DNA of 44,609 bases. Origin: Alcaligenaceae bacterium (GTDB taxonomy: Bacteria > Pseudomonadota > Gammaproteobacteria > Burkholderiales > Burkholderiaceae_B). Every line of letters starts with the position of its first letter. Position 1 is the stretch's first letter. Both the position numbers and the translations under genes were made by a program. Positions 1-44,609 of the stretch are shown piece after piece. Under the pieces are notes generated by a model that worked only from the letters and a program-made list of their open reading frames with translations, was not told the DNA's origin and did no database searches. The stretch covers positions 1 through 44,609 of the forward strand of contig CANCMG010000029.1 of NCBI GenBank assembly GCA_947378965.1. Direction: 5' to 3'.

Positions 1-10
1 TCTTCATATC

Positions 11-88
11 GAGCCCTCATTACCGTTTGTGGTTGAATTAAGAAACTCCACTTTGGCACTTAGATGCCGTTAGGTAAAGCGAGGGCTC
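11..88. other. Possible structured RNA (three-way junction)
   Basis: The 8-bp arms at 11-18 (GAGCCCTC) and 81-88 (GAGGGCTC) are perfectly complementary, and TTACC (20-24) pairs with GGTAA (73-77). The enclosed sequence can form two short hairpins: GTGG 29-32 with CCAC 48-51, and GGCA 55-58 with TGCC 65-68 (loop CTTAGA). Together these make a three-way junction of about 78 nt. I do not recognise a named riboswitch or sRNA, and the strand is not determined. It may belong to a gene left of the window. Confidence 0.25.
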
Positions 89-172
89 TCTGCTTTTCTG
101 TCACCCTCACTCCCCAGGGGGGAGGGAGGCGTTCATAACATCTCCGTTGATATAGCGGAAATGCTTTTTTTC

Positions 173-184
173 TGAGTATACTCA
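173..184. promoter_or_regulatory. 12-bp perfect palindrome, candidate operator
   Basis: TGAGTATACTCA is a perfect palindrome about 110 bp upstream of the first dioxygenase. A GTATAC core flanked by symmetric bases resembles operators of FadR-type GntR repressors, which often control acid catabolism. The regulator is not in the window, so the assignment is inference. Confidence 0.35.
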
Positions 185-295
185 ACTGATACAAATAAAA
201 AATATTTCTCAGAGACCACTAGCCATACTGGTGGCCTGCGCCAAACCCCGCGCAATGAGTCGCGTTCAATCCGATGCTTTAGCGATAGGACATAT

Positions 296-1168
296 ATGAA
301 ACCCTTTGAAGTGATTCCAGTGACTAACAGTTTTGCAGCAGAAATAAAAGGTTTACGCTTGAAGGGTGGTGTCTCTCAAGTCGACTACGAAGAGGTTGAA
401 CGCGTGTTGGCACAGTACGGCGTATTGGTTGTGCGTAATGACGAGCCCATGAACGATGACGACCAAGAGGCATTGATCAAAAAATTTGGCCCGCCGGTGA
501 TGAGTGTCTTAAAGACAAAGCTCGAACACCAGGGGGGAGAAAAGCGACCGCACTTTTTAGATATCGCGACCGTGGATGCAGAGGGCAAGCCACTTGCAAA
601 AGATAGTTTCGAGCATCTGTATCACATGGGTAACCTGATGTGGCATACCGACGGCACTCAGATTCAGCCGCCGATTCGAATCACGATGCTGTCAGCCAGA
701 GTGCTGCCTCCCAACCCACCAAACACAGAATACGCAGATATGCGCGCTGCTTGGGATGCTCTGTCTGACGCTGATAAAGCGCTCGTCGAAAACTTAAAGG
801 CCGAACATAGTATTTTTTATTCGCGTGCAAAAGTCGGGCTGACCGATTTTCCGGAAGAGGCTGTGAAGCTGCGCCCACCTGTCGCGCACCCGTTGGTTCG
901 AACTCACAAAGTGACGGGCAGAAAGTCGCTGTACCTTGCCTCGCATGCATCGCATATTATTGGGTGGGATCAAGCGAAGGGTCGGGACTTGCTTGATCGA
1001 TTAACAGAACACGCGACGCAACGACAATTTGTGTATCCGCATCAGTGGAAAACCGGCGATATGGTGATCTGGGACGACAGCTTCACAATGCACCGTGCGA
1101 CACCTTACGACGCACCTCACGCCAGAAAAATGCGCTGGAGCGGTGCCCAAGAGTTGCACCCTGTCTAA
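296..1168 (+). CDS. TauD/TfdA family Fe(II)/2-oxoglutarate dioxygenase
   Basis: A 290-aa cytoplasmic enzyme of the TauD/TfdA family, which hydroxylates a substrate next to a leaving group using O2, Fe(II) and 2-oxoglutarate. The iron ligands are visible as H117-x-D119 in LMWHTDG and the distal H266 in FTMHRATP. The 2-oxoglutarate arginine is probably R277 or R280. Length is normal for the family. The ATG follows AGGA with a 6-nt spacer. It is the first gene of a four-gene plus-strand group, and the third gene (2596-3453) is a clear paralogue with the same WHTDG and TMHR motifs. The substrate cannot be read from sequence. Relatives act on sulfonates, sulfate esters and aryloxyalkanoates. Confidence 0.92.
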   Translation: MKPFEVIPVTNSFAAEIKGLRLKGGVSQVDYEEVERVLAQYGVLVVRNDEPMNDDDQEALIKKFGPPVMSVLKTKLEHQGGEKRPHFLDIATVDAEGKPLAKDSFEHLYHMGNLMWHTDGTQIQPPIRITMLSARVLPPNPPNTEYADMRAAWDALSDADKALVENLKAEHSIFYSRAKVGLTDFPEEAVKLRPPVAHPLVRTHKVTGRKSLYLASHASHIIGWDQAKGRDLLDRLTEHATQRQFVYPHQWKTGDMVIWDDSFTMHRATPYDAPHARKMRWSGAQELHPV

Positions 1169-1262
1169 AAAATTAAAATGATTCGTTGCGAACCGACAGC
1201 TGTGAACTGCGGTTTCGCAGACGAACACGCGCTAGGCACAAACGGCTGTTCAAAGGATGACA

Positions 1263-2447
1263 ATGAGCTTTAACCCTCAAGATGCTTACACGATTGCAGA
1301 TCTGCGTGCGGTTGCAAAAGATATTTTGCCCAAAGGCTTATTCGAATTTGTTGATCGTGGCACCGAAGATGAACTTGCGCTCAAGCGCAATCGCAAGGGT
1401 TTCGAAAGAATTTGCGTACGCCCTAAGGTGCTCGTCGATGTCTCTAAACGATCGATACAAACGACGATGGCTGGTCAAAGTACTTCAATGCCGTTGGCCG
1501 TTGCACCAACGGGCGCTGCGGGTCTTTTATCGTTTGACGGTGAAATCTCAATCGCACGCGCCGCGGCGAAGTTAGGTATACCGTTTACGCTCTCAACCGC
1601 GTCGATCACCTCAATGGAGCGCGTGGCGGCAGAAGCGGGTGGGAGACTCTGGTTTCAGTTGTATATGTGGCCTGATCGCGAGGTGTCGTATCAACTGATT
1701 GATCGAGTCAAAGCGGCTGGCTATGAAGCATTGCTGGTGACTGTTGATACCGCGGTTTCACCCAACCGAGAATACAACCGTCGCAATGGTTTCACCTTGC
1801 CGATGCAGATCAACAGTAAAAACATGTTTGATGTCGCTCGTCACCCAACCTGGTTTTTATCCGTGTTTTTAAAGTACTTGTTGCGTTCGGGTATCCCAGC
1901 GCTTGAAAACTATCCGGATCAGTACCGTCAAAAGTTGATGCAGCGTAAACCAGGTCAGCAGGTCAGTTTGCCTAAAAGTGACTCGCTCAATTGGGACGAC
2001 TTAAAAGAGTTGCGTAAGCGCTGGAAAGGTAGCCTGATGGTTAAAGGCGTTTTGCATCCTGATGATGCCCAACGTGCGCTTGAGTGTGGTGCCGACGCGA
2101 TTGTGGTCTCGAACCACGGTGGTCGAAATCTGGACATCGCGATTGCTCCGATCGATGCGCTTCCTGCGATCGTCGAGCGCGTCAATGGCCGTGTGGATGT
2201 CCTGTTGGATAGCGGCGTTCGGCGTGGCAGCGATATCTTCAAGGCGCTGGCACTCGGGGCGAAAGGTGTGTTTGCTGGCCGTGCGCCTCTTTGGGGGGTC
2301 ACAGCGGCCGGAGAAGAGGGCGCGTTTCGTGCGCTTGATATTTTGCGCGAAGAATTAGATCGCGTGATGGCTTTTTCGGGCTGCCCGTCGCTGAGCGACA
2401 TTGATCGTTCGCTGCTTTGGTTTGATCACTCGTCAGCGTCGGAGTAA
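1263..2447 (+). CDS. FMN-dependent alpha-hydroxy-acid oxidase/dehydrogenase
   Basis: A protein of about 394 aa of the lactate/mandelate/glycolate oxidoreductase family, which oxidises L-2-hydroxy acids to 2-oxo acids on an FMN-bearing TIM barrel. The signature SNHGGRNLD contains the catalytic His (287 counting from the upstream ATG at 1257). Asn replaces the more usual Gln after the Arg. The FMN-contact segment QLYMWPDRE (from about 134) and the core Lys (about 263) are present. The ATG at 1263 lies 6 nt after AAGGA and is preferred; the ATG at 1257 is in frame but too close to that site. Placed between two paralogous dioxygenases, it may process a hydroxy acid released by one of them (inference). 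Its last codons are copied in the repeat that follows. Confidence 0.93.
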   Translation: MSFNPQDAYTIADLRAVAKDILPKGLFEFVDRGTEDELALKRNRKGFERICVRPKVLVDVSKRSIQTTMAGQSTSMPLAVAPTGAAGLLSFDGEISIARAAAKLGIPFTLSTASITSMERVAAEAGGRLWFQLYMWPDREVSYQLIDRVKAAGYEALLVTVDTAVSPNREYNRRNGFTLPMQINSKNMFDVARHPTWFLSVFLKYLLRSGIPALENYPDQYRQKLMQRKPGQQVSLPKSDSLNWDDLKELRKRWKGSLMVKGVLHPDDAQRALECGADAIVVSNHGGRNLDIAIAPIDALPAIVERVNGRVDVLLDSGVRRGSDIFKALALGAKGVFAGRAPLWGVTAAGEEGAFRALDILREELDRVMAFSGCPSLSDIDRSLLWFDHSSASE

Positions 2448-2595
2448 GGCCGGCTGTTCGCTTTTTTAGAAAATAGGAAAAACCGGTATTTGGTTGGGAC
2501 TTTCTTGATCATCAACGTAATGCCGGCTGTTCGCTTTTTAGAAAAAAAGTCAAACCTGTATTGAGTTAGGTCTTTCGTCAACGTCGGAGTCACGG
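2431..2595. repeat. Degenerate 73-bp tandem duplication at a gene junction
   Basis: The block starting GCCGGCTGTTCGC occurs at 2449 and again at 2522, a 73-bp offset. Each copy is followed by TTAGAAAA-type sequence. The final codons and stop region of the oxidase (CGTCAGCGTCGGAGT, 2431-2445) recur as CGTCAACGTCGGAGT at 2576-2590, just before the next start codon. The GGAG in that last copy (2586-2589) is the apparent Shine-Dalgarno of the second dioxygenase. Confidence 0.8.
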
Positions 2596-3453
2596 ATGTC
2601 ATTAGCGTTTCAGCAAGAAGGAAAAACGTTTGTTGCGTCAGTCACTGGGCTTGATCTGCGTACGTCGATCGGACAGCAAGATGCCGAAGTGCTCGAACAG
2701 GCCTTGGCCAAGTACGGGTTATTGATCTTACGTAATCAGCAAATAGGTGATGATCAACAACAGGCGTTTATCGAGAAATTTGGTCCACCTGTTGTGACCA
2801 CGCTTAAAGAGCTTGCAACGGGACATCCTCATTTTTACGACATCGCGACAGTCGATTCAGACGGACAACCGATTCCTGCTGATAGCGTGCGAGGCATGTA
2901 CCTGCTAGGCAATTTGCTTTGGCATACCGATGGCTCTCAAAATCAGCCCCCCATACGGTTGACGGCGTTGCACGCACGCGTGTTGCCTCCTAACCCACCC
3001 AGAACAGAATATGCCGATATGTGTGCCGCCTGGGATGCCTTGCCGAAACAACGTCAAATCGAACTAGAAGGGTTGATGGTTGAGCACAGTATTTATTGGT
3101 CTCGTCAAAAGATGGGCCTAAATATGAGTGACTTTAGTGCAGAGACTTTAGCGACGCGTCCGGCGGTTGTTCATCCTTTGGTACGTCAACATCCGATTTC
3201 GGGACGAAAATCTTTATACCTGGCTTCGCACGCTTCACATGTGATCGACTGGCCTTTAGAAAAAGGCCGAGCCTTGATTGAGGAGCTCACCGCGCATGCC
3301 ACGCAGCCTGAGTTTGTCTATCACCTTGAGTGGGGCGCGAATGATCTAGCGATCTGGGATGACCGTTGGACCATGCATCGTTCGACGCCGTACACCGATT
3401 CATATCCAAGAGTGATGCGCTGGTGTGCTGTGCGAGAGCTGCATAACGTATAA
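2596..3453 (+). CDS. TauD/TfdA family Fe(II)/2-oxoglutarate dioxygenase (second copy)
   Basis: A 285-aa paralogue of the dioxygenase at 296-1168. Motifs line up along the whole length: H110-x-D112 in LLWHTDGSQ, the PPNPPRTEYADM segment and the distal H261 in TMHRSTPY. Candidate 2-oxoglutarate arginines are R272 and R275. The ATG is 6 nt after GGAG, and that ribosome binding site lies in a duplicated copy of the preceding gene's 3' end. Keeping two diverged copies suggests different substrates or steps rather than simple redundancy (inference). The adjacent Bug-1 receptor probably imports a related acid. Confidence 0.92.
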   Translation: MSLAFQQEGKTFVASVTGLDLRTSIGQQDAEVLEQALAKYGLLILRNQQIGDDQQQAFIEKFGPPVVTTLKELATGHPHFYDIATVDSDGQPIPADSVRGMYLLGNLLWHTDGSQNQPPIRLTALHARVLPPNPPRTEYADMCAAWDALPKQRQIELEGLMVEHSIYWSRQKMGLNMSDFSAETLATRPAVVHPLVRQHPISGRKSLYLASHASHVIDWPLEKGRALIEELTAHATQPEFVYHLEWGANDLAIWDDRWTMHRSTPYTDSYPRVMRWCAVRELHNV

Positions 3454-3550
3454 CGTTGGTATTGTTTGTTAGTGTGTGGTTAGAAAAAGTCATCACGCAA
3501 AACGCTGGTGTTGTTTTTATGGATAGAACGATGAATCAGAAAAAAAAGAC
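3452..3550. repeat. Degenerate ~49-bp duplication at the tauD-like/Bug-1 junction
   Basis: AACGTTGGTATTGTTTGTTA (3452) recurs as AACGCTGGTGTTGTTTTTA (3501), a 49-bp offset. The following stretches TTAGAAAAAGTC (about 3480) and AGAAAAAAAAGAC (about 3539) also correspond. The first copy begins at the stop codon of the second dioxygenase, and the second spans the Bug-1 start. The AGAAAAAAA-GTCAAACCTG sequence at about 2540 is also very similar to the Bug-1 5' end at about 3539. Confidence 0.45.
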
Positions 3551-4511
3551 AAACCTGCTTGGTCGCTGCTTGAGCACACTCGCGCTGACTGTTGGACTGA
3601 CGGTCGCCTGCAGTGCTCAGACTTTTCCGACTAAGCCAATCCGCTTGCTTGTGCCGTCACCCGGGGCGACTGAAGTCATCTGTCGCCAACTTGCCGACAA
3701 AATGCAAGTGTCGCTCGGTCAGTCTGTGATCGTCGAAACCAAGCCAGGCGCAGGTACCACCGTGGCGTCTAACTATGTCGCGAATGCTGCGCCAGATGGC
3801 TACACGCTCTTGTGCGTGATCTCGGCGTTTTTAACTGCGCCTTATTACTTCACTGAATCTCGCTATCAGCCCTTAAAGGATTTTGCGCCGGTCGCCTTAG
3901 TCGTTAAGGTGGCTCATGTTCTGTTAATCCGTGATGATTTGCCCATCAAGAGCATCAAAGAGTTAATTCAATACGCGCAAGCAAATCCTAATAAACTGAC
4001 GTTTGGTTCGTCAGGAGTCGGTACATCGAATTATCTGGGGGCAGCGTTGTTTCAGAATATGGCGAAGGTCAGAATGACTAACGTGCCATACAAGGGCGGG
4101 GCTCCTGCGCTGCAAGATTTAGTGGGTGGGCGAATCGACTTATTGTTCGATGTCCCGCAGGCTGGAGTCGCGTTTATTCAAAGCGGCCGACTGCGTGCGC
4201 TAGGGATTACAACAGATACGCGTTTGAAGGCATTTCCAGACTGGCCAACAATTGAAGAGGCTGGTGTCCCAGGTTATGCCTCGTTTCCTTGGGCTGGGGT
4301 GATTGCGCCGGCAAAAACACCGGACGCCGTTGTGAAGCGACTGAATCAATCAGTCAACGACGCTTTACAGGCGCCTGATTTAATCGAACGATTCACTGGC
4401 ATGGGCTTGAATATTGCGGGTGGTACCCCTGAAAGCTTCAGAGACTTTATGGAGTCAGAAAGCAAAAAATGGAATCCCATCATCGAGACTTTACAAAAAC
4501 AGGGGTTATAA
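3519..4511 (+). CDS. Bug/TctC-family solute-binding protein (Bug-1), atypical
   Basis: A periplasmic receptor of about 330 aa of the Bug (TctC-like) family, which binds carboxylates and related small acids between two lobes. An N-terminal signal peptide ends near ACSAQT. The family's AAPDGYTLL and NVPYKGG segments are clear. The reading frame opens at a TTG at 3456, but the ATGs at 3519 or 3531 give a normal signal peptide and are preferred. The first ligand loop is odd: the usual P-x-x-GG-x-x-D-x-x-AR is reduced to VPSPGATEVICR, so the Gly pair is shortened and Glu replaces Asp. It ends the plus-strand group, directly before a strong terminator. No TctA/TctB partner is nearby. Confidence 0.88.
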   Translation: MDRTMNQKKKTNLLGRCLSTLALTVGLTVACSAQTFPTKPIRLLVPSPGATEVICRQLADKMQVSLGQSVIVETKPGAGTTVASNYVANAAPDGYTLLCVISAFLTAPYYFTESRYQPLKDFAPVALVVKVAHVLLIRDDLPIKSIKELIQYAQANPNKLTFGSSGVGTSNYLGAALFQNMAKVRMTNVPYKGGAPALQDLVGGRIDLLFDVPQAGVAFIQSGRLRALGITTDTRLKAFPDWPTIEEAGVPGYASFPWAGVIAPAKTPDAVVKRLNQSVNDALQAPDLIERFTGMGLNIAGGTPESFRDFMESESKKWNPIIETLQKQGL

Positions 4512-4552
4512 AAAATGGGCTAATAGTCAGTTGACTCTTAGCCCATTTTTTG
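4510..4552 (+). terminator. Strong intrinsic terminator after Bug-1
   Basis: The stem AAAAAATGGGCTAA (from 4510) pairs with TTAGCCCATTTTTT (4539-4552). The loop region contains a second nested pair, AGTCA with TGACT, so the hairpin is long. The 3' T run and the 5' A run make it usable in both directions, and it overlaps the Bug-1 stop codon. Confidence 0.9.
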
Positions 4553-4638
4553 TTTACCAAGCGAGCCTGTGAGGCAGCTGCTTTAAATTGATCGATGGCG
4601 TCTTTCAAATGACGTTTTCGACGTTAAACGATCGTATC

Positions 4639-4788
4639 TTTAGGATCGCGTTGTCGAAGTACTCGAGCGCGTCTTCAAGTTGATCAACCGGTATTCAAGA
4701 CACGCTATGCGATTTTAGGATCGGGCTGTCGAAGTACTCGAGCGCGTCTTCAAGTTCATCAACCAGTCTTCAAGACACGCTATGCGAT
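4639..4788. repeat. 75-bp tandem duplication copying the 3' end of the FAH gene
   Basis: Two near-identical copies, 4639-4713 and 4714-4788, with matches such as TGTCGAAGTACTCGAGCGCG at a 75-bp offset. The right copy contains the stop codon (4780-4782, minus strand) and last codons of the FAH-family gene, so the left copy carries a duplicate stop codon (4705-4707). A few substitutions show it is not brand new. Confidence 0.88.
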
Positions 4789-5712
4789 GTAGGTTTCGAG
4801 TACGCCGATTTGAGCGACCTCGGCCCGTACAACATCTCCAGATTGCAGGTAAAAGGCCATCGGATCTGGACGACCGATGGCAACCCCTTCGGGTGACCCC
4901 ACCGTAATTAAATCGCCTCGATCTAACCCCAACCTTGACCAATGCGACACCAATGCTGGAAACGAAAAAATTAAATCGGTGCAGCTTGCTTCTTGGCGTA
5001 CTTCACCATTGACGGTTAGCTTGACTGTCAACTGAGATGGATCTGGGACCTCATCGGCAGTCAGAATCCATGGCCCGAGTGGCCCGAGCTCTGGATAATT
5101 TTTACCCAGCAGAATCGATTGATTTGCCATTTCTTTGCGCTGCATTTCGCGCGCAGATAAGTCGTTCAAAATGGTGTAACCAAAAATCGCTTTCAGACCA
5201 TCTTCTTCATTCACATTCGTGGCGGCCGAACCGATCACCGCGGTCGCCTCAACTTCATAATCAAACCATTGGCAGTCCTCGGGTCGACGCACGGTTGAGC
5301 GTGTCGCCACCATGCTGCTCGCGAGTTTGATGAAACCCATCGGAATCTCACTATGCAGTTTTGCACCCTGTTTGGTCCAGTACTCAAGTGTTTCAGCACG
5401 GTGTGCGGCGAAGTTTCGGCCGCCCGCGATGCAGTTACGTACGTTCAGAGGGATCATCCACGGCGTCGTCGCTTCAGCCATCCATAAATCTGAGCCTCCT
5501 TGACGAGCCGCCCATTCAATAATTTGATAACCCTCTTGCAAAGCACGCGCGCCCGCCGCCATAAAGGCATCCATCGTGACCGGAAACTGTGAATACTGCG
5601 CGTGCGCCTGGGCGGCCGCTTGTAAGTCAAGAACTTTAAGTGCGTCGCCGTGATTGACCGCAACGCCGAGTCGTTCAATGCCATTGGTACCGCGATAACG
5701 TCCGATTTTCAT
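4780..5712 (-). CDS. Fumarylacetoacetate hydrolase (FAH) family protein
   Basis: A 310-aa cytoplasmic enzyme of the FAH fold. The family includes fumarylpyruvate and acylpyruvate hydrolases, oxaloacetate decarboxylases and 2-hydroxyhepta-dienoate isomerases. The divalent-metal ligands are visible as E153-x-E155 (DYEVEATAVIG) and D184 (ILNDLSARE). The substrate-loop segments RNCIAGGRNFAAH (about 92-104) and VGSPEGVAIGRPDP (about 271-284) are also present. It is the last gene of the minus-strand series, after the secreted hydrolase. Family members cleave C-C bonds in beta-diketo acids, but the substrate here is unknown. Its 3' end is tandemly duplicated. Confidence 0.9.
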   Translation of the reverse strand: MKIGRYRGTNGIERLGVAVNHGDALKVLDLQAAAQAHAQYSQFPVTMDAFMAAGARALQEGYQIIEWAARQGGSDLWMAEATTPWMIPLNVRNCIAGGRNFAAHRAETLEYWTKQGAKLHSEIPMGFIKLASSMVATRSTVRRPEDCQWFDYEVEATAVIGSAATNVNEEDGLKAIFGYTILNDLSAREMQRKEMANQSILLGKNYPELGPLGPWILTADEVPDPSQLTVKLTVNGEVRQEASCTDLIFSFPALVSHWSRLGLDRGDLITVGSPEGVAIGRPDPMAFYLQSGDVVRAEVAQIGVLETYIA

Positions 5713-5803
5713 GATGTTTTAGCCTGTTCAATACCGATTCGTATCGATGTTAATTGAGTGAGTGGTTTTTTGCCTGGATCTTACCTTTGACCGCATGTCC
5801 TAA

Positions 5804-6997
5804 CTATCGAGGGCAGAAATCCTCTCTACTAAAGGCGCGTGGAAATTGCGGGCCACTCATCCCCGCACGCCCGTCTTCAAGGCGCTTAAACAACGCGTGT
5901 ACTTCGGCGGTAAACATCGCTTGCGTTCTTGTCGTAAAGGCTCCTCGATGACCACCGATATCATCTAAATCTACAAGCTTCGCCTGAGGAATATATTTAG
6001 TGGCCTCAAGTATGCCCCCTTCACGAGGGGGGTGAAGTTGATCCTGACAATTAGGAAACAAAATCACACGGGCTCGCACTGCGCGTGCAGCTGCTTTTAG
6101 GTCGCCCTTGAAGTTGGCGGTCTGGCTGATGTCATGACTATCGATTGCCCAACTACGATAGATCCAGTCGCGCGCGTCGATAGCTGCTGACAGACGTTTG
6201 ACATCCGAATTAAACATTGCGCGGACCTGATCAGCCGTTTCATACAGTGCATCGTAGCCTGCAGGTGATACACCGAAAGCGCTTTGTATTTGCAGTCCGA
6301 TCGCAATACCGTTTTTCGGTCCGTCACCTTTTGCGTAATCGCCGTTGCTCCACTTAGGATCGCTCATCACCACTTGACGCACGCTTTCCCAAATAAAATT
6401 ACCTTGGCGATTAGCATGTGCCATCGGCACCATCGGAAAGGCCGCGTCCATAAAGTCTGGATAGCTGACAATCCATTGAAGAGTTTCGATTCCGCCCATT
6501 GAAATCCCTCCCACCGCCACAAGATGTTTGATTCCTAAGCACTCAGTTAGCATACGATGCTCAGCGTTCACCATGTCGCGAATATTGAAGCGCGGAAACT
6601 TCATATTTAAACCTGAGCGCGTAGCCGAAGTCGTTGCATTCGGATCAACAGAGGCAACTCCTAGTGTGTCAGGTTGAATGACAAAATAGCGATCACTATC
6701 AAAGGCATTTCCAGAGCCTGTCCAGATCGTTTGACTATTGCGGTTACCTTGCAGGCCGTGCAGCGATAAGATTGCATTGCTTTTCTTTTCGTTGAGTGAC
6801 CCAAAGGTGATGTAAGACATCTTGAAGTCTGGAATGCTTTCGCCGCTTTCAAGATGCAAAGTGCCTAACGAGCAGCTTTGAACCGCCGACGGAGTTGGCG
6901 CGGCAGAAGTTTGCGCATCACTTGGTGAAGATGCTAAGCCAATGATGAATGATAAGGCGGCAAAACTGCTTTTAAGAAATGGATTGCGTAGAAACAT
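5804..6997 (-). CDS. Secreted alpha/beta hydrolase, homoserine-acetyltransferase-like
   Basis: A 397-aa alpha/beta-hydrolase of the MetX-like group. An N-terminal signal peptide (about 28 residues, ending SPSDAQ) predicts periplasmic export, which argues against a role in methionine synthesis. The nucleophile elbow is GGISMGG with S166, and a plausible triad is completed by D319 (FPNCQDQ) and H350 (DIGGHRGAF). The oxyanion segment LSLHGLQGN lies at about 78-86. Signal-peptide-bearing proteins of this group are usually annotated as alpha/beta hydrolases acting on esters or amides. It lies between a broken TPP-enzyme fragment and the FAH gene in the same orientation. Confidence 0.88.
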   Translation of the reverse strand: MFLRNPFLKSSFAALSFIIGLASSPSDAQTSAAPTPSAVQSCSLGTLHLESGESIPDFKMSYITFGSLNEKKSNAILSLHGLQGNRNSQTIWTGSGNAFDSDRYFVIQPDTLGVASVDPNATTSATRSGLNMKFPRFNIRDMVNAEHRMLTECLGIKHLVAVGGISMGGIETLQWIVSYPDFMDAAFPMVPMAHANRQGNFIWESVRQVVMSDPKWSNGDYAKGDGPKNGIAIGLQIQSAFGVSPAGYDALYETADQVRAMFNSDVKRLSAAIDARDWIYRSWAIDSHDISQTANFKGDLKAAARAVRARVILFPNCQDQLHPPREGGILEATKYIPQAKLVDLDDIGGHRGAFTTRTQAMFTAEVHALFKRLEDGRAGMSGPQFPRAFSREDFCPR

Positions 6998-7021
6998 GTT
7001 GAGCCTTTTTGCTTTTAGTTG

Positions 7022-7231
7022 TTATGAAAATTTAAGTTTCAATGAATAGCTATCAGTCGCATACGTTGCCGGAGACTGCACGGTTTGAGTGTGTAAGGCA
7101 ATCACCCAGGTCTGTTTTGTGTTGTCTGCTCGTGGCACGACGTGGCCGCCGGTCACGCCAAACGCGGTGTCTACGCCGCCGTCTCGCAGTGTTCGGATGA
7201 TCGAACGGGCACACGACCAGTTTTCAGTCAT
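7022..7231 (-). pseudogene. Truncated TPP-dependent enzyme N-terminus
   Basis: A 69-codon minus-strand frame whose first ~29 residues (ending TLRDGGVDTAFGVTGG) match the start of the TPP-binding N-terminal domain of acetolactate-synthase-like enzymes. In intact relatives this leads into a domain within a protein of over 500 residues. Here homology stops abruptly, and the remaining ~40 residues (with WVIALHTQTVQ and a YSLKLKF tail) do not continue the fold. The best explanation is a deletion that removed almost the whole gene and joined its first codons to unrelated sequence. It lies between Bug-2 and the secreted hydrolase in the same orientation. It might be translated but should have no TPP activity. 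Confidence 0.6.
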
Positions 7232-7250
7232 GGGTCAGCCTCTCAGAGTT

Positions 7251-8261
7251 CTATTGCTCAAGTTTGATGTTTGAATCTTGAATGACCTTTGCCCATTTCT
7301 TGCGTTCTTGCACAATAAAACTCGCAAATAGTTCTGGGGTGCTTTCTATGATTTCAACTTTACGTGCTCGCATCGCCTGTTTGAGTTCTTCGGTTTTATA
7401 GGCTTGTGCTGCGGCGGCTGCAATTTTATTGACAATGTTTTTCGGTGTATTCGCGGGTGCGAATAAACCACCCCAGCCCACGCCCTCAAAGCCTGGAAAG
7501 CCTTGTTCAGCAACTGTTGGGATATCGGGGAGGTAAGGAAAGCGTTCTGCCGAGGTGACGGCAAGGGCGCGCAGTTTACCTGAGGTGATTTGTTCGGTCG
7601 CATTGCTGATGTCATTTGGCATCACTTGTATACGCCCACCCATCATGTCGGTGTAGGCTGGCAGCATTCCTTTGTAGGGGATGCCAACGATCTGGATATC
7701 AGCTTCTTTTTTAAATTTCTCGAACGAGAGATGGCTTGAACTACCAATCGCACCAAGACCGTAGTTCAGGGCGCCCGGTTGTTGTTTAGCCTGCTTGATG
7801 AGGTCAGCCAGCGTCTGGATAGGCGAATTGGCAGGTACGACAAAAACATTTATGGCCTTGTACATCAAGACCACTGGGGTAAAGTCTTTATCAGAGTCAT
7901 AGGGCAGTGAGGGGTACAAAAATTCGTTTGTGGTGTGGGTGCCGGTTCCGCCGAGTAAGAGTGTGTAGCCGTCTGGGGCCGCAGCTGCGCCCATTTTGGT
8001 GCCGACGATGCCGGCTGCGCCTGTGACGTTTTCGATGACCATGGGCTGGCCTAAGATCGGAGACATTGATGCAGCGACTTGACGCGTGACGATGTCGGCT
8101 GGCCCGCCTGCTGCAAACGGTACGATGATTTTGATGCTTTTAGCTGGATAGTCTTGGCCCCACACTTGCGGGCAAAGAGCTAAGGTCAAGGTTGCCAGGC
8201 TGAGCGTTGTCAGTGTTTTTGCAAGGGATGATACCTTGGCATACAGAGTGATGGGGGTCAT
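7251..8261 (-). CDS. Bug/TctC-family solute-binding protein (Bug-2)
   Basis: A 336-aa exported receptor with a signal peptide to about residue 35 (cleavage near VWGQ). It has the first ligand loop IVPFAAGGPADIVTR, the AAAPDGYTLLLGG segment and the GIPYKGMLPAYTDMMGG hinge of the family. The ATG follows GGAG with an 8-nt spacer. It is transcribed just downstream of the MmgE/PrpD gene with a 25-nt gap, so the two are probably co-transcribed. The likely role is capture of the carboxylate that the PrpD-like enzyme or its neighbours consume (inference). Confidence 0.93.
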   Translation of the reverse strand: MTPITLYAKVSSLAKTLTTLSLATLTLALCPQVWGQDYPAKSIKIIVPFAAGGPADIVTRQVAASMSPILGQPMVIENVTGAAGIVGTKMGAAAAPDGYTLLLGGTGTHTTNEFLYPSLPYDSDKDFTPVVLMYKAINVFVVPANSPIQTLADLIKQAKQQPGALNYGLGAIGSSSHLSFEKFKKEADIQIVGIPYKGMLPAYTDMMGGRIQVMPNDISNATEQITSGKLRALAVTSAERFPYLPDIPTVAEQGFPGFEGVGWGGLFAPANTPKNIVNKIAAAAAQAYKTEELKQAMRARKVEIIESTPELFASFIVQERKKWAKVIQDSNIKLEQ

Positions 8262-8286
8262 GTAGTTGGCTCCAGGGTATCAATGA

Positions 8287-9615
8287 TTAGGGTCTTAGTA
8301 GGTCTAAGAGCACTTCGACAGAATGTGCGTTTTCGAAATGTTGGATCAGGTGTTTGACCTTCTGATAACGCGTGGGCGCATCGTCAAAAGGCCACTCGCT
8401 AGTCATGGCGGCTAGATTGCCCTCGGCTTCTTCCCACTCAAAGGCGAATCTTGAAAGGTCTGAGATTTCGTCAGTCAATACCGTGGCATTGTTTAACGTG
8501 ATCACAATCTTACTGCCCCAATCAGTGATCTCTTCAGACTCATAAACACTGATGCAGCGACTCAACTCATGAATGGCGCCCGGACCATAATGCTTGTCAA
8601 AATCCGTGAGCTTTAAGGTGCCATCGCGTAGCCCTGTTGCGAGCATGAAAGCACAGCTCATAATGGCACCAGTCGGCGAATCAAACGGCCCATAATTTTT
8701 TGTGCCGGGATAGTTCGCATTACGCGGCGAAAATGTGACCTCGATCGACTTGACGTCGTCGGCAACAAAATGATGTTGGCGTTGCAAGGTCAAGAGTTGA
8801 TAGAGCGGCCCTTGATTGATCAGACAGCCGGGTAAGGGCTTGTACACCACACTTGGTGTTTGCCAATTCCATTGAGGCGGCGCGACCGACGTGTTGTTAG
8901 CAAACGCTGCATACAAACCACTGTCTCCCTCAAGCGCTTTGGATGCCGCCGGAAACCCTTTCTGCGCAAGGCGCGCAGCAATCACACCGCCACGCGCAGC
9001 ATTCGCGACTTGAAGGCGCCACTCGGGTGTTCCTTCACCCCAGCATTGCATGGTCCCTGCAGATAATTGACTGGCTAGTCCAAGTGCGTTTGCTGTTTGA
9101 ACAGCATCTAGCCCCAGTAATTTTGCTACAGCTGCTGTCGAAGCAAACACACCAAAGACCGAAGTCGCACGAAAGCGATTTTTGACCACAGCTTCAGAGG
9201 CGCCGGTGGCGATGCTTGCCAAACATTCATAGCCGGCAGCCATTGCCGTCAGCACCTGACGTCCATCCGCCTGGCACTCTTGCGCGACGGCGAGCAGGGC
9301 AGGGATCACGATGCAACCAGGGTGTGCCACGATGTCAGCAAAGGTGTCATTTTGACCCCTCGAACACATTCTGTAAGCGTCGATGTACGCTGCATCGGCA
9401 GCAGTCAGTTGCAAGGGCAACACCATCGTTTTGGCCTTGCCTGGTGCCGAATGCAGCTCGACGACAGCGTCGAGCAGGGCGCGATCATCCGAAGCCGTCA
9501 CCGACATGCTGGTGCCGTAGAGCAGACAGGTCTTCAGTTTGCGGACGACGTTTGCCGGGATGTCGGCATAGCTGAGATTGGCAATGATTTTGCCAAGTTG
9601 TTGAGAGTAGGTCAT
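8287..9615 (-). CDS. MmgE/PrpD family protein
   Basis: A 442-aa protein of the MmgE/PrpD superfamily, which contains 2-methylcitrate dehydratase, cis-aconitate decarboxylase and iminodisuccinate epimerase. The alpha-helical N-terminal domain (to about 260, with ANALGLASQLSAGTMQCWGEGTPEW at about 175-200) and the smaller C-terminal domain containing VYKPLPGCLINQGPL are both present. No other methylcitrate-cycle gene is nearby, so a true PrpD role is unlikely. In Burkholderiales such genes are often paired with Bug receptors, as here (Bug-3 upstream, Bug-2 downstream). The specific reaction is not determined. No strong ribosome binding site is seen before the ATG. Confidence 0.9.
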   Translation of the reverse strand: MTYSQQLGKIIANLSYADIPANVVRKLKTCLLYGTSMSVTASDDRALLDAVVELHSAPGKAKTMVLPLQLTAADAAYIDAYRMCSRGQNDTFADIVAHPGCIVIPALLAVAQECQADGRQVLTAMAAGYECLASIATGASEAVVKNRFRATSVFGVFASTAAVAKLLGLDAVQTANALGLASQLSAGTMQCWGEGTPEWRLQVANAARGGVIAARLAQKGFPAASKALEGDSGLYAAFANNTSVAPPQWNWQTPSVVYKPLPGCLINQGPLYQLLTLQRQHHFVADDVKSIEVTFSPRNANYPGTKNYGPFDSPTGAIMSCAFMLATGLRDGTLKLTDFDKHYGPGAIHELSRCISVYESEEITDWGSKIVITLNNATVLTDEISDLSRFAFEWEEAEGNLAAMTSEWPFDDAPTRYQKVKHLIQHFENAHSVEVLLDLLRP

Positions 9616-9681
9616 GAGTGATGTTTCACAATTTGAATAGTGATTATGCCTAGGTATTGAAGAGTTGATCGCACGGGCCTT

Positions 9682-10659
9682 TTAATCTGACATGTTTGCT
9701 TGTCCGATCGGTGTCCAGCGCGCCGTTTCAATACGAATCAAGTCTTTTGTTTGCGCGGGTGTCGTATCTAGAATGGGCACGACGCCTTGCGCCCGTAACT
9801 GATCAGTGAATTCTTTTTGTCTCATCACTTTCATCGCGGCGGCGTTCAAGGTCTCGCCTACGACCGCGCTAATACCAGCAGGTGCCACAAAAAAATTATA
9901 AGTGTTGGCAAGCATTTCTGGAAACCCTTGTTCAACCGTGGTTGGTACTCTAGGGAGTGCCTGCGATCGCTCGGTGTCACACAGAGCTAAAATTTTGATT
10001 TTGCCCGCTTCATAGAAAGGAAGGCTGGTTGAAGGCACATCGCAGAGCCATGCGATTTGCCCGCTTACCAGTGCCTGCATGGCTGGTGCCGAACCTTTGT
10101 AGGGAACGTGCAGCGAGTCGACTCCCAGTTGCTTTTTGAATAGTTCGGCTGCCAAGTGCACGAAAGATCCGATCCCCGCCGAGCCATACGAGTATTTTTC
10201 AGGATTTGCTTTCAGTAACGCAATAAAGTCTGAAAGAGTATTCACAGGCAAAGACGCGGGTACGCAGATTGTCGCTGAAAGTTTGGCTAACGCGGCGATG
10301 GGTGTGAAGTCTTTGATTGGATCGTAGAGAGGCTTACGAACAGATACCGGATAGATGATCAGACTAGACGAGGTGGCAACCTGGAGTGTATAGCCGTCAG
10401 GCTTTGCGCGTGCGGCTTCGTGACCACCAATCGCACCCCCAGCGCCTACCCGATTATCGACAACGATCGGAGTGTTTAACACCGCCGATAGTCGTTGAGT
10501 GAAGGCGCGTATAAAAATATCGCTTGGCCCTCCCGCTGGAAACGCATTGATAAACTTAATAGGCCTGTCTGGATAAACGTTTTGGGCAAAACTGAGTGCT
10601 GGCTGAGTGGCGCCGACTAAGCCGCCGATGAGCGTTTTCAAAAAGGGCCGACGCTGCAT
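9682..10659 (-). CDS. Bug/TctC-family solute-binding protein (Bug-3)
   Basis: A 325-aa periplasmic receptor. The signal sequence is MQRRPFLKTLIGGLVGATQP with cleavage near SFAQN; the RR-x-F-L-K start is reminiscent of a Tat signal. Family marks are NAFPAGGPSDIFIR (first ligand loop), AKPDGYTLQVATS and HVPYKGSAPAMQALVSG. The ATG follows AGGAG with a 7-nt spacer. It is the first gene of the Bug-3/PrpD/Bug-2 set, separated from the upstream ABC ATPase by a 226-bp gap that probably holds its own promoter. I see no recognisable gene or repeat in that gap (10660-10885). Confidence 0.93.
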   Translation of the reverse strand: MQRRPFLKTLIGGLVGATQPALSFAQNVYPDRPIKFINAFPAGGPSDIFIRAFTQRLSAVLNTPIVVDNRVGAGGAIGGHEAARAKPDGYTLQVATSSSLIIYPVSVRKPLYDPIKDFTPIAALAKLSATICVPASLPVNTLSDFIALLKANPEKYSYGSAGIGSFVHLAAELFKKQLGVDSLHVPYKGSAPAMQALVSGQIAWLCDVPSTSLPFYEAGKIKILALCDTERSQALPRVPTTVEQGFPEMLANTYNFFVAPAGISAVVGETLNAAAMKVMRQKEFTDQLRAQGVVPILDTTPAQTKDLIRIETARWTPIGQANMSD

Positions 10660-10885
10660 GACTATTCTCCTGTAATCAACGCTCGAATTGTTGTCTCTAC
10701 TTTTTTAATTATTTAAAATGTACTCTAGAAGTCCTATGATCCCATATTCTTTTGCTCTTGTACGACATCTAGTGGTGCGAAGTGGTCAACGCTTAAATCA
10801 GCTGCACGCTATTCGTATGCAGGCTTGGCGACCCGCTTGCGCAATGGCACACAGTAGTCGTCGCCTCTCGATATTATCGCGCGTG

Positions 10886-11842
10886 TCATTGAACAAAGTG
10901 ACAGGCCACGTGATGCCCCTCAGCAACTTCTCTTAACAGCGGTTTTTGTTCTGCACATTCAGCCCGAGCGCTAGGGCAGCGTTGATGAAAGCGGCAGCCT
11001 GAAGGTGGGTTTGAGGCTGAGGGTAATTCGCCCCGTAAGATAATACGTTGCCTCACGAGACCAGGTTTTGGGCGAGGAATCGCTGAAAGCAAGGCTTGTG
11101 AGTAAGGATGCAAGGGGAGCGCGTAGAGGTCCGATTTGAGGGCGCTTTCTACGATCTCTCCAAGATACATGACCATGACACGCTGAGAAATCTGGCGTAC
11201 CACCCCTAGGTCGTGTGCAACAAATAAATAGCTGACGCCGAGGCGCTCTTGGATATCCTTGAGTAAATTGATAATTTGGGCCTGAACCGACACATCGAGT
11301 GCGGATACAGGTTCGTCACACACCACCAACTTGGGGTGAAGCGCCAACGCACGCGTGATGACAATGCGTTGCTTTTGACCTCCAGAAAACTCGTGTGGGT
11401 AGCGCTGCAAATGTGTGTGATTGAGCCCAACTAAGTCAAGTAGTTCAGCGGTGCGTGCTGCGATCTTCTTTTTATTCCAACGCGCGATGACCATCGGTTC
11501 AGCGATGATTTGTTCGATGGTCATTCTGGGATTGAGTGAGCTACTGGGATCCTGAAAAACCATCTGAATTTGGGCACGCACTTCGCCAAGTGCATGCTCA
11601 GGACAAGTGCTAATGTCCTTGCCCTCAAAATGAATCGTGCCTCGAGTGGGGGTCAGCAGTCTTGCGATTGCACGAGCGAGTGTAGATTTACCGCAGCCAC
11701 TTTCACCAACGAGCCCGAGAGTTTCATTTTCGTGGATCTCTAAACTGACGCCGTCGACTGCTCGTAAGGGTGACGATTTTTGCCACAGAGCGAAACTGCT
11801 CTTTTGTTTGAAATGTACGGCAAGGTCATGCACCTTTAGCAT
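10886..11842 (-). CDS. Dipeptide/oligopeptide ABC transporter ATP-binding protein (DppF-type)
   Basis: About 318 aa from the preferred ATG at 11842 (MLKVHDLAVHFKQ, after AAGGA). A longer TTG start at 11926 would overlap the upstream ATPase gene by 31 bp. Walker A is GLVGESGCGKST (about 43-54), the Q-loop is in MVFQDPSSSLNPRM, the signature is FSGGQKQR (about 142-149) and Walker B is LVVCDEPVSALD. The C-terminal oligopeptide-transporter extension contains the conserved Cys cluster GCRFHQRCPSARAEC. It pairs with the DppD-type ATPase at 11896-12876 to drive the permeases at 14376-16304. Confidence 0.9.
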   Translation of the reverse strand: MLKVHDLAVHFKQKSSFALWQKSSPLRAVDGVSLEIHENETLGLVGESGCGKSTLARAIARLLTPTRGTIHFEGKDISTCPEHALGEVRAQIQMVFQDPSSSLNPRMTIEQIIAEPMVIARWNKKKIAARTAELLDLVGLNHTHLQRYPHEFSGGQKQRIVITRALALHPKLVVCDEPVSALDVSVQAQIINLLKDIQERLGVSYLFVAHDLGVVRQISQRVMVMYLGEIVESALKSDLYALPLHPYSQALLSAIPRPKPGLVRQRIILRGELPSASNPPSGCRFHQRCPSARAECAEQKPLLREVAEGHHVACHFVQ

Positions 11843-11895
11843 TGCGGCGCTATCCTTGCTTAGTGCGCTGATGGGGCTTGAAGGGCTTTGCGTAC

Positions 11896-12876
11896 TCAAT
11901 TTTGATAACCCGTATGACGTAGGCAAGCGGCGGCGTGTCCAGGCGCTAGGCGTTTAAGTTGTGGATCCAAGTCAATGCAAGCTTGTTGTACAAAGGTGCA
12001 TCTTGGCGCAAAGCGACACCCCGAGGGCATGCGCTGAGGAAGAGGTACCGCGCCCGCAATGGTTGGTAAGCGGGCAACGTCATAATCTAGTGGAGGAATG
12101 CTTTGTAACAAGCCCTCGGTGTAGGGATGTTTGGGGGTATCAAACAACGCCTGCGCGGTCGCTTGCTCGACGACTCGCCCCGCATACATCACCACTACTC
12201 GGTCAGCAATATCGGCGATCACACCAAGATCATGGGTAATGATCATGACGGCCATACCAAAATCACGACGTAGGCTTCGTAATAAATCCAGAATTTGCGC
12301 CTGTATCGTGACATCAAGCGCTGTCGTAGGTTCGTCTGCAATGAGTAGCTTAGGCTGACAGGCTAAGGCCATTGCGATCATGGCTCGTTGACGCATGCCG
12401 CCCGAAAGTTGGTGTGGGTAGTCGTCGATGCGGGTATGCGGTGAGGCAATACCAACATGACCTAAAAACTCAATCGCGATATGACGGGCCGCTTTAGCTG
12501 AGATGTTTTGATGCGCGCGTAAGGTCTCGATAATTTGACGACCAATCGTAAAAACCGGGTTTAAAGACGTCATCGGCTCTTGGAAGATCATGGCAATTTC
12601 ACCGCCGCGCACTTTTCGCAATCGTTCGTCACTGCAATGCATCAGATCCTCTTGTTGAAAGAGGATTTTTCCGGCGGTCATTTCGATTGCGGGGCTATTG
12701 AGTCGCAGAATCGACATTGCAGATACGCTTTTGCCACAACCCGACTCACCGACAATCCCCAGTACCTCTGCGGCACCGACGTCAAACGACACCCCATCGA
12801 CAACGTTGTAGGGTGTACGGCTCTTGACCGTTAGGGTCAAGTCGCTGACGCTGAGTAAGGGTGAAGGCCTATCCAC
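11896..12876 (-). CDS. Dipeptide/oligopeptide ABC transporter ATP-binding protein (DppD-type)
   Basis: A 326-aa ATPase starting at GTG. Walker A is GIVGESGCGKS (about 40-50), the Q-loop is IFQEPMTSLNP (about 97-107), the signature is LSGGMRQR (about 157-164) and Walker B is LLIADEPTTALD. The C-terminal extension with GCRFAPRC and further cysteines is typical of the DppD/OppD half. Only 7 nt separate it from the end of the M81 peptidase gene, so the two are likely translationally coupled. It is the first of two different ATPases that would form a heterodimeric nucleotide-binding unit. Confidence 0.92.
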   Translation of the reverse strand: MDRPSPLLSVSDLTLTVKSRTPYNVVDGVSFDVGAAEVLGIVGESGCGKSVSAMSILRLNSPAIEMTAGKILFQQEDLMHCSDERLRKVRGGEIAMIFQEPMTSLNPVFTIGRQIIETLRAHQNISAKAARHIAIEFLGHVGIASPHTRIDDYPHQLSGGMRQRAMIAMALACQPKLLIADEPTTALDVTIQAQILDLLRSLRRDFGMAVMIITHDLGVIADIADRVVVMYAGRVVEQATAQALFDTPKHPYTEGLLQSIPPLDYDVARLPTIAGAVPLPQRMPSGCRFAPRCTFVQQACIDLDPQLKRLAPGHAAACLRHTGYQN

Positions 12877-12883
12877 TGTTCAG

Positions 12884-14374
12884 TTAAGCTTCGCTGAAGG
12901 GATAGGTTTGGTCGCGCGGCACGTGCTTGTAATCTAAGGTCAACAAGTCAGCGGGCCCCCAGTCTGGGGTGTCGATGATGATGATGGCCCCCGTAATGTC
13001 GGTATAAGAGGCTCTGAAGTGAGTCTTAGAGCGCAACAGCACGTAGTTGAAATCGTTAATACTCATATCAAACTGTATGAAACAGTCTTCAGAGACCGCC
13101 ACCGACGGACGAGTGGTGAGGCTAAGCACCATGTAGCCCGTATCGATCACCACCACATCACCTAAATCAATCCACCGGCCGGTGTAATAAGGGCCGGTCG
13201 CGCGAAACGCCTTTGGGCCAGCGAAGATGATTTTTCCGGTAATGCTGACAGGGTCACCCGCTCTGTCTGAGCTGTGCCCGCCGACAGACACGGTGACTTG
13301 CGCACCAACGCCTGCCTGGATGACTTGCGCGACAGCCGCGGCATCCCATAAAAAGGGTACTGCGGTGCGACCGAGCTGCAGTCGTACCACCTCTTTTAAT
13401 ACGTGCGTGGAGTCGACCATGCGGTCGGCATGTTCGAGTAGTACGATTGGTTTGTTGGTGAAAGCGGCCTGGCGCTGCGCTTCGGCAAGCCCCTCAGGCA
13501 GACTATAAACAAGTTCTCGATGACTAAAGGCGGCTTTTGCCTGTTTCAGAATGCTGCAGAACTCTTCGGCTGAAGACTGCGCCAGTTGCGGATTTTTATT
13601 TGCAACCGCTAATACCGAAAAGCCACAGTTCGGGACATCCGCGTACGAAAACCCCGCAAAGATAGAGATATCTAGATACTCGGTCGAGTCTTGAACGCGC
13701 TGAATTGAGTCGCGCACAACCGTCGCTAAGGGTTCAAGGTCTGTGGCACTAAAAATGCTCGGCACCATTAGACCGGGTTTACAAAAATGCATGACGGGAT
13801 CAATTTCGCCCTGCAACGTGCGAAGCAAACAGTTGGCCGTGCGCTCTCCGGTTTGTGCTTGATCGGTATGCGGTGAAAAGTGATACCCGAACACAGCATT
13901 CGCTTGAGCGATGGTCGTTTGATCTAAATTCGCATGATAATCAAGTGCAACCATAATTTGAATTTGATCACCCACTTTGCGACGGACTGCAGAAATAATA
14001 TCGCCATCGCCATCGAGCCGTTTTGGAGTGACCAACGCGCCATGCAGATCTAGCAAAATCCCGTCGAGATGTTCAATGTTGAGCCCCTCAAGAATTGCGT
14101 TGAGGTAGTAGTCAAACGCCTCGTCAGAGGAGCAGGCTGCAGCGCCGGCTTCTGAGTAGATGATGGGCAGCATCTCGACCTCATGACTTTCACAGATCGA
14201 TATAAAACCTCCGACAGGAGTGTTCGCGCCACGATGACGTTCAATTAACTCGTTGCCTCGAACCTCTACCGCCTGAAAGTCAGCGAGCGTTGTGAGATTA
14301 GGTAAGAAGGTAACGGATTCGAGTTTGAACCCCGCGATAGCGATGCGCAGCGGACGCGTTGAGTTGATTGCCAT
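12884..14374 (-). CDS. M81 family metallopeptidase (MlrC-like)
   Basis: A 496-aa protein of the M81/MlrC family, named for the Sphingomonas enzyme that cleaves linearised microcystin tetrapeptide. The metal-site segments LLDLHGALV (about 107-115), VALDYHANL (about 142-150) and YHFSPHTD (about 164-171) are in the N-terminal domain. The C-terminal MlrC domain includes VGGHSSDRAGDPVSITG. The ATG follows AAGGA with a 7-nt spacer, and the ribosome binding site lies in the last codons of the upstream permease gene. Being embedded inside a peptide transporter operon suggests it hydrolyses the imported compound, perhaps a peptide with non-standard residues (inference). Microcystin itself is not implied. 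Confidence 0.9.
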   Translation of the reverse strand: MAINSTRPLRIAIAGFKLESVTFLPNLTTLADFQAVEVRGNELIERHRGANTPVGGFISICESHEVEMLPIIYSEAGAAACSSDEAFDYYLNAILEGLNIEHLDGILLDLHGALVTPKRLDGDGDIISAVRRKVGDQIQIMVALDYHANLDQTTIAQANAVFGYHFSPHTDQAQTGERTANCLLRTLQGEIDPVMHFCKPGLMVPSIFSATDLEPLATVVRDSIQRVQDSTEYLDISIFAGFSYADVPNCGFSVLAVANKNPQLAQSSAEEFCSILKQAKAAFSHRELVYSLPEGLAEAQRQAAFTNKPIVLLEHADRMVDSTHVLKEVVRLQLGRTAVPFLWDAAAVAQVIQAGVGAQVTVSVGGHSSDRAGDPVSITGKIIFAGPKAFRATGPYYTGRWIDLGDVVVIDTGYMVLSLTTRPSVAVSEDCFIQFDMSINDFNYVLLRSKTHFRASYTDITGAIIIIDTPDWGPADLLTLDYKHVPRDQTYPFSEA

Positions 14375-14375
14375 T

Positions 14376-15284
14376 TTATTTTCCTTTTTTTAATGCAGAA
14401 GCTGACAAGTCTCGCGGATCAAGTATGTCACGAACGGAGTCGCCTACAAGGTTAAACGCTAAAACCGCTAACGTGAGACAAAGCCCCGGGATCAAGGCCA
14501 ACCAAGGAGCGTCAAGAATCGTGATGACCCCGTCGCGTATCAGATTGCCCCAACTTGGTTCAGGGGGTTGTATGCCAAGGCCTAAAAAACTCAAGGCTGC
14601 CTCTTCGCGAATTGCACCAGCGATGCTCAGTGTCGCCATCACAATCAGTGGGCCCACCGCATTCGGAAAAATATGTCTGAGTAAAATGTGAAACTGACGC
14701 CCACCGAAGGATCGACTTGCCGTCACATAATCGAGTTCGCGAATAATGAGCGTTGAGCTGCGCGCCAAGCGGATAAAGATTGGTACATGCGCGATACCGA
14801 TTGCAAGCACAAGCACACCCATGCTAGACCCAACCAGCGTGACAACCATTAACGCTAATAACAGTGACGGAAAGGAAAGCATAATATCGACAAAGCCCGA
14901 GACGACCGTGTCGATCCAGCCGCCGCGATAGCCTGCAAGAATACCCAGTGGCATACCAAGCAAAATCGAAACGAAGACGGATAAAATTCCGACGTACAAA
15001 GCAGGCCTCGTGCCATAGATCACGCGACTGAGTACGTCACGACCAAACTCATCCGTGCCAAACCAATGCGTCATTGAGGGCGGGGCAAATGCTTGCGTGA
15101 TGCTTTGCTCGGTGGGGTCGACCGCGATCCAAGGGGCGAGCAACGCGACCAAGACAATGAAGGCAATAATGATGATGCCAGCCAGAGCACCGCGATCTGA
15201 CACCAGCAGGCTTAACCGAAGCGACCAAGTATTGCGGCGGCTGACTGGAGCGTCGGTTTGCGCGTAAGAGATCGGCTCAGACAT
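14376..15284 (-). CDS. Dipeptide-type ABC transporter permease (DppC-type)
   Basis: About 302 aa from the ATG at 15284 (MSEPISYAQTD). A frame extension to a TTG at 15323 is an artefact of the upstream repeat. The N-terminal OppC region TM segment is at about 35-58, followed by GTDEFGRDVLSRVIYGTR and five further hydrophobic segments. The permease EAA-like loop is SRSFGGRQFHILLRHIFPNA. It forms the membrane channel with the DppB-type protein immediately upstream. The 5' end of this gene is duplicated (see repeat and short upstream frame). It is followed after 1 nt by the M81 gene. Confidence 0.92.
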   Translation of the reverse strand: MSEPISYAQTDAPVSRRNTWSLRLSLLVSDRGALAGIIIIAFIVLVALLAPWIAVDPTEQSITQAFAPPSMTHWFGTDEFGRDVLSRVIYGTRPALYVGILSVFVSILLGMPLGILAGYRGGWIDTVVSGFVDIMLSFPSLLLALMVVTLVGSSMGVLVLAIGIAHVPIFIRLARSSTLIIRELDYVTASRSFGGRQFHILLRHIFPNAVGPLIVMATLSIAGAIREEAALSFLGLGIQPPEPSWGNLIRDGVITILDAPWLALIPGLCLTLAVLAFNLVGDSVRDILDPRDLSASALKKGK

Positions 15285-15360
15285 TGAGTGATGCGTCGGT
15301 TTGAACGTTAGGGATCGGCTCAACCATAGCGTGCCGAGTTGGTTTGAAGCTTAGCACTTG
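15242..15360. repeat. 43-bp duplication of the DppC-type start region
   Basis: Read on the minus strand, the gene start ATG at 15284 and the next bases (M-S-E-P-I-S-Y-A-Q-T-D codons) are repeated exactly 43 bp upstream at 15327 (codons M-V-E-P-I-P-N-V-Q-T-D). A third, partial copy upstream preserves a TTCAAACC-AC-CATG-like segment at about 15328-15355. Because 43 is not a multiple of 3, the copies are in different frames. Confidence 0.8.
15277..15327 (-). other. Short upstream frame overlapping the DppC-type start
   Basis: The duplicated ATG at 15327 opens a 16-codon frame (MVEPIPNVQTDASLNV, then TGA). Its stop lies only a few bases past the real ATG at 15284, so termination and re-initiation could be coupled. 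No strong ribosome binding site precedes either ATG. It may be a fortuitous product of the duplication. Confidence 0.35.
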
Positions 15361-15362
15361 AC

Positions 15363-16304
15363 TCACGCATATTTGACTCGAGGATCAAGAAGGCCATAAC
15401 TGAGGTCAACGAGCAAGTTGACGAGCACAATGATTAAGGCAAAGACAATTAGACCCGATTGGATCAGGTTGTAGTCGCGTTGCGCGATCGCGCCGATCAA
15501 CAGTTTGCCAAGGCCCGGGCGGTTAAAAACAGTCTCGGTTAAGATCGCGCCACCAAGAATAGTCCCGGTGTATACACCCATGGCGGTGATGACGATCACC
15601 AAGACATTGCGCAGCGCATGCTTGAAAAATACTTCGTAGGGCGTTAAGCCTTTTGCAAACGCGGTGCGCACATAATCTTGGCTTAGTGCTTCAATCATTG
15701 TCGAGCGCGTAAGACGCGTGACATAGGCGGCTTGCACCAAGCCTAAACTTAAGCCAGGCAAGACCAGTTTTTGTAGGTATTCGCCAACTGAATCGCCGCG
15801 CATGCTGTGAATCACTGGAAACCAGCCGAGCCAAACAGAAAAAACGAGCAACAATAATACGCCTAGATAGAAAGAAGGAAATGAGAAGCCAAGTAATGCA
15901 AAGACACGGCCTGAGAAGTCGATCCAGCCGTTGCGTTTGACGGCGGTGATGACGCCGATCGGAATCCCCACCGCTGCGCCAACCACGAGCGCTGCAAGCG
16001 CAAGAGCTAAGGTGTCAGGAAATACGGACCAGATCTGCTCAGAGATCGATTTTCCGGTAATTAATGAATCGCCTAGATTGCCCTGCAATAAGCCCAGCAT
16101 AAAGTCGCTGTACTGCGTGAATAGGGGCTGGTCTAGTCCGGCTTTTTGGCGAAACGCGGCAATGGCTTCTGCTGAGGCTTGATCCCCTAAGACGACCAGA
16201 GCCGGATCGGCTGGCACGAGTCGCATGATAAAAAAAACGATCGTGGGCACCGAAAACAAGATGACGATTAGCGTGAAGAATCGTCTGAGCAAAAAAACTG
16301 TCAT
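15363..16304 (-). CDS. Dipeptide-type ABC transporter permease (DppB-type)
   Basis: A 313-aa inner-membrane permease. The start MTVFLLRRFFTLIVILFSV is the typical first transmembrane helix of DppB/OppB. It is followed by the conserved periplasmic segment RLVPADPALVVLGDQAS and GLDQPLFTQYSDFMLGLLQGNLGDS. The cytoplasmic coupling loop is RTAFAKGLTPYEVFFKHALRN (about 211-231) and the protein ends YGLLDPRVKYA. It lies 23 nt after the receptor gene and 78 nt before the DppC-type start, consistent with one operon. Confidence 0.94.
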   Translation of the reverse strand: MTVFLLRRFFTLIVILFSVPTIVFFIMRLVPADPALVVLGDQASAEAIAAFRQKAGLDQPLFTQYSDFMLGLLQGNLGDSLITGKSISEQIWSVFPDTLALALAALVVGAAVGIPIGVITAVKRNGWIDFSGRVFALLGFSFPSFYLGVLLLLVFSVWLGWFPVIHSMRGDSVGEYLQKLVLPGLSLGLVQAAYVTRLTRSTMIEALSQDYVRTAFAKGLTPYEVFFKHALRNVLVIVITAMGVYTGTILGGAILTETVFNRPGLGKLLIGAIAQRDYNLIQSGLIVFALIIVLVNLLVDLSYGLLDPRVKYA

Positions 16305-16327
16305 AGACTAAGCTCGACTACTCATCA

Positions 16328-17920
16328 TTAAGGCGCAAGGACACGGGTCGCTTCAGTGATCTGATAAAAAATAAAACTTTTTTGTTCATGTCCAAGATCA
16401 AGCGACTTCGAACGCGCCATGGCATAGTATTGTGTGTAAAGAGGGATTGCGATGACATCACGTGCTATCTTTTTTTGTGCCTCTTGCCAAAGAGAAATCT
16501 GTTCTTTTCCGTTTGGGTTGTAAGTCGCTTTCGCTAGCAAGTCGTCGACCCCAGAGATATTTTCGCCGTAGTGCGTGAAATTAGCGATGGCCGTTGGCTT
16601 GCTGATTGATGAGGACGCTGCGTAGAATTGATCAAAATAAATCTGACCAGTCATCGGAAAGCGAAAAGCTCCATAAAAAACGATAGGATTTACGTCTTGT
16701 CGGATGAGTCGATGGTAGGTGGGATGATCGACGACTTTGAGTTCGATGACCACGCCAATTTTTTTCCATTGCTCTTGGATGACCTGAATCGGTGGTAAGT
16801 AAATATTGCTATTACTCATGTTGACGGTCATCTTAAAACCGTTTGGAAAGCCAGCTTGGGTGAGTAGCTCTTTGGCACGCTTCAGGTCGAAAGGATATTT
16901 TTCAATATCGGTCGTGTGTCCGGTGTAGCCAGCTGGTAAGGCAGAGTACTCGGGGCTTGCAAGGTCTTTGCCTAAGAACGCGATTAGATTATTACGGTCG
17001 GTTGCGTGAGACAGTGCTTTACGAACTCGAATATCTTCAAGAGGTTTTTGATTCAGATTGAAATAGACTACGAAGGTATTGGCAGGCGAGGTTAGATCAA
17101 CAAAAAAACCACCTTTACGTAAGCGGTCTACGATATCCTGTTTAGCCTGTATGCCAATGGCTTGCACTTCGTTTGACCGCAGTGCCAGTTCACGGGTACT
17201 CGCTTCGGGCATAAACTGATACACGATGCGCTCGACAATGGGCTTGCCGCGCCAGAAAGCATCATTGCGCACGAGAGTGACACTTTCACGTGGCTTGTAT
17301 CCGCCCATTTCAAAGGGGCCGGTGCCAATAGGATTGAGTTTAGGGTCAAGTTTTTGTTGTGCCGCGGCACTCGACATGATGTAGCCCGCTTGATAGCCGG
17401 CCATGAGGTGCGTAAAAGTGGGGTCAGGTTGTTTTAACTTCACGAGCACCGTATACGGGCCCAGTATGTCGACCTGCTCAATGTTGCTCAGGCTACCGCG
17501 AAAGGGCGAACCGAACTTCTCGTCGAGAACGCGTTCGATTGAATACTTAACGTCGGCCGAGGTAAAGTCCCCCATTCCTTTGTGCCACTTGACTCCCTTG
17601 CGTAATTCAAACGTCCATTGTTTGGCGTCAGGCGAGGCCGACCACTTTTCAGCTAGGCCAGCGACGACTTTGTCACCGTTCATATCTCCGGACGGAAACT
17701 CAACTAAGCCCTGGTAAATATTCATGACAATCGGTGTTTCGCTACTGCCCACGGCGACATGCGGATCTAGCGTGGCGATGTCATTAAACGCCAGGCCAAA
17801 CCGCAGGACTTGTTCTTTTGCCAGCGTTTGCGCTTGGGCAACGAGGGGGTATTGGGTGACCCCAGCTAACAGCACGAGCGAACAAAGAGTAGAAACAATC
17901 TTAAGCTTGAACACAGACAT
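16328..17920 (-). CDS. Peptide-type ABC transporter substrate-binding protein (SBP family 5)
   Basis: A 530-aa periplasmic receptor with a signal peptide (about 30 residues, ending LVAQAQ). The family-5 signature appears as VVAGLAEKWSASPDAKQWTFELRKGVKWHKG (about 63-93), followed by FTSADVKYSIERVLD and NPIGTGPFEM. The GGAG ribosome binding site touches the ATG at 17920, so the GTG two codons later (17914, spacer 6) may be the true start. Family members deliver dipeptides, oligopeptides, nickel or opines. The linked M81 peptidase favours a peptide-like cargo (inference). Confidence 0.94.
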   Translation of the reverse strand: MSVFKLKIVSTLCSLVLLAGVTQYPLVAQAQTLAKEQVLRFGLAFNDIATLDPHVAVGSSETPIVMNIYQGLVEFPSGDMNGDKVVAGLAEKWSASPDAKQWTFELRKGVKWHKGMGDFTSADVKYSIERVLDEKFGSPFRGSLSNIEQVDILGPYTVLVKLKQPDPTFTHLMAGYQAGYIMSSAAAQQKLDPKLNPIGTGPFEMGGYKPRESVTLVRNDAFWRGKPIVERIVYQFMPEASTRELALRSNEVQAIGIQAKQDIVDRLRKGGFFVDLTSPANTFVVYFNLNQKPLEDIRVRKALSHATDRNNLIAFLGKDLASPEYSALPAGYTGHTTDIEKYPFDLKRAKELLTQAGFPNGFKMTVNMSNSNIYLPPIQVIQEQWKKIGVVIELKVVDHPTYHRLIRQDVNPIVFYGAFRFPMTGQIYFDQFYAASSSISKPTAIANFTHYGENISGVDDLLAKATYNPNGKEQISLWQEAQKKIARDVIAIPLYTQYYAMARSKSLDLGHEQKSFIFYQITEATRVLAP

Positions 17921-17951
17921 CTCCGAGCGAACGTTAAGGCAAGTGAGTCGA

Positions 17952-19307
17952 TTAACCGTGCACGGCCGCTTCTAATGGCTGTACTTCAGCGATCACCTGA
18001 TCGATCGCGGTTCGTAGCCGGGCAGCGATTTCATGAAGTTCATTTTGCGTGGTGATATAAGGCGGCGCCAACAAAATGTGGTCACCTTTGCGTCCATCTA
18101 CTGTTCCCCCCATGGGGTAGCTTAATAGGCCGTTAGACAAGGCGGTTTTTTTAATACGTGCGTGCAACTGTAGTGTTGGGTCAAAGGGCACTTTGCTTTC
18201 TCTGTCTAGCACGAGCTCTATGCCCCAAAAAAATCCACGGCCACGAATGTCGCCGACGTAGGGATGGTCTTTAAAGTGTTCTTTCAGAATATTTTCAAAC
18301 GCCAAACCATTGTGTTGTACCTGGGCCAACAAACCGTCTCGTTTAATGACCGTCTGAACCGCGAGGGCTGCGGCGCATGCGACCGGATGACCTAAATAAG
18401 TATGACCGTGTTGAAAAAAGCCACTGCCAGCCGACATCGCGTCGACAATCTTCTTTTGAGCCAATAGCGCACCGATCGGTTGATAGCCGCCACCAAGCCC
18501 TTTCGCAATGGCCACTAGATCAGGAGTGACGCCTTCTTGCTCTGAAGCATAGAGTGTGCCAGAGCGTCCCATCCCGCACATGACTTCGTCGAGAATGAGC
18601 AACACCCCATATTTGTCACAGACCGCTCGCATGGCTTTGAAGTAGCCGGGCACTGGGGTGAGTACACCCGCAGTCGCGCCACCAATTGTTTCGGCAACAA
18701 ACGCAATGATACGGTCTGCGCCTTGAGCCAAAATGGCTGCTTCGAGTTCGTGCGCTAAGCGAGCCACGTACTGTTCATCTGTTTCGCCTGCGGGCTGCTC
18801 GCGATAGGGGTAACAGGGTGAGACATGTGTTGCAGGAACAAGCAGCGGCGCAAACGGCGCGCGGCGCCACTCGTTACCGCCCACTGCTAACACACCTAAG
18901 GTGTTGCCGTGATAGCTTTGCCGGCGGGCAATGAAGTGGCTGCGTTGGCTTTGCCCAATCTCAACGAAATATTGCCGCGCCATTTTAAGAGCAGCCTCCA
19001 TTGCCTCAGACCCACCACTGACAAGATAGACGTGGCTGATACCTTCAGGTGCAGTGCGAATCAGCTCGTCGGCCAACTCTTCAGCAACTGGCGTCGTAAA
19101 AAAAGAGGTGTGTGCATAAGCCAGCTTGTCAATTTGTGCATGCATGGCAGCAAGCACGTCGGGTTGTCCGTGACCCAGCGAAGTGACGGCCGCGCCACCA
19201 GAGGCATCGATATACGAGCGTCCTTGCGAGTCTTGAATCCAGATGCCTTTTCCAGACACGGCAGAGGCAGGTTTGACACGCAGGCTACGGTGGATGATAT
19301 GGGTCAT
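17952..19307 (-). CDS. Class III aminotransferase (PLP-dependent)
   Basis: About 451 aa from the ATG at 19307, which follows AGGAG with a 7-nt spacer. The frame itself extends to 19349. A fold-type I PLP enzyme: the internal aldimine Lys is K269 in DLVAIAKGLGGGYQPIGA, the cofactor Asp is D240 in LILDEVMCGMGRSG, and the phosphate-binding SGGSEAMEAALKMARQ lies at about 97-112. The family includes omega-amino acid, beta-alanine and polyamine transaminases. It is the first gene upstream of the peptide-transporter genes in the same direction (31-nt gap), so it probably deaminates a product of the imported compound. It is divergent from the MFS gene. Confidence 0.93.
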   Translation of the reverse strand: MTHIIHRSLRVKPASAVSGKGIWIQDSQGRSYIDASGGAAVTSLGHGQPDVLAAMHAQIDKLAYAHTSFFTTPVAEELADELIRTAPEGISHVYLVSGGSEAMEAALKMARQYFVEIGQSQRSHFIARRQSYHGNTLGVLAVGGNEWRRAPFAPLLVPATHVSPCYPYREQPAGETDEQYVARLAHELEAAILAQGADRIIAFVAETIGGATAGVLTPVPGYFKAMRAVCDKYGVLLILDEVMCGMGRSGTLYASEQEGVTPDLVAIAKGLGGGYQPIGALLAQKKIVDAMSAGSGFFQHGHTYLGHPVACAAALAVQTVIKRDGLLAQVQHNGLAFENILKEHFKDHPYVGDIRGRGFFWGIELVLDRESKVPFDPTLQLHARIKKTALSNGLLSYPMGGTVDGRKGDHILLAPPYITTQNELHEIAARLRTAIDQVIAEVQPLEAAVHG

Positions 19308-19503
19308 GCAGGAGCTCCTGAAACTGGGTGTAATACGACCAGCTGTCAAAGATACGGCCGGTTTGTTTTTATTAGAAGAAAGCTGTTCGTTATACGATAC
19401 TCTTATTTGAGGAATAATATCGTTTCGTTAAGGTTGCGCGCCTGAAGTGTTGCTGCCGCTTTGCTGAGACTTTTTCATCGATTTTTTTGTAGTCTCTTAT
19501 TTT

Positions 19504-19519
19504 TTGTACTATAGGACAA
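19504..19519. promoter_or_regulatory. Near-perfect 16-bp palindrome in a divergent promoter region
   Basis: TTGTACTATAGGACAA is symmetric at all but one pair and sits 23 nt before the MFS start codon, in the 235-bp region between divergent genes. Its form resembles GntR-type operators. The same region contains a second partly symmetric AT-rich element, TTCGTTATACGATAC, at about 19387-19401 near the aminotransferase start. Confidence 0.3.
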
Positions 19520-19542
19520 GTCGATAAAAGACATAAGGCAAT

Positions 19543-20739
19543 ATGCGAAATGATTTGCCCGCCAGCTTCCCTCTCTGGCCTCTTGCAGCAACGCTCACCA
19601 CTCAAAGTCTTGCCACGATGGCGGCCTATTCGTTTCCAGTGGTGGCTCCGGTGATTGCAAAAGATCTTCAGGTTCCGGGCACTTTGGTGGGTTTTTTTAT
19701 TTCTACCGTTTACGGTGTTGGCATTATTTCGTCGTTGCTGTCGCCCCGCTTTATCCGTCGTTATGGTGCAGTGCGGGTGAGTCAACTCGTGCTCATTGCC
19801 ACGCTCGCGATGTTGTTAGCCTGTTCGTTAGGGAGTGTGCTGTCAGTAGTCATCGGAGCCGCGCTTCTGGGCTTGGCGTACGGTGCCACAGCCCCTTCAA
19901 GCACCCATTTGCTTGTGCCGCGTACTCCACCTGGCATCATGAATCTTGTCCTTTCGATCCGGCAGATCGGTGTGCCTCTGGGTGGCGTGCTGGCCGGGTT
20001 GGTGATGGCGCCGTTGACCTTGCACCTAGGCTGGCGGGTGGCGCTGCTGTGTCAGACCGTGCCTGTTTTGCTTGCCTTGGTTCTGCTACAAGGTGCACGC
20101 GAGCGTTGGGATCGCGATCGCGATCCTGCTACCGAGGTGTTTTGCAGGGGTATGTTGACACCGGTACAAATATTGCGTCGCAACAGTGCGATACGGACTC
20201 TTGCCTTTGCAAGCTTCATTTACAGTGGGCTGCAACTCTGTTTTATTTCGTTTTTGACGGTTCACCTAACAAGTCAAGTCGGTTTTGATTTGCTTCAAGC
20301 GGGGCGTGCACTGGCCGTGTATCAGGTATCGGCCGTTATCAGTCGACCGCTTTGGGGTTGGTTGGCCGATAAGTTTGTGACAGCCCGACAACTGCTGATT
20401 GTGCAAGGCTTGCTGATGTGTGTGACGGCTGTGCTCGCGGGTCAGTTTGCCGCGAGTTGGTCGCACGACTTGGTGCTGACGGTCTGCGCGGTGGCTGGCG
20501 CGACCGCAAGTGGGTTCACAGGTCTGGCCTATGCAGAATGGGCGCGATTGGGTGGTGCGCAACGCACCGAGGCGACTGGCTTAGGTTCGGGCATTATGTT
20601 TGCGGGGGTCATGTTGCTGCCGTCAGCCTTTTCGGTGACGGTGACATTTTTTGATGATTACGGCATTGCCTATGGGTGTGTGGGAGGTCTGGCCGCACTG
20701 TCGGGCTTGCTGTTATTTGCCTCGAAGCGCTCAGCGTAA
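19543..20739 (+). CDS. MFS transporter
   Basis: A 398-aa integral membrane protein with about 12 hydrophobic segments in two halves. A loop-2/3-type motif is seen as SPRFIRRYGAVRVSQ (about 67-81) and its counterpart in the second half as SRPLWGWLADKFVTARQ (about 266-282). The closest recognisable type is the CynX/NimT-like or general drug/metabolite group of the major facilitator superfamily. It is transcribed divergently from the aminotransferase and peptide-uptake genes, so it may export or import a metabolite of that pathway (inference). The substrate is not determinable. Confidence 0.9.
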   Translation: MRNDLPASFPLWPLAATLTTQSLATMAAYSFPVVAPVIAKDLQVPGTLVGFFISTVYGVGIISSLLSPRFIRRYGAVRVSQLVLIATLAMLLACSLGSVLSVVIGAALLGLAYGATAPSSTHLLVPRTPPGIMNLVLSIRQIGVPLGGVLAGLVMAPLTLHLGWRVALLCQTVPVLLALVLLQGARERWDRDRDPATEVFCRGMLTPVQILRRNSAIRTLAFASFIYSGLQLCFISFLTVHLTSQVGFDLLQAGRALAVYQVSAVISRPLWGWLADKFVTARQLLIVQGLLMCVTAVLAGQFAASWSHDLVLTVCAVAGATASGFTGLAYAEWARLGGAQRTEATGLGSGIMFAGVMLLPSAFSVTVTFFDDYGIAYGCVGGLAALSGLLLFASKRSA

Positions 20740-20829
20740 ATTCAGTCTGCCGTCGTCGTGAACAGAATGCTTGTCCAAGTGCTAAATTATGGCGAGGTCT
20801 TGGGTTGTCAAGCGCGTAAAGGATTAAGG

Positions 20830-20886
20830 CGTCGCCCCATACCTTAAGACATCGCCCTATACCTTAAGACATCGCCCCTTACATTA
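20830..20886. repeat. 20-bp tandem repeat, about 2.9 copies
   Basis: Units at 20830, 20850 and 20870 read approximately CATCGCCCTATACCTTAAGA, with the last one partial. They fill part of the 235-bp gap between the MFS and aldo/keto reductase genes. No start or stop codon of a neighbouring gene is obviously copied here. Confidence 0.75.
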
Positions 20887-20974
20887 GGTATAGGACTTAG
20901 TCTGTCAAACGCGTGAACCCTAAAGACCTGGCAATACACAATACAGTCGCTCACCATACTGCTAAGAGATCATC

Positions 20975-21922
20975 ATGCAAAAAATACAACTCGGCCGTTC
21001 AGATATCGCAGTACCCCCCGTGATTTTTGGTTGCAATATTTTTGGTTGGACAGTCGACAAGGCGCAGTCGTTTCGTCTGTTAGATGCGTTGGTAGAGTCG
21101 GGTTTGAATGCGCTGGATACTGCTGACGTCTACTCGTATTGGGTGCCTGGCAATAAAGGTGGTGAGTCTGAAACGATTATCGGAGAATGGTTAAAGGCCA
21201 GAGGCCGGCGCCATGAGGTACTGATTTTTTCGAAAGCTGGGATGGAAATGCCAGGGATAGGCAAAGGCTTATCTGCCCAATATCTGACGCGCGCGATCGA
21301 AGATTCGCTTAAGCGACTGCAGACGGATGTGATCGACTTATTTCAGTCGCATCGCGACGATGAGATTACGCCGCACGAAGAGACGCTTGCCGTCTATGAC
21401 AAACTGATAAAGGCCGGCAAGATTCGTGCGATTGGTGCCTCTAATTATTCGGTGACGCGTTTTAAAGAGGCCTTAGAGGTGAGCGCACGCACCGGTTTGC
21501 CGCGCTATGAAACGATGCAACCGCATTACAACTTGCTCGAGCGCGCAATTGAAGCTGATCTTTTGCCATTGTGTGCGAGTGAAGGCGTAAGCGTCATTCC
21601 TTATTACGCCTTAGCTTCTGGATTTTTATCAGGCAAGTATCGTACTGAGTCTGACTTAAACAAAAGCCCACGCGGCGCGCGCGGCGCCGGCAAGTATCTT
21701 GACGCAAGGGGCTTGAAAGTATTGGCAGCACTTGACGTCGTTGCTGAGCGTTATCGCACTACGCCTGCGCAGGTCGCGATTGCGTGGTTTAAGGGGCGTC
21801 CAGGGCTCGCTGCGCCGATTGCGAGTGCAACAACGTTTGAACAATTGACTGAGTTGGTGCAGGCAGCGGCGCTAGTACTAGACACCGAGGCGATTGCTCA
21901 GTTAGATACGGCCAGCGCTTGA
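20975..21922 (+). CDS. Aldo/keto reductase
   Basis: A 315-aa cytosolic NADPH-dependent TIM-barrel oxidoreductase. The catalytic tetrad is visible as D48 (LDTADVY), Y53, K87 (IFSKAG) and H126 (FQSHRDDE). The cofactor-binding segments IRAIGASNYS (about 154-163) and YYALASGFLSGKY match the AKR subgroup that includes YajO/Tas-like and L-glyceraldehyde reductases. The ATG is preceded by AAGAGATCATC, a moderate ribosome binding site. It appears to be a stand-alone gene. Its last codons are copied in degenerate repeats downstream. Confidence 0.93.
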   Translation: MQKIQLGRSDIAVPPVIFGCNIFGWTVDKAQSFRLLDALVESGLNALDTADVYSYWVPGNKGGESETIIGEWLKARGRRHEVLIFSKAGMEMPGIGKGLSAQYLTRAIEDSLKRLQTDVIDLFQSHRDDEITPHEETLAVYDKLIKAGKIRAIGASNYSVTRFKEALEVSARTGLPRYETMQPHYNLLERAIEADLLPLCASEGVSVIPYYALASGFLSGKYRTESDLNKSPRGARGAGKYLDARGLKVLAALDVVAERYRTTPAQVAIAWFKGRPGLAAPIASATTFEQLTELVQAAALVLDTEAIAQLDTASA

Positions 21923-22035
21923 GTGAACTGACCAGCTTAGACGCAGCAAGCGTTTGAGTGCATTAGTTTTTAGATGCAGCAAACGCTCGACTGAACCGAC
22001 CTGTTCAGATGCAGCAAGCGCTCAGGTGAGTGACA
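21902..22035. repeat. Degenerate ~35-bp repeats copying the AKR 3' end
   Basis: Four diverged units start at about 21902, 21937, 21970 and 22005. The first is the end of the AKR gene (TTAGATACGGCCAGCGCTTGA) and the others read TTAGACGCAGCAAGCG, TTAGATGCAGCAAACG and TCAGATGCAGCAAGCG. Spacing varies between 33 and 35 bp. The repeats reach almost to the end of Bug-4 on the other strand. Confidence 0.75.
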
Positions 22036-22058
22036 CTCAGAGTCAGCAGAGCAATAGA

Positions 22059-23045
22059 TTACTCGTCGCGAACATTTGCGTCTTTAATAATCTTGCCCCA
22101 GTGAGCCAGATCTTTTTTAACGAGCTCATCCATCTGCCCAGGAGTCATTGGCATCATGTCATAGCCATCGACTTGAATCCCTTTAATCACTGCTGGGTCT
22201 TTCATCACTTCGTTAAACGCTGGTACGAGTTTAGCCATGACTTCGGCAGGCAGGCCTTTGGGGCCGACGATGCTAAACCAGATCGCGGCATCAAAGCCTT
22301 TGTAGCCCGACTCATCAAGAGTTGGCACGTTAGGCAACATCACACTACGTTTAAGCGATGTGACCGCCAAGGGCTTGAGCGTACCTGCTTCGAGTTGTGT
22401 CGCTGCTGAACCTAGTGATGAAAACAAAAAGGGCACGTGTCCGCCTAAGACCTCAACTACCGCCGGATTACCGCCCTTGTACGGCACGTGCGTGATATTT
22501 AAGTTTTCAAGCTTGTTCAATTGCTCGCCCGCCAAGTGGCCAACACCACCAATCCCTGAGGTGCCGTAGCTCCATTTTGACGGATCTTTTTTGGCTAACG
22601 CAATCAAACCTTTAATATCTTTAGCAGCCGAATCTGGGCGCACGACGATCACCGTGCCGCCGCCCGCAATCATGGCGATATTGGTAAAGTCTTTTAGCGG
22701 GTCGTACGCAAGCTTGCGCATGTTTGGCAAGATCACCATGGGGCCCGAGTCGGTGATGTGCAAGGTGTAGCCGTCAGGGTCAGCCTTGGCGGTCAGGTCA
22801 AGTGCGATCGAGGCGCCCGCACCGGGGCGGTATTCCATAATAAAAGGTTGGCCGATGATTTTTGATGTGCGTTCGGCGATGGGGCGAATCAGCTTATCGG
22901 CGGCGCCGCCCGCTGAGTAACCGATGATCATTTTGATCGGCTTGTTAGGGTATTGCGCGTGCGCGCCAGACGACAGCGCCAACAGACCAAATGCCGCAAG
23001 CGTGGGTGCAATGATTTTTTTCAAACCGTTCGATATTTTTTTCAT
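22059..23045 (-). CDS. Bug/TctC-family solute-binding protein (Bug-4)
   Basis: About 328 aa from the ATG at 23045 (MKKISNGLKKIIAP), which has GAGG about 7 nt upstream. The frame extends to 23075. The signal peptide ends near GAHAQ. Family marks are MIIGYSAGGAADKLIR (first ligand loop, with Gly-Tyr instead of Pro-Phe), DPDGYTLHITDSG and HVPYKGGNPAVVEVLGG. It is a stand-alone gene between the AKR repeats and the VOC protein gene, so no linked enzyme hints at a ligand. Confidence 0.92.
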   Translation of the reverse strand: MKKISNGLKKIIAPTLAAFGLLALSSGAHAQYPNKPIKMIIGYSAGGAADKLIRPIAERTSKIIGQPFIMEYRPGAGASIALDLTAKADPDGYTLHITDSGPMVILPNMRKLAYDPLKDFTNIAMIAGGGTVIVVRPDSAAKDIKGLIALAKKDPSKWSYGTSGIGGVGHLAGEQLNKLENLNITHVPYKGGNPAVVEVLGGHVPFLFSSLGSAATQLEAGTLKPLAVTSLKRSVMLPNVPTLDESGYKGFDAAIWFSIVGPKGLPAEVMAKLVPAFNEVMKDPAVIKGIQVDGYDMMPMTPGQMDELVKKDLAHWGKIIKDANVRDE

Positions 23046-23214
23046 GGGTATCCTCAGGGAACTTCGTTTTTTCACGCAGGATACTACCCTGCAAGTTGAG
23101 TCATGTTGCCAACATGGTGTTGCGAAAAACAGTGAACCGTATCAGTGTAAAAGCTTTAGCTTTGAACAGGTACTTGTCTGACGCATTGACTACACGCCAG
23201 ATTCGAGGCTCTTA

Positions 23215-23634
23215 TCAAGCCTCAGAAAAGACCTGCTCAGGTTTGACCATGCCTTTGACTTCAACCGCGTTACCTGAGGGATCTAAGACTAAAAATACAT
23301 GTTGCTCGCGTGGTGTGCCAATAAAAATATGGTCAGGCTCCATGGCGAACGGCGTGTTGGCTGCACGCAAGGCTGCGAGCATTTTTTGGTACACGGCACT
23401 TTCAACGATCACACCAAAATGCCTTAAGGGGTACGGATTTTTTCCGATATTGACCGACTTGTGCGAAGCCTCAAGTGGCGATAACTGAGCCACAAGATGA
23501 TGGCCATAAAAATCAATATCAGCGCGATCAGCGATCACGCGAGTCACGCGGCAACCCAAGAGGTCTTGATAAAAAGTCACTGAGGCAGCGATATCGCTGA
23601 CCGGGATTGAAAGGTGAAGGGTGGCTTTAGTCAT
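23215..23634 (-). CDS. VOC family protein (glyoxalase/dioxygenase fold)
   Basis: About 139 aa from the ATG at 23634, 8 nt after GGA. A GTG at 23640 is also in frame. It is a vicinal-oxygen-chelate protein with two beta-alpha-beta-beta-beta modules. Candidate metal ligands are H7 (ATLHLSIPV), H72 (LRHFGVIVE) and E125 (NAVEVKG). The C-terminal FLVLDPSGNAVEVK motif is typical of small glyoxalase-like proteins. Length is that of single-domain members, which dimerise to form the active site. Substrate unknown. A GAGGCT/AGCCTC hairpin (23205-23223) overlaps the stop codon but lacks a T run. Confidence 0.88.
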   Translation of the reverse strand: MTKATLHLSIPVSDIAASVTFYQDLLGCRVTRVIADRADIDFYGHHLVAQLSPLEASHKSVNIGKNPYPLRHFGVIVESAVYQKMLAALRAANTPFAMEPDHIFIGTPREQHVFLVLDPSGNAVEVKGMVKPEQVFSEA

Positions 23635-23703
23635 GAGCACTATCCAAAATCATAATCACTCAAGCATAATGCAATATCGCGAATTCGAGGCGTTTGGGCA
23701 CCG

Positions 23704-23918
23704 CACGCAGCCTCAGAGCCTAAAAAACTAGTGGCACCGACACCGAATGCAGCCCCAAGATCTAGAAAACTGAGTGACAGAGACAAAGAATGCAGCCCTA
23801 AGATCTAGAAAACTGAGTGACAGAGACAAAGAATGCAGCCCCAAGATCTAGAAAACTGAGTGACAGAGACAAAGAATGCAACCCCAGGATCTAGAGAAAT
23901 TAGTGACATGGAAGATGC
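23704..23918. repeat. 43-bp tandem array made of the DUF3820 start region
   Basis: Units start at 23704 (degenerate), 23747, 23790, 23833 and 23876. The three central units are nearly identical, each beginning ATGCAGCCC-AAGATCTAG. The last unit is the true 5' end of the DUF3820 gene (ATGCAACCCCAGGATCTAG). Each internal copy therefore carries an ATG followed by eight codons (MQPQDLEN) and a stop, and is preceded by the same GACAAAGA leader. No spacer sequence separates the units. Confidence 0.92.
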
Positions 23919-24112
23919 CGTTTGGTAAGCACCAAGGCAAGCTATTAGTCGATTTGCCGGGCAATTACCTGAACTGGTTTGCGCGCGAGGGATTTCCCGA
24001 AGGTGAGATCGGGCGCCTATTGCAGTTGATGCAAGAAATTGACCACAACGGTCTCAAAGGCATTCTGGCGCCCCTTCGCGCGGGTGGCAGACTCTCCACG
24101 AATCAGCGTTAA
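23876..24112 (+). CDS. DUF3820 family protein
   Basis: A 78-aa protein matching the small DUF3820 family: WKMPFGKHQGKLLVDLPGNYLNWFAREGFPEGEIGRL-type core at about residues 12-46, then a basic C-terminus. The family is described as a putative quorum-sensing-regulated virulence factor. Its biochemical function is unknown. No signal peptide or membrane segment is seen. Several copies of its start codon and first codons lie immediately upstream in a 43-bp tandem array, so initiation at upstream copies would only make eight-residue peptides. It converges with ycaO. Confidence 0.87.
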   Translation: MQPQDLEKLVTWKMPFGKHQGKLLVDLPGNYLNWFAREGFPEGEIGRLLQLMQEIDHNGLKGILAPLRAGGRLSTNQR

Positions 24113-24135
24113 GCCGATTTTTTGTGCGCGAGGGC

Positions 24136-24155
24136 GCGCGTTTCTAGAAACGCGC
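24136..24155. terminator. 20-bp perfect palindrome, likely bidirectional terminator
   Basis: GCGCGTTTCTAGAAACGCGC is a perfect inverted repeat between the convergent DUF3820 and ycaO genes. On the plus strand it is followed by ATTTGTGTGTTTG, which is T-rich but not a clean T run. On the minus strand the following sequence is GC-rich. Confidence 0.55.
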
Positions 24156-24202
24156 ATTTGTGTGTTTGATATCGCGCCCGATTGATGCCACGCCAAACCA
24201 CT

Positions 24203-25924
24203 CTAGTTCGACGGCGCAAACAGCTTATCGTAGGCCGCCAGCAAATTGCTATGCATCGGGCTGCCTTGCATATCAACGCCCAAGGTATGTAAACCAAAAA
24301 AGCGCTCGTCACCCGAAATCAAAGCCTGCGCCTGACGCAAGGTGTCTGCGCCAAACATCAAGCCTAACGCATGCAGATAGGGTTCAGCGTCTTCAAGGTT
24401 AAGCACGGTTTCAACGCAGCGATATACCAAGCGACGCGCAGGGTTCATCTGCTTGTAATGATGAATCCAGTCGCACCCTTCAAGCGCGGCATCGATGTCG
24501 TTGACCGCGAGCGCCAACAAGGTTTTTAATTCACCAATGCGTAGTTCTTTCCAGGTTGAGCCGTTGGGCGTGGCTAAACCCAAGATCTCCCATAAGGGGC
24601 GCTCATCATTCAAGTTTAAGGTTTGTAACTCTGCTAGTAGCTCGGTGCACTCCTCATCAGTCAGGTCATGCAGCCTGACTAACTGCGGGCGAATTTGATT
24701 GCCGATGCTGTTGTTCTCCCAGTCAAGATCGCCTACGGGGTAGATCTCTGACATGCCCGGCACCAGGATACGGCAAGCGTAGGCACCTTGCTCGGCAAAA
24801 TCTGAAATGTAAAGTTCAAAGCCTTCGCCGTGTACGGCGTCGCACAACCATTGATAATCTTGCTCGGTGGTGGTGCTGAAGTTCCAGTCGACAAAATCGT
24901 AGTCAGGCTCGTCTCCCATAAAATCCCAAGAGATCACGCCGCTTGAATCGACAAAATGAATTTCAAGGTTAGAGACCGCAGTGATCTCATCCATATCAAA
25001 GCCGGGTTCAGGAAAGTTTTCGAGCGCGTCAAGCGCTCGGCCTTGCAGCAGCTCGGTTAATGCGCGTTCAAGCGCGATTTCAAAACGCGGATGTGCGCCG
25101 AAGCTTGCAAACACGCCTTGGTCTTTGGGATGGATCAAGGTGACGTTCATGACTGGGTATTTGCCACCCAGCGAAGCGTCTTTGACCAAGATACCAAAAC
25201 CGGCGTCGCGCAGACCTTTGATGCCAGCCTGAATGCCGGGGTAACGGGCAATGACGTCTTCAGGCACCTCGGGTAGGCACAGGCCTTCACTGATGATTCG
25301 GTACTTAATATGACGTTCAAAGATCTCTGATAAGGCCTGCGCGCGTGCTTCGTTTGGGGTGTTGCCGGCGGCCATGCCGTTGCTGACATACAGGTTGCCG
25401 ATGATATTGACCGGAAACCAAGTTAAGGCACCGTCACTGAGGCGCGTGTAGGGCAGGGCGCAAATACCGCGGTCAACATTGCCCGAATTTAAATCTACCA
25501 GTACCTCGCTATCAATGTCGCTATCTGGGTTGTAAAACGCTTGCAAAGTTGGGTTGAGCAGCTCGTTGGGCCAGGCGCCATCATCAGTCAGGGCAAACCA
25601 ACGCTCTTGCGGATAATGCACAAAGCTTTTGTTGGCACGGGTTTCGCCTAAATGAAAGTGGGTCCAAAAGTAATGGGTGCCTAAGCGTTCAAAAAATTCA
25701 CCTAAGGCACTGGCCCGAGCAGCAAGCATGGTGGCGCCTTTGCCATTGGCAAACAGCATCGGGCAGTCTTGGTCTTTGACATGCACCGACCAAATTGCCT
25801 CAACGGGGTTGAGCCATAACGACTCATCCAGCCGAAAGCCGCGGGCTGCAAGTTTGGCCTGCATGGTGGCGATGGTGGATTCGAGAGAGACGTCTTTGCC
25901 TGGGATAAAGCTTTCGGTTTGCAT
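24203..25924 (-). CDS. ycaO: YcaO-type ATP-dependent cyclodehydratase-family protein
   Basis: A 573-aa protein close in length and layout to E. coli YcaO (about 586 aa). It contains an N-terminal YcaO ATP-grasp-like domain (about 60-400; segments such as GKGATMLAARASALGEFFERL, NTPNEARAQALSEIFERH and ALERALTELLQGR) and a C-terminal helical extension. In E. coli this protein assists RimO-dependent methylthiolation of ribosomal protein S12. It lacks the Pro-rich C-terminus of YcaOs that make azoline peptides, and no precursor peptide or dehydrogenase is nearby. A housekeeping role is therefore likelier than RiPP biosynthesis. It stands alone, convergent with DUF3820 and divergent from nudC. Confidence 0.9.
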   Translation of the reverse strand: MQTESFIPGKDVSLESTIATMQAKLAARGFRLDESLWLNPVEAIWSVHVKDQDCPMLFANGKGATMLAARASALGEFFERLGTHYFWTHFHLGETRANKSFVHYPQERWFALTDDGAWPNELLNPTLQAFYNPDSDIDSEVLVDLNSGNVDRGICALPYTRLSDGALTWFPVNIIGNLYVSNGMAAGNTPNEARAQALSEIFERHIKYRIISEGLCLPEVPEDVIARYPGIQAGIKGLRDAGFGILVKDASLGGKYPVMNVTLIHPKDQGVFASFGAHPRFEIALERALTELLQGRALDALENFPEPGFDMDEITAVSNLEIHFVDSSGVISWDFMGDEPDYDFVDWNFSTTTEQDYQWLCDAVHGEGFELYISDFAEQGAYACRILVPGMSEIYPVGDLDWENNSIGNQIRPQLVRLHDLTDEECTELLAELQTLNLNDERPLWEILGLATPNGSTWKELRIGELKTLLALAVNDIDAALEGCDWIHHYKQMNPARRLVYRCVETVLNLEDAEPYLHALGLMFGADTLRQAQALISGDERFFGLHTLGVDMQGSPMHSNLLAAYDKLFAPSN

Positions 25925-26093
25925 GTGAGCTTGTCAAAAAGAGTTGAGGGTGGAGAATAACCGACCGAGTCCTGAGCCGCACGAGACTCAGGCATCAAAC
26001 GACCGAAAAATTTGCGTCTGAGGTGCTCCGAGCGCTCAGCGAGGCGAATTGAGCGGCAAAGCAGGCGATTCGCGCGTTGAACTTAGGGTGGTT

Positions 26094-26121
26094 TTGAGCC
26101 CTTTGGCCAAAGGCATACAAT
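26094..26121 (+). promoter_or_regulatory. Candidate nudC promoter with palindromic spacer
   Basis: TTGAGC (26094-26099) and TACAAT (26116-26121) are separated by 16 bp, giving a reasonable sigma-70 promoter about 55 bp before the nudC start. The spacer contains CCTTTGGCCAAAGG (26100-26113), a perfect 14-bp palindrome that could bind a repressor. Confidence 0.45.
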
Positions 26122-26177
26122 TACGGCATTGCACCATAATAAAAAGATAAAAGACTAACAATTTTTCAGGAATCCCT

Positions 26178-26948
26178 ATGAGTGAGTTGAGCTATTGGCT
26201 AATTCGTTGCGACAACCAAATGTTGACCGCAAAAGACATGAGCGATGGACATGTGTTTCCTAAAGGCTACGCCGCCGATTTCGGCAATCCTGAAAACTCA
26301 CTTTTTGTTGGCCATTGGCAGGGTCTCCCGTGCCGTACGATCGAAGTCAGCCAGATCCCATCCCATATCGAGGGTGAGTTGCGTCCCGTGCGCAGTTTGC
26401 ACGCCTTGGCGGGTGCCGAGTTGTTTGCCTTGGCTGGGCGCGCAACTCAGTTAATTGACTGGCAAAAAAACCATCGTTTTTGTGGTCATTGCGGTACCCC
26501 GACTATCGCAAAAAAGACTGAATTTGCAATGGATTGCCCCGCCTGTCGTTTGTCGGTGTACCCCAGAATTTCACCTGCAGTCATGGTACTCATCGAGCGC
26601 GGTAATGATTTATTGCTGGCGCGCAGCCCCCATTTCAAACCTGGCATGTTTAGCGCCTTGGCCGGCTTTGTTGAACCGGGCGAAACTCTTGAGCAGTGTG
26701 CGGTGCGCGAAGTGCGTGAAGAGGTTGGCCTTGAAATCACCAATCTGCGCTACTTCACCAGCCAGTCGTGGCCGTTTCCTAATTCACTGATGGTGGCGTA
26801 TTTTGCCGACTATGCTGGTGGCGAAATCACGCCTGATCCAACTGAAATCGAAGACGCTGGCTGGTTTGCACGCGATGCGTTGCCACTGGTGCCTGATCCT
26901 GTCAGCATCGCACGTCAGTTGATTGATGCCGCGGTGCGAGCAGGGTAG
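26178..26948 (+). CDS. nudC: NAD(+) diphosphatase / RNA deNADding enzyme NudC
   Basis: A 256-aa Nudix hydrolase that cleaves NAD(H) to NMN(H) and AMP and removes NAD caps from RNA. The zinc ribbon is C102-x2-C105 ... C120-x2-C123. The Nudix box runs from G153 (GFVEPGE) through R167-E168-x-x-E171-E172-x-G174. The NAD-specific motif following the box is SQSWPFPNS, with Ser in place of the usual Pro. Length matches E. coli NudC. The ATG follows AGGA with an acceptable spacer. It is followed by the frameshifted Bug-5 after 39 nt. Confidence 0.95.
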   Translation: MSELSYWLIRCDNQMLTAKDMSDGHVFPKGYAADFGNPENSLFVGHWQGLPCRTIEVSQIPSHIEGELRPVRSLHALAGAELFALAGRATQLIDWQKNHRFCGHCGTPTIAKKTEFAMDCPACRLSVYPRISPAVMVLIERGNDLLLARSPHFKPGMFSALAGFVEPGETLEQCAVREVREEVGLEITNLRYFTSQSWPFPNSLMVAYFADYAGGEITPDPTEIEDAGWFARDALPLVPDPVSIARQLIDAAVRAG

Positions 26949-26987
26949 TGCAGGCACACCGTCTTCATCGCTAAAAGCACAACCATA

Positions 26988-27972
26988 ATGAGCCGATTGC
27001 TTCAACGCTCTGTGCTCGTGATCGCTGCCCTGTGCAGTGTGGGACACGCCCAGGCGCAGCCAGCAAACTACCCGGCGCGCCTAATTAAGTTAGTCGTGCC
27101 TGCAGCCCCCGGTGGGGGTACAGACGTGTTGGCGCGTTTGCTTGCCAAGCGCTTATCTGAAGGCTTGGGTCAACCTGTTGTGATCGATAACAGGGCGGGG
27201 GCTGGTGGTTTGGTGGGTTCTGAGCAAGTGGCCCGTGCAGCACCTGATGGCTACACGATTTTGCTTGGTACGGTGGCGACGCACGGTTTGGCGCCCAGCC
27301 TCATGAAAGCCATGCCTTACGACCCAGTCGAAGATTTTGCGCACATCACCAAGGGCGTAGTGGTGACTAATATTCTGGTTGTTCACCCCTCTGTGCCAGT
27401 TCAAACAGCAAAAGAGTTTTTGGCTTTGGTCAAAGCCAAGCCAGGCGAGTTGAACTACAGCACCTCGGGGCGCGGCTCTGGTGCCTTTATGGCAGGCGAA
27501 TTATTTTCGCAAATGGCAAATGGCAAATGTCGAGATCACGCACGTGCCCTATAAGGGTGGTGGCTTAGCCGTTTCAGGCTTAGTGGCAGGACACGTGCAG
27601 TTTAGCTTTGCGACGGCGCCCTCGGTGATGGCCTTGATTCAAGCGGGTCGGCTGCGTGCGCTTGGGGTCACGACCCCGACGCGGTTTTCTGGCTTGCCAG
27701 CGTTGCCAACCTTGAGCGAAGCGATATTGCCCGGCTTTGAGGCCAGCAATTGGTATGCATTTTTTGCACCAGCGCGTACCCCCGTCGAAATCGTCGATAG
27801 ACTCAATGCTGAAATTCATCAGGCAATGGGTCAGCCCGAGATTTTGAAAGCGTTGTCTGAGCAAGGGATGGAGCCCATTCTGAGCACACCAAGCGAGCAG
27901 CGTGAGTTCATTCGCGCAGAGATGACCAAATGGGCGGCGCTTGTGAAAGCAAGGGGTATCGAAGCTGAGTAA
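26988..27972 (+). pseudogene. Bug/TctC-family solute-binding protein (Bug-5), frameshifted
   Basis: Two overlapping frames together give one full Bug receptor. The 5' part has the signal peptide (ending HAQAQ), LVVPAAPGGGTDVLAR and AAPDGYTILLGT. The 3' part has HVPYKGGGLAVSGLVAGH and the rest of the family C-terminus. The frame breaks at a heptanucleotide repeat, CAAATGG x 2.9 (27510-27529). Removing one 7-bp unit restores FSQMANVEITHVPYKGG and a 325-aa protein of normal length. Everything else looks intact, so the lesion is recent, reversible by slippage, or a sequencing/assembly error. Confidence 0.85.
27510..27529 (+). repeat. Heptanucleotide repeat at the Bug-5 frameshift
   Basis: CAAATGG CAAATGG CAAATG: almost three copies of a 7-bp unit within the coding sequence. 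Two copies would restore the reading frame and match the family sequence. Confidence 0.9.
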
Positions 27973-28051
27973 AGCGCAGCCACTGCGACAAAGTGGTACA
28001 ACTATGCTAATAAAAATAATCGTGGTCGCTGAATAATCGGGAGACAACCCA

Positions 28052-29044
28052 ATGTTTAACAAAAGCCCCTTGATACGCTTGTTGGGCGCCTTAAGCGCTG
28101 CCGTCACACTTTGCCTCTTTGGCTCTTTACCTGCACAGGCGGCGTTTCCGGATAAGCCACTGCATATTGTGGTGCCTTTCGCACCTGGCGGCAGCACCGA
28201 TCTGATGGCGCGTTTACTTGCAAAATTGTTAGTCAAAGAACCCGGGGTGCAAGTGATCGTTGAAAATCGACCTGGAGCCAATACAATTTTGGCGGCTGGC
28301 CAAGTCGCGCGCGGTGCGCCTGATGGTTACACCTTATTTGTTGCGGCGGGTTCAACGGTGGTACTGAGCCCTCTGTTATACAAAAAGCTACCGTTTGACC
28401 CTGCGAAAGATTTCAACATGCTGTCGGTACTCGGCGAATTTCCGCTCATTGCCGTGGTGCGTTCTGACAACCCTGCCAAGAATTTGCTTGAGTTTTTTGC
28501 TTACGCAAAAACGAAACCAGGCGGCTTAAATTTTGGTTCGCCCGGCACTGGTAGCACCTTGCACCTGGGCGGTGAAATGCTCAAGCAAGAAGGGGGCTTT
28601 AATGCCACCCACGCTGCCTATAAAATCAGCTCGCAGGCATTAACAGATGTGATTGGTGGTCAGCTTGATTTTATGATGGGCGACTACTCGATGGCTGCAG
28701 GTGAATTGGCGAATGGTCGTTTACGTGCCTTAGCGGTGACGTCTGATCACCGGCTGGCTAAGTTGCCTGATATACCGACCGTTGCTGAGTTTTTTCCGGG
28801 CTTCAGAGCGATTGTTTGGTACGGCTTGGTCGTGCAAAAAGATACGCCCGAACCGATTGCGACAAAAATCAAGGCCATGACTGACAAGGTGCTTGCGACG
28901 ACTGAGTATAAAGAGGGCATGATTAAAATTGGTTTTGGTCCATCGCCACCCATGTCACATGGCGATGTTCAAAAATATCTGGCAGCCGAAAATGAGCGTT
29001 GGGGCAACTTGATACGCGCTCGAAATATTAAGATCGAAGATTAA
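28052..29044 (+). CDS. Bug/TctC-family solute-binding protein (Bug-6)
   Basis: A 330-aa periplasmic receptor. The signal peptide ends near PAQAAFP. Conserved segments are HIVVPFAPGGSTDLMAR (ligand loop 1), GAPDGYTLFVAAG and the lobe-hinge THAAYKISSQALTDVIGG, where the usual VPYKGxxPA is replaced by AAYKISSQA. Bug-8 has a similar NYKSSPQA hinge, so these two may form a subgroup with a distinct pocket. The ATG is preceded by GGGAG. It follows the frameshifted Bug-5 by 79 nt in the same direction. Confidence 0.93.
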   Translation: MFNKSPLIRLLGALSAAVTLCLFGSLPAQAAFPDKPLHIVVPFAPGGSTDLMARLLAKLLVKEPGVQVIVENRPGANTILAAGQVARGAPDGYTLFVAAGSTVVLSPLLYKKLPFDPAKDFNMLSVLGEFPLIAVVRSDNPAKNLLEFFAYAKTKPGGLNFGSPGTGSTLHLGGEMLKQEGGFNATHAAYKISSQALTDVIGGQLDFMMGDYSMAAGELANGRLRALAVTSDHRLAKLPDIPTVAEFFPGFRAIVWYGLVVQKDTPEPIATKIKAMTDKVLATTEYKEGMIKIGFGPSPPMSHGDVQKYLAAENERWGNLIRARNIKIED

Positions 29045-29125
29045 ATCGGTACAACGGTCCAGACGGATCGGCGGGTTGGCAAGGATAGTGATTGAGGCCG
29101 ATCGATTCGTCTGTACGTTCATGCG

Positions 29126-30046
29126 CTAGACGTGTGAATGCATCGGTTGACCTGCGACGTCCATCTCGGTGACCAAGACGCAGCCGCTTTCAGATTCAGT
29201 GATGTACAGGTGACGGTTTTGTGGGCCGCCGTAAGCCACATTAGTGGTGTGTGCCTGTTGGCATGAGTCAATACGCCAGAGTGGCTGGCCCAAAGGCGAG
29301 AACACCCATACAATGCCCGCGCCCGCGTGTGCAACAACGAGGTTGCCAGCTTGGTCAACGGCCATACCGTCTGGCCCAGAGGCCCCAGACATTTGTACGA
29401 AAATCCCGGGTCTGACCAAGCCTGTGCCGTCAGGCAGCAAGTTGGCACGCCACACACTGTTACCGCGTGTGGCCGCTACGTAAAGTATTTTTTCGTTAGG
29501 GCTCATGACGATGCCGTTTGGACTTGGGACATTATCAAGCAATCGAACGGTGTGGCCAAAGGCGTCGCGGCGATACACGCGCCCACTAGGATCTTGAATT
29601 GAACTTTGACCCTGATCGGTAAAGTAGATATCGCCATTACGAGCGATATACAAATCGTTCAGGCCTTTAAAGTTTTCGGTCATATAGCGCTGGGCTACGG
29701 GTGAAACACTGCCGCGTTCGGGGTCAAGCAATAACAGACCGCACTTATGGTCAGCAATAAAGATCCGGCCATCTTGATGAATTTTTAAACCATTAGGCTC
29801 GCCATCCCATTCGGCCACCACCTCAATATCACCAGTAGGTTTAACTTTAAACACGCGACCAAAGGCGATATCCACCAAATACAGATTGCCCGCTTTGTCG
29901 AAAGCTGGGCCCTCAATAAAACAGTCGGTGTGAGGGCTGCTTTTGCCTGCTGCCACGCGTTCGGCACTAATTTGGCCGGGGCGACGATATTGATCGGGGA
30001 TGCGAGCAAAGACTTCAGTTTTTTTGACTGGTGGGGCCGGATACAT
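29126..30046 (-). CDS. SMP-30/gluconolactonase/LRE family protein
   Basis: A 306-aa six-bladed beta-propeller lactonase. The divalent-metal ligands are E45 (FIEGPAFD), N177 (SPNGIVMS) and D226 (GPDGMAVD). Repeated blade strands such as GNLYLVD, GRIFIAD, GDIYFTD and KILYVA are evident. No signal peptide is seen, so it acts in the cytoplasm. Family members open sugar-acid or other lactones. It is divergent from the alpha/beta hydrolase at 30141 across a 94-bp region. The substrate is not determinable. Confidence 0.92.
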   Translation of the reverse strand: MYPAPPVKKTEVFARIPDQYRRPGQISAERVAAGKSSPHTDCFIEGPAFDKAGNLYLVDIAFGRVFKVKPTGDIEVVAEWDGEPNGLKIHQDGRIFIADHKCGLLLLDPERGSVSPVAQRYMTENFKGLNDLYIARNGDIYFTDQGQSSIQDPSGRVYRRDAFGHTVRLLDNVPSPNGIVMSPNEKILYVAATRGNSVWRANLLPDGTGLVRPGIFVQMSGASGPDGMAVDQAGNLVVAHAGAGIVWVFSPLGQPLWRIDSCQQAHTTNVAYGGPQNRHLYITESESGCVLVTEMDVAGQPMHSHV

Positions 30047-30140
30047 GTGTGCTCGATCCTGTTTGATGAATTATTGTATTGTTTAGGCGTGTTGCGACTC
30101 TTTTAGCAGTCGGCTTAGCAAAAATCAAGGATACCTATTC

Positions 30141-31070
30141 GTGCGAATTAAGGTTTTGTCTCGTCTGTGGTTTGAACGTCTGCCAAGCGTTGACGTTCGT
30201 CAGTTACTTCAACGCCTGTTGTGCAGTCTGTGTTTGTGCCTGTGTGTAGCAAGCCCAATTGCCGCTATCGCCAAGCAAATCGCCTTGCCGGTCGAAGTCA
30301 TTTTTATCCCTAAAAAAATACTGCTAGGCACACTCGAGCTTGAGACCACCGTTTACAAGCCGCCGGGCCCCGGGCCTTTTCCGTTGGTGGTGATTAATCA
30401 CGGTAAGGCCTCTGGCCCCACTGGGCTGCAACCACGCTACACACCTGGCTGGGCGGCGCGTTATTTTATTGAGCGTGGCTACGTGGTGTTTGTGCCGATG
30501 CGCACGGGCTTTTCTAAATCAACGGGCGGGTACGTTGGGGGCGGGTGCAATATCGAATCGAACGGCTTGGTGCAGGCTGAAGACGTTGCTGCCACGATTA
30601 CCTATGCGCATACGCTGAGCTACGTAGAGCGCACTCAAACCTTAGTCGTAGGACAATCGCACGGTGGCTGGACAACGCTAGCCTATGGCGCCGCCAAGCC
30701 AGATCCCTCGGTCAAGGGATTGGTAAATTTCGCTGGCGGTCTTCGACAAGAAGATTGCATTGGCTGGCGCTTGAATCTGGCAAAGGCCGCAGCGAATTAC
30801 GCGCAAGACACCAACCTACCATCACTTTGGTTTTACGGCGACAACGATAGTTATTTCACTAAAGAGGTTTACACCGAAATGTTTGCCCGTTACAGCAAGG
30901 CGAATCCACGTGCCCAGTTAATCGCCTTTGGCGAATTCGGTCAAGACTCTCATCGTTTGTTCGCTAGCAAAGACGGGCGAGCAATTTGGGAGCCCCATCT
31001 AGAAAAATTTATGACCACGGTCGGGTTGCCAGTGAAAGTTGTGTATCCTCAATATCGGCCTAACCCTTGA
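30141..31070 (+). CDS. Secreted alpha/beta hydrolase (dienelactone-hydrolase-like)
   Basis: A 309-aa hydrolase starting at GTG after AAGGA. A long N-terminal region (about 45 residues; hydrophobic LLCSLCLCLCVASPIAAIA) predicts export or membrane anchoring, and cysteines in it could accept a lipid. Nucleophile S173 lies in VVGQSHGGW. A triad is completed by D234 or D236 (FYGDNDSYF) and H271 (QDSHRLF). The oxyanion segment is VVINHGKASG. It resembles secreted dienelactone hydrolase or acetyl-xylan-esterase-like proteins. It is followed by the racemase-fold gene after 43 nt, probably in one transcript. Confidence 0.87.
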   Translation: MRIKVLSRLWFERLPSVDVRQLLQRLLCSLCLCLCVASPIAAIAKQIALPVEVIFIPKKILLGTLELETTVYKPPGPGPFPLVVINHGKASGPTGLQPRYTPGWAARYFIERGYVVFVPMRTGFSKSTGGYVGGGCNIESNGLVQAEDVAATITYAHTLSYVERTQTLVVGQSHGGWTTLAYGAAKPDPSVKGLVNFAGGLRQEDCIGWRLNLAKAAANYAQDTNLPSLWFYGDNDSYFTKEVYTEMFARYSKANPRAQLIAFGEFGQDSHRLFASKDGRAIWEPHLEKFMTTVGLPVKVVYPQYRPNP

Positions 31071-31113
31071 GCCCTGACTCAGGGACCATCTGATGACAGA
31101 CTAGGATGTTGCT

Positions 31114-31899
31114 ATGAAAAACGAAGTCGAATACGGCGCACAAGGAATTTTAGGTTTGCTGGTGCCGCAGGCAAACACGACAGCCGAGCCTGAGGTGCAG
31201 ATCATGCTTGACCCGGATATCGCTTTACTGACAGGTCGCTTGACGAGCCCTCAGCCAGAGATGCGCGAGCGGCTCGAAGATTTTTTGACAAACATCGATG
31301 AGTTTATTGCGACTTTTTCAAACGCACCGCTCGCCGGTCTTGGTTTTTTGATTACTGGTTCAACCTACCACTTTGAGCACGCGGCCGAAGACGCTTATTT
31401 TGAGCAAATGAGTCAACGCTACGGCTACCCGATTGTTTCGGCTGGGCAGTCAATTCGTCGAGCGTTTACAGCCCTAGGCGCCAAGCGGATTGGGTTGGTG
31501 AGCCCATATCCCCAATGGCTGACCGAGCGTAGCGCTGCGTATTGGGCCCGCACGGGTGTCGAGCTTGTCGGGATTGAGTCGCCGCAAGCCGTGGGGGGCT
31601 TTCACAATATCTACACGCTGCGTAATGACGCGGTGTTGGCGGCCGCCGAGCGCTTGCTGCCGCTTAAGCCTGATCTGATTTTATTGGCCGGTGCGGGCAT
31701 GCCGACGTTGGCGCCGATTATGAACTTAGCCGATCAGGGAATCCCTGCGATTTCGTCAAATTTTTGTATGGCATGGCAACTGATGCAGATGCCTTCGAGC
31801 GACTATTTAAACCGCGAGTCGCTCGTGCGGCTGATGCAGCCTGAAGCCCCCTGGCGCGCGGCCTTCAGGTTAAGATATCCTGCCGCGTGTTCTGTTTAA
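31114..31899 (+). CDS. Asp/Glu racemase-fold protein, maleate isomerase/AMDase-like
   Basis: A 261-aa two-domain protein resembling maleate isomerase and arylmalonate decarboxylase (start GLLVPQANTTAEPEV). These enzymes use one or two Cys placed at pseudo-symmetric positions. Here the first site reads LITGSTYHF and the second LLAGAGMPTL, so Gly occupies both positions where catalytic Cys would be expected (alignment by eye). The only nearby Cys is in SSNFCMAW. The ATG follows AGGA with a 7-nt spacer. Some Burkholderiales relatives appear to share these Gly positions (from memory), so it may be a subfamily trait. The reaction is unknown. Confidence 0.82.
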   Translation: MKNEVEYGAQGILGLLVPQANTTAEPEVQIMLDPDIALLTGRLTSPQPEMRERLEDFLTNIDEFIATFSNAPLAGLGFLITGSTYHFEHAAEDAYFEQMSQRYGYPIVSAGQSIRRAFTALGAKRIGLVSPYPQWLTERSAAYWARTGVELVGIESPQAVGGFHNIYTLRNDAVLAAAERLLPLKPDLILLAGAGMPTLAPIMNLADQGIPAISSNFCMAWQLMQMPSSDYLNRESLVRLMQPEAPWRAAFRLRYPAACSV

Positions 31900-31913
31900 C
31901 GAGACCACTCTGT

Positions 31914-31928
31914 CGCTGCTTCGCAGCG
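31914..31928. other. Short GC-rich hairpin
   Basis: CGCTGC TTC GCAGCG forms a 6-bp stem with a 3-nt loop just after the racemase-fold gene. No T run follows, so it is a weak terminator at best. Confidence 0.35.
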
Positions 31929-31994
31929 CGTTCGGACGCCCCGTATGTGTAGTTTGGGAAATATATCAATGTGTTTTGACAAAGGATACAAACC

Positions 31995-32279
31995 ATGTTC
32001 AACAAACGAATCATTTCATGCGCTTTAGCGCTCGCTTTGGTCGCAGTGTCTGGTGTGAGTGCTGCGCAAACAGTCGACGCAGCAACGCAAGCCAAATTAA
32101 CAGAAGTTGAGACGCGTTTTAAAGCAGCCGACAAAAATGCGGATGGCAAGTTAACACTGCAAGAGGCTAAAGATGGCATGCCTCGTATTGCTAATTCATT
32201 TAGTCACATCGATACCGAGAAAAAGGGCTATGTCACGCTCGATCAAATCAAAGAGGTCATGCTTAAAAACGGCGGGTAA
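31995..32279 (+). CDS. Small secreted EF-hand protein
   Basis: A 94-aa protein with a signal peptide (about 24 residues, ending GVSAAQ) and two EF-hand-like loops. Loop 1 (46-57, DKNADGKLTLQE) is canonical with D-x-N-x-D-G and a terminal Glu. Loop 2 (73-84, DTEKKGYVTLDQ) has Lys at position 5 and Gln at position 12, so it should bind calcium poorly. It is a predicted periplasmic calcium-binding protein of unknown role. The ATG follows AAGGA with an 8-nt spacer. It is convergent with the crotonase gene at 32287, only 7 nt apart. Confidence 0.88.
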   Translation: MFNKRIISCALALALVAVSGVSAAQTVDAATQAKLTEVETRFKAADKNADGKLTLQEAKDGMPRIANSFSHIDTEKKGYVTLDQIKEVMLKNGG

Positions 32280-32286
32280 GTTGTAG

Positions 32287-33069
32287 TTATGTTCCGTTGA
32301 AGGTTGCGCTGCGTTTTTCTTTCCAGGCTAAGGCGCCTTGTTTCATATCGTTTGATTTTTCAGAAAGCGTCACGGCGCGGCGAATTTCGGCCTGGTCGAC
32401 GTGGCCGCGGGCAATCAGATTTAAGTGTTTTTTGATGCCGAGCAGGGCAATTGGCGCCATGCCAGCGAGCTGCTCGCTTAACGCCTCTACGCGTGTCAAC
32501 AGTAGTTCTGGTGCAACAATTTCAGTCAAAAATCCAATACTCAGCATTTCGGGTGATTCGATTTTTTCGCACGTCAAAAACAATTTTTTGGCATTGTTTA
32601 AGCCTAAGCGGGTGATGTAGCGCACCATGCCGCCAGGATAAAAATGCAGCCCGAGCTTTGCCGCCGGCATAAACATGTTGGCATTTGGCACGCCCACTCT
32701 GAAATCACAGGCTAGGCTTAAGTCGGTACCCCCACCATAGACGCCGCCGTTGATGGCGGCGATTGTGACTGGACGCGCCTGCTCGATTAAGTCAACCGTA
32801 TCGCCAAAATACGTCGAAGAGGGAGCAGAATCAGCTGCAAGCGATGAGATGTCGTAGCCACTGCAAAAGTATTTGCCGTCGGCGATGAACTTTAAAACTA
32901 ACACGTTGGGGTTGGCGTTGACGGTTGCAAGGTGCTCTGTGATGACCGCTAAATCGGTCGGGCTTAAGCGATTGGCGTAGGCCGGATTACGTAAGCGAAT
33001 GGTCGCGATGCGACCCACGACGCTCAGGGCGGGCGTTGTGGGTTCAGTTGAAGTCACCGAGGTTGTCAT
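32287..33069 (-). CDS. Enoyl-CoA hydratase/isomerase family protein
   Basis: A 260-aa crotonase-fold protein. The oxyanion-hole segments are GKYFCSGYDISSL (about 65-77) and INGGVYGGGTDLSLACDFRVG (about 106-126). The positions of the two hydratase glutamates look changed: the strand before the active-site loop reads FMPAAKLGLHFYPGGM, with Ala where the first Glu is normally found and no clear second Glu. This favours another crotonase activity (isomerase, hydrolase, decarboxylase) over water addition. It is divergent from Bug-7. Confidence 0.9.
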   Translation of the reverse strand: MTTSVTSTEPTTPALSVVGRIATIRLRNPAYANRLSPTDLAVITEHLATVNANPNVLVLKFIADGKYFCSGYDISSLAADSAPSSTYFGDTVDLIEQARPVTIAAINGGVYGGGTDLSLACDFRVGVPNANMFMPAAKLGLHFYPGGMVRYITRLGLNNAKKLFLTCEKIESPEMLSIGFLTEIVAPELLLTRVEALSEQLAGMAPIALLGIKKHLNLIARGHVDQAEIRRAVTLSEKSNDMKQGALAWKEKRSATFNGT

Positions 33070-33108
33070 ATTAAAAAGGCCTAAATAAGGGGTAGCGCCA
33101 GACTAAGC

Positions 33109-33126
33109 AACGCTGGGCCCAGCGTT
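33109..33126. promoter_or_regulatory. 18-bp perfect palindrome between divergent genes
   Basis: AACGCTGGGCCCAGCGTT lies 40 bp upstream of the crotonase start and about 220 bp upstream of Bug-7, which is divergently transcribed. It could be an operator or a hairpin. The rest of the 278-bp gap holds no recognisable gene. Confidence 0.35.
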
Positions 33127-33347
33127 TAGGGCACCGACCTGTATCGCCTAGCCTTGAGCGTGCTCAGGGTATGACCGATATTCTACGTTGTTGTCGCGCG
33201 AACCCTCACGCAGTCACAACGCAACCTGCTGCACAACCACCCGCGCTCAGGTATGCTACCCGTTAGCGTTTTTGAAAAACGCCTGCAAAAAAGCCGCCCA
33301 GACGGCGCTGACAGAAATGATGGATCTTGATCCACAGGAGACAGAGG

Positions 33348-34328
33348 TTGATATACTTTTTTGCAAGATTGTGGCGTTTGAGCGCGTTTACGTTCTGCGC
33401 CCTGTTACTCGCTGCTGGCGCCACGCAGGCGCTCGCTTACCCCGAGCGCACAATCCGCTTGGTCGTACCCAATGCCGCAGGCGGCGGCAGCGACGCCTTT
33501 GCCCGTGTGATAGCTCAAAAGCTGGGCGAGGTGTTAAATCAAACGGTTGTGGTTGAAAATAAGCCAGGAGCGCAGGGCGGGATTGGCACGACTTATGGCG
33601 CTAAAGCAGCACCCGATGGCTACACCTTGACCATTGCCTTTGTCAGTACGATGGCGGTCAATCCTTTTGTATACGCCGATATTGGCTACGAACCGCTCAA
33701 GGATTTTGTAGCGGTGGCGGTGGGGGTCGATCAGCCGTATCTGATGGTGACTTACCCCGCCTCGCCGTATCAAACTTTGCAAGAGTTTGGGCAATTTGCA
33801 AAACAAAAAAAGGGCGGGGCGACTTTTGGTTCGACCTCCTCGCAAACTGAGTTGATCGGTGTGTTGTTTCAGACCTTGGTCGAGACGCGGATGCTGTATA
33901 TCCCTTACAAAAACGCGACGACTGCCGTGGTTGAGCTGTCGCGTGGTGATATTGACGTCATGGTGGCGAGCTTGCCCTCGGCGATCCCTTTGATCAACGC
34001 TGGCAAGCTCAAGGCTTTGGCGGTGACGGGTCATAAGCGAGTCGCGGCCTTGCCCAATGTGCCAAGCGCAGCCGAAGCGGGCTTTCCAGCCTTTGAAGCA
34101 AGTGGCTGGTACGGTGTCGTCGCCCCGAAGGGCACGCCTGAGGCGATCGTGCAGTTCTTAAACAAGCACATCAATGCGATTTTGGCGCAGCCCGACGTGC
34201 AGCAAAATTTGAGGGCTGCTGGCCTTGATGTCTTTACGGCCACCCCAGCCGAATTTACAGCCATGATTGAGCGCGACTATCAACGCTGGGGTGCACTGGC
34301 TCAAACACACAAATCAATGAGGAAATAA
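33348..34328 (+). CDS. Bug/TctC-family solute-binding protein (Bug-7)
   Basis: About 326 aa from the TTG at 33348, which lies 8 nt after AGGAG (33335-33339). The frame extends to a TTG at 33327 that lacks a site. The signal peptide is hydrophobic around FTFCALLLAAGATQALA. Ligand loop 1 is LVVPNAAGGGSDAFAR, followed by AAPDGYTLTIAF and the hinge YIPYKNATTAVVELSRG. Only 2 nt separate it from the CoA-transferase gene, whose AGGA site lies in the last Bug-7 codons, so the two are coupled. This argues that the ligand is an organic acid activated by that transferase (inference). Confidence 0.92.
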   Translation: MIYFFARLWRLSAFTFCALLLAAGATQALAYPERTIRLVVPNAAGGGSDAFARVIAQKLGEVLNQTVVVENKPGAQGGIGTTYGAKAAPDGYTLTIAFVSTMAVNPFVYADIGYEPLKDFVAVAVGVDQPYLMVTYPASPYQTLQEFGQFAKQKKGGATFGSTSSQTELIGVLFQTLVETRMLYIPYKNATTAVVELSRGDIDVMVASLPSAIPLINAGKLKALAVTGHKRVAALPNVPSAAEAGFPAFEASGWYGVVAPKGTPEAIVQFLNKHINAILAQPDVQQNLRAAGLDVFTATPAEFTAMIERDYQRWGALAQTHKSMRK

Positions 34329-34330
34329 CC

Positions 34331-35524
34331 ATGACAACGACACGCAAAGGCCCACTGGCTCGCTTCAAAGTGCTGGATCTCACTCGCTTGCGCTCAGGCC
34401 CGACGGCGGTGCGTCAACTCGCGGACTGGGGAGCCGACGTCATTAAGATCGAAACCCCCGAGGCTTTAGGCGTGAGTGACGGTTGGGGCGATAGCCGTCT
34501 GGGCCCCGATTTTCAAAACTTACATCGTAATAAGCGCAGTTTGACGCTGAACTTAAAAGAAGCAGAAGGGATTGCCATTTTTAAAAAGATGGCAGACCAA
34601 GCCGATGTCATCATCGAAAATTTTCGGCCTGATGTGAAATTTAGACTTGGCATCGATTACGAGAGTTTGAGCAAAACGAACCCTGGCTTGGTGTACGCAA
34701 GTATTTCTGGCTTTGGGCAAGACGGCCCTTACGCCAAGCGCCCTGGTTACGATCAAATCGTGCAGGGCATGGGTGGCCTGATGGCGATTACTGGCTTGCC
34801 TGGTCAAGGGCCGGTGCGTGCCGGCATCGCAGTGGCTGATTCAGCCACGGGTTTGTTTTGTGCGCTAGGCGTCTTGACGGCGTTGCTTGAGCGCGAAGAG
34901 TCGGGTAAAGGTCAGTGGGTTCAAACGTCTCTGCTTGAGTCAATGATTGGCATGCTCGACTTTCAGGCGGCGCGCTGGTTAATCAACAAAGAAATCCCAG
35001 AGCAAGCGGGTAATGATCACCCAACTTCAATCCCGACAGGCGTGTTTCCGACGGCTGATGGTCACATCAACATTGCCGGGGCCGGTGCCCAGCAGATGTG
35101 GGAAAGACTTTGTAAAGCGGTTGGTGCCGAGTATTTGCTGGCCAAAGAAGAATATAAAACCGGTAAGCTTCGCTCAAACAATCGTGTTGCTCTGAATCAA
35201 GAGTTAGGCGCCATTACCCGCACCCGCCCAACGCAAGAATGGATCGAGCGCTTTGAGGCAGCCAGCGTTGCCTGCGGCCCCATTTACACGATGGATCAGG
35301 TGTTTGCCGATGCGCAGACGCGTCACTTAGGGATTGCAACGCCAGTGCATCATCCAGAGCTCGGTGACATCGAGGTGGTGGGTCAACCGGTTGGCTTATC
35401 GCGCACGCCAAGCGAGATACGCTCAGCCACCCCTGCACGAGGCGGCGAAACAGACGAGGTGATGCGTGAGTTCGGTTACAGCGATGCGCAAATCGCTGAT
35501 TTGCGCGCTCGCCTTGTGATCTAG
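34331..35524 (+). CDS. Family III CoA transferase (CaiB/BaiF type)
   Basis: A 397-aa formyl-CoA-transferase-like enzyme that moves CoA between carboxylic acids. The catalytic Asp is D170 in RAGIAVADSATG, matching the Asp169 position of formyl-CoA transferase. Family segments LDLTRLRSGPTAVRQLADWGADVIKIE (about 15-41), NLHRNKRSLTLNLK (about 63-76) and GYDQIVQGMGG (about 139-149) are present. It is translationally coupled to Bug-7 and followed by Bug-8. With the crotonases and MDR reductase nearby it suggests CoA-linked degradation of an imported acid. The substrate is unknown. Confidence 0.95.
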   Translation: MTTTRKGPLARFKVLDLTRLRSGPTAVRQLADWGADVIKIETPEALGVSDGWGDSRLGPDFQNLHRNKRSLTLNLKEAEGIAIFKKMADQADVIIENFRPDVKFRLGIDYESLSKTNPGLVYASISGFGQDGPYAKRPGYDQIVQGMGGLMAITGLPGQGPVRAGIAVADSATGLFCALGVLTALLEREESGKGQWVQTSLLESMIGMLDFQAARWLINKEIPEQAGNDHPTSIPTGVFPTADGHINIAGAGAQQMWERLCKAVGAEYLLAKEEYKTGKLRSNNRVALNQELGAITRTRPTQEWIERFEAASVACGPIYTMDQVFADAQTRHLGIATPVHHPELGDIEVVGQPVGLSRTPSEIRSATPARGGETDEVMREFGYSDAQIADLRARLVI

Positions 35525-35577
35525 CTTGTCAGTAAACGCGCTGCAGGGAATAAGGGTTTTTGATTGACTGAAATGCC

Positions 35578-35592
35578 AGCGGCTTAGCCGCT
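35578..35592. other. Short hairpin between CoA transferase and Bug-8
   Basis: AGCGGC TTA GCCGCT, a 6-bp stem with a 3-nt loop, 54 bp after the CoA-transferase stop. There is no T run, so it could be an attenuating or stabilising structure rather than a terminator. Confidence 0.35.
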
Positions 35593-35644
35593 TCAGGCGG
35601 GCACTGAAAGCATAAAGTTGGTAACTCAAACGGTGAGATAAACA

Positions 35645-36622
35645 ATGTATTTAAAGACCTTCAAGCAGTTCACGTCTGGTTTGGTCATGCTGCTCGGTAT
35701 GGCCAGCGCCGTGATGGCGCAAGACGCTTATCCCAGTAAACCTGTCAAATTAATTGTGCCTTTGGCAGCCGGTGGCGCAAGCGACGTGGTGGCGCGCATT
35801 TTTGCAGCCAAGCTTGGCGAACGCTTGGGCCAACAAGTCATTGTTGAAAACCGCCCTGGCGCTGAAGGGTTGATTGGTGTGGATGCGGCAGTGAAGGCTG
35901 CGCCCGATGGCTACACCTTAGTGCTAGGTTCTAGCACAACGCTGGCTGCGAATTTTCATTTACGTAAGACGTTACCGTTTCATCCCGTTAAAGACCTCGC
36001 GCCTGTGTCGATGGCGTTTCAAGGGTTTTTCAACATCTTGGTGATTAACGCTGCGGTGCCAGCAAAAGATCTGAAAGAGTTTATTGCCTTGGCTAAGGCG
36101 CAACCCGGCAAGCTCGATTACGGCACCGCTACCAGTGGTTCAAAGATTTGTGTTGAAACCTTCAAAGCGATGGCGGGTATTGACTTGCAAATGATCAATT
36201 ACAAAAGCTCACCTCAGGCGCTCAACGATTTGATGGGCGGGCAGTTGCAGCTGATTTGCGAGCCGGTCGCGACCGCGATGCCCAATATCCTGGCTGGTCG
36301 TTTGCGTTCAATTGGTGTGACCAGCGCCACACCGCATCCCGCTGCGCCAAATTTGCCGACTGTGGCGCAAGAAGGGCTGCCCGGGTTTGAGTATTCGGCT
36401 TGGGTGGCAGTGTTTGCCCCGGCCCAGACCCCCGCGGCTGTCATCGGCCGACTCGAAAAAGAAATAGCTTGGGTGCTAAATGATCCTGACACCATCAAAA
36501 AGGTACAGGCGGCCGGTGTTGAACCGATGCCGGGTGATTCAAAAGCTTTAGCGACATTATTGAATGCTGAATTAGAGCGGGCTGGCAACGTTGTGAAGGC
36601 GGCGAAGATTCAACCTGAGTAG
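35645..36622 (+). CDS. Bug/TctC-family solute-binding protein (Bug-8)
   Basis: A 325-aa periplasmic receptor with a signal peptide ending near AVMAQD. Ligand loop 1 is LIVPLAAGGASDVVAR, followed by AAPDGYTLVLGSS. The hinge reads INYKSSPQALNDLMGG rather than the common VPYKGxxPA, like Bug-6. It is preceded by the CoA transferase and followed by a racemase-fold gene. The ribosome binding site before the ATG is weak. It is a second receptor in the same group as Bug-7, so the locus may handle two related acids. Confidence 0.93.
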   Translation: MYLKTFKQFTSGLVMLLGMASAVMAQDAYPSKPVKLIVPLAAGGASDVVARIFAAKLGERLGQQVIVENRPGAEGLIGVDAAVKAAPDGYTLVLGSSTTLAANFHLRKTLPFHPVKDLAPVSMAFQGFFNILVINAAVPAKDLKEFIALAKAQPGKLDYGTATSGSKICVETFKAMAGIDLQMINYKSSPQALNDLMGGQLQLICEPVATAMPNILAGRLRSIGVTSATPHPAAPNLPTVAQEGLPGFEYSAWVAVFAPAQTPAAVIGRLEKEIAWVLNDPDTIKKVQAAGVEPMPGDSKALATLLNAELERAGNVVKAAKIQPE

Positions 36623-36751
36623 CTTGTCTTTGACCTGAACGTTTAGCGTGAGTCGTGTGGGTTCAAGCAGATAGCCGGCTGATGTTTTAAAAAAATTTCG
36701 AAGACGACTGTTTTTTCACCTCAATCAATGAGTTTGTAGACAAGGAAGGTC

Positions 36752-37414
36752 ATGGCAGGGTTACAAAAAATTTACTTGATTCACGCCGGCGATGTCTCGA
36801 TGAAGCCGGCGTTGGCAAGTTTTTCGGCCTTATGGCCCGAGGCACGGGTGATGAATCTTTTAGAGGATTCTCTTGTTCAAGACGTGCGCGATGCGGGGCG
36901 CTTACCGGATTCGATTCCGCAGCGCTTTGATCTGCTGGGGCAATATTGTGTTGCCGCCGAGGCGACGGCCATCCTATTTACCTGCTCGGCGTTTGGCGCA
37001 ACGATCGAGGGGTTGAAACTTAAACACTCGATTCCGATCCTGACACCTAACGAAGCCCTCTTCGAAGAGGTGATCGAGCGTGGTGGCAAGGTCGCTTTAT
37101 TGACAACCTTTGGGCCGTCAATTCCGGCGCTCACAGACGAGTTAAACGAAATGCTATCGCTGCGCGGGGCCACGCTTGAACTAGATGCCATGCTTGTTGA
37201 GGGGGCGTTCGATGCATTGCTTGTGGGTGATCACGCCAAACACGATCAAATCATCGCGGCTAAAGTGGCAACACTGAAGGGCTACAACACGATCGTGTTC
37301 GGCCAGTTTTCGATGGCCTCTGCCGGCGCGCAGGCGCAAAAGTTATCTGCAGTGCCGGTGTTGACCACGCCCGATTGTGCGGTCCGCAAATTAAAAAAAA
37401 TACTGCTAGGATGA
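36752..37414 (+). CDS. Aspartate/glutamate racemase family protein
   Basis: A 220-aa protein of the Asp/Glu/hydantoin racemase fold, with two pseudo-symmetric domains. The first catalytic Cys is present as C78 in ILFTCSAFGATIEG. At the second position, normally a Cys in a GC-T motif, the sequence reads IVFGQFSMAS with Q185. One-Cys members carry out decarboxylation or other chemistry instead of two-base racemisation, so racemase activity is doubtful. The ATG has AAGGAAGG upstream. It lies between Bug-8 and a crotonase gene. Confidence 0.85.
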   Translation: MAGLQKIYLIHAGDVSMKPALASFSALWPEARVMNLLEDSLVQDVRDAGRLPDSIPQRFDLLGQYCVAAEATAILFTCSAFGATIEGLKLKHSIPILTPNEALFEEVIERGGKVALLTTFGPSIPALTDELNEMLSLRGATLELDAMLVEGAFDALLVGDHAKHDQIIAAKVATLKGYNTIVFGQFSMASAGAQAQKLSAVPVLTTPDCAVRKLKKILLG

Positions 37415-37495
37415 CAGTGATTTGAGAATACTTAAATTCTGATTCATCAGCGAGATAGTCATCATAGCTTTGCTAAATTGTTTCTAGGATATCGA

Positions 37496-38305
37496 ATGGT
37501 CTACGACGATTTTCAATTTTTAAAATTTGATCGGCCCGATGAAGGCGTGCTGTTGATCACGCTGAATCGGCCAGAGGTCATGAATGCCACAAATGCCCGC
37601 CTGCACTGGGAGCTCACCAAGATTTGGGACGTGGTACAAAATGACCCCCAGACAAAGGTTGCGATCGTGACCGGCGCTGGTGATCGCGCATTTTCAGCAG
37701 GTGGTGATCTGGCTTGGGTTGAGACCATGGTGGGTAACCCCGAGCAAATCGCGATCGTCAAGCAAGAGGCTGCCGATGTGGTCTACAACATGCTGGCGTG
37801 CGACAAGCCGATTATTTCTGCAATCAATGGGATGGCGGTGGGCGCTGGTTTAGCCGTTGCCTTGCTGGCTGATATCAGCATCATTTCTGAAAAGGCAAAA
37901 TTCACCGATGGTCACGTCAAGCTCGGCGTTGCCGCAGGCGATCACGCCGCCATCATCTGGCCCTTGCTGTGTGGCATGGCCAAGGCGAAATATTATTTGA
38001 TGACGGCTGATTTTATCGACGGCAAAGAAGCTGAGCGTATCGGCTTGGTGACCTTTTGCGTCCCGCACGAAGAGTTGATGCCCAGAGCCTTGGCGATTGC
38101 AAACAAATTGTCGCTTGGCAGCCAGACCGCCATTCAGAACACAAAAAAATCGTTGAACAATTGGATGCGGATGGCTGGGCCAATATTTGACAATTCGCTC
38201 AGCTTAGAGATGTTTGGCTTTTTAGGAGCTGACGCACGCGAAGGCTTGGACGCCGTGAAAAATAAACGTCCTCCAAAGTTTCCGTCGGCGCAACTCAAGT
38301 CATAA
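37496..38305 (+). CDS. Enoyl-CoA hydratase/isomerase family protein
   Basis: About 269 aa from the ATG at 37496 (MVYDDFQFLKF), which follows AGGA with a 6-nt spacer. The frame extends to a TTG at 37478. Crotonase fold: GAGDRAFSAGGDLAWVE forms the first oxyanion segment and INGMAVGAGLAVALLADISI the second. Acid residues at the usual Glu positions are altered (KFTDGHVKLGVAAGDHAAI), with Asp present nearby. Such members are often annotated enoyl-CoA hydratases without proof. With the CoA transferase upstream and the MDR reductase downstream it fits beta-oxidation-like processing. Confidence 0.93.
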   Translation: MVYDDFQFLKFDRPDEGVLLITLNRPEVMNATNARLHWELTKIWDVVQNDPQTKVAIVTGAGDRAFSAGGDLAWVETMVGNPEQIAIVKQEAADVVYNMLACDKPIISAINGMAVGAGLAVALLADISIISEKAKFTDGHVKLGVAAGDHAAIIWPLLCGMAKAKYYLMTADFIDGKEAERIGLVTFCVPHEELMPRALAIANKLSLGSQTAIQNTKKSLNNWMRMAGPIFDNSLSLEMFGFLGADAREGLDAVKNKRPPKFPSAQLKS

Positions 38306-38345
38306 AATCACGAAAGTGCTCAAGCCACCAAAACTTTTAGATGAG

Positions 38346-38445
38346 CAAGATTTCAGGTAATCAAGTCTTCAGAGCAGCCAACTCCGAGGTAAGTACGATC
38401 TCAAATAAACAACGAGATTTCAGCTAAACAAGATTTCAGATAAGT
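38346..38445. repeat. Degenerate ~17-bp repeats before the MDR gene
   Basis: About six diverged units such as CAAGATTTCAGGTAAT, CAAGTCTTCAGAGCAGC, CGATCTCAAATAAACAA, CGAGATTTCAGCTAAA and CAAGATTTCAGATAAGT fill most of the 160-bp gap after the crotonase gene. Confidence 0.55.
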
Positions 38446-38465
38446 CACGACCTAAGGAATAGAAC

Positions 38466-39446
38466 ATGAAAGCAGCATGGTACGAAAAAAATGGTGAGGC
38501 CCGCGAGGTACTAGTCCTTGGCGAGATGCCAACGCCCGAAGTCGGTGCCGGTGAGGTACGCGTCAAAATCAGCGTGTCGGGCGTGAATCCCTCTGATGTG
38601 AAATCGCGTCGTGGTCGCGCGTTGACGGCGCCGCGTATTATCCCGCATAGCGATGCGGGTGGGGTGATCGAAGCAGTCGGTGCCGGGGTATCTGCCAGCC
38701 GTATCGGGCAACGCGTCTGGACCTGGAACGGGCAGTTTGGCCGCCCCTTTGGTACCTGTGCTCAGTACATCGTGTTGCCCGAGGCGCAGGCTGTGGCGCT
38801 GCCGGATAACACTAGTTTTGATGCTGCCGCCTGCATGGGGATTCCTGGCTTGACCGCCTTTGAGGCAGTGCGTCGTTGCGGTGATCTGACCGGTAAAACC
38901 GTTTTGGTGATTGCCGCGGCAGCGGCGGTTGGGCATTACGCGGCGCAAATGGCGGTGCTCAAGGGTGCGCGCGTCATTGGTACCGTCAGTTCTGATGTCA
39001 AGGCCGCACACGCGCGTGCGGTGGGCGTGGCTGAAACCATCAACTACAAAACAGAGAATGTCGCCGAACGCGTCAAAGAGCTGACGGGTGGTCGCGGTGT
39101 TGATGCCATCATTGATATGGATTTTTCAACCACTGCCGATTTAGTGCGGCAGGGCGCTCTTGCACCACACGGCACAGTCGCTTGCTATGGCTCAAATGAA
39201 TACGCGGATCCATTGATCCCGTTTCGCGTGTGTTTGTTTAATACACTGAGTTTTCAATTCTTCTTGGTGTACGACTTAACACCAAGCGAGCGCACGTTCG
39301 CCTTGAAAGAGCTAAACGCTTTACTAGCCTCTGGCAAGTTGGCGCATGCAATTGGCGCGCGCTATCCGTTGTCAGAGATTGTTGCGGCTCACGAGGCTGT
39401 TGAGCAAGGCAAAGTCATGGGTAATGCAGTGATTGATATCGCGTAA
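38466..39446 (+). CDS. MDR-family NADPH:quinone reductase-like oxidoreductase
   Basis: A 326-aa medium-chain dehydrogenase/reductase of the zinc-free quinone oxidoreductase group. It has a GroES-like N-terminal domain (VSGVNPSDVKSRRG, about 37-50; HSDAGGVIEAVGAGV, about 61-75) and a C-terminal Rossmann domain. The zinc-ligand cysteines of alcohol dehydrogenases are absent. The dinucleotide motif is unusual: LVIAAAAAVGHYAAQ (about 147-161) has Ala where GGAGAVG-type glycines are typical. The ATG follows AAGGA with a 7-nt spacer. It is the last gene of the plus-strand CoA group and may reduce an enoyl or quinone product. Confidence 0.9.
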   Translation: MKAAWYEKNGEAREVLVLGEMPTPEVGAGEVRVKISVSGVNPSDVKSRRGRALTAPRIIPHSDAGGVIEAVGAGVSASRIGQRVWTWNGQFGRPFGTCAQYIVLPEAQAVALPDNTSFDAAACMGIPGLTAFEAVRRCGDLTGKTVLVIAAAAAVGHYAAQMAVLKGARVIGTVSSDVKAAHARAVGVAETINYKTENVAERVKELTGGRGVDAIIDMDFSTTADLVRQGALAPHGTVACYGSNEYADPLIPFRVCLFNTLSFQFFLVYDLTPSERTFALKELNALLASGKLAHAIGARYPLSEIVAAHEAVEQGKVMGNAVIDIA

Positions 39447-39561
39447 ACAACCTCGACAGCTTAGTTTGCTGTTGCGATTCGCGGTCGCATGTAGCTGGCA
39501 CCAGGCTAGCTTGGCAGGCAAGTTGCAGGCCTGCTTTGTGCTGCTCTGACCCGAGAGTCAT

Positions 39562-39580
39562 TAGGCACCTTGAGTGCCTA
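39562..39580. terminator. Hairpin between convergent MDR and Bug-9 genes
   Basis: TAGGCAC CTTGA GTGCCTA gives a perfect 7-bp stem in the 158-bp convergent gap. There is no strong T run on either side, so termination is plausible but not certain. A palindrome GCAGGCCTGC lies about 30 bp to the left. Confidence 0.4.
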
Positions 39581-39604
39581 TCCTCAGCTGTTGCGCGACG
39601 AGGT

Positions 39605-40597
39605 TTACTGCTTAGTTGAAATCCCGGCTTTCTTGATCACATCACCCCAGCGCGCGTAGTCTTTGAGGTAAAACGCCTCAAACTCTGCTGGGGTGCCTGG
39701 CATGACGATTGCGCCACCGTCTTCAAGTTTTTTCTGTAACTCAGGCACGACCAAGGTTTTGTTCATGGCGGCATTGACTTTGTCGATGATGGCTTGAGGG
39801 GTTCCTGCAGGCGCCATCAAACCGTACCAGACCGAAGCGACCATGCTGGGGTAGCCAAGTTCGGTAAACGTGGGCAGATCTGAGAGTTGGCTGTTGCGCT
39901 TGACGCTGACGGCCGCGATTGGGCGAAGCTTGCCGCTTTTGATATGTGGCAATAACGCCGGGATCCCGTCAAACATCATATCGACTTGCCCGCTGGCAAC
40001 ATCGACCACAGCAGGGGCCGAGCCTTTGTAGGGCACGTGCACCATGTTGACCTTGGTTTCTGTTTTAAACAGCTCGCCAGACAGATGTGGCGCGCTGCCC
40101 GTGCCGGCTGAAGCGAAGCTGAGTTGCTTGCCTTGCGCCAAAGCGATCAACTCTTTAACAGATTGAACCGGCAATTGCGCATTGACTGCCAAAATGATCG
40201 GAAACTCGGCAATCGCCCCGATCGAGACCAGATCTTTAAAGGGGGCATAGGGGAGATTTTCGTAGAAATACGGGCCAATGCCGTGCGTTGAAATGCCCGA
40301 TTGCAGCAACGTATAGCCATCGGGCGCGGCGCGCGCCACGAGCGCACTGGCGATGGTGCCATTTGCCCCAGCTTTGTTTTCGACCAAAATCGTGGTGCCT
40401 AATTCTTTACCAAAGCGCTCAGACAATGTGCGCGCCACAAAGTCAGAGGCACCGCCGGGTGGCACGGTGATGATCAGCCGAACTGGCTTATCAGGGTAGT
40501 TGGCAGTAGAGGCGGTTGATTGCGAAAAACTGGCCGCACTGAGTAAGCAAGAAAAAAGACCAACTAGGGGGGGCAACCAGTATGTTGAGCGAAGCAT
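39605..40597 (-). CDS. Bug/TctC-family solute-binding protein (Bug-9)
   Basis: A 330-aa periplasmic receptor with a signal peptide of about 25 residues (LVGLFSCLLSAASFSQS). Ligand loop 1 is LIITVPPGGASDFVAR, followed by AAPDGYTLLQSG and HVPYKGSAPAVVDVASG. The ATG follows AAGG with a 6-nt spacer. It is divergent from the NMT1-like receptor at 40859 and convergent with the MDR gene, so it forms its own transcription unit. No linked enzyme suggests a ligand. Confidence 0.93.
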   Translation of the reverse strand: MLRSTYWLPPLVGLFSCLLSAASFSQSTASTANYPDKPVRLIITVPPGGASDFVARTLSERFGKELGTTILVENKAGANGTIASALVARAAPDGYTLLQSGISTHGIGPYFYENLPYAPFKDLVSIGAIAEFPIILAVNAQLPVQSVKELIALAQGKQLSFASAGTGSAPHLSGELFKTETKVNMVHVPYKGSAPAVVDVASGQVDMMFDGIPALLPHIKSGKLRPIAAVSVKRNSQLSDLPTFTELGYPSMVASVWYGLMAPAGTPQAIIDKVNAAMNKTLVVPELQKKLEDGGAIVMPGTPAEFEAFYLKDYARWGDVIKKAGISTKQ

Positions 40598-40649
40598 CGA
40601 GAACCTTACCTGTAGTGTAAAAAAACGTATGGGTAATTATGCAACAGAT

Positions 40650-40670
40650 TGGCACGCAATAATTGTGCCA
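40650..40670. promoter_or_regulatory. Inverted repeat between divergent receptor genes
   Basis: TGGCAC (40650-40655) and GTGCCA (40665-40670) are separated by 9 bp. The arrangement contains a T-N11-A core as seen in LysR-type operators. A second inverted repeat, ATCCTGA/TCAGGAT (40770-40789), lies 100 bp further on. The 261-bp gap holds no gene. Confidence 0.3.
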
Positions 40671-40858
40671 GACCTGACCCTCGTTGCCTGAGCGTCCGTT
40701 CCTCAGGTCGCGTATCGTTGCACTCTTGTCAACTGTAAAGCGGGGCTTGCATCGGCACTTTAGCGAGTCATCCTGACAGAGATCAGGATACGGCCCAAGA
40801 CAGGCAGCGAGGTCGGCCTGTTCTAGAATAAGAAAAAACACACCAACTAGGACTTAAC

Positions 40859-41812
40859 TTGAACATCAGACTTGCTGAAAACTTTCGCGCCGTGTTTTAC
40901 GCGCCTTTTTACGCGACCCATGCTTTAGGGTTGTTTGCCGAGCAGGGTGTATCGATCACCTTGTTGGATTCTCCCTCGCCTGGGGCAGGGATTGCCGAGT
41001 TGGCCAAGGGCAATATTGATGTCATGTGGGGCGGGCCGTTGCGGGTCATTAAAGAGCGCGATCAGTTTGAGCGCACCGAGGGCTCGCTTGTGGCCTTTTG
41101 TGAGGTGGCGGCAAAAGATCCATTTTTTTTGCTGCGGCGCAGGCAGGGCGAACTCCTTGCATCGCAATCAACCGACCCAGCTTCGAACCGGAGCAAGCAG
41201 TGCGAACCGTTTGCGCTTAAAGATTTAGTGAGTCTACGCTTCGCCTCAGTCTCTGAGGTGCCGACTCCGTGGCTGTGTCTGCAGCAAGATTTGCGCGAGG
41301 CGGGTGTCGACCCCAATAAGCTCAAGCGTGTCGCAGACCGCAGCATGCAAGATAATCTCGACGCACTGCTAGGTGGCGAGCTCGATGTGATTCAGGTCTT
41401 TGAGCCCTATGTTTCGCTTGGCTTAGCACACGATGACCTTGAGGTCGTGCACGCGGCCAGTCAGCGCGGTTATACCGCTTACACAACTTTTATTTCAACT
41501 TTTGAGGGCATGCAGCGAAACCACGCTGGTTTTGAGGCCATGATTTTGGCCATTGAGAAGTTTAGGCCCTGGCTAGCCGCGCACGGGCCTGCTGAGCTAG
41601 CTCGTGTCGTCAAATCGTTTTATCCGCATGTCAGTCTCGAGACCTTGACCGCATGCCTCACACGCTATCACGCGGCCGAGCTCTGGACTTGCCGACGTGC
41701 CATCTCACGCCAGGGCTTTGCGCGCCTGGCAGCCAGCATGCTCGATTCGGGCTATATCAAACAGGCCGCACGCTACGAAGATTGTGTGGCGAAAAGTGCC
41801 TATGAAGACTGA
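40859..41812 (+). CDS. ABC transporter substrate-binding protein, NMT1/THI5-like
   Basis: A 317-aa protein starting at TTG, 8 nt after AGGA. The family's opening appears directly: RAVFYAPFYATHALGLFAEQGVSITLLDSPSPGAGIAELAKGNIDVMWGG-type sequence over about residues 9-58. This corresponds to NMT1/SsuA-like receptors for pyrimidines, sulfonates or nitrate-like anions. No obvious signal peptide is present; the protein begins almost at the mature fold. It may therefore be cytoplasmic, a sensor, or an enzyme-like THI5 relative. No ABC permease or ATPase is linked. Ligand unknown. Confidence 0.85.
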   Translation: MNIRLAENFRAVFYAPFYATHALGLFAEQGVSITLLDSPSPGAGIAELAKGNIDVMWGGPLRVIKERDQFERTEGSLVAFCEVAAKDPFFLLRRRQGELLASQSTDPASNRSKQCEPFALKDLVSLRFASVSEVPTPWLCLQQDLREAGVDPNKLKRVADRSMQDNLDALLGGELDVIQVFEPYVSLGLAHDDLEVVHAASQRGYTAYTTFISTFEGMQRNHAGFEAMILAIEKFRPWLAAHGPAELARVVKSFYPHVSLETLTACLTRYHAAELWTCRRAISRQGFARLAASMLDSGYIKQAARYEDCVAKSAYED

Positions 41813-41884
41813 AGCGTCAGCACAAATACTGAACACAACGACTGAACACTGTCGACAGCTAGAGTGAGCGGCTGAGGGTATTGG

Positions 41885-43522
41885 TCAGTGGGCAATGATC
41901 GCGTCAAGCGGGGTGAGTGGCGCAAAACTGTCGGCACTTGCCATCGGCCAGGCAATTTGAAACACGGGGCGTTGCAGGTCTCCGGCCAGCAGCGAGCCCG
42001 GTGTGATACCGGGATACAAGCTCGATAGCAGGCTGATGTGATTGTCGGCGGTACGACGGGCGATATGTGTGGTGGTGAGCTCTTTCGGGTGTTGCAGGCC
42101 TGAGGCTTGCAATAACTCGGCCAAGGCGTGCAGCGTATTTTGGTGAAAATGCGCCACGCGTGGCGCTTTGTCTAAAGGCACTAACGCCCGCTGGCGCTCG
42201 GGGTCTTGCGTGGCGACACCCGTTGGACAGCGCCCAGTGTGGCACTGTTGCGCCTGAATGCAACCGATCGCAAACATGAACGCCCTTGCACTGTTACACC
42301 AGTCAGCGCCCAGGGCAAAGGTGCGTGCCATGTCAAAGGCTGAGACGATTTTGCCTGAGGCCCCAATCTTGATACGGTCGCGTAAATCCAAGCCAACCAA
42401 GGTGTTGTGCACCAGGCGAATCGCCTCGCGCAGTGGCGTGCCAACGTGATCCACAAACTCGATGGGGGCAGCACCCGTGCCTCCCTCTGAGCCATCGACC
42501 ACAATAAAGTCTGGCGTGATTCCCGTCTTGACCATCGCTTTCGCAATGGCGAACCACTCCCAGGCGTGACCAATACACAGCTTGAAGCCAACGGGTTTAC
42601 CGCCTGACAGTGTGCGAAGGCGCTGCACGAAATGCAAGAGGCCAACAGGGCTATCAAACTCAGAGTGCGCCGCTGGCGAATTGCAGTCTTCTCCAATGTT
42701 GACACCTCGGGCCGCCGCGATTTCAGGCGTGACTTTGCTACCGGGCAAAATCCCGCCGTGCCCAGGTTTGGCACCTTGTGAAAGCTTGATTTCTATCATT
42801 TTCACTTGAGGCAACAAGGCATTGGCAACAAAGTGCGTTTCTGAAAAATGACCCTGTTCGTCGCGGCAGCCAAAGTAACCAGAGCCGATGTTCCAAATCA
42901 GATCTCCGCCTGGCTGGCGATGGTAACTGCTGATGCCACCTTCGCCCGTGTCATGCGCAAAATGCCCAAGTTTGGCGCCCTCGTTTAAGGCCAGGACGGC
43001 ATTTGCGCTTAAGGCGCCAAAGCTCATCGCCGAAATATTGAGCACTGACAGCGACACGGGTTGGGTGCAGGCCGGGCCTCCTACACTGAGGCGAAAATCT
43101 GTGTCAGCGATCTTTGACGGGGCAAGAGAGTGATTGATCCACTCATACTGTTGGTCATAGACATCAAGCTGGGTGCCGAACGGGCGTTTATCGATCTCTT
43201 GCTTAGCGCGCTGGTAGACCAGCGAGCGACTCGCTCTTGAGAAGGGAGTCTCTTCGGTGTCGTTCTCAAAAAAATACTGACGAATGGCTGGACGCAAATC
43301 CTCAAAGAGATAACGCAGGTGCCCAATGATCGGATAATTACGCAAAATCGCATGATGCGTTTGAGCCAAGTCGTGGATGCCGAGTGCACAGAATCCCCAG
43401 GCGCTGACGGCTACGAGCCACCAAAAGATGGCACCGTCGTCTTGCAGCGCAAAATAGGGCCCAAGCCCTGCAAAGGCGAGCGCGAACCACAAAGCGAGAT
43501 ATCGAAATAAAAACAATGCCAT
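41885..43522 (-). CDS. FMN-binding glutamate synthase family protein, membrane-anchored
   Basis: About 545 aa from the ATG at 43522, 6 nt after GGAG. The frame extends to a TTG at 43579. Two N-terminal hydrophobic segments (about 4-42) anchor it in the membrane. The remainder is a GltB-like FMN TIM barrel with GHGGILPGSKVTPEIA, VDGSEGGTGAAP and a 3Fe-4S-type motif C421-x5-C427-x4-C432 (CIQAQQCHTGRCPTG). The amidotransferase domain of true glutamate synthase is missing, so it does not make glutamate from glutamine by itself. Function of this widespread family is not established. It stands alone. Confidence 0.92.
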   Translation of the reverse strand: MALFLFRYLALWFALAFAGLGPYFALQDDGAIFWWLVAVSAWGFCALGIHDLAQTHHAILRNYPIIGHLRYLFEDLRPAIRQYFFENDTEETPFSRASRSLVYQRAKQEIDKRPFGTQLDVYDQQYEWINHSLAPSKIADTDFRLSVGGPACTQPVSLSVLNISAMSFGALSANAVLALNEGAKLGHFAHDTGEGGISSYHRQPGGDLIWNIGSGYFGCRDEQGHFSETHFVANALLPQVKMIEIKLSQGAKPGHGGILPGSKVTPEIAAARGVNIGEDCNSPAAHSEFDSPVGLLHFVQRLRTLSGGKPVGFKLCIGHAWEWFAIAKAMVKTGITPDFIVVDGSEGGTGAAPIEFVDHVGTPLREAIRLVHNTLVGLDLRDRIKIGASGKIVSAFDMARTFALGADWCNSARAFMFAIGCIQAQQCHTGRCPTGVATQDPERQRALVPLDKAPRVAHFHQNTLHALAELLQASGLQHPKELTTTHIARRTADNHISLLSSLYPGITPGSLLAGDLQRPVFQIAWPMASADSFAPLTPLDAIIAH

Positions 43523-43689
43523 CGTTGGCTCCGGTTCAGCGTGCAACAAACGCACGCCTGTTAGCGATTCTGTCTGCAAATCTTAACGCGCTTGACATTG
43601 CGGGCACGCACTCAATCGTGGTTTTGGGCGGACTATACGTCTTTGGGCGGGCCGCACCTCTTTGAAATGTGAGGTTACGTCTCGAGCCG

Positions 43690-43710
43690 TATAATTTTCT
43701 GTCTAGGAGA
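43690..43710 (+). promoter_or_regulatory. -10 box and ribosome binding site of the GNAT gene
   Basis: A perfect TATAAT at 43690-43695 and AGGAGA at 43705-43710 precede the ATG at 43715. A start about 7 bp after the -10 box would leave a leader of only about 13 nt. No good -35 box is seen at 17 bp. Confidence 0.5.
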
Positions 43711-43714
43711 AAGT

Positions 43715-44242
43715 ATGACCCTTCCCGATCATAGATCTGAAATTGTTACCGATCAAAGTGCCCAGCCAAAAAAATCTGAGACGCGAGCCGAGCCGCAGCC
43801 AGAGTCTTGGCGTCTGCAAATAGGGGATTGGCCGACTTTGCAGGCAAAGGCGGCGCCGATTCGGCTCGAAGTGTTTGTGCACGAGCAGCACGTTCCCCTT
43901 GAAGAAGAGATCGACGCGTTGGATGCCGAATGTATACATGCTGTGGTGTTCGACACCCAAGGCTGTGCGTTGGCTACGGGTCGTCTGTTGCCCGATGGTC
44001 ACATTGGCCGGATGGCTGTGCTCAAAGCCGTGCGCGGGCGAGGGTTAGGGAGTGCCGTGCTGAGCGCTTTGATGCAACAGGCTCGACAAAAAGGCTTTGC
44101 CGAGGTGGTGTTGTCTGCACAGACACACGCCCAAGCGTTTTATGCACGCCATGGCTTTGTACCTGAGGGCGCTGAGTACCTTGACGCAAATATCCCTCAC
44201 GTCTTGATGCGCAAGGCGTTGTCGGGCTGCAGTGCTCAGTAG
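43715..44242 (+). CDS. GNAT family N-acetyltransferase (ElaA-like)
   Basis: A 175-aa acetyl-CoA-dependent acetyltransferase. A Pro/Glu-rich leader of about 30 residues precedes the domain. IRLEVFVHEQHVPLEEEIDALD (about 49-70) is typical of ElaA-like GNATs, and the acetyl-CoA loop is MAVLKAVRGRGLGSAVLSALM (about 100-120). The C-terminal AFYARHGFVPEGAEYLDANIPHVLM is the usual final strand region. The acceptor substrate is unknown. Its stop region is duplicated downstream and merges into an 18-bp repeat array. Confidence 0.93.
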   Translation: MTLPDHRSEIVTDQSAQPKKSETRAEPQPESWRLQIGDWPTLQAKAAPIRLEVFVHEQHVPLEEEIDALDAECIHAVVFDTQGCALATGRLLPDGHIGRMAVLKAVRGRGLGSAVLSALMQQARQKGFAEVVLSAQTHAQAFYARHGFVPEGAEYLDANIPHVLMRKALSGCSAQ

Positions 44243-44424
44243 AGAGGGACATCGTTGGAAAGCAGCAAAGCTCTGTAGAGGGGGACATCGTTGGAGAGTG
44301 GCAGAGCGCCAAACAACGGCAGAGCACTAAACAACGACAAAGCGCCAAACAACGACAGAGCGCCAAACACCGACAAAGCACCAAACAACGGCAGAGCGCT
44401 AAACAACGACAAAGCGTCATACGG
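44236..44424. repeat. Duplicated GNAT stop region running into an 18-bp array
   Basis: TAGAG-GGGACATCGTTGGA occurs at 44240 (the GNAT stop codon) and again at 44276, a 36-bp offset. It is followed by six units of 18 bp (44302-44409, consensus CAGAGCGCCAAACAACGA) plus a partial seventh. 36 is twice 18, suggesting one origin. Long open frames across this array on both strands are repeat artefacts. Confidence 0.85.
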
Positions 44425-44435
44425 CTTTTGCGTGA

Positions 44436-44475
44436 AAACAAAAAAGCCTCAAATATTCAAAGTGAATTTTGAGGC
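44436..44475 (-). terminator. Intrinsic terminator of the tRNA-Leu gene
   Basis: On the minus strand, GCCTCAAAATTCA and TGAATATTTGAGGC form a long stem, followed by GGCTTTTTTGTTTT, a clean T run. It lies about 40 nt after the tRNA 3' end. Confidence 0.85.
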
Positions 44476-44515
44476 ATTGTCATAAAAGCCAGGTACTTTA
44501 TGCTTTACACTTCGG

Positions 44516-44600
44516 TGGTGCCCAGGAGAGGACTCGAACCTCCACACCTTTCGGCACACGGACCTGAACCGTGCGCGTCTACCAATTCCGCCACCTGGGC
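44516..44600 (-). tRNA. tRNA-Leu (anticodon CAG)
   Basis: An 85-nt minus-strand tRNA including an encoded CCA. The acceptor stem GCCCAGG (44594-44600) pairs with CCTGGGC (44520-44526). The anticodon stem-loop reads CACGG-TTCAGGT-CCGTG, giving CAG. A long variable arm (GTGCCGAAAGGTGT) marks a class II tRNA, and the T-loop GGTTCGAGTCC is canonical. It reads CUG leucine codons. Confidence 0.96.
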
Positions 44601-44609
44601 CTAACTTGT

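Follow-up and report, generated by a model that had tools for sequence, protein, structure and literature searches.

The window analysed here, the whole 44,609-nucleotide stretch of contig CANCMG010000029.1 from an Alcaligenaceae bacterium, contains direct repeats that appear to copy the edges of adjacent genes, start or stop codon included. The question is whether such copies are made by a process aimed at gene edges, as a first-pass annotation of the DNA proposed, or by tandem duplication of a known kind. The source is a draft genome (G000; 189 contigs), of which 765 kb was sampled, and the genus set comprises 32 genomes, with G000, G004 and 19 others sampled as stretches, some below 10 kb; 18 congeners were pooled, G009 (24 kb, G+C 0.42) being excluded. 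No second genome of the same species was present among those searched, and copy-number comparisons are between related species. Genes were identified by a simple calling script that gives exact stop and inexact start positions.

Repeats at gene boundaries and their state in relatives

The best off-diagonal self-alignment scores of the six loci listed initially (2431, 4639, 15242, 21902, 23720 and 44236) were 38, 65, 36, 29, 120 and 79, respectively, while the highest scores in 60 dinucleotide shuffles per locus were 12, 11, 11, 13, 15 and 14. Each locus thus scores above all 60 of its shuffles, showing that the repeats are real. The periods that had been claimed were borne out, with shifts of 72, 75, 43, 68 (two units of ∼34), 43 and 36/18 bp, and copied gene starts or stops lie inside the repeat units at all six loci. 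Two further arrays in the window, at 20824 and 38411, make no contact with a gene edge and had escaped the earlier listing (Table 1).

Table 1. Tandem arrays in the window
Position	Strand	Feature
2416..2626	+	72-73 bp unit x3, over FMN-dehydrogenase stop (2445-2447) and TauD start (2596)
4639..4788	-	75-bp unit x2 including FAA-hydrolase stop (gene 4780-5712, minus)
15242..15371	-	43-bp unit holding NikC-like permease start, extending to stop of upstream NikB-like gene	
20824..20886	.	20-bp unit, 3.2 copies, entirely intergenic
21902..22035	+	degenerate ∼34/68 bp copies of aldo-keto reductase 3' end and stop
23720..23908	+	43-bp unit, 4.4 copies, with start and first codons of PF12843 gene
38411..38443	.	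16-bp unit, 2.1 copies
44217..44427	+	36-bp unit x2 at GNAT stop, then 18-bp unit, 6.4 copies

At five of the six boundary loci relatives display a single-copy, shorter or array-free state. The 2431 array retains the stop in its first copy and the start in its last; in both of the preceding copies the TauD start has become CTG at the aligned site, the ATG being gone. The locus is single copy in L002; tripling of the 73-bp stop/start-junction unit has taken a 3-bp gap to 148 bp, a length difference from the relative of 145 bp, or 2.0 units. The 4639 array is not present in L002. The 23720 array, whose last unit contains the ATG of the PF12843 gene (23876), also occurs in G004 at 2.0 copies, where it is 85-86 bp shorter, again a difference of 2.0 units. 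The 44236 spacer measures 193 bp here versus 67 bp in G004 and G043, the difference of 126 bp corresponding to 7 x 18; it is 118 bp in G007, where it is unlike the array, and 20 bp in G006. A gain at this locus is supported by the outgroups, as gene-to-tRNA spacing is shorter in all 17 congeners listed with both sides on one contig (the spacer itself was read in G004, G043, G007 and G006, while G010, G018 and G019 were assessed by flank spacing alone). At 21902, G004 has no TRF array, and the sequence past the gene end is similar in length and aligns poorly. The 15242 array comprises 2.3 copies by TRF (15252-15348) and up to three in the gap scan, the permease start being positioned by our own gene caller; no ortholog of this junction was found in the genus, the best congener match scoring 57 bits. 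As for the edge-free arrays, that at 20824 is not present in G004, and the gap holding that at 38411 is 160 bp here versus 10 bp in G004. The proposal of recurrent local tandem duplication of mixed age was borne out.

Short tandem duplications are unusually frequent in this genome

Repeats were found in 49 of the 460 G000 gaps scanned (0-400 bp, flanked by two called genes), compared with one after shuffling; the scan misses the 44236 array, whose neighbour is a tRNA, and includes a questionable hit at 3423-3516, where the start of the downstream gene has probably been miscalled. Outside the window, 41/422 gaps in G000 contain repeats versus 12/481 in the 18 congeners. Intergenic arrays number 47 per 118.4 kb in G000 against 11 per 104.9 kb in these congeners (p 1.5e-5), or 41 in 112.3 kb when the window is removed (p 7e-5). 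Arrays also occur inside genes, with 27 in 647 kb of G000, none of them from the window, versus 12 in 730 kb of the congeners (p 0.006). The increase is thus ∼4-fold between genes and 2.5-fold within them, and a rate that is raised in both compartments points to mutation rather than to an intergenic function. The G004 rate does not differ significantly from that of G000 (p 0.17) or the other congeners (p 0.09). The window is atypical, since it is richer in repeats (8/38 gaps versus 41/422 in the remainder of the sample) and more of its repeats touch gene edges (6/8 versus 14/41).

No cause of the raised rate was found among Ku, RecJ, MutS, RecG, PolA, XseA and ExoI. Ku-dependent end joining of staggered breaks was rejected, as Ku was detected in 0/32 genomes of the genus by a search in which only Bacillus subtilis was positive among 14 control genomes. 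Loss of a repeat stabiliser was likewise discarded: in both G000 and G004, RecJ, MutS, RecG, PolA and XseA score above their cut-offs. Matches to the ExoI C-terminal family came up in 0/32 genus genomes (Escherichia coli alone being positive among the 14 controls), and an absence that is genus-wide does not explain a rate difference within the genus.

Stops, rather than edges as a class, are contacted more often than one null predicts

The proposal of a process aimed at gene edges was not supported. Contact with an edge was made by 20/49 gap repeats, compared with a null of 16.7 (10-23.5), and by 14/41 versus 12.6 (8-18.5) without the window; in these counts the 2431 array is scored as start-only, though it spans both edges. 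The remaining 29/49 touch no edge, and the counts display no preference for edges taken together. Stop contact exceeds the null in G000 (16/49 versus 9.0 (4-14)), also without the window (12/41 versus 6.7 (3-11)), and in G004 (7/13 versus 2.5 (0-5)), and was 2/12 versus 1.1 (0-3) in the 18 other congeners; starts in G000 are not above null. Between co-directional genes, 7 repeats in G000 are stop-only and 2 start-only, and in G004 the corresponding numbers are 5 and 0. A stop-side preference is therefore the part of the edge claim that survives, weakly. Its size depends on the null, as in a set of 50 TRF arrays stops were contacted by 11 versus 5.1 (1.5-10) when units were placed, whereas placing whole arrays gave 11 versus 12.2 for stops and 4 versus 13.1 (8.5-19) for starts. 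Uniform placement does not predict the stop excess, which would call either for selective removal of duplications on the start side or for a tendency towards gene 3' ends.

Reading frame and a model for the arrays

Periods are a multiple of three in 21/24 genic arrays compared with 16/47 intergenic ones (Fisher p 1.7e-5; 21/24 and 14/41 without the window), while three mixed arrays, counted apart, contribute one. That periods are in-frame within genes and of any length between them indicates random duplication filtered by selection. Of the 14 arrays with two copies matching at 90% or more, 13 extend past the two units by less than 3 bp, which argues against seeding by existing direct repeats, although the ends of these few arrays may have decayed.

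The whole is very probably explained by a known type of mutation occurring at a raised rate and acted on by selection, rather than by a new element directed at edges. Independent short tandem duplications (periods ∼15-95 bp) would arise genome-wide from replication or repair, at a rate that appears to be raised in this lineage, and those that break frame would be purged. Duplication across a stop would leave the upstream gene intact, since the first copy retains the stop, and duplication across a start would spare the downstream gene, since the last copy retains the start. Edge-spanning duplications would persist, and mimic edge copying, because the flanking genes stay whole. More tentatively, the first duplication may need little pre-existing homology, through ligation of a displaced flap or template switching, and slippage between units could then add or remove copies before they decay. 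Apparent copies of gene edges thus require no edge-directed machinery, and the raised duplication rate is what remains noteworthy. A bolder version, in which a genome-wide, largely homology-independent tandem-duplication mutator biased to 3' ends adds intergenic DNA and loosens junctions (as where the stop/start spacer went from 3 to 148 bp), we consider unlikely, if conceivable.

Extension of intergenic regions, as originally suggested, is apparent in the window, where gaps holding arrays have grown, with no general growth demonstrated elsewhere. Of the 22 orthologous gaps within the window, 12 exceed their counterpart in a relative by 25 bp or more and 3 are shorter, a repeat being present in 5 of the 12. 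Outside it 5/24 are longer and 3 shorter, with repeats in 2/5 longer gaps and 0/19 others. General growth is unsupported because the longer gaps lie mostly in the window (12/17) and the median difference elsewhere is 0. Ten of the 17 expanded gaps contain no array, and a search of these for faint old repeats gave signals of which the most extreme were reached by 1, 4, 7 and 9 of 100 shuffles. Among six same-length gaps, a signal that 0/100 shuffles reached was seen in one, L109, adjoining a TRF array that also occurs in G004. The arrays offer a readable case of intergenic growth, in which duplication of a junction spares both genes and then decays to spacer, in a lineage where the short-duplication rate could be measured against close relatives.

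Alternative explanations

Duplication directed at the 3' ends of genes, where transcription/replication conflict (terminator hairpins, R-loops) would favour it, is consistent with the stop contact in G000, with or without the window, and in G004, and with the 12 stop-only versus 2 start-only repeats in co-directional gaps of the two genomes. Total edge contact is not above null, however, many repeats are edge-free or genic, and the 18 other congeners display little stop excess. Convergent gaps (10/69) are not clearly favoured over co-directional (18/161 and 13/161) or divergent ones (8/69). The reading is improbable overall. Selection of the copies as spare starts, terminators or leader frames, also suggested initially, would accord with the copied start and stop codons that persist at 15319-15333 and 4700-4716, with the repeated ATGs of 23720-23908 that start short frames ahead of the PF12843 gene, and with retention of that array in two species. 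The fit is poor because copied signals are often decayed, as in the CTG copies of the TauD start, or out of frame, as are the starts copied in 43-bp units; with most repeats edge-free and genic arrays raised as well, selection of this kind is very improbable.

Two further readings are scarcely credible. Intergenic arrays are numerous, as a dispersed or mobile repeat family (MIRU-like, REP/BIME or MITE) would predict, but unit length and sequence vary between loci and, across the 765 kb sample, 73/74 arrays matched nothing outside their own locus (E<=1e-3), leaving one that does. A whole-genome search with the 2431 array returned only itself, the 15242 and 44236 stretches being searched genome-wide solely within longer queries. 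The first-pass annotation saw no mobile element, in agreement with these data. An artefact of assembly or strain mixture might be suspected in a genome split over so many contigs; it is almost certainly not the explanation, because the copies have diverged (62-93% at several loci) and the 23720 array recurs in a relative at another copy number. Moreover, flanks align with relatives, two arrays are common to G004, and genic periods keep frame.

Comparison with known systems

MIRUs of mycobacteria are tandem intergenic units that overlap the ends of flanking genes, and constitute one homologous dispersed family, whereas the units described here are not dispersed within the sample. Among the matches listed, with most subscription journals outside the scope, no title or abstract opening concerned gene-edge tandem duplication in bacteria. 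TAACTGA direct repeats of Beggiatoaceae and cyanobacteria are described as abundant and intergenic, some lying over stop codons (PMC4679880); that system is one fixed heptamer genome-wide, while the units of the present arrays differ from locus to locus. Confirmed Salmonella duplications are reported to have long junction microhomology, with a deduced cut-off of 11 bp (PMC3411829), unlike the arrays in this genome, though the Salmonella filter selected for microhomology. Bacterial 'microdiversity' segments are described as short, variable, and intergenic or intragenic with the frame unbroken; they are seldom minisatellites (12/640 loci in E. coli, palindromic units being scored separately), while here tandem duplication is visible at variable gaps (PMC2884548). 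The closest likeness is to bacterial minisatellites/VNTRs. The copies stand head to tail with units above ∼10 bp (∼15-95 bp), are locus-specific, vary in number among related genomes (at 23720, 44236 and 2431) and mostly keep frame within genes. Unlike typical minisatellites, the arrays of this genome are denser per intergenic kb than in the 18 sampled congeners, many are degenerate, and several run across stop or start codons.

Repeat arrays in the window and in relatives

The six repeat loci listed in the first-pass annotation are real, as each scores above all of its 60 shuffles, and two further arrays contact no gene. The window belongs to a draft genome (G000; 4.5 Mb, 189 contigs). Its relatives include L002, a stretch of a bin that bears the title 'uncultured beta proteobacterium' (FAA hydrolase 93% identical in amino acids to that of the window), and the congener G004 (aldo-keto reductase 92% identical; DNA identity ∼80–87% over the aligned parts of window 19–43 kb). 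At 2431 three bases lie between the stop of the dehydrogenase and the start of TauD in L002; in the window a junction-spanning unit of 72–73 bp is present in three copies, the dehydrogenase ending in the first and TauD beginning in the last, and the spacer has reached 148 bp. Both upstream copies read CTG at the place of the TauD ATG, an example of why the view that such copies provide spare signals is not supported. At 44236 the spacing is shorter than the window's in 17/17 congeners in which a single contig carries both flanks, which marks the array as a gain.

Repeats, genes and related features of the window
Position	Feature	State in relatives
2431–2595	Array, dehydrogenase/TauD junction	Described in text
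3456–4511; 22059–23075; 39605–40597	TctC-type tripartite tricarboxylate receptor genes	
4639–4788	Array	Absent from L002
15242–15360	Array	Ortholog searched for, none found
20824	Array of a 20-bp unit, contacts no gene	Absent from G004
20847–20903	Imperfect 18-bp inverted repeat (78% complementary) overlapping the 20-bp array	
21902–22035	Array	No TRF array in G004; sequence after its gene end similar in length, poorly aligned
23704–23918	43-bp array (23720), 4.4 copies; unit includes ATG (23876) and first codons of PF12843 gene	Common to G004, 2.0 copies
23747–23875	Three upstream PF12843 start copies opening very short frames (MQPQDLEN-stop, MQP-stop, MQPQDLEN-stop); true ATG 23876	
31995–32279	Gene for small EF-hand protein	
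38411	Array, contacts no gene	Absent from G004
44236–44424	Array; spacing here 193 bp	67 bp in G004 and G043; difference seven times 18

The array with the upstream PF12843 start copies, which G004 also has, might serve as leader frames. An orthologous place in the sampled stretches of relatives was available for 10/90 repeats of the sample. Six are longer in G000, with no array in the relative; two (21902 and the doubtful hit at 3423) are equal in length and the relative again lacks the array; and two are shared, 23720 and L109 14231 (elsewhere in the sample), the latter with equal length.

Repeat density and gap length

The G000 sample comprised 765 kb, the window plus 36 further stretches; as the window was picked because repeats had been seen in it, counts were also redone without it. 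The tandem-repeat finder (TRF, period ≥15) returned 47 intergenic arrays in G000, a density of 39.7 per 100 kb between genes, compared with 10.5 in 18 other congeners pooled (11 arrays in 104.9 kb) and 4.7–21.9 in five genomes from other families of the order. G004, with 10 arrays (23.6 per 100 kb), differs significantly neither from G000 (p 0.17) nor from the others (p 0.09). With a scan of higher sensitivity, 49/460 gaps of G000 contained repeats, as did 13/241 of G004, 12/481 of the 18 congeners and 3/207 of the order (shuffled controls 1, 1, 0 and 0, respectively). Excluding the window leaves G000 with 41 arrays over 112.3 kb (p 7e-5), and 41/422 gaps then hold repeats (p 3e-6). Arrays within genes are also raised, with 27 in 647 kb versus 12 in 730 kb (p 0.006).

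Among 46 orthologous gaps, 17 are longer in G000 by ≥25 bp and 6 shorter by ≥25 bp (p 0.035). Repeats occur in 7/17 of the longer gaps versus 2/29 of the remainder (p 0.008) and, outside the window, in 2/5 longer gaps and 0/19 others; arrays therefore accompany longer gaps. The window holds 12 of the 17 (12 longer, 3 shorter, n=22). The proposal that intergenic regions are being extended is not borne out as general gap growth in G000, since outside the window 5/24 gaps are longer and 3 shorter (median difference 0), and the mean over all 46 is no larger (134 bp in G000 versus 143 bp).

Contact with gene edges

Edge contacts of repeats (observed versus null; 95% range in brackets). The gap-scan null is a random unit touching intergenic DNA
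Set	Any edge	Stops	Starts
G000, gap scan, 49	20 vs 16.7 (10–23.5)	16 vs 9.0 (4–14)	8 vs 9.1 (4–15)
G000 without window, 41	14 vs 12.6 (8–18.5)	12 vs 6.7 (3–11)	5 vs 7.0 (3–12)
Window alone, 8	6		
G004, 13	8 vs 4.7 (2–8)	7 vs 2.5 (0–5)	
18 congeners, 12	3 vs 2.3 (0–5)		
TRF arrays not wholly genic, 50	13	11	4
Same, widened by 10 bp	19	17	5
Same, unit-placing null	9.9	5.1 (1.5–10)	5.4 (2–9)
Same, whole-array-placing null	22.9	12.2	13.1 (8.5–19)
Mostly intergenic TRF arrays, 47	10 vs 12.8	8 vs 5.9	2 vs 7.3 (3–12)

These counts show no preference for edges as a class, and the suggestion that duplication targets gene boundaries is not supported by the any-edge count of G000, which lies within its null range. 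Starts are contacted less than stops; in co-directional gaps, stop-only versus start-only contacts number 7 versus 2 in G000 and 5 versus 0 in G004. Most simply, this would mean that a duplication extending into a start upsets the leader and is more often purged. A bias towards gene 3′ ends is a possible alternative, and the stop excess on which it would draw hinges on the null chosen. A unit lying across a stop would leave the upstream gene whole, and one lying across a start would leave the downstream gene whole, which would be enough for gene edges to look copied.

Origin of the arrays

The period is a multiple of three in 21/24 genic arrays (14/14 at score ≥80), in 1/3 mixed arrays and in 16/47 intergenic arrays, the last matching chance. 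The same process therefore strikes genes and gaps, survivors in genes being mostly in frame, a pattern in which selection shows, and the local duplication process originally proposed is supported. The length beyond two units is <3 bp in 13/14 two-copy arrays with ≥90% match, so most of these were not seeded by pre-existing direct repeats, although a few bases could be masked by end decay. Ku is absent (0/32 genus genomes), and the ExoI C-terminal family PF08411 likewise has a match in 0/32. Flap ligation in gap filling, or a template switch, are the remaining candidate routes. Loss of RecJ, MutS, RecG, PolA or XseA as the cause of the raised rate was rejected, as all are present in G000 and G004. 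The MutS gene of G000 (C7:58731–61451) gives a match broken into in-frame pieces around model position 370, as does the gene in G004, G007, G018, G019, G024, G041 and G043; in many congeners the match is unbroken, which suggests a lineage-specific insert at that position.

Short tandem duplications and minisatellites are a kind of repeat already known; the novelty lies in how dense the repeats are in this lineage and in the case that spans a gene junction.
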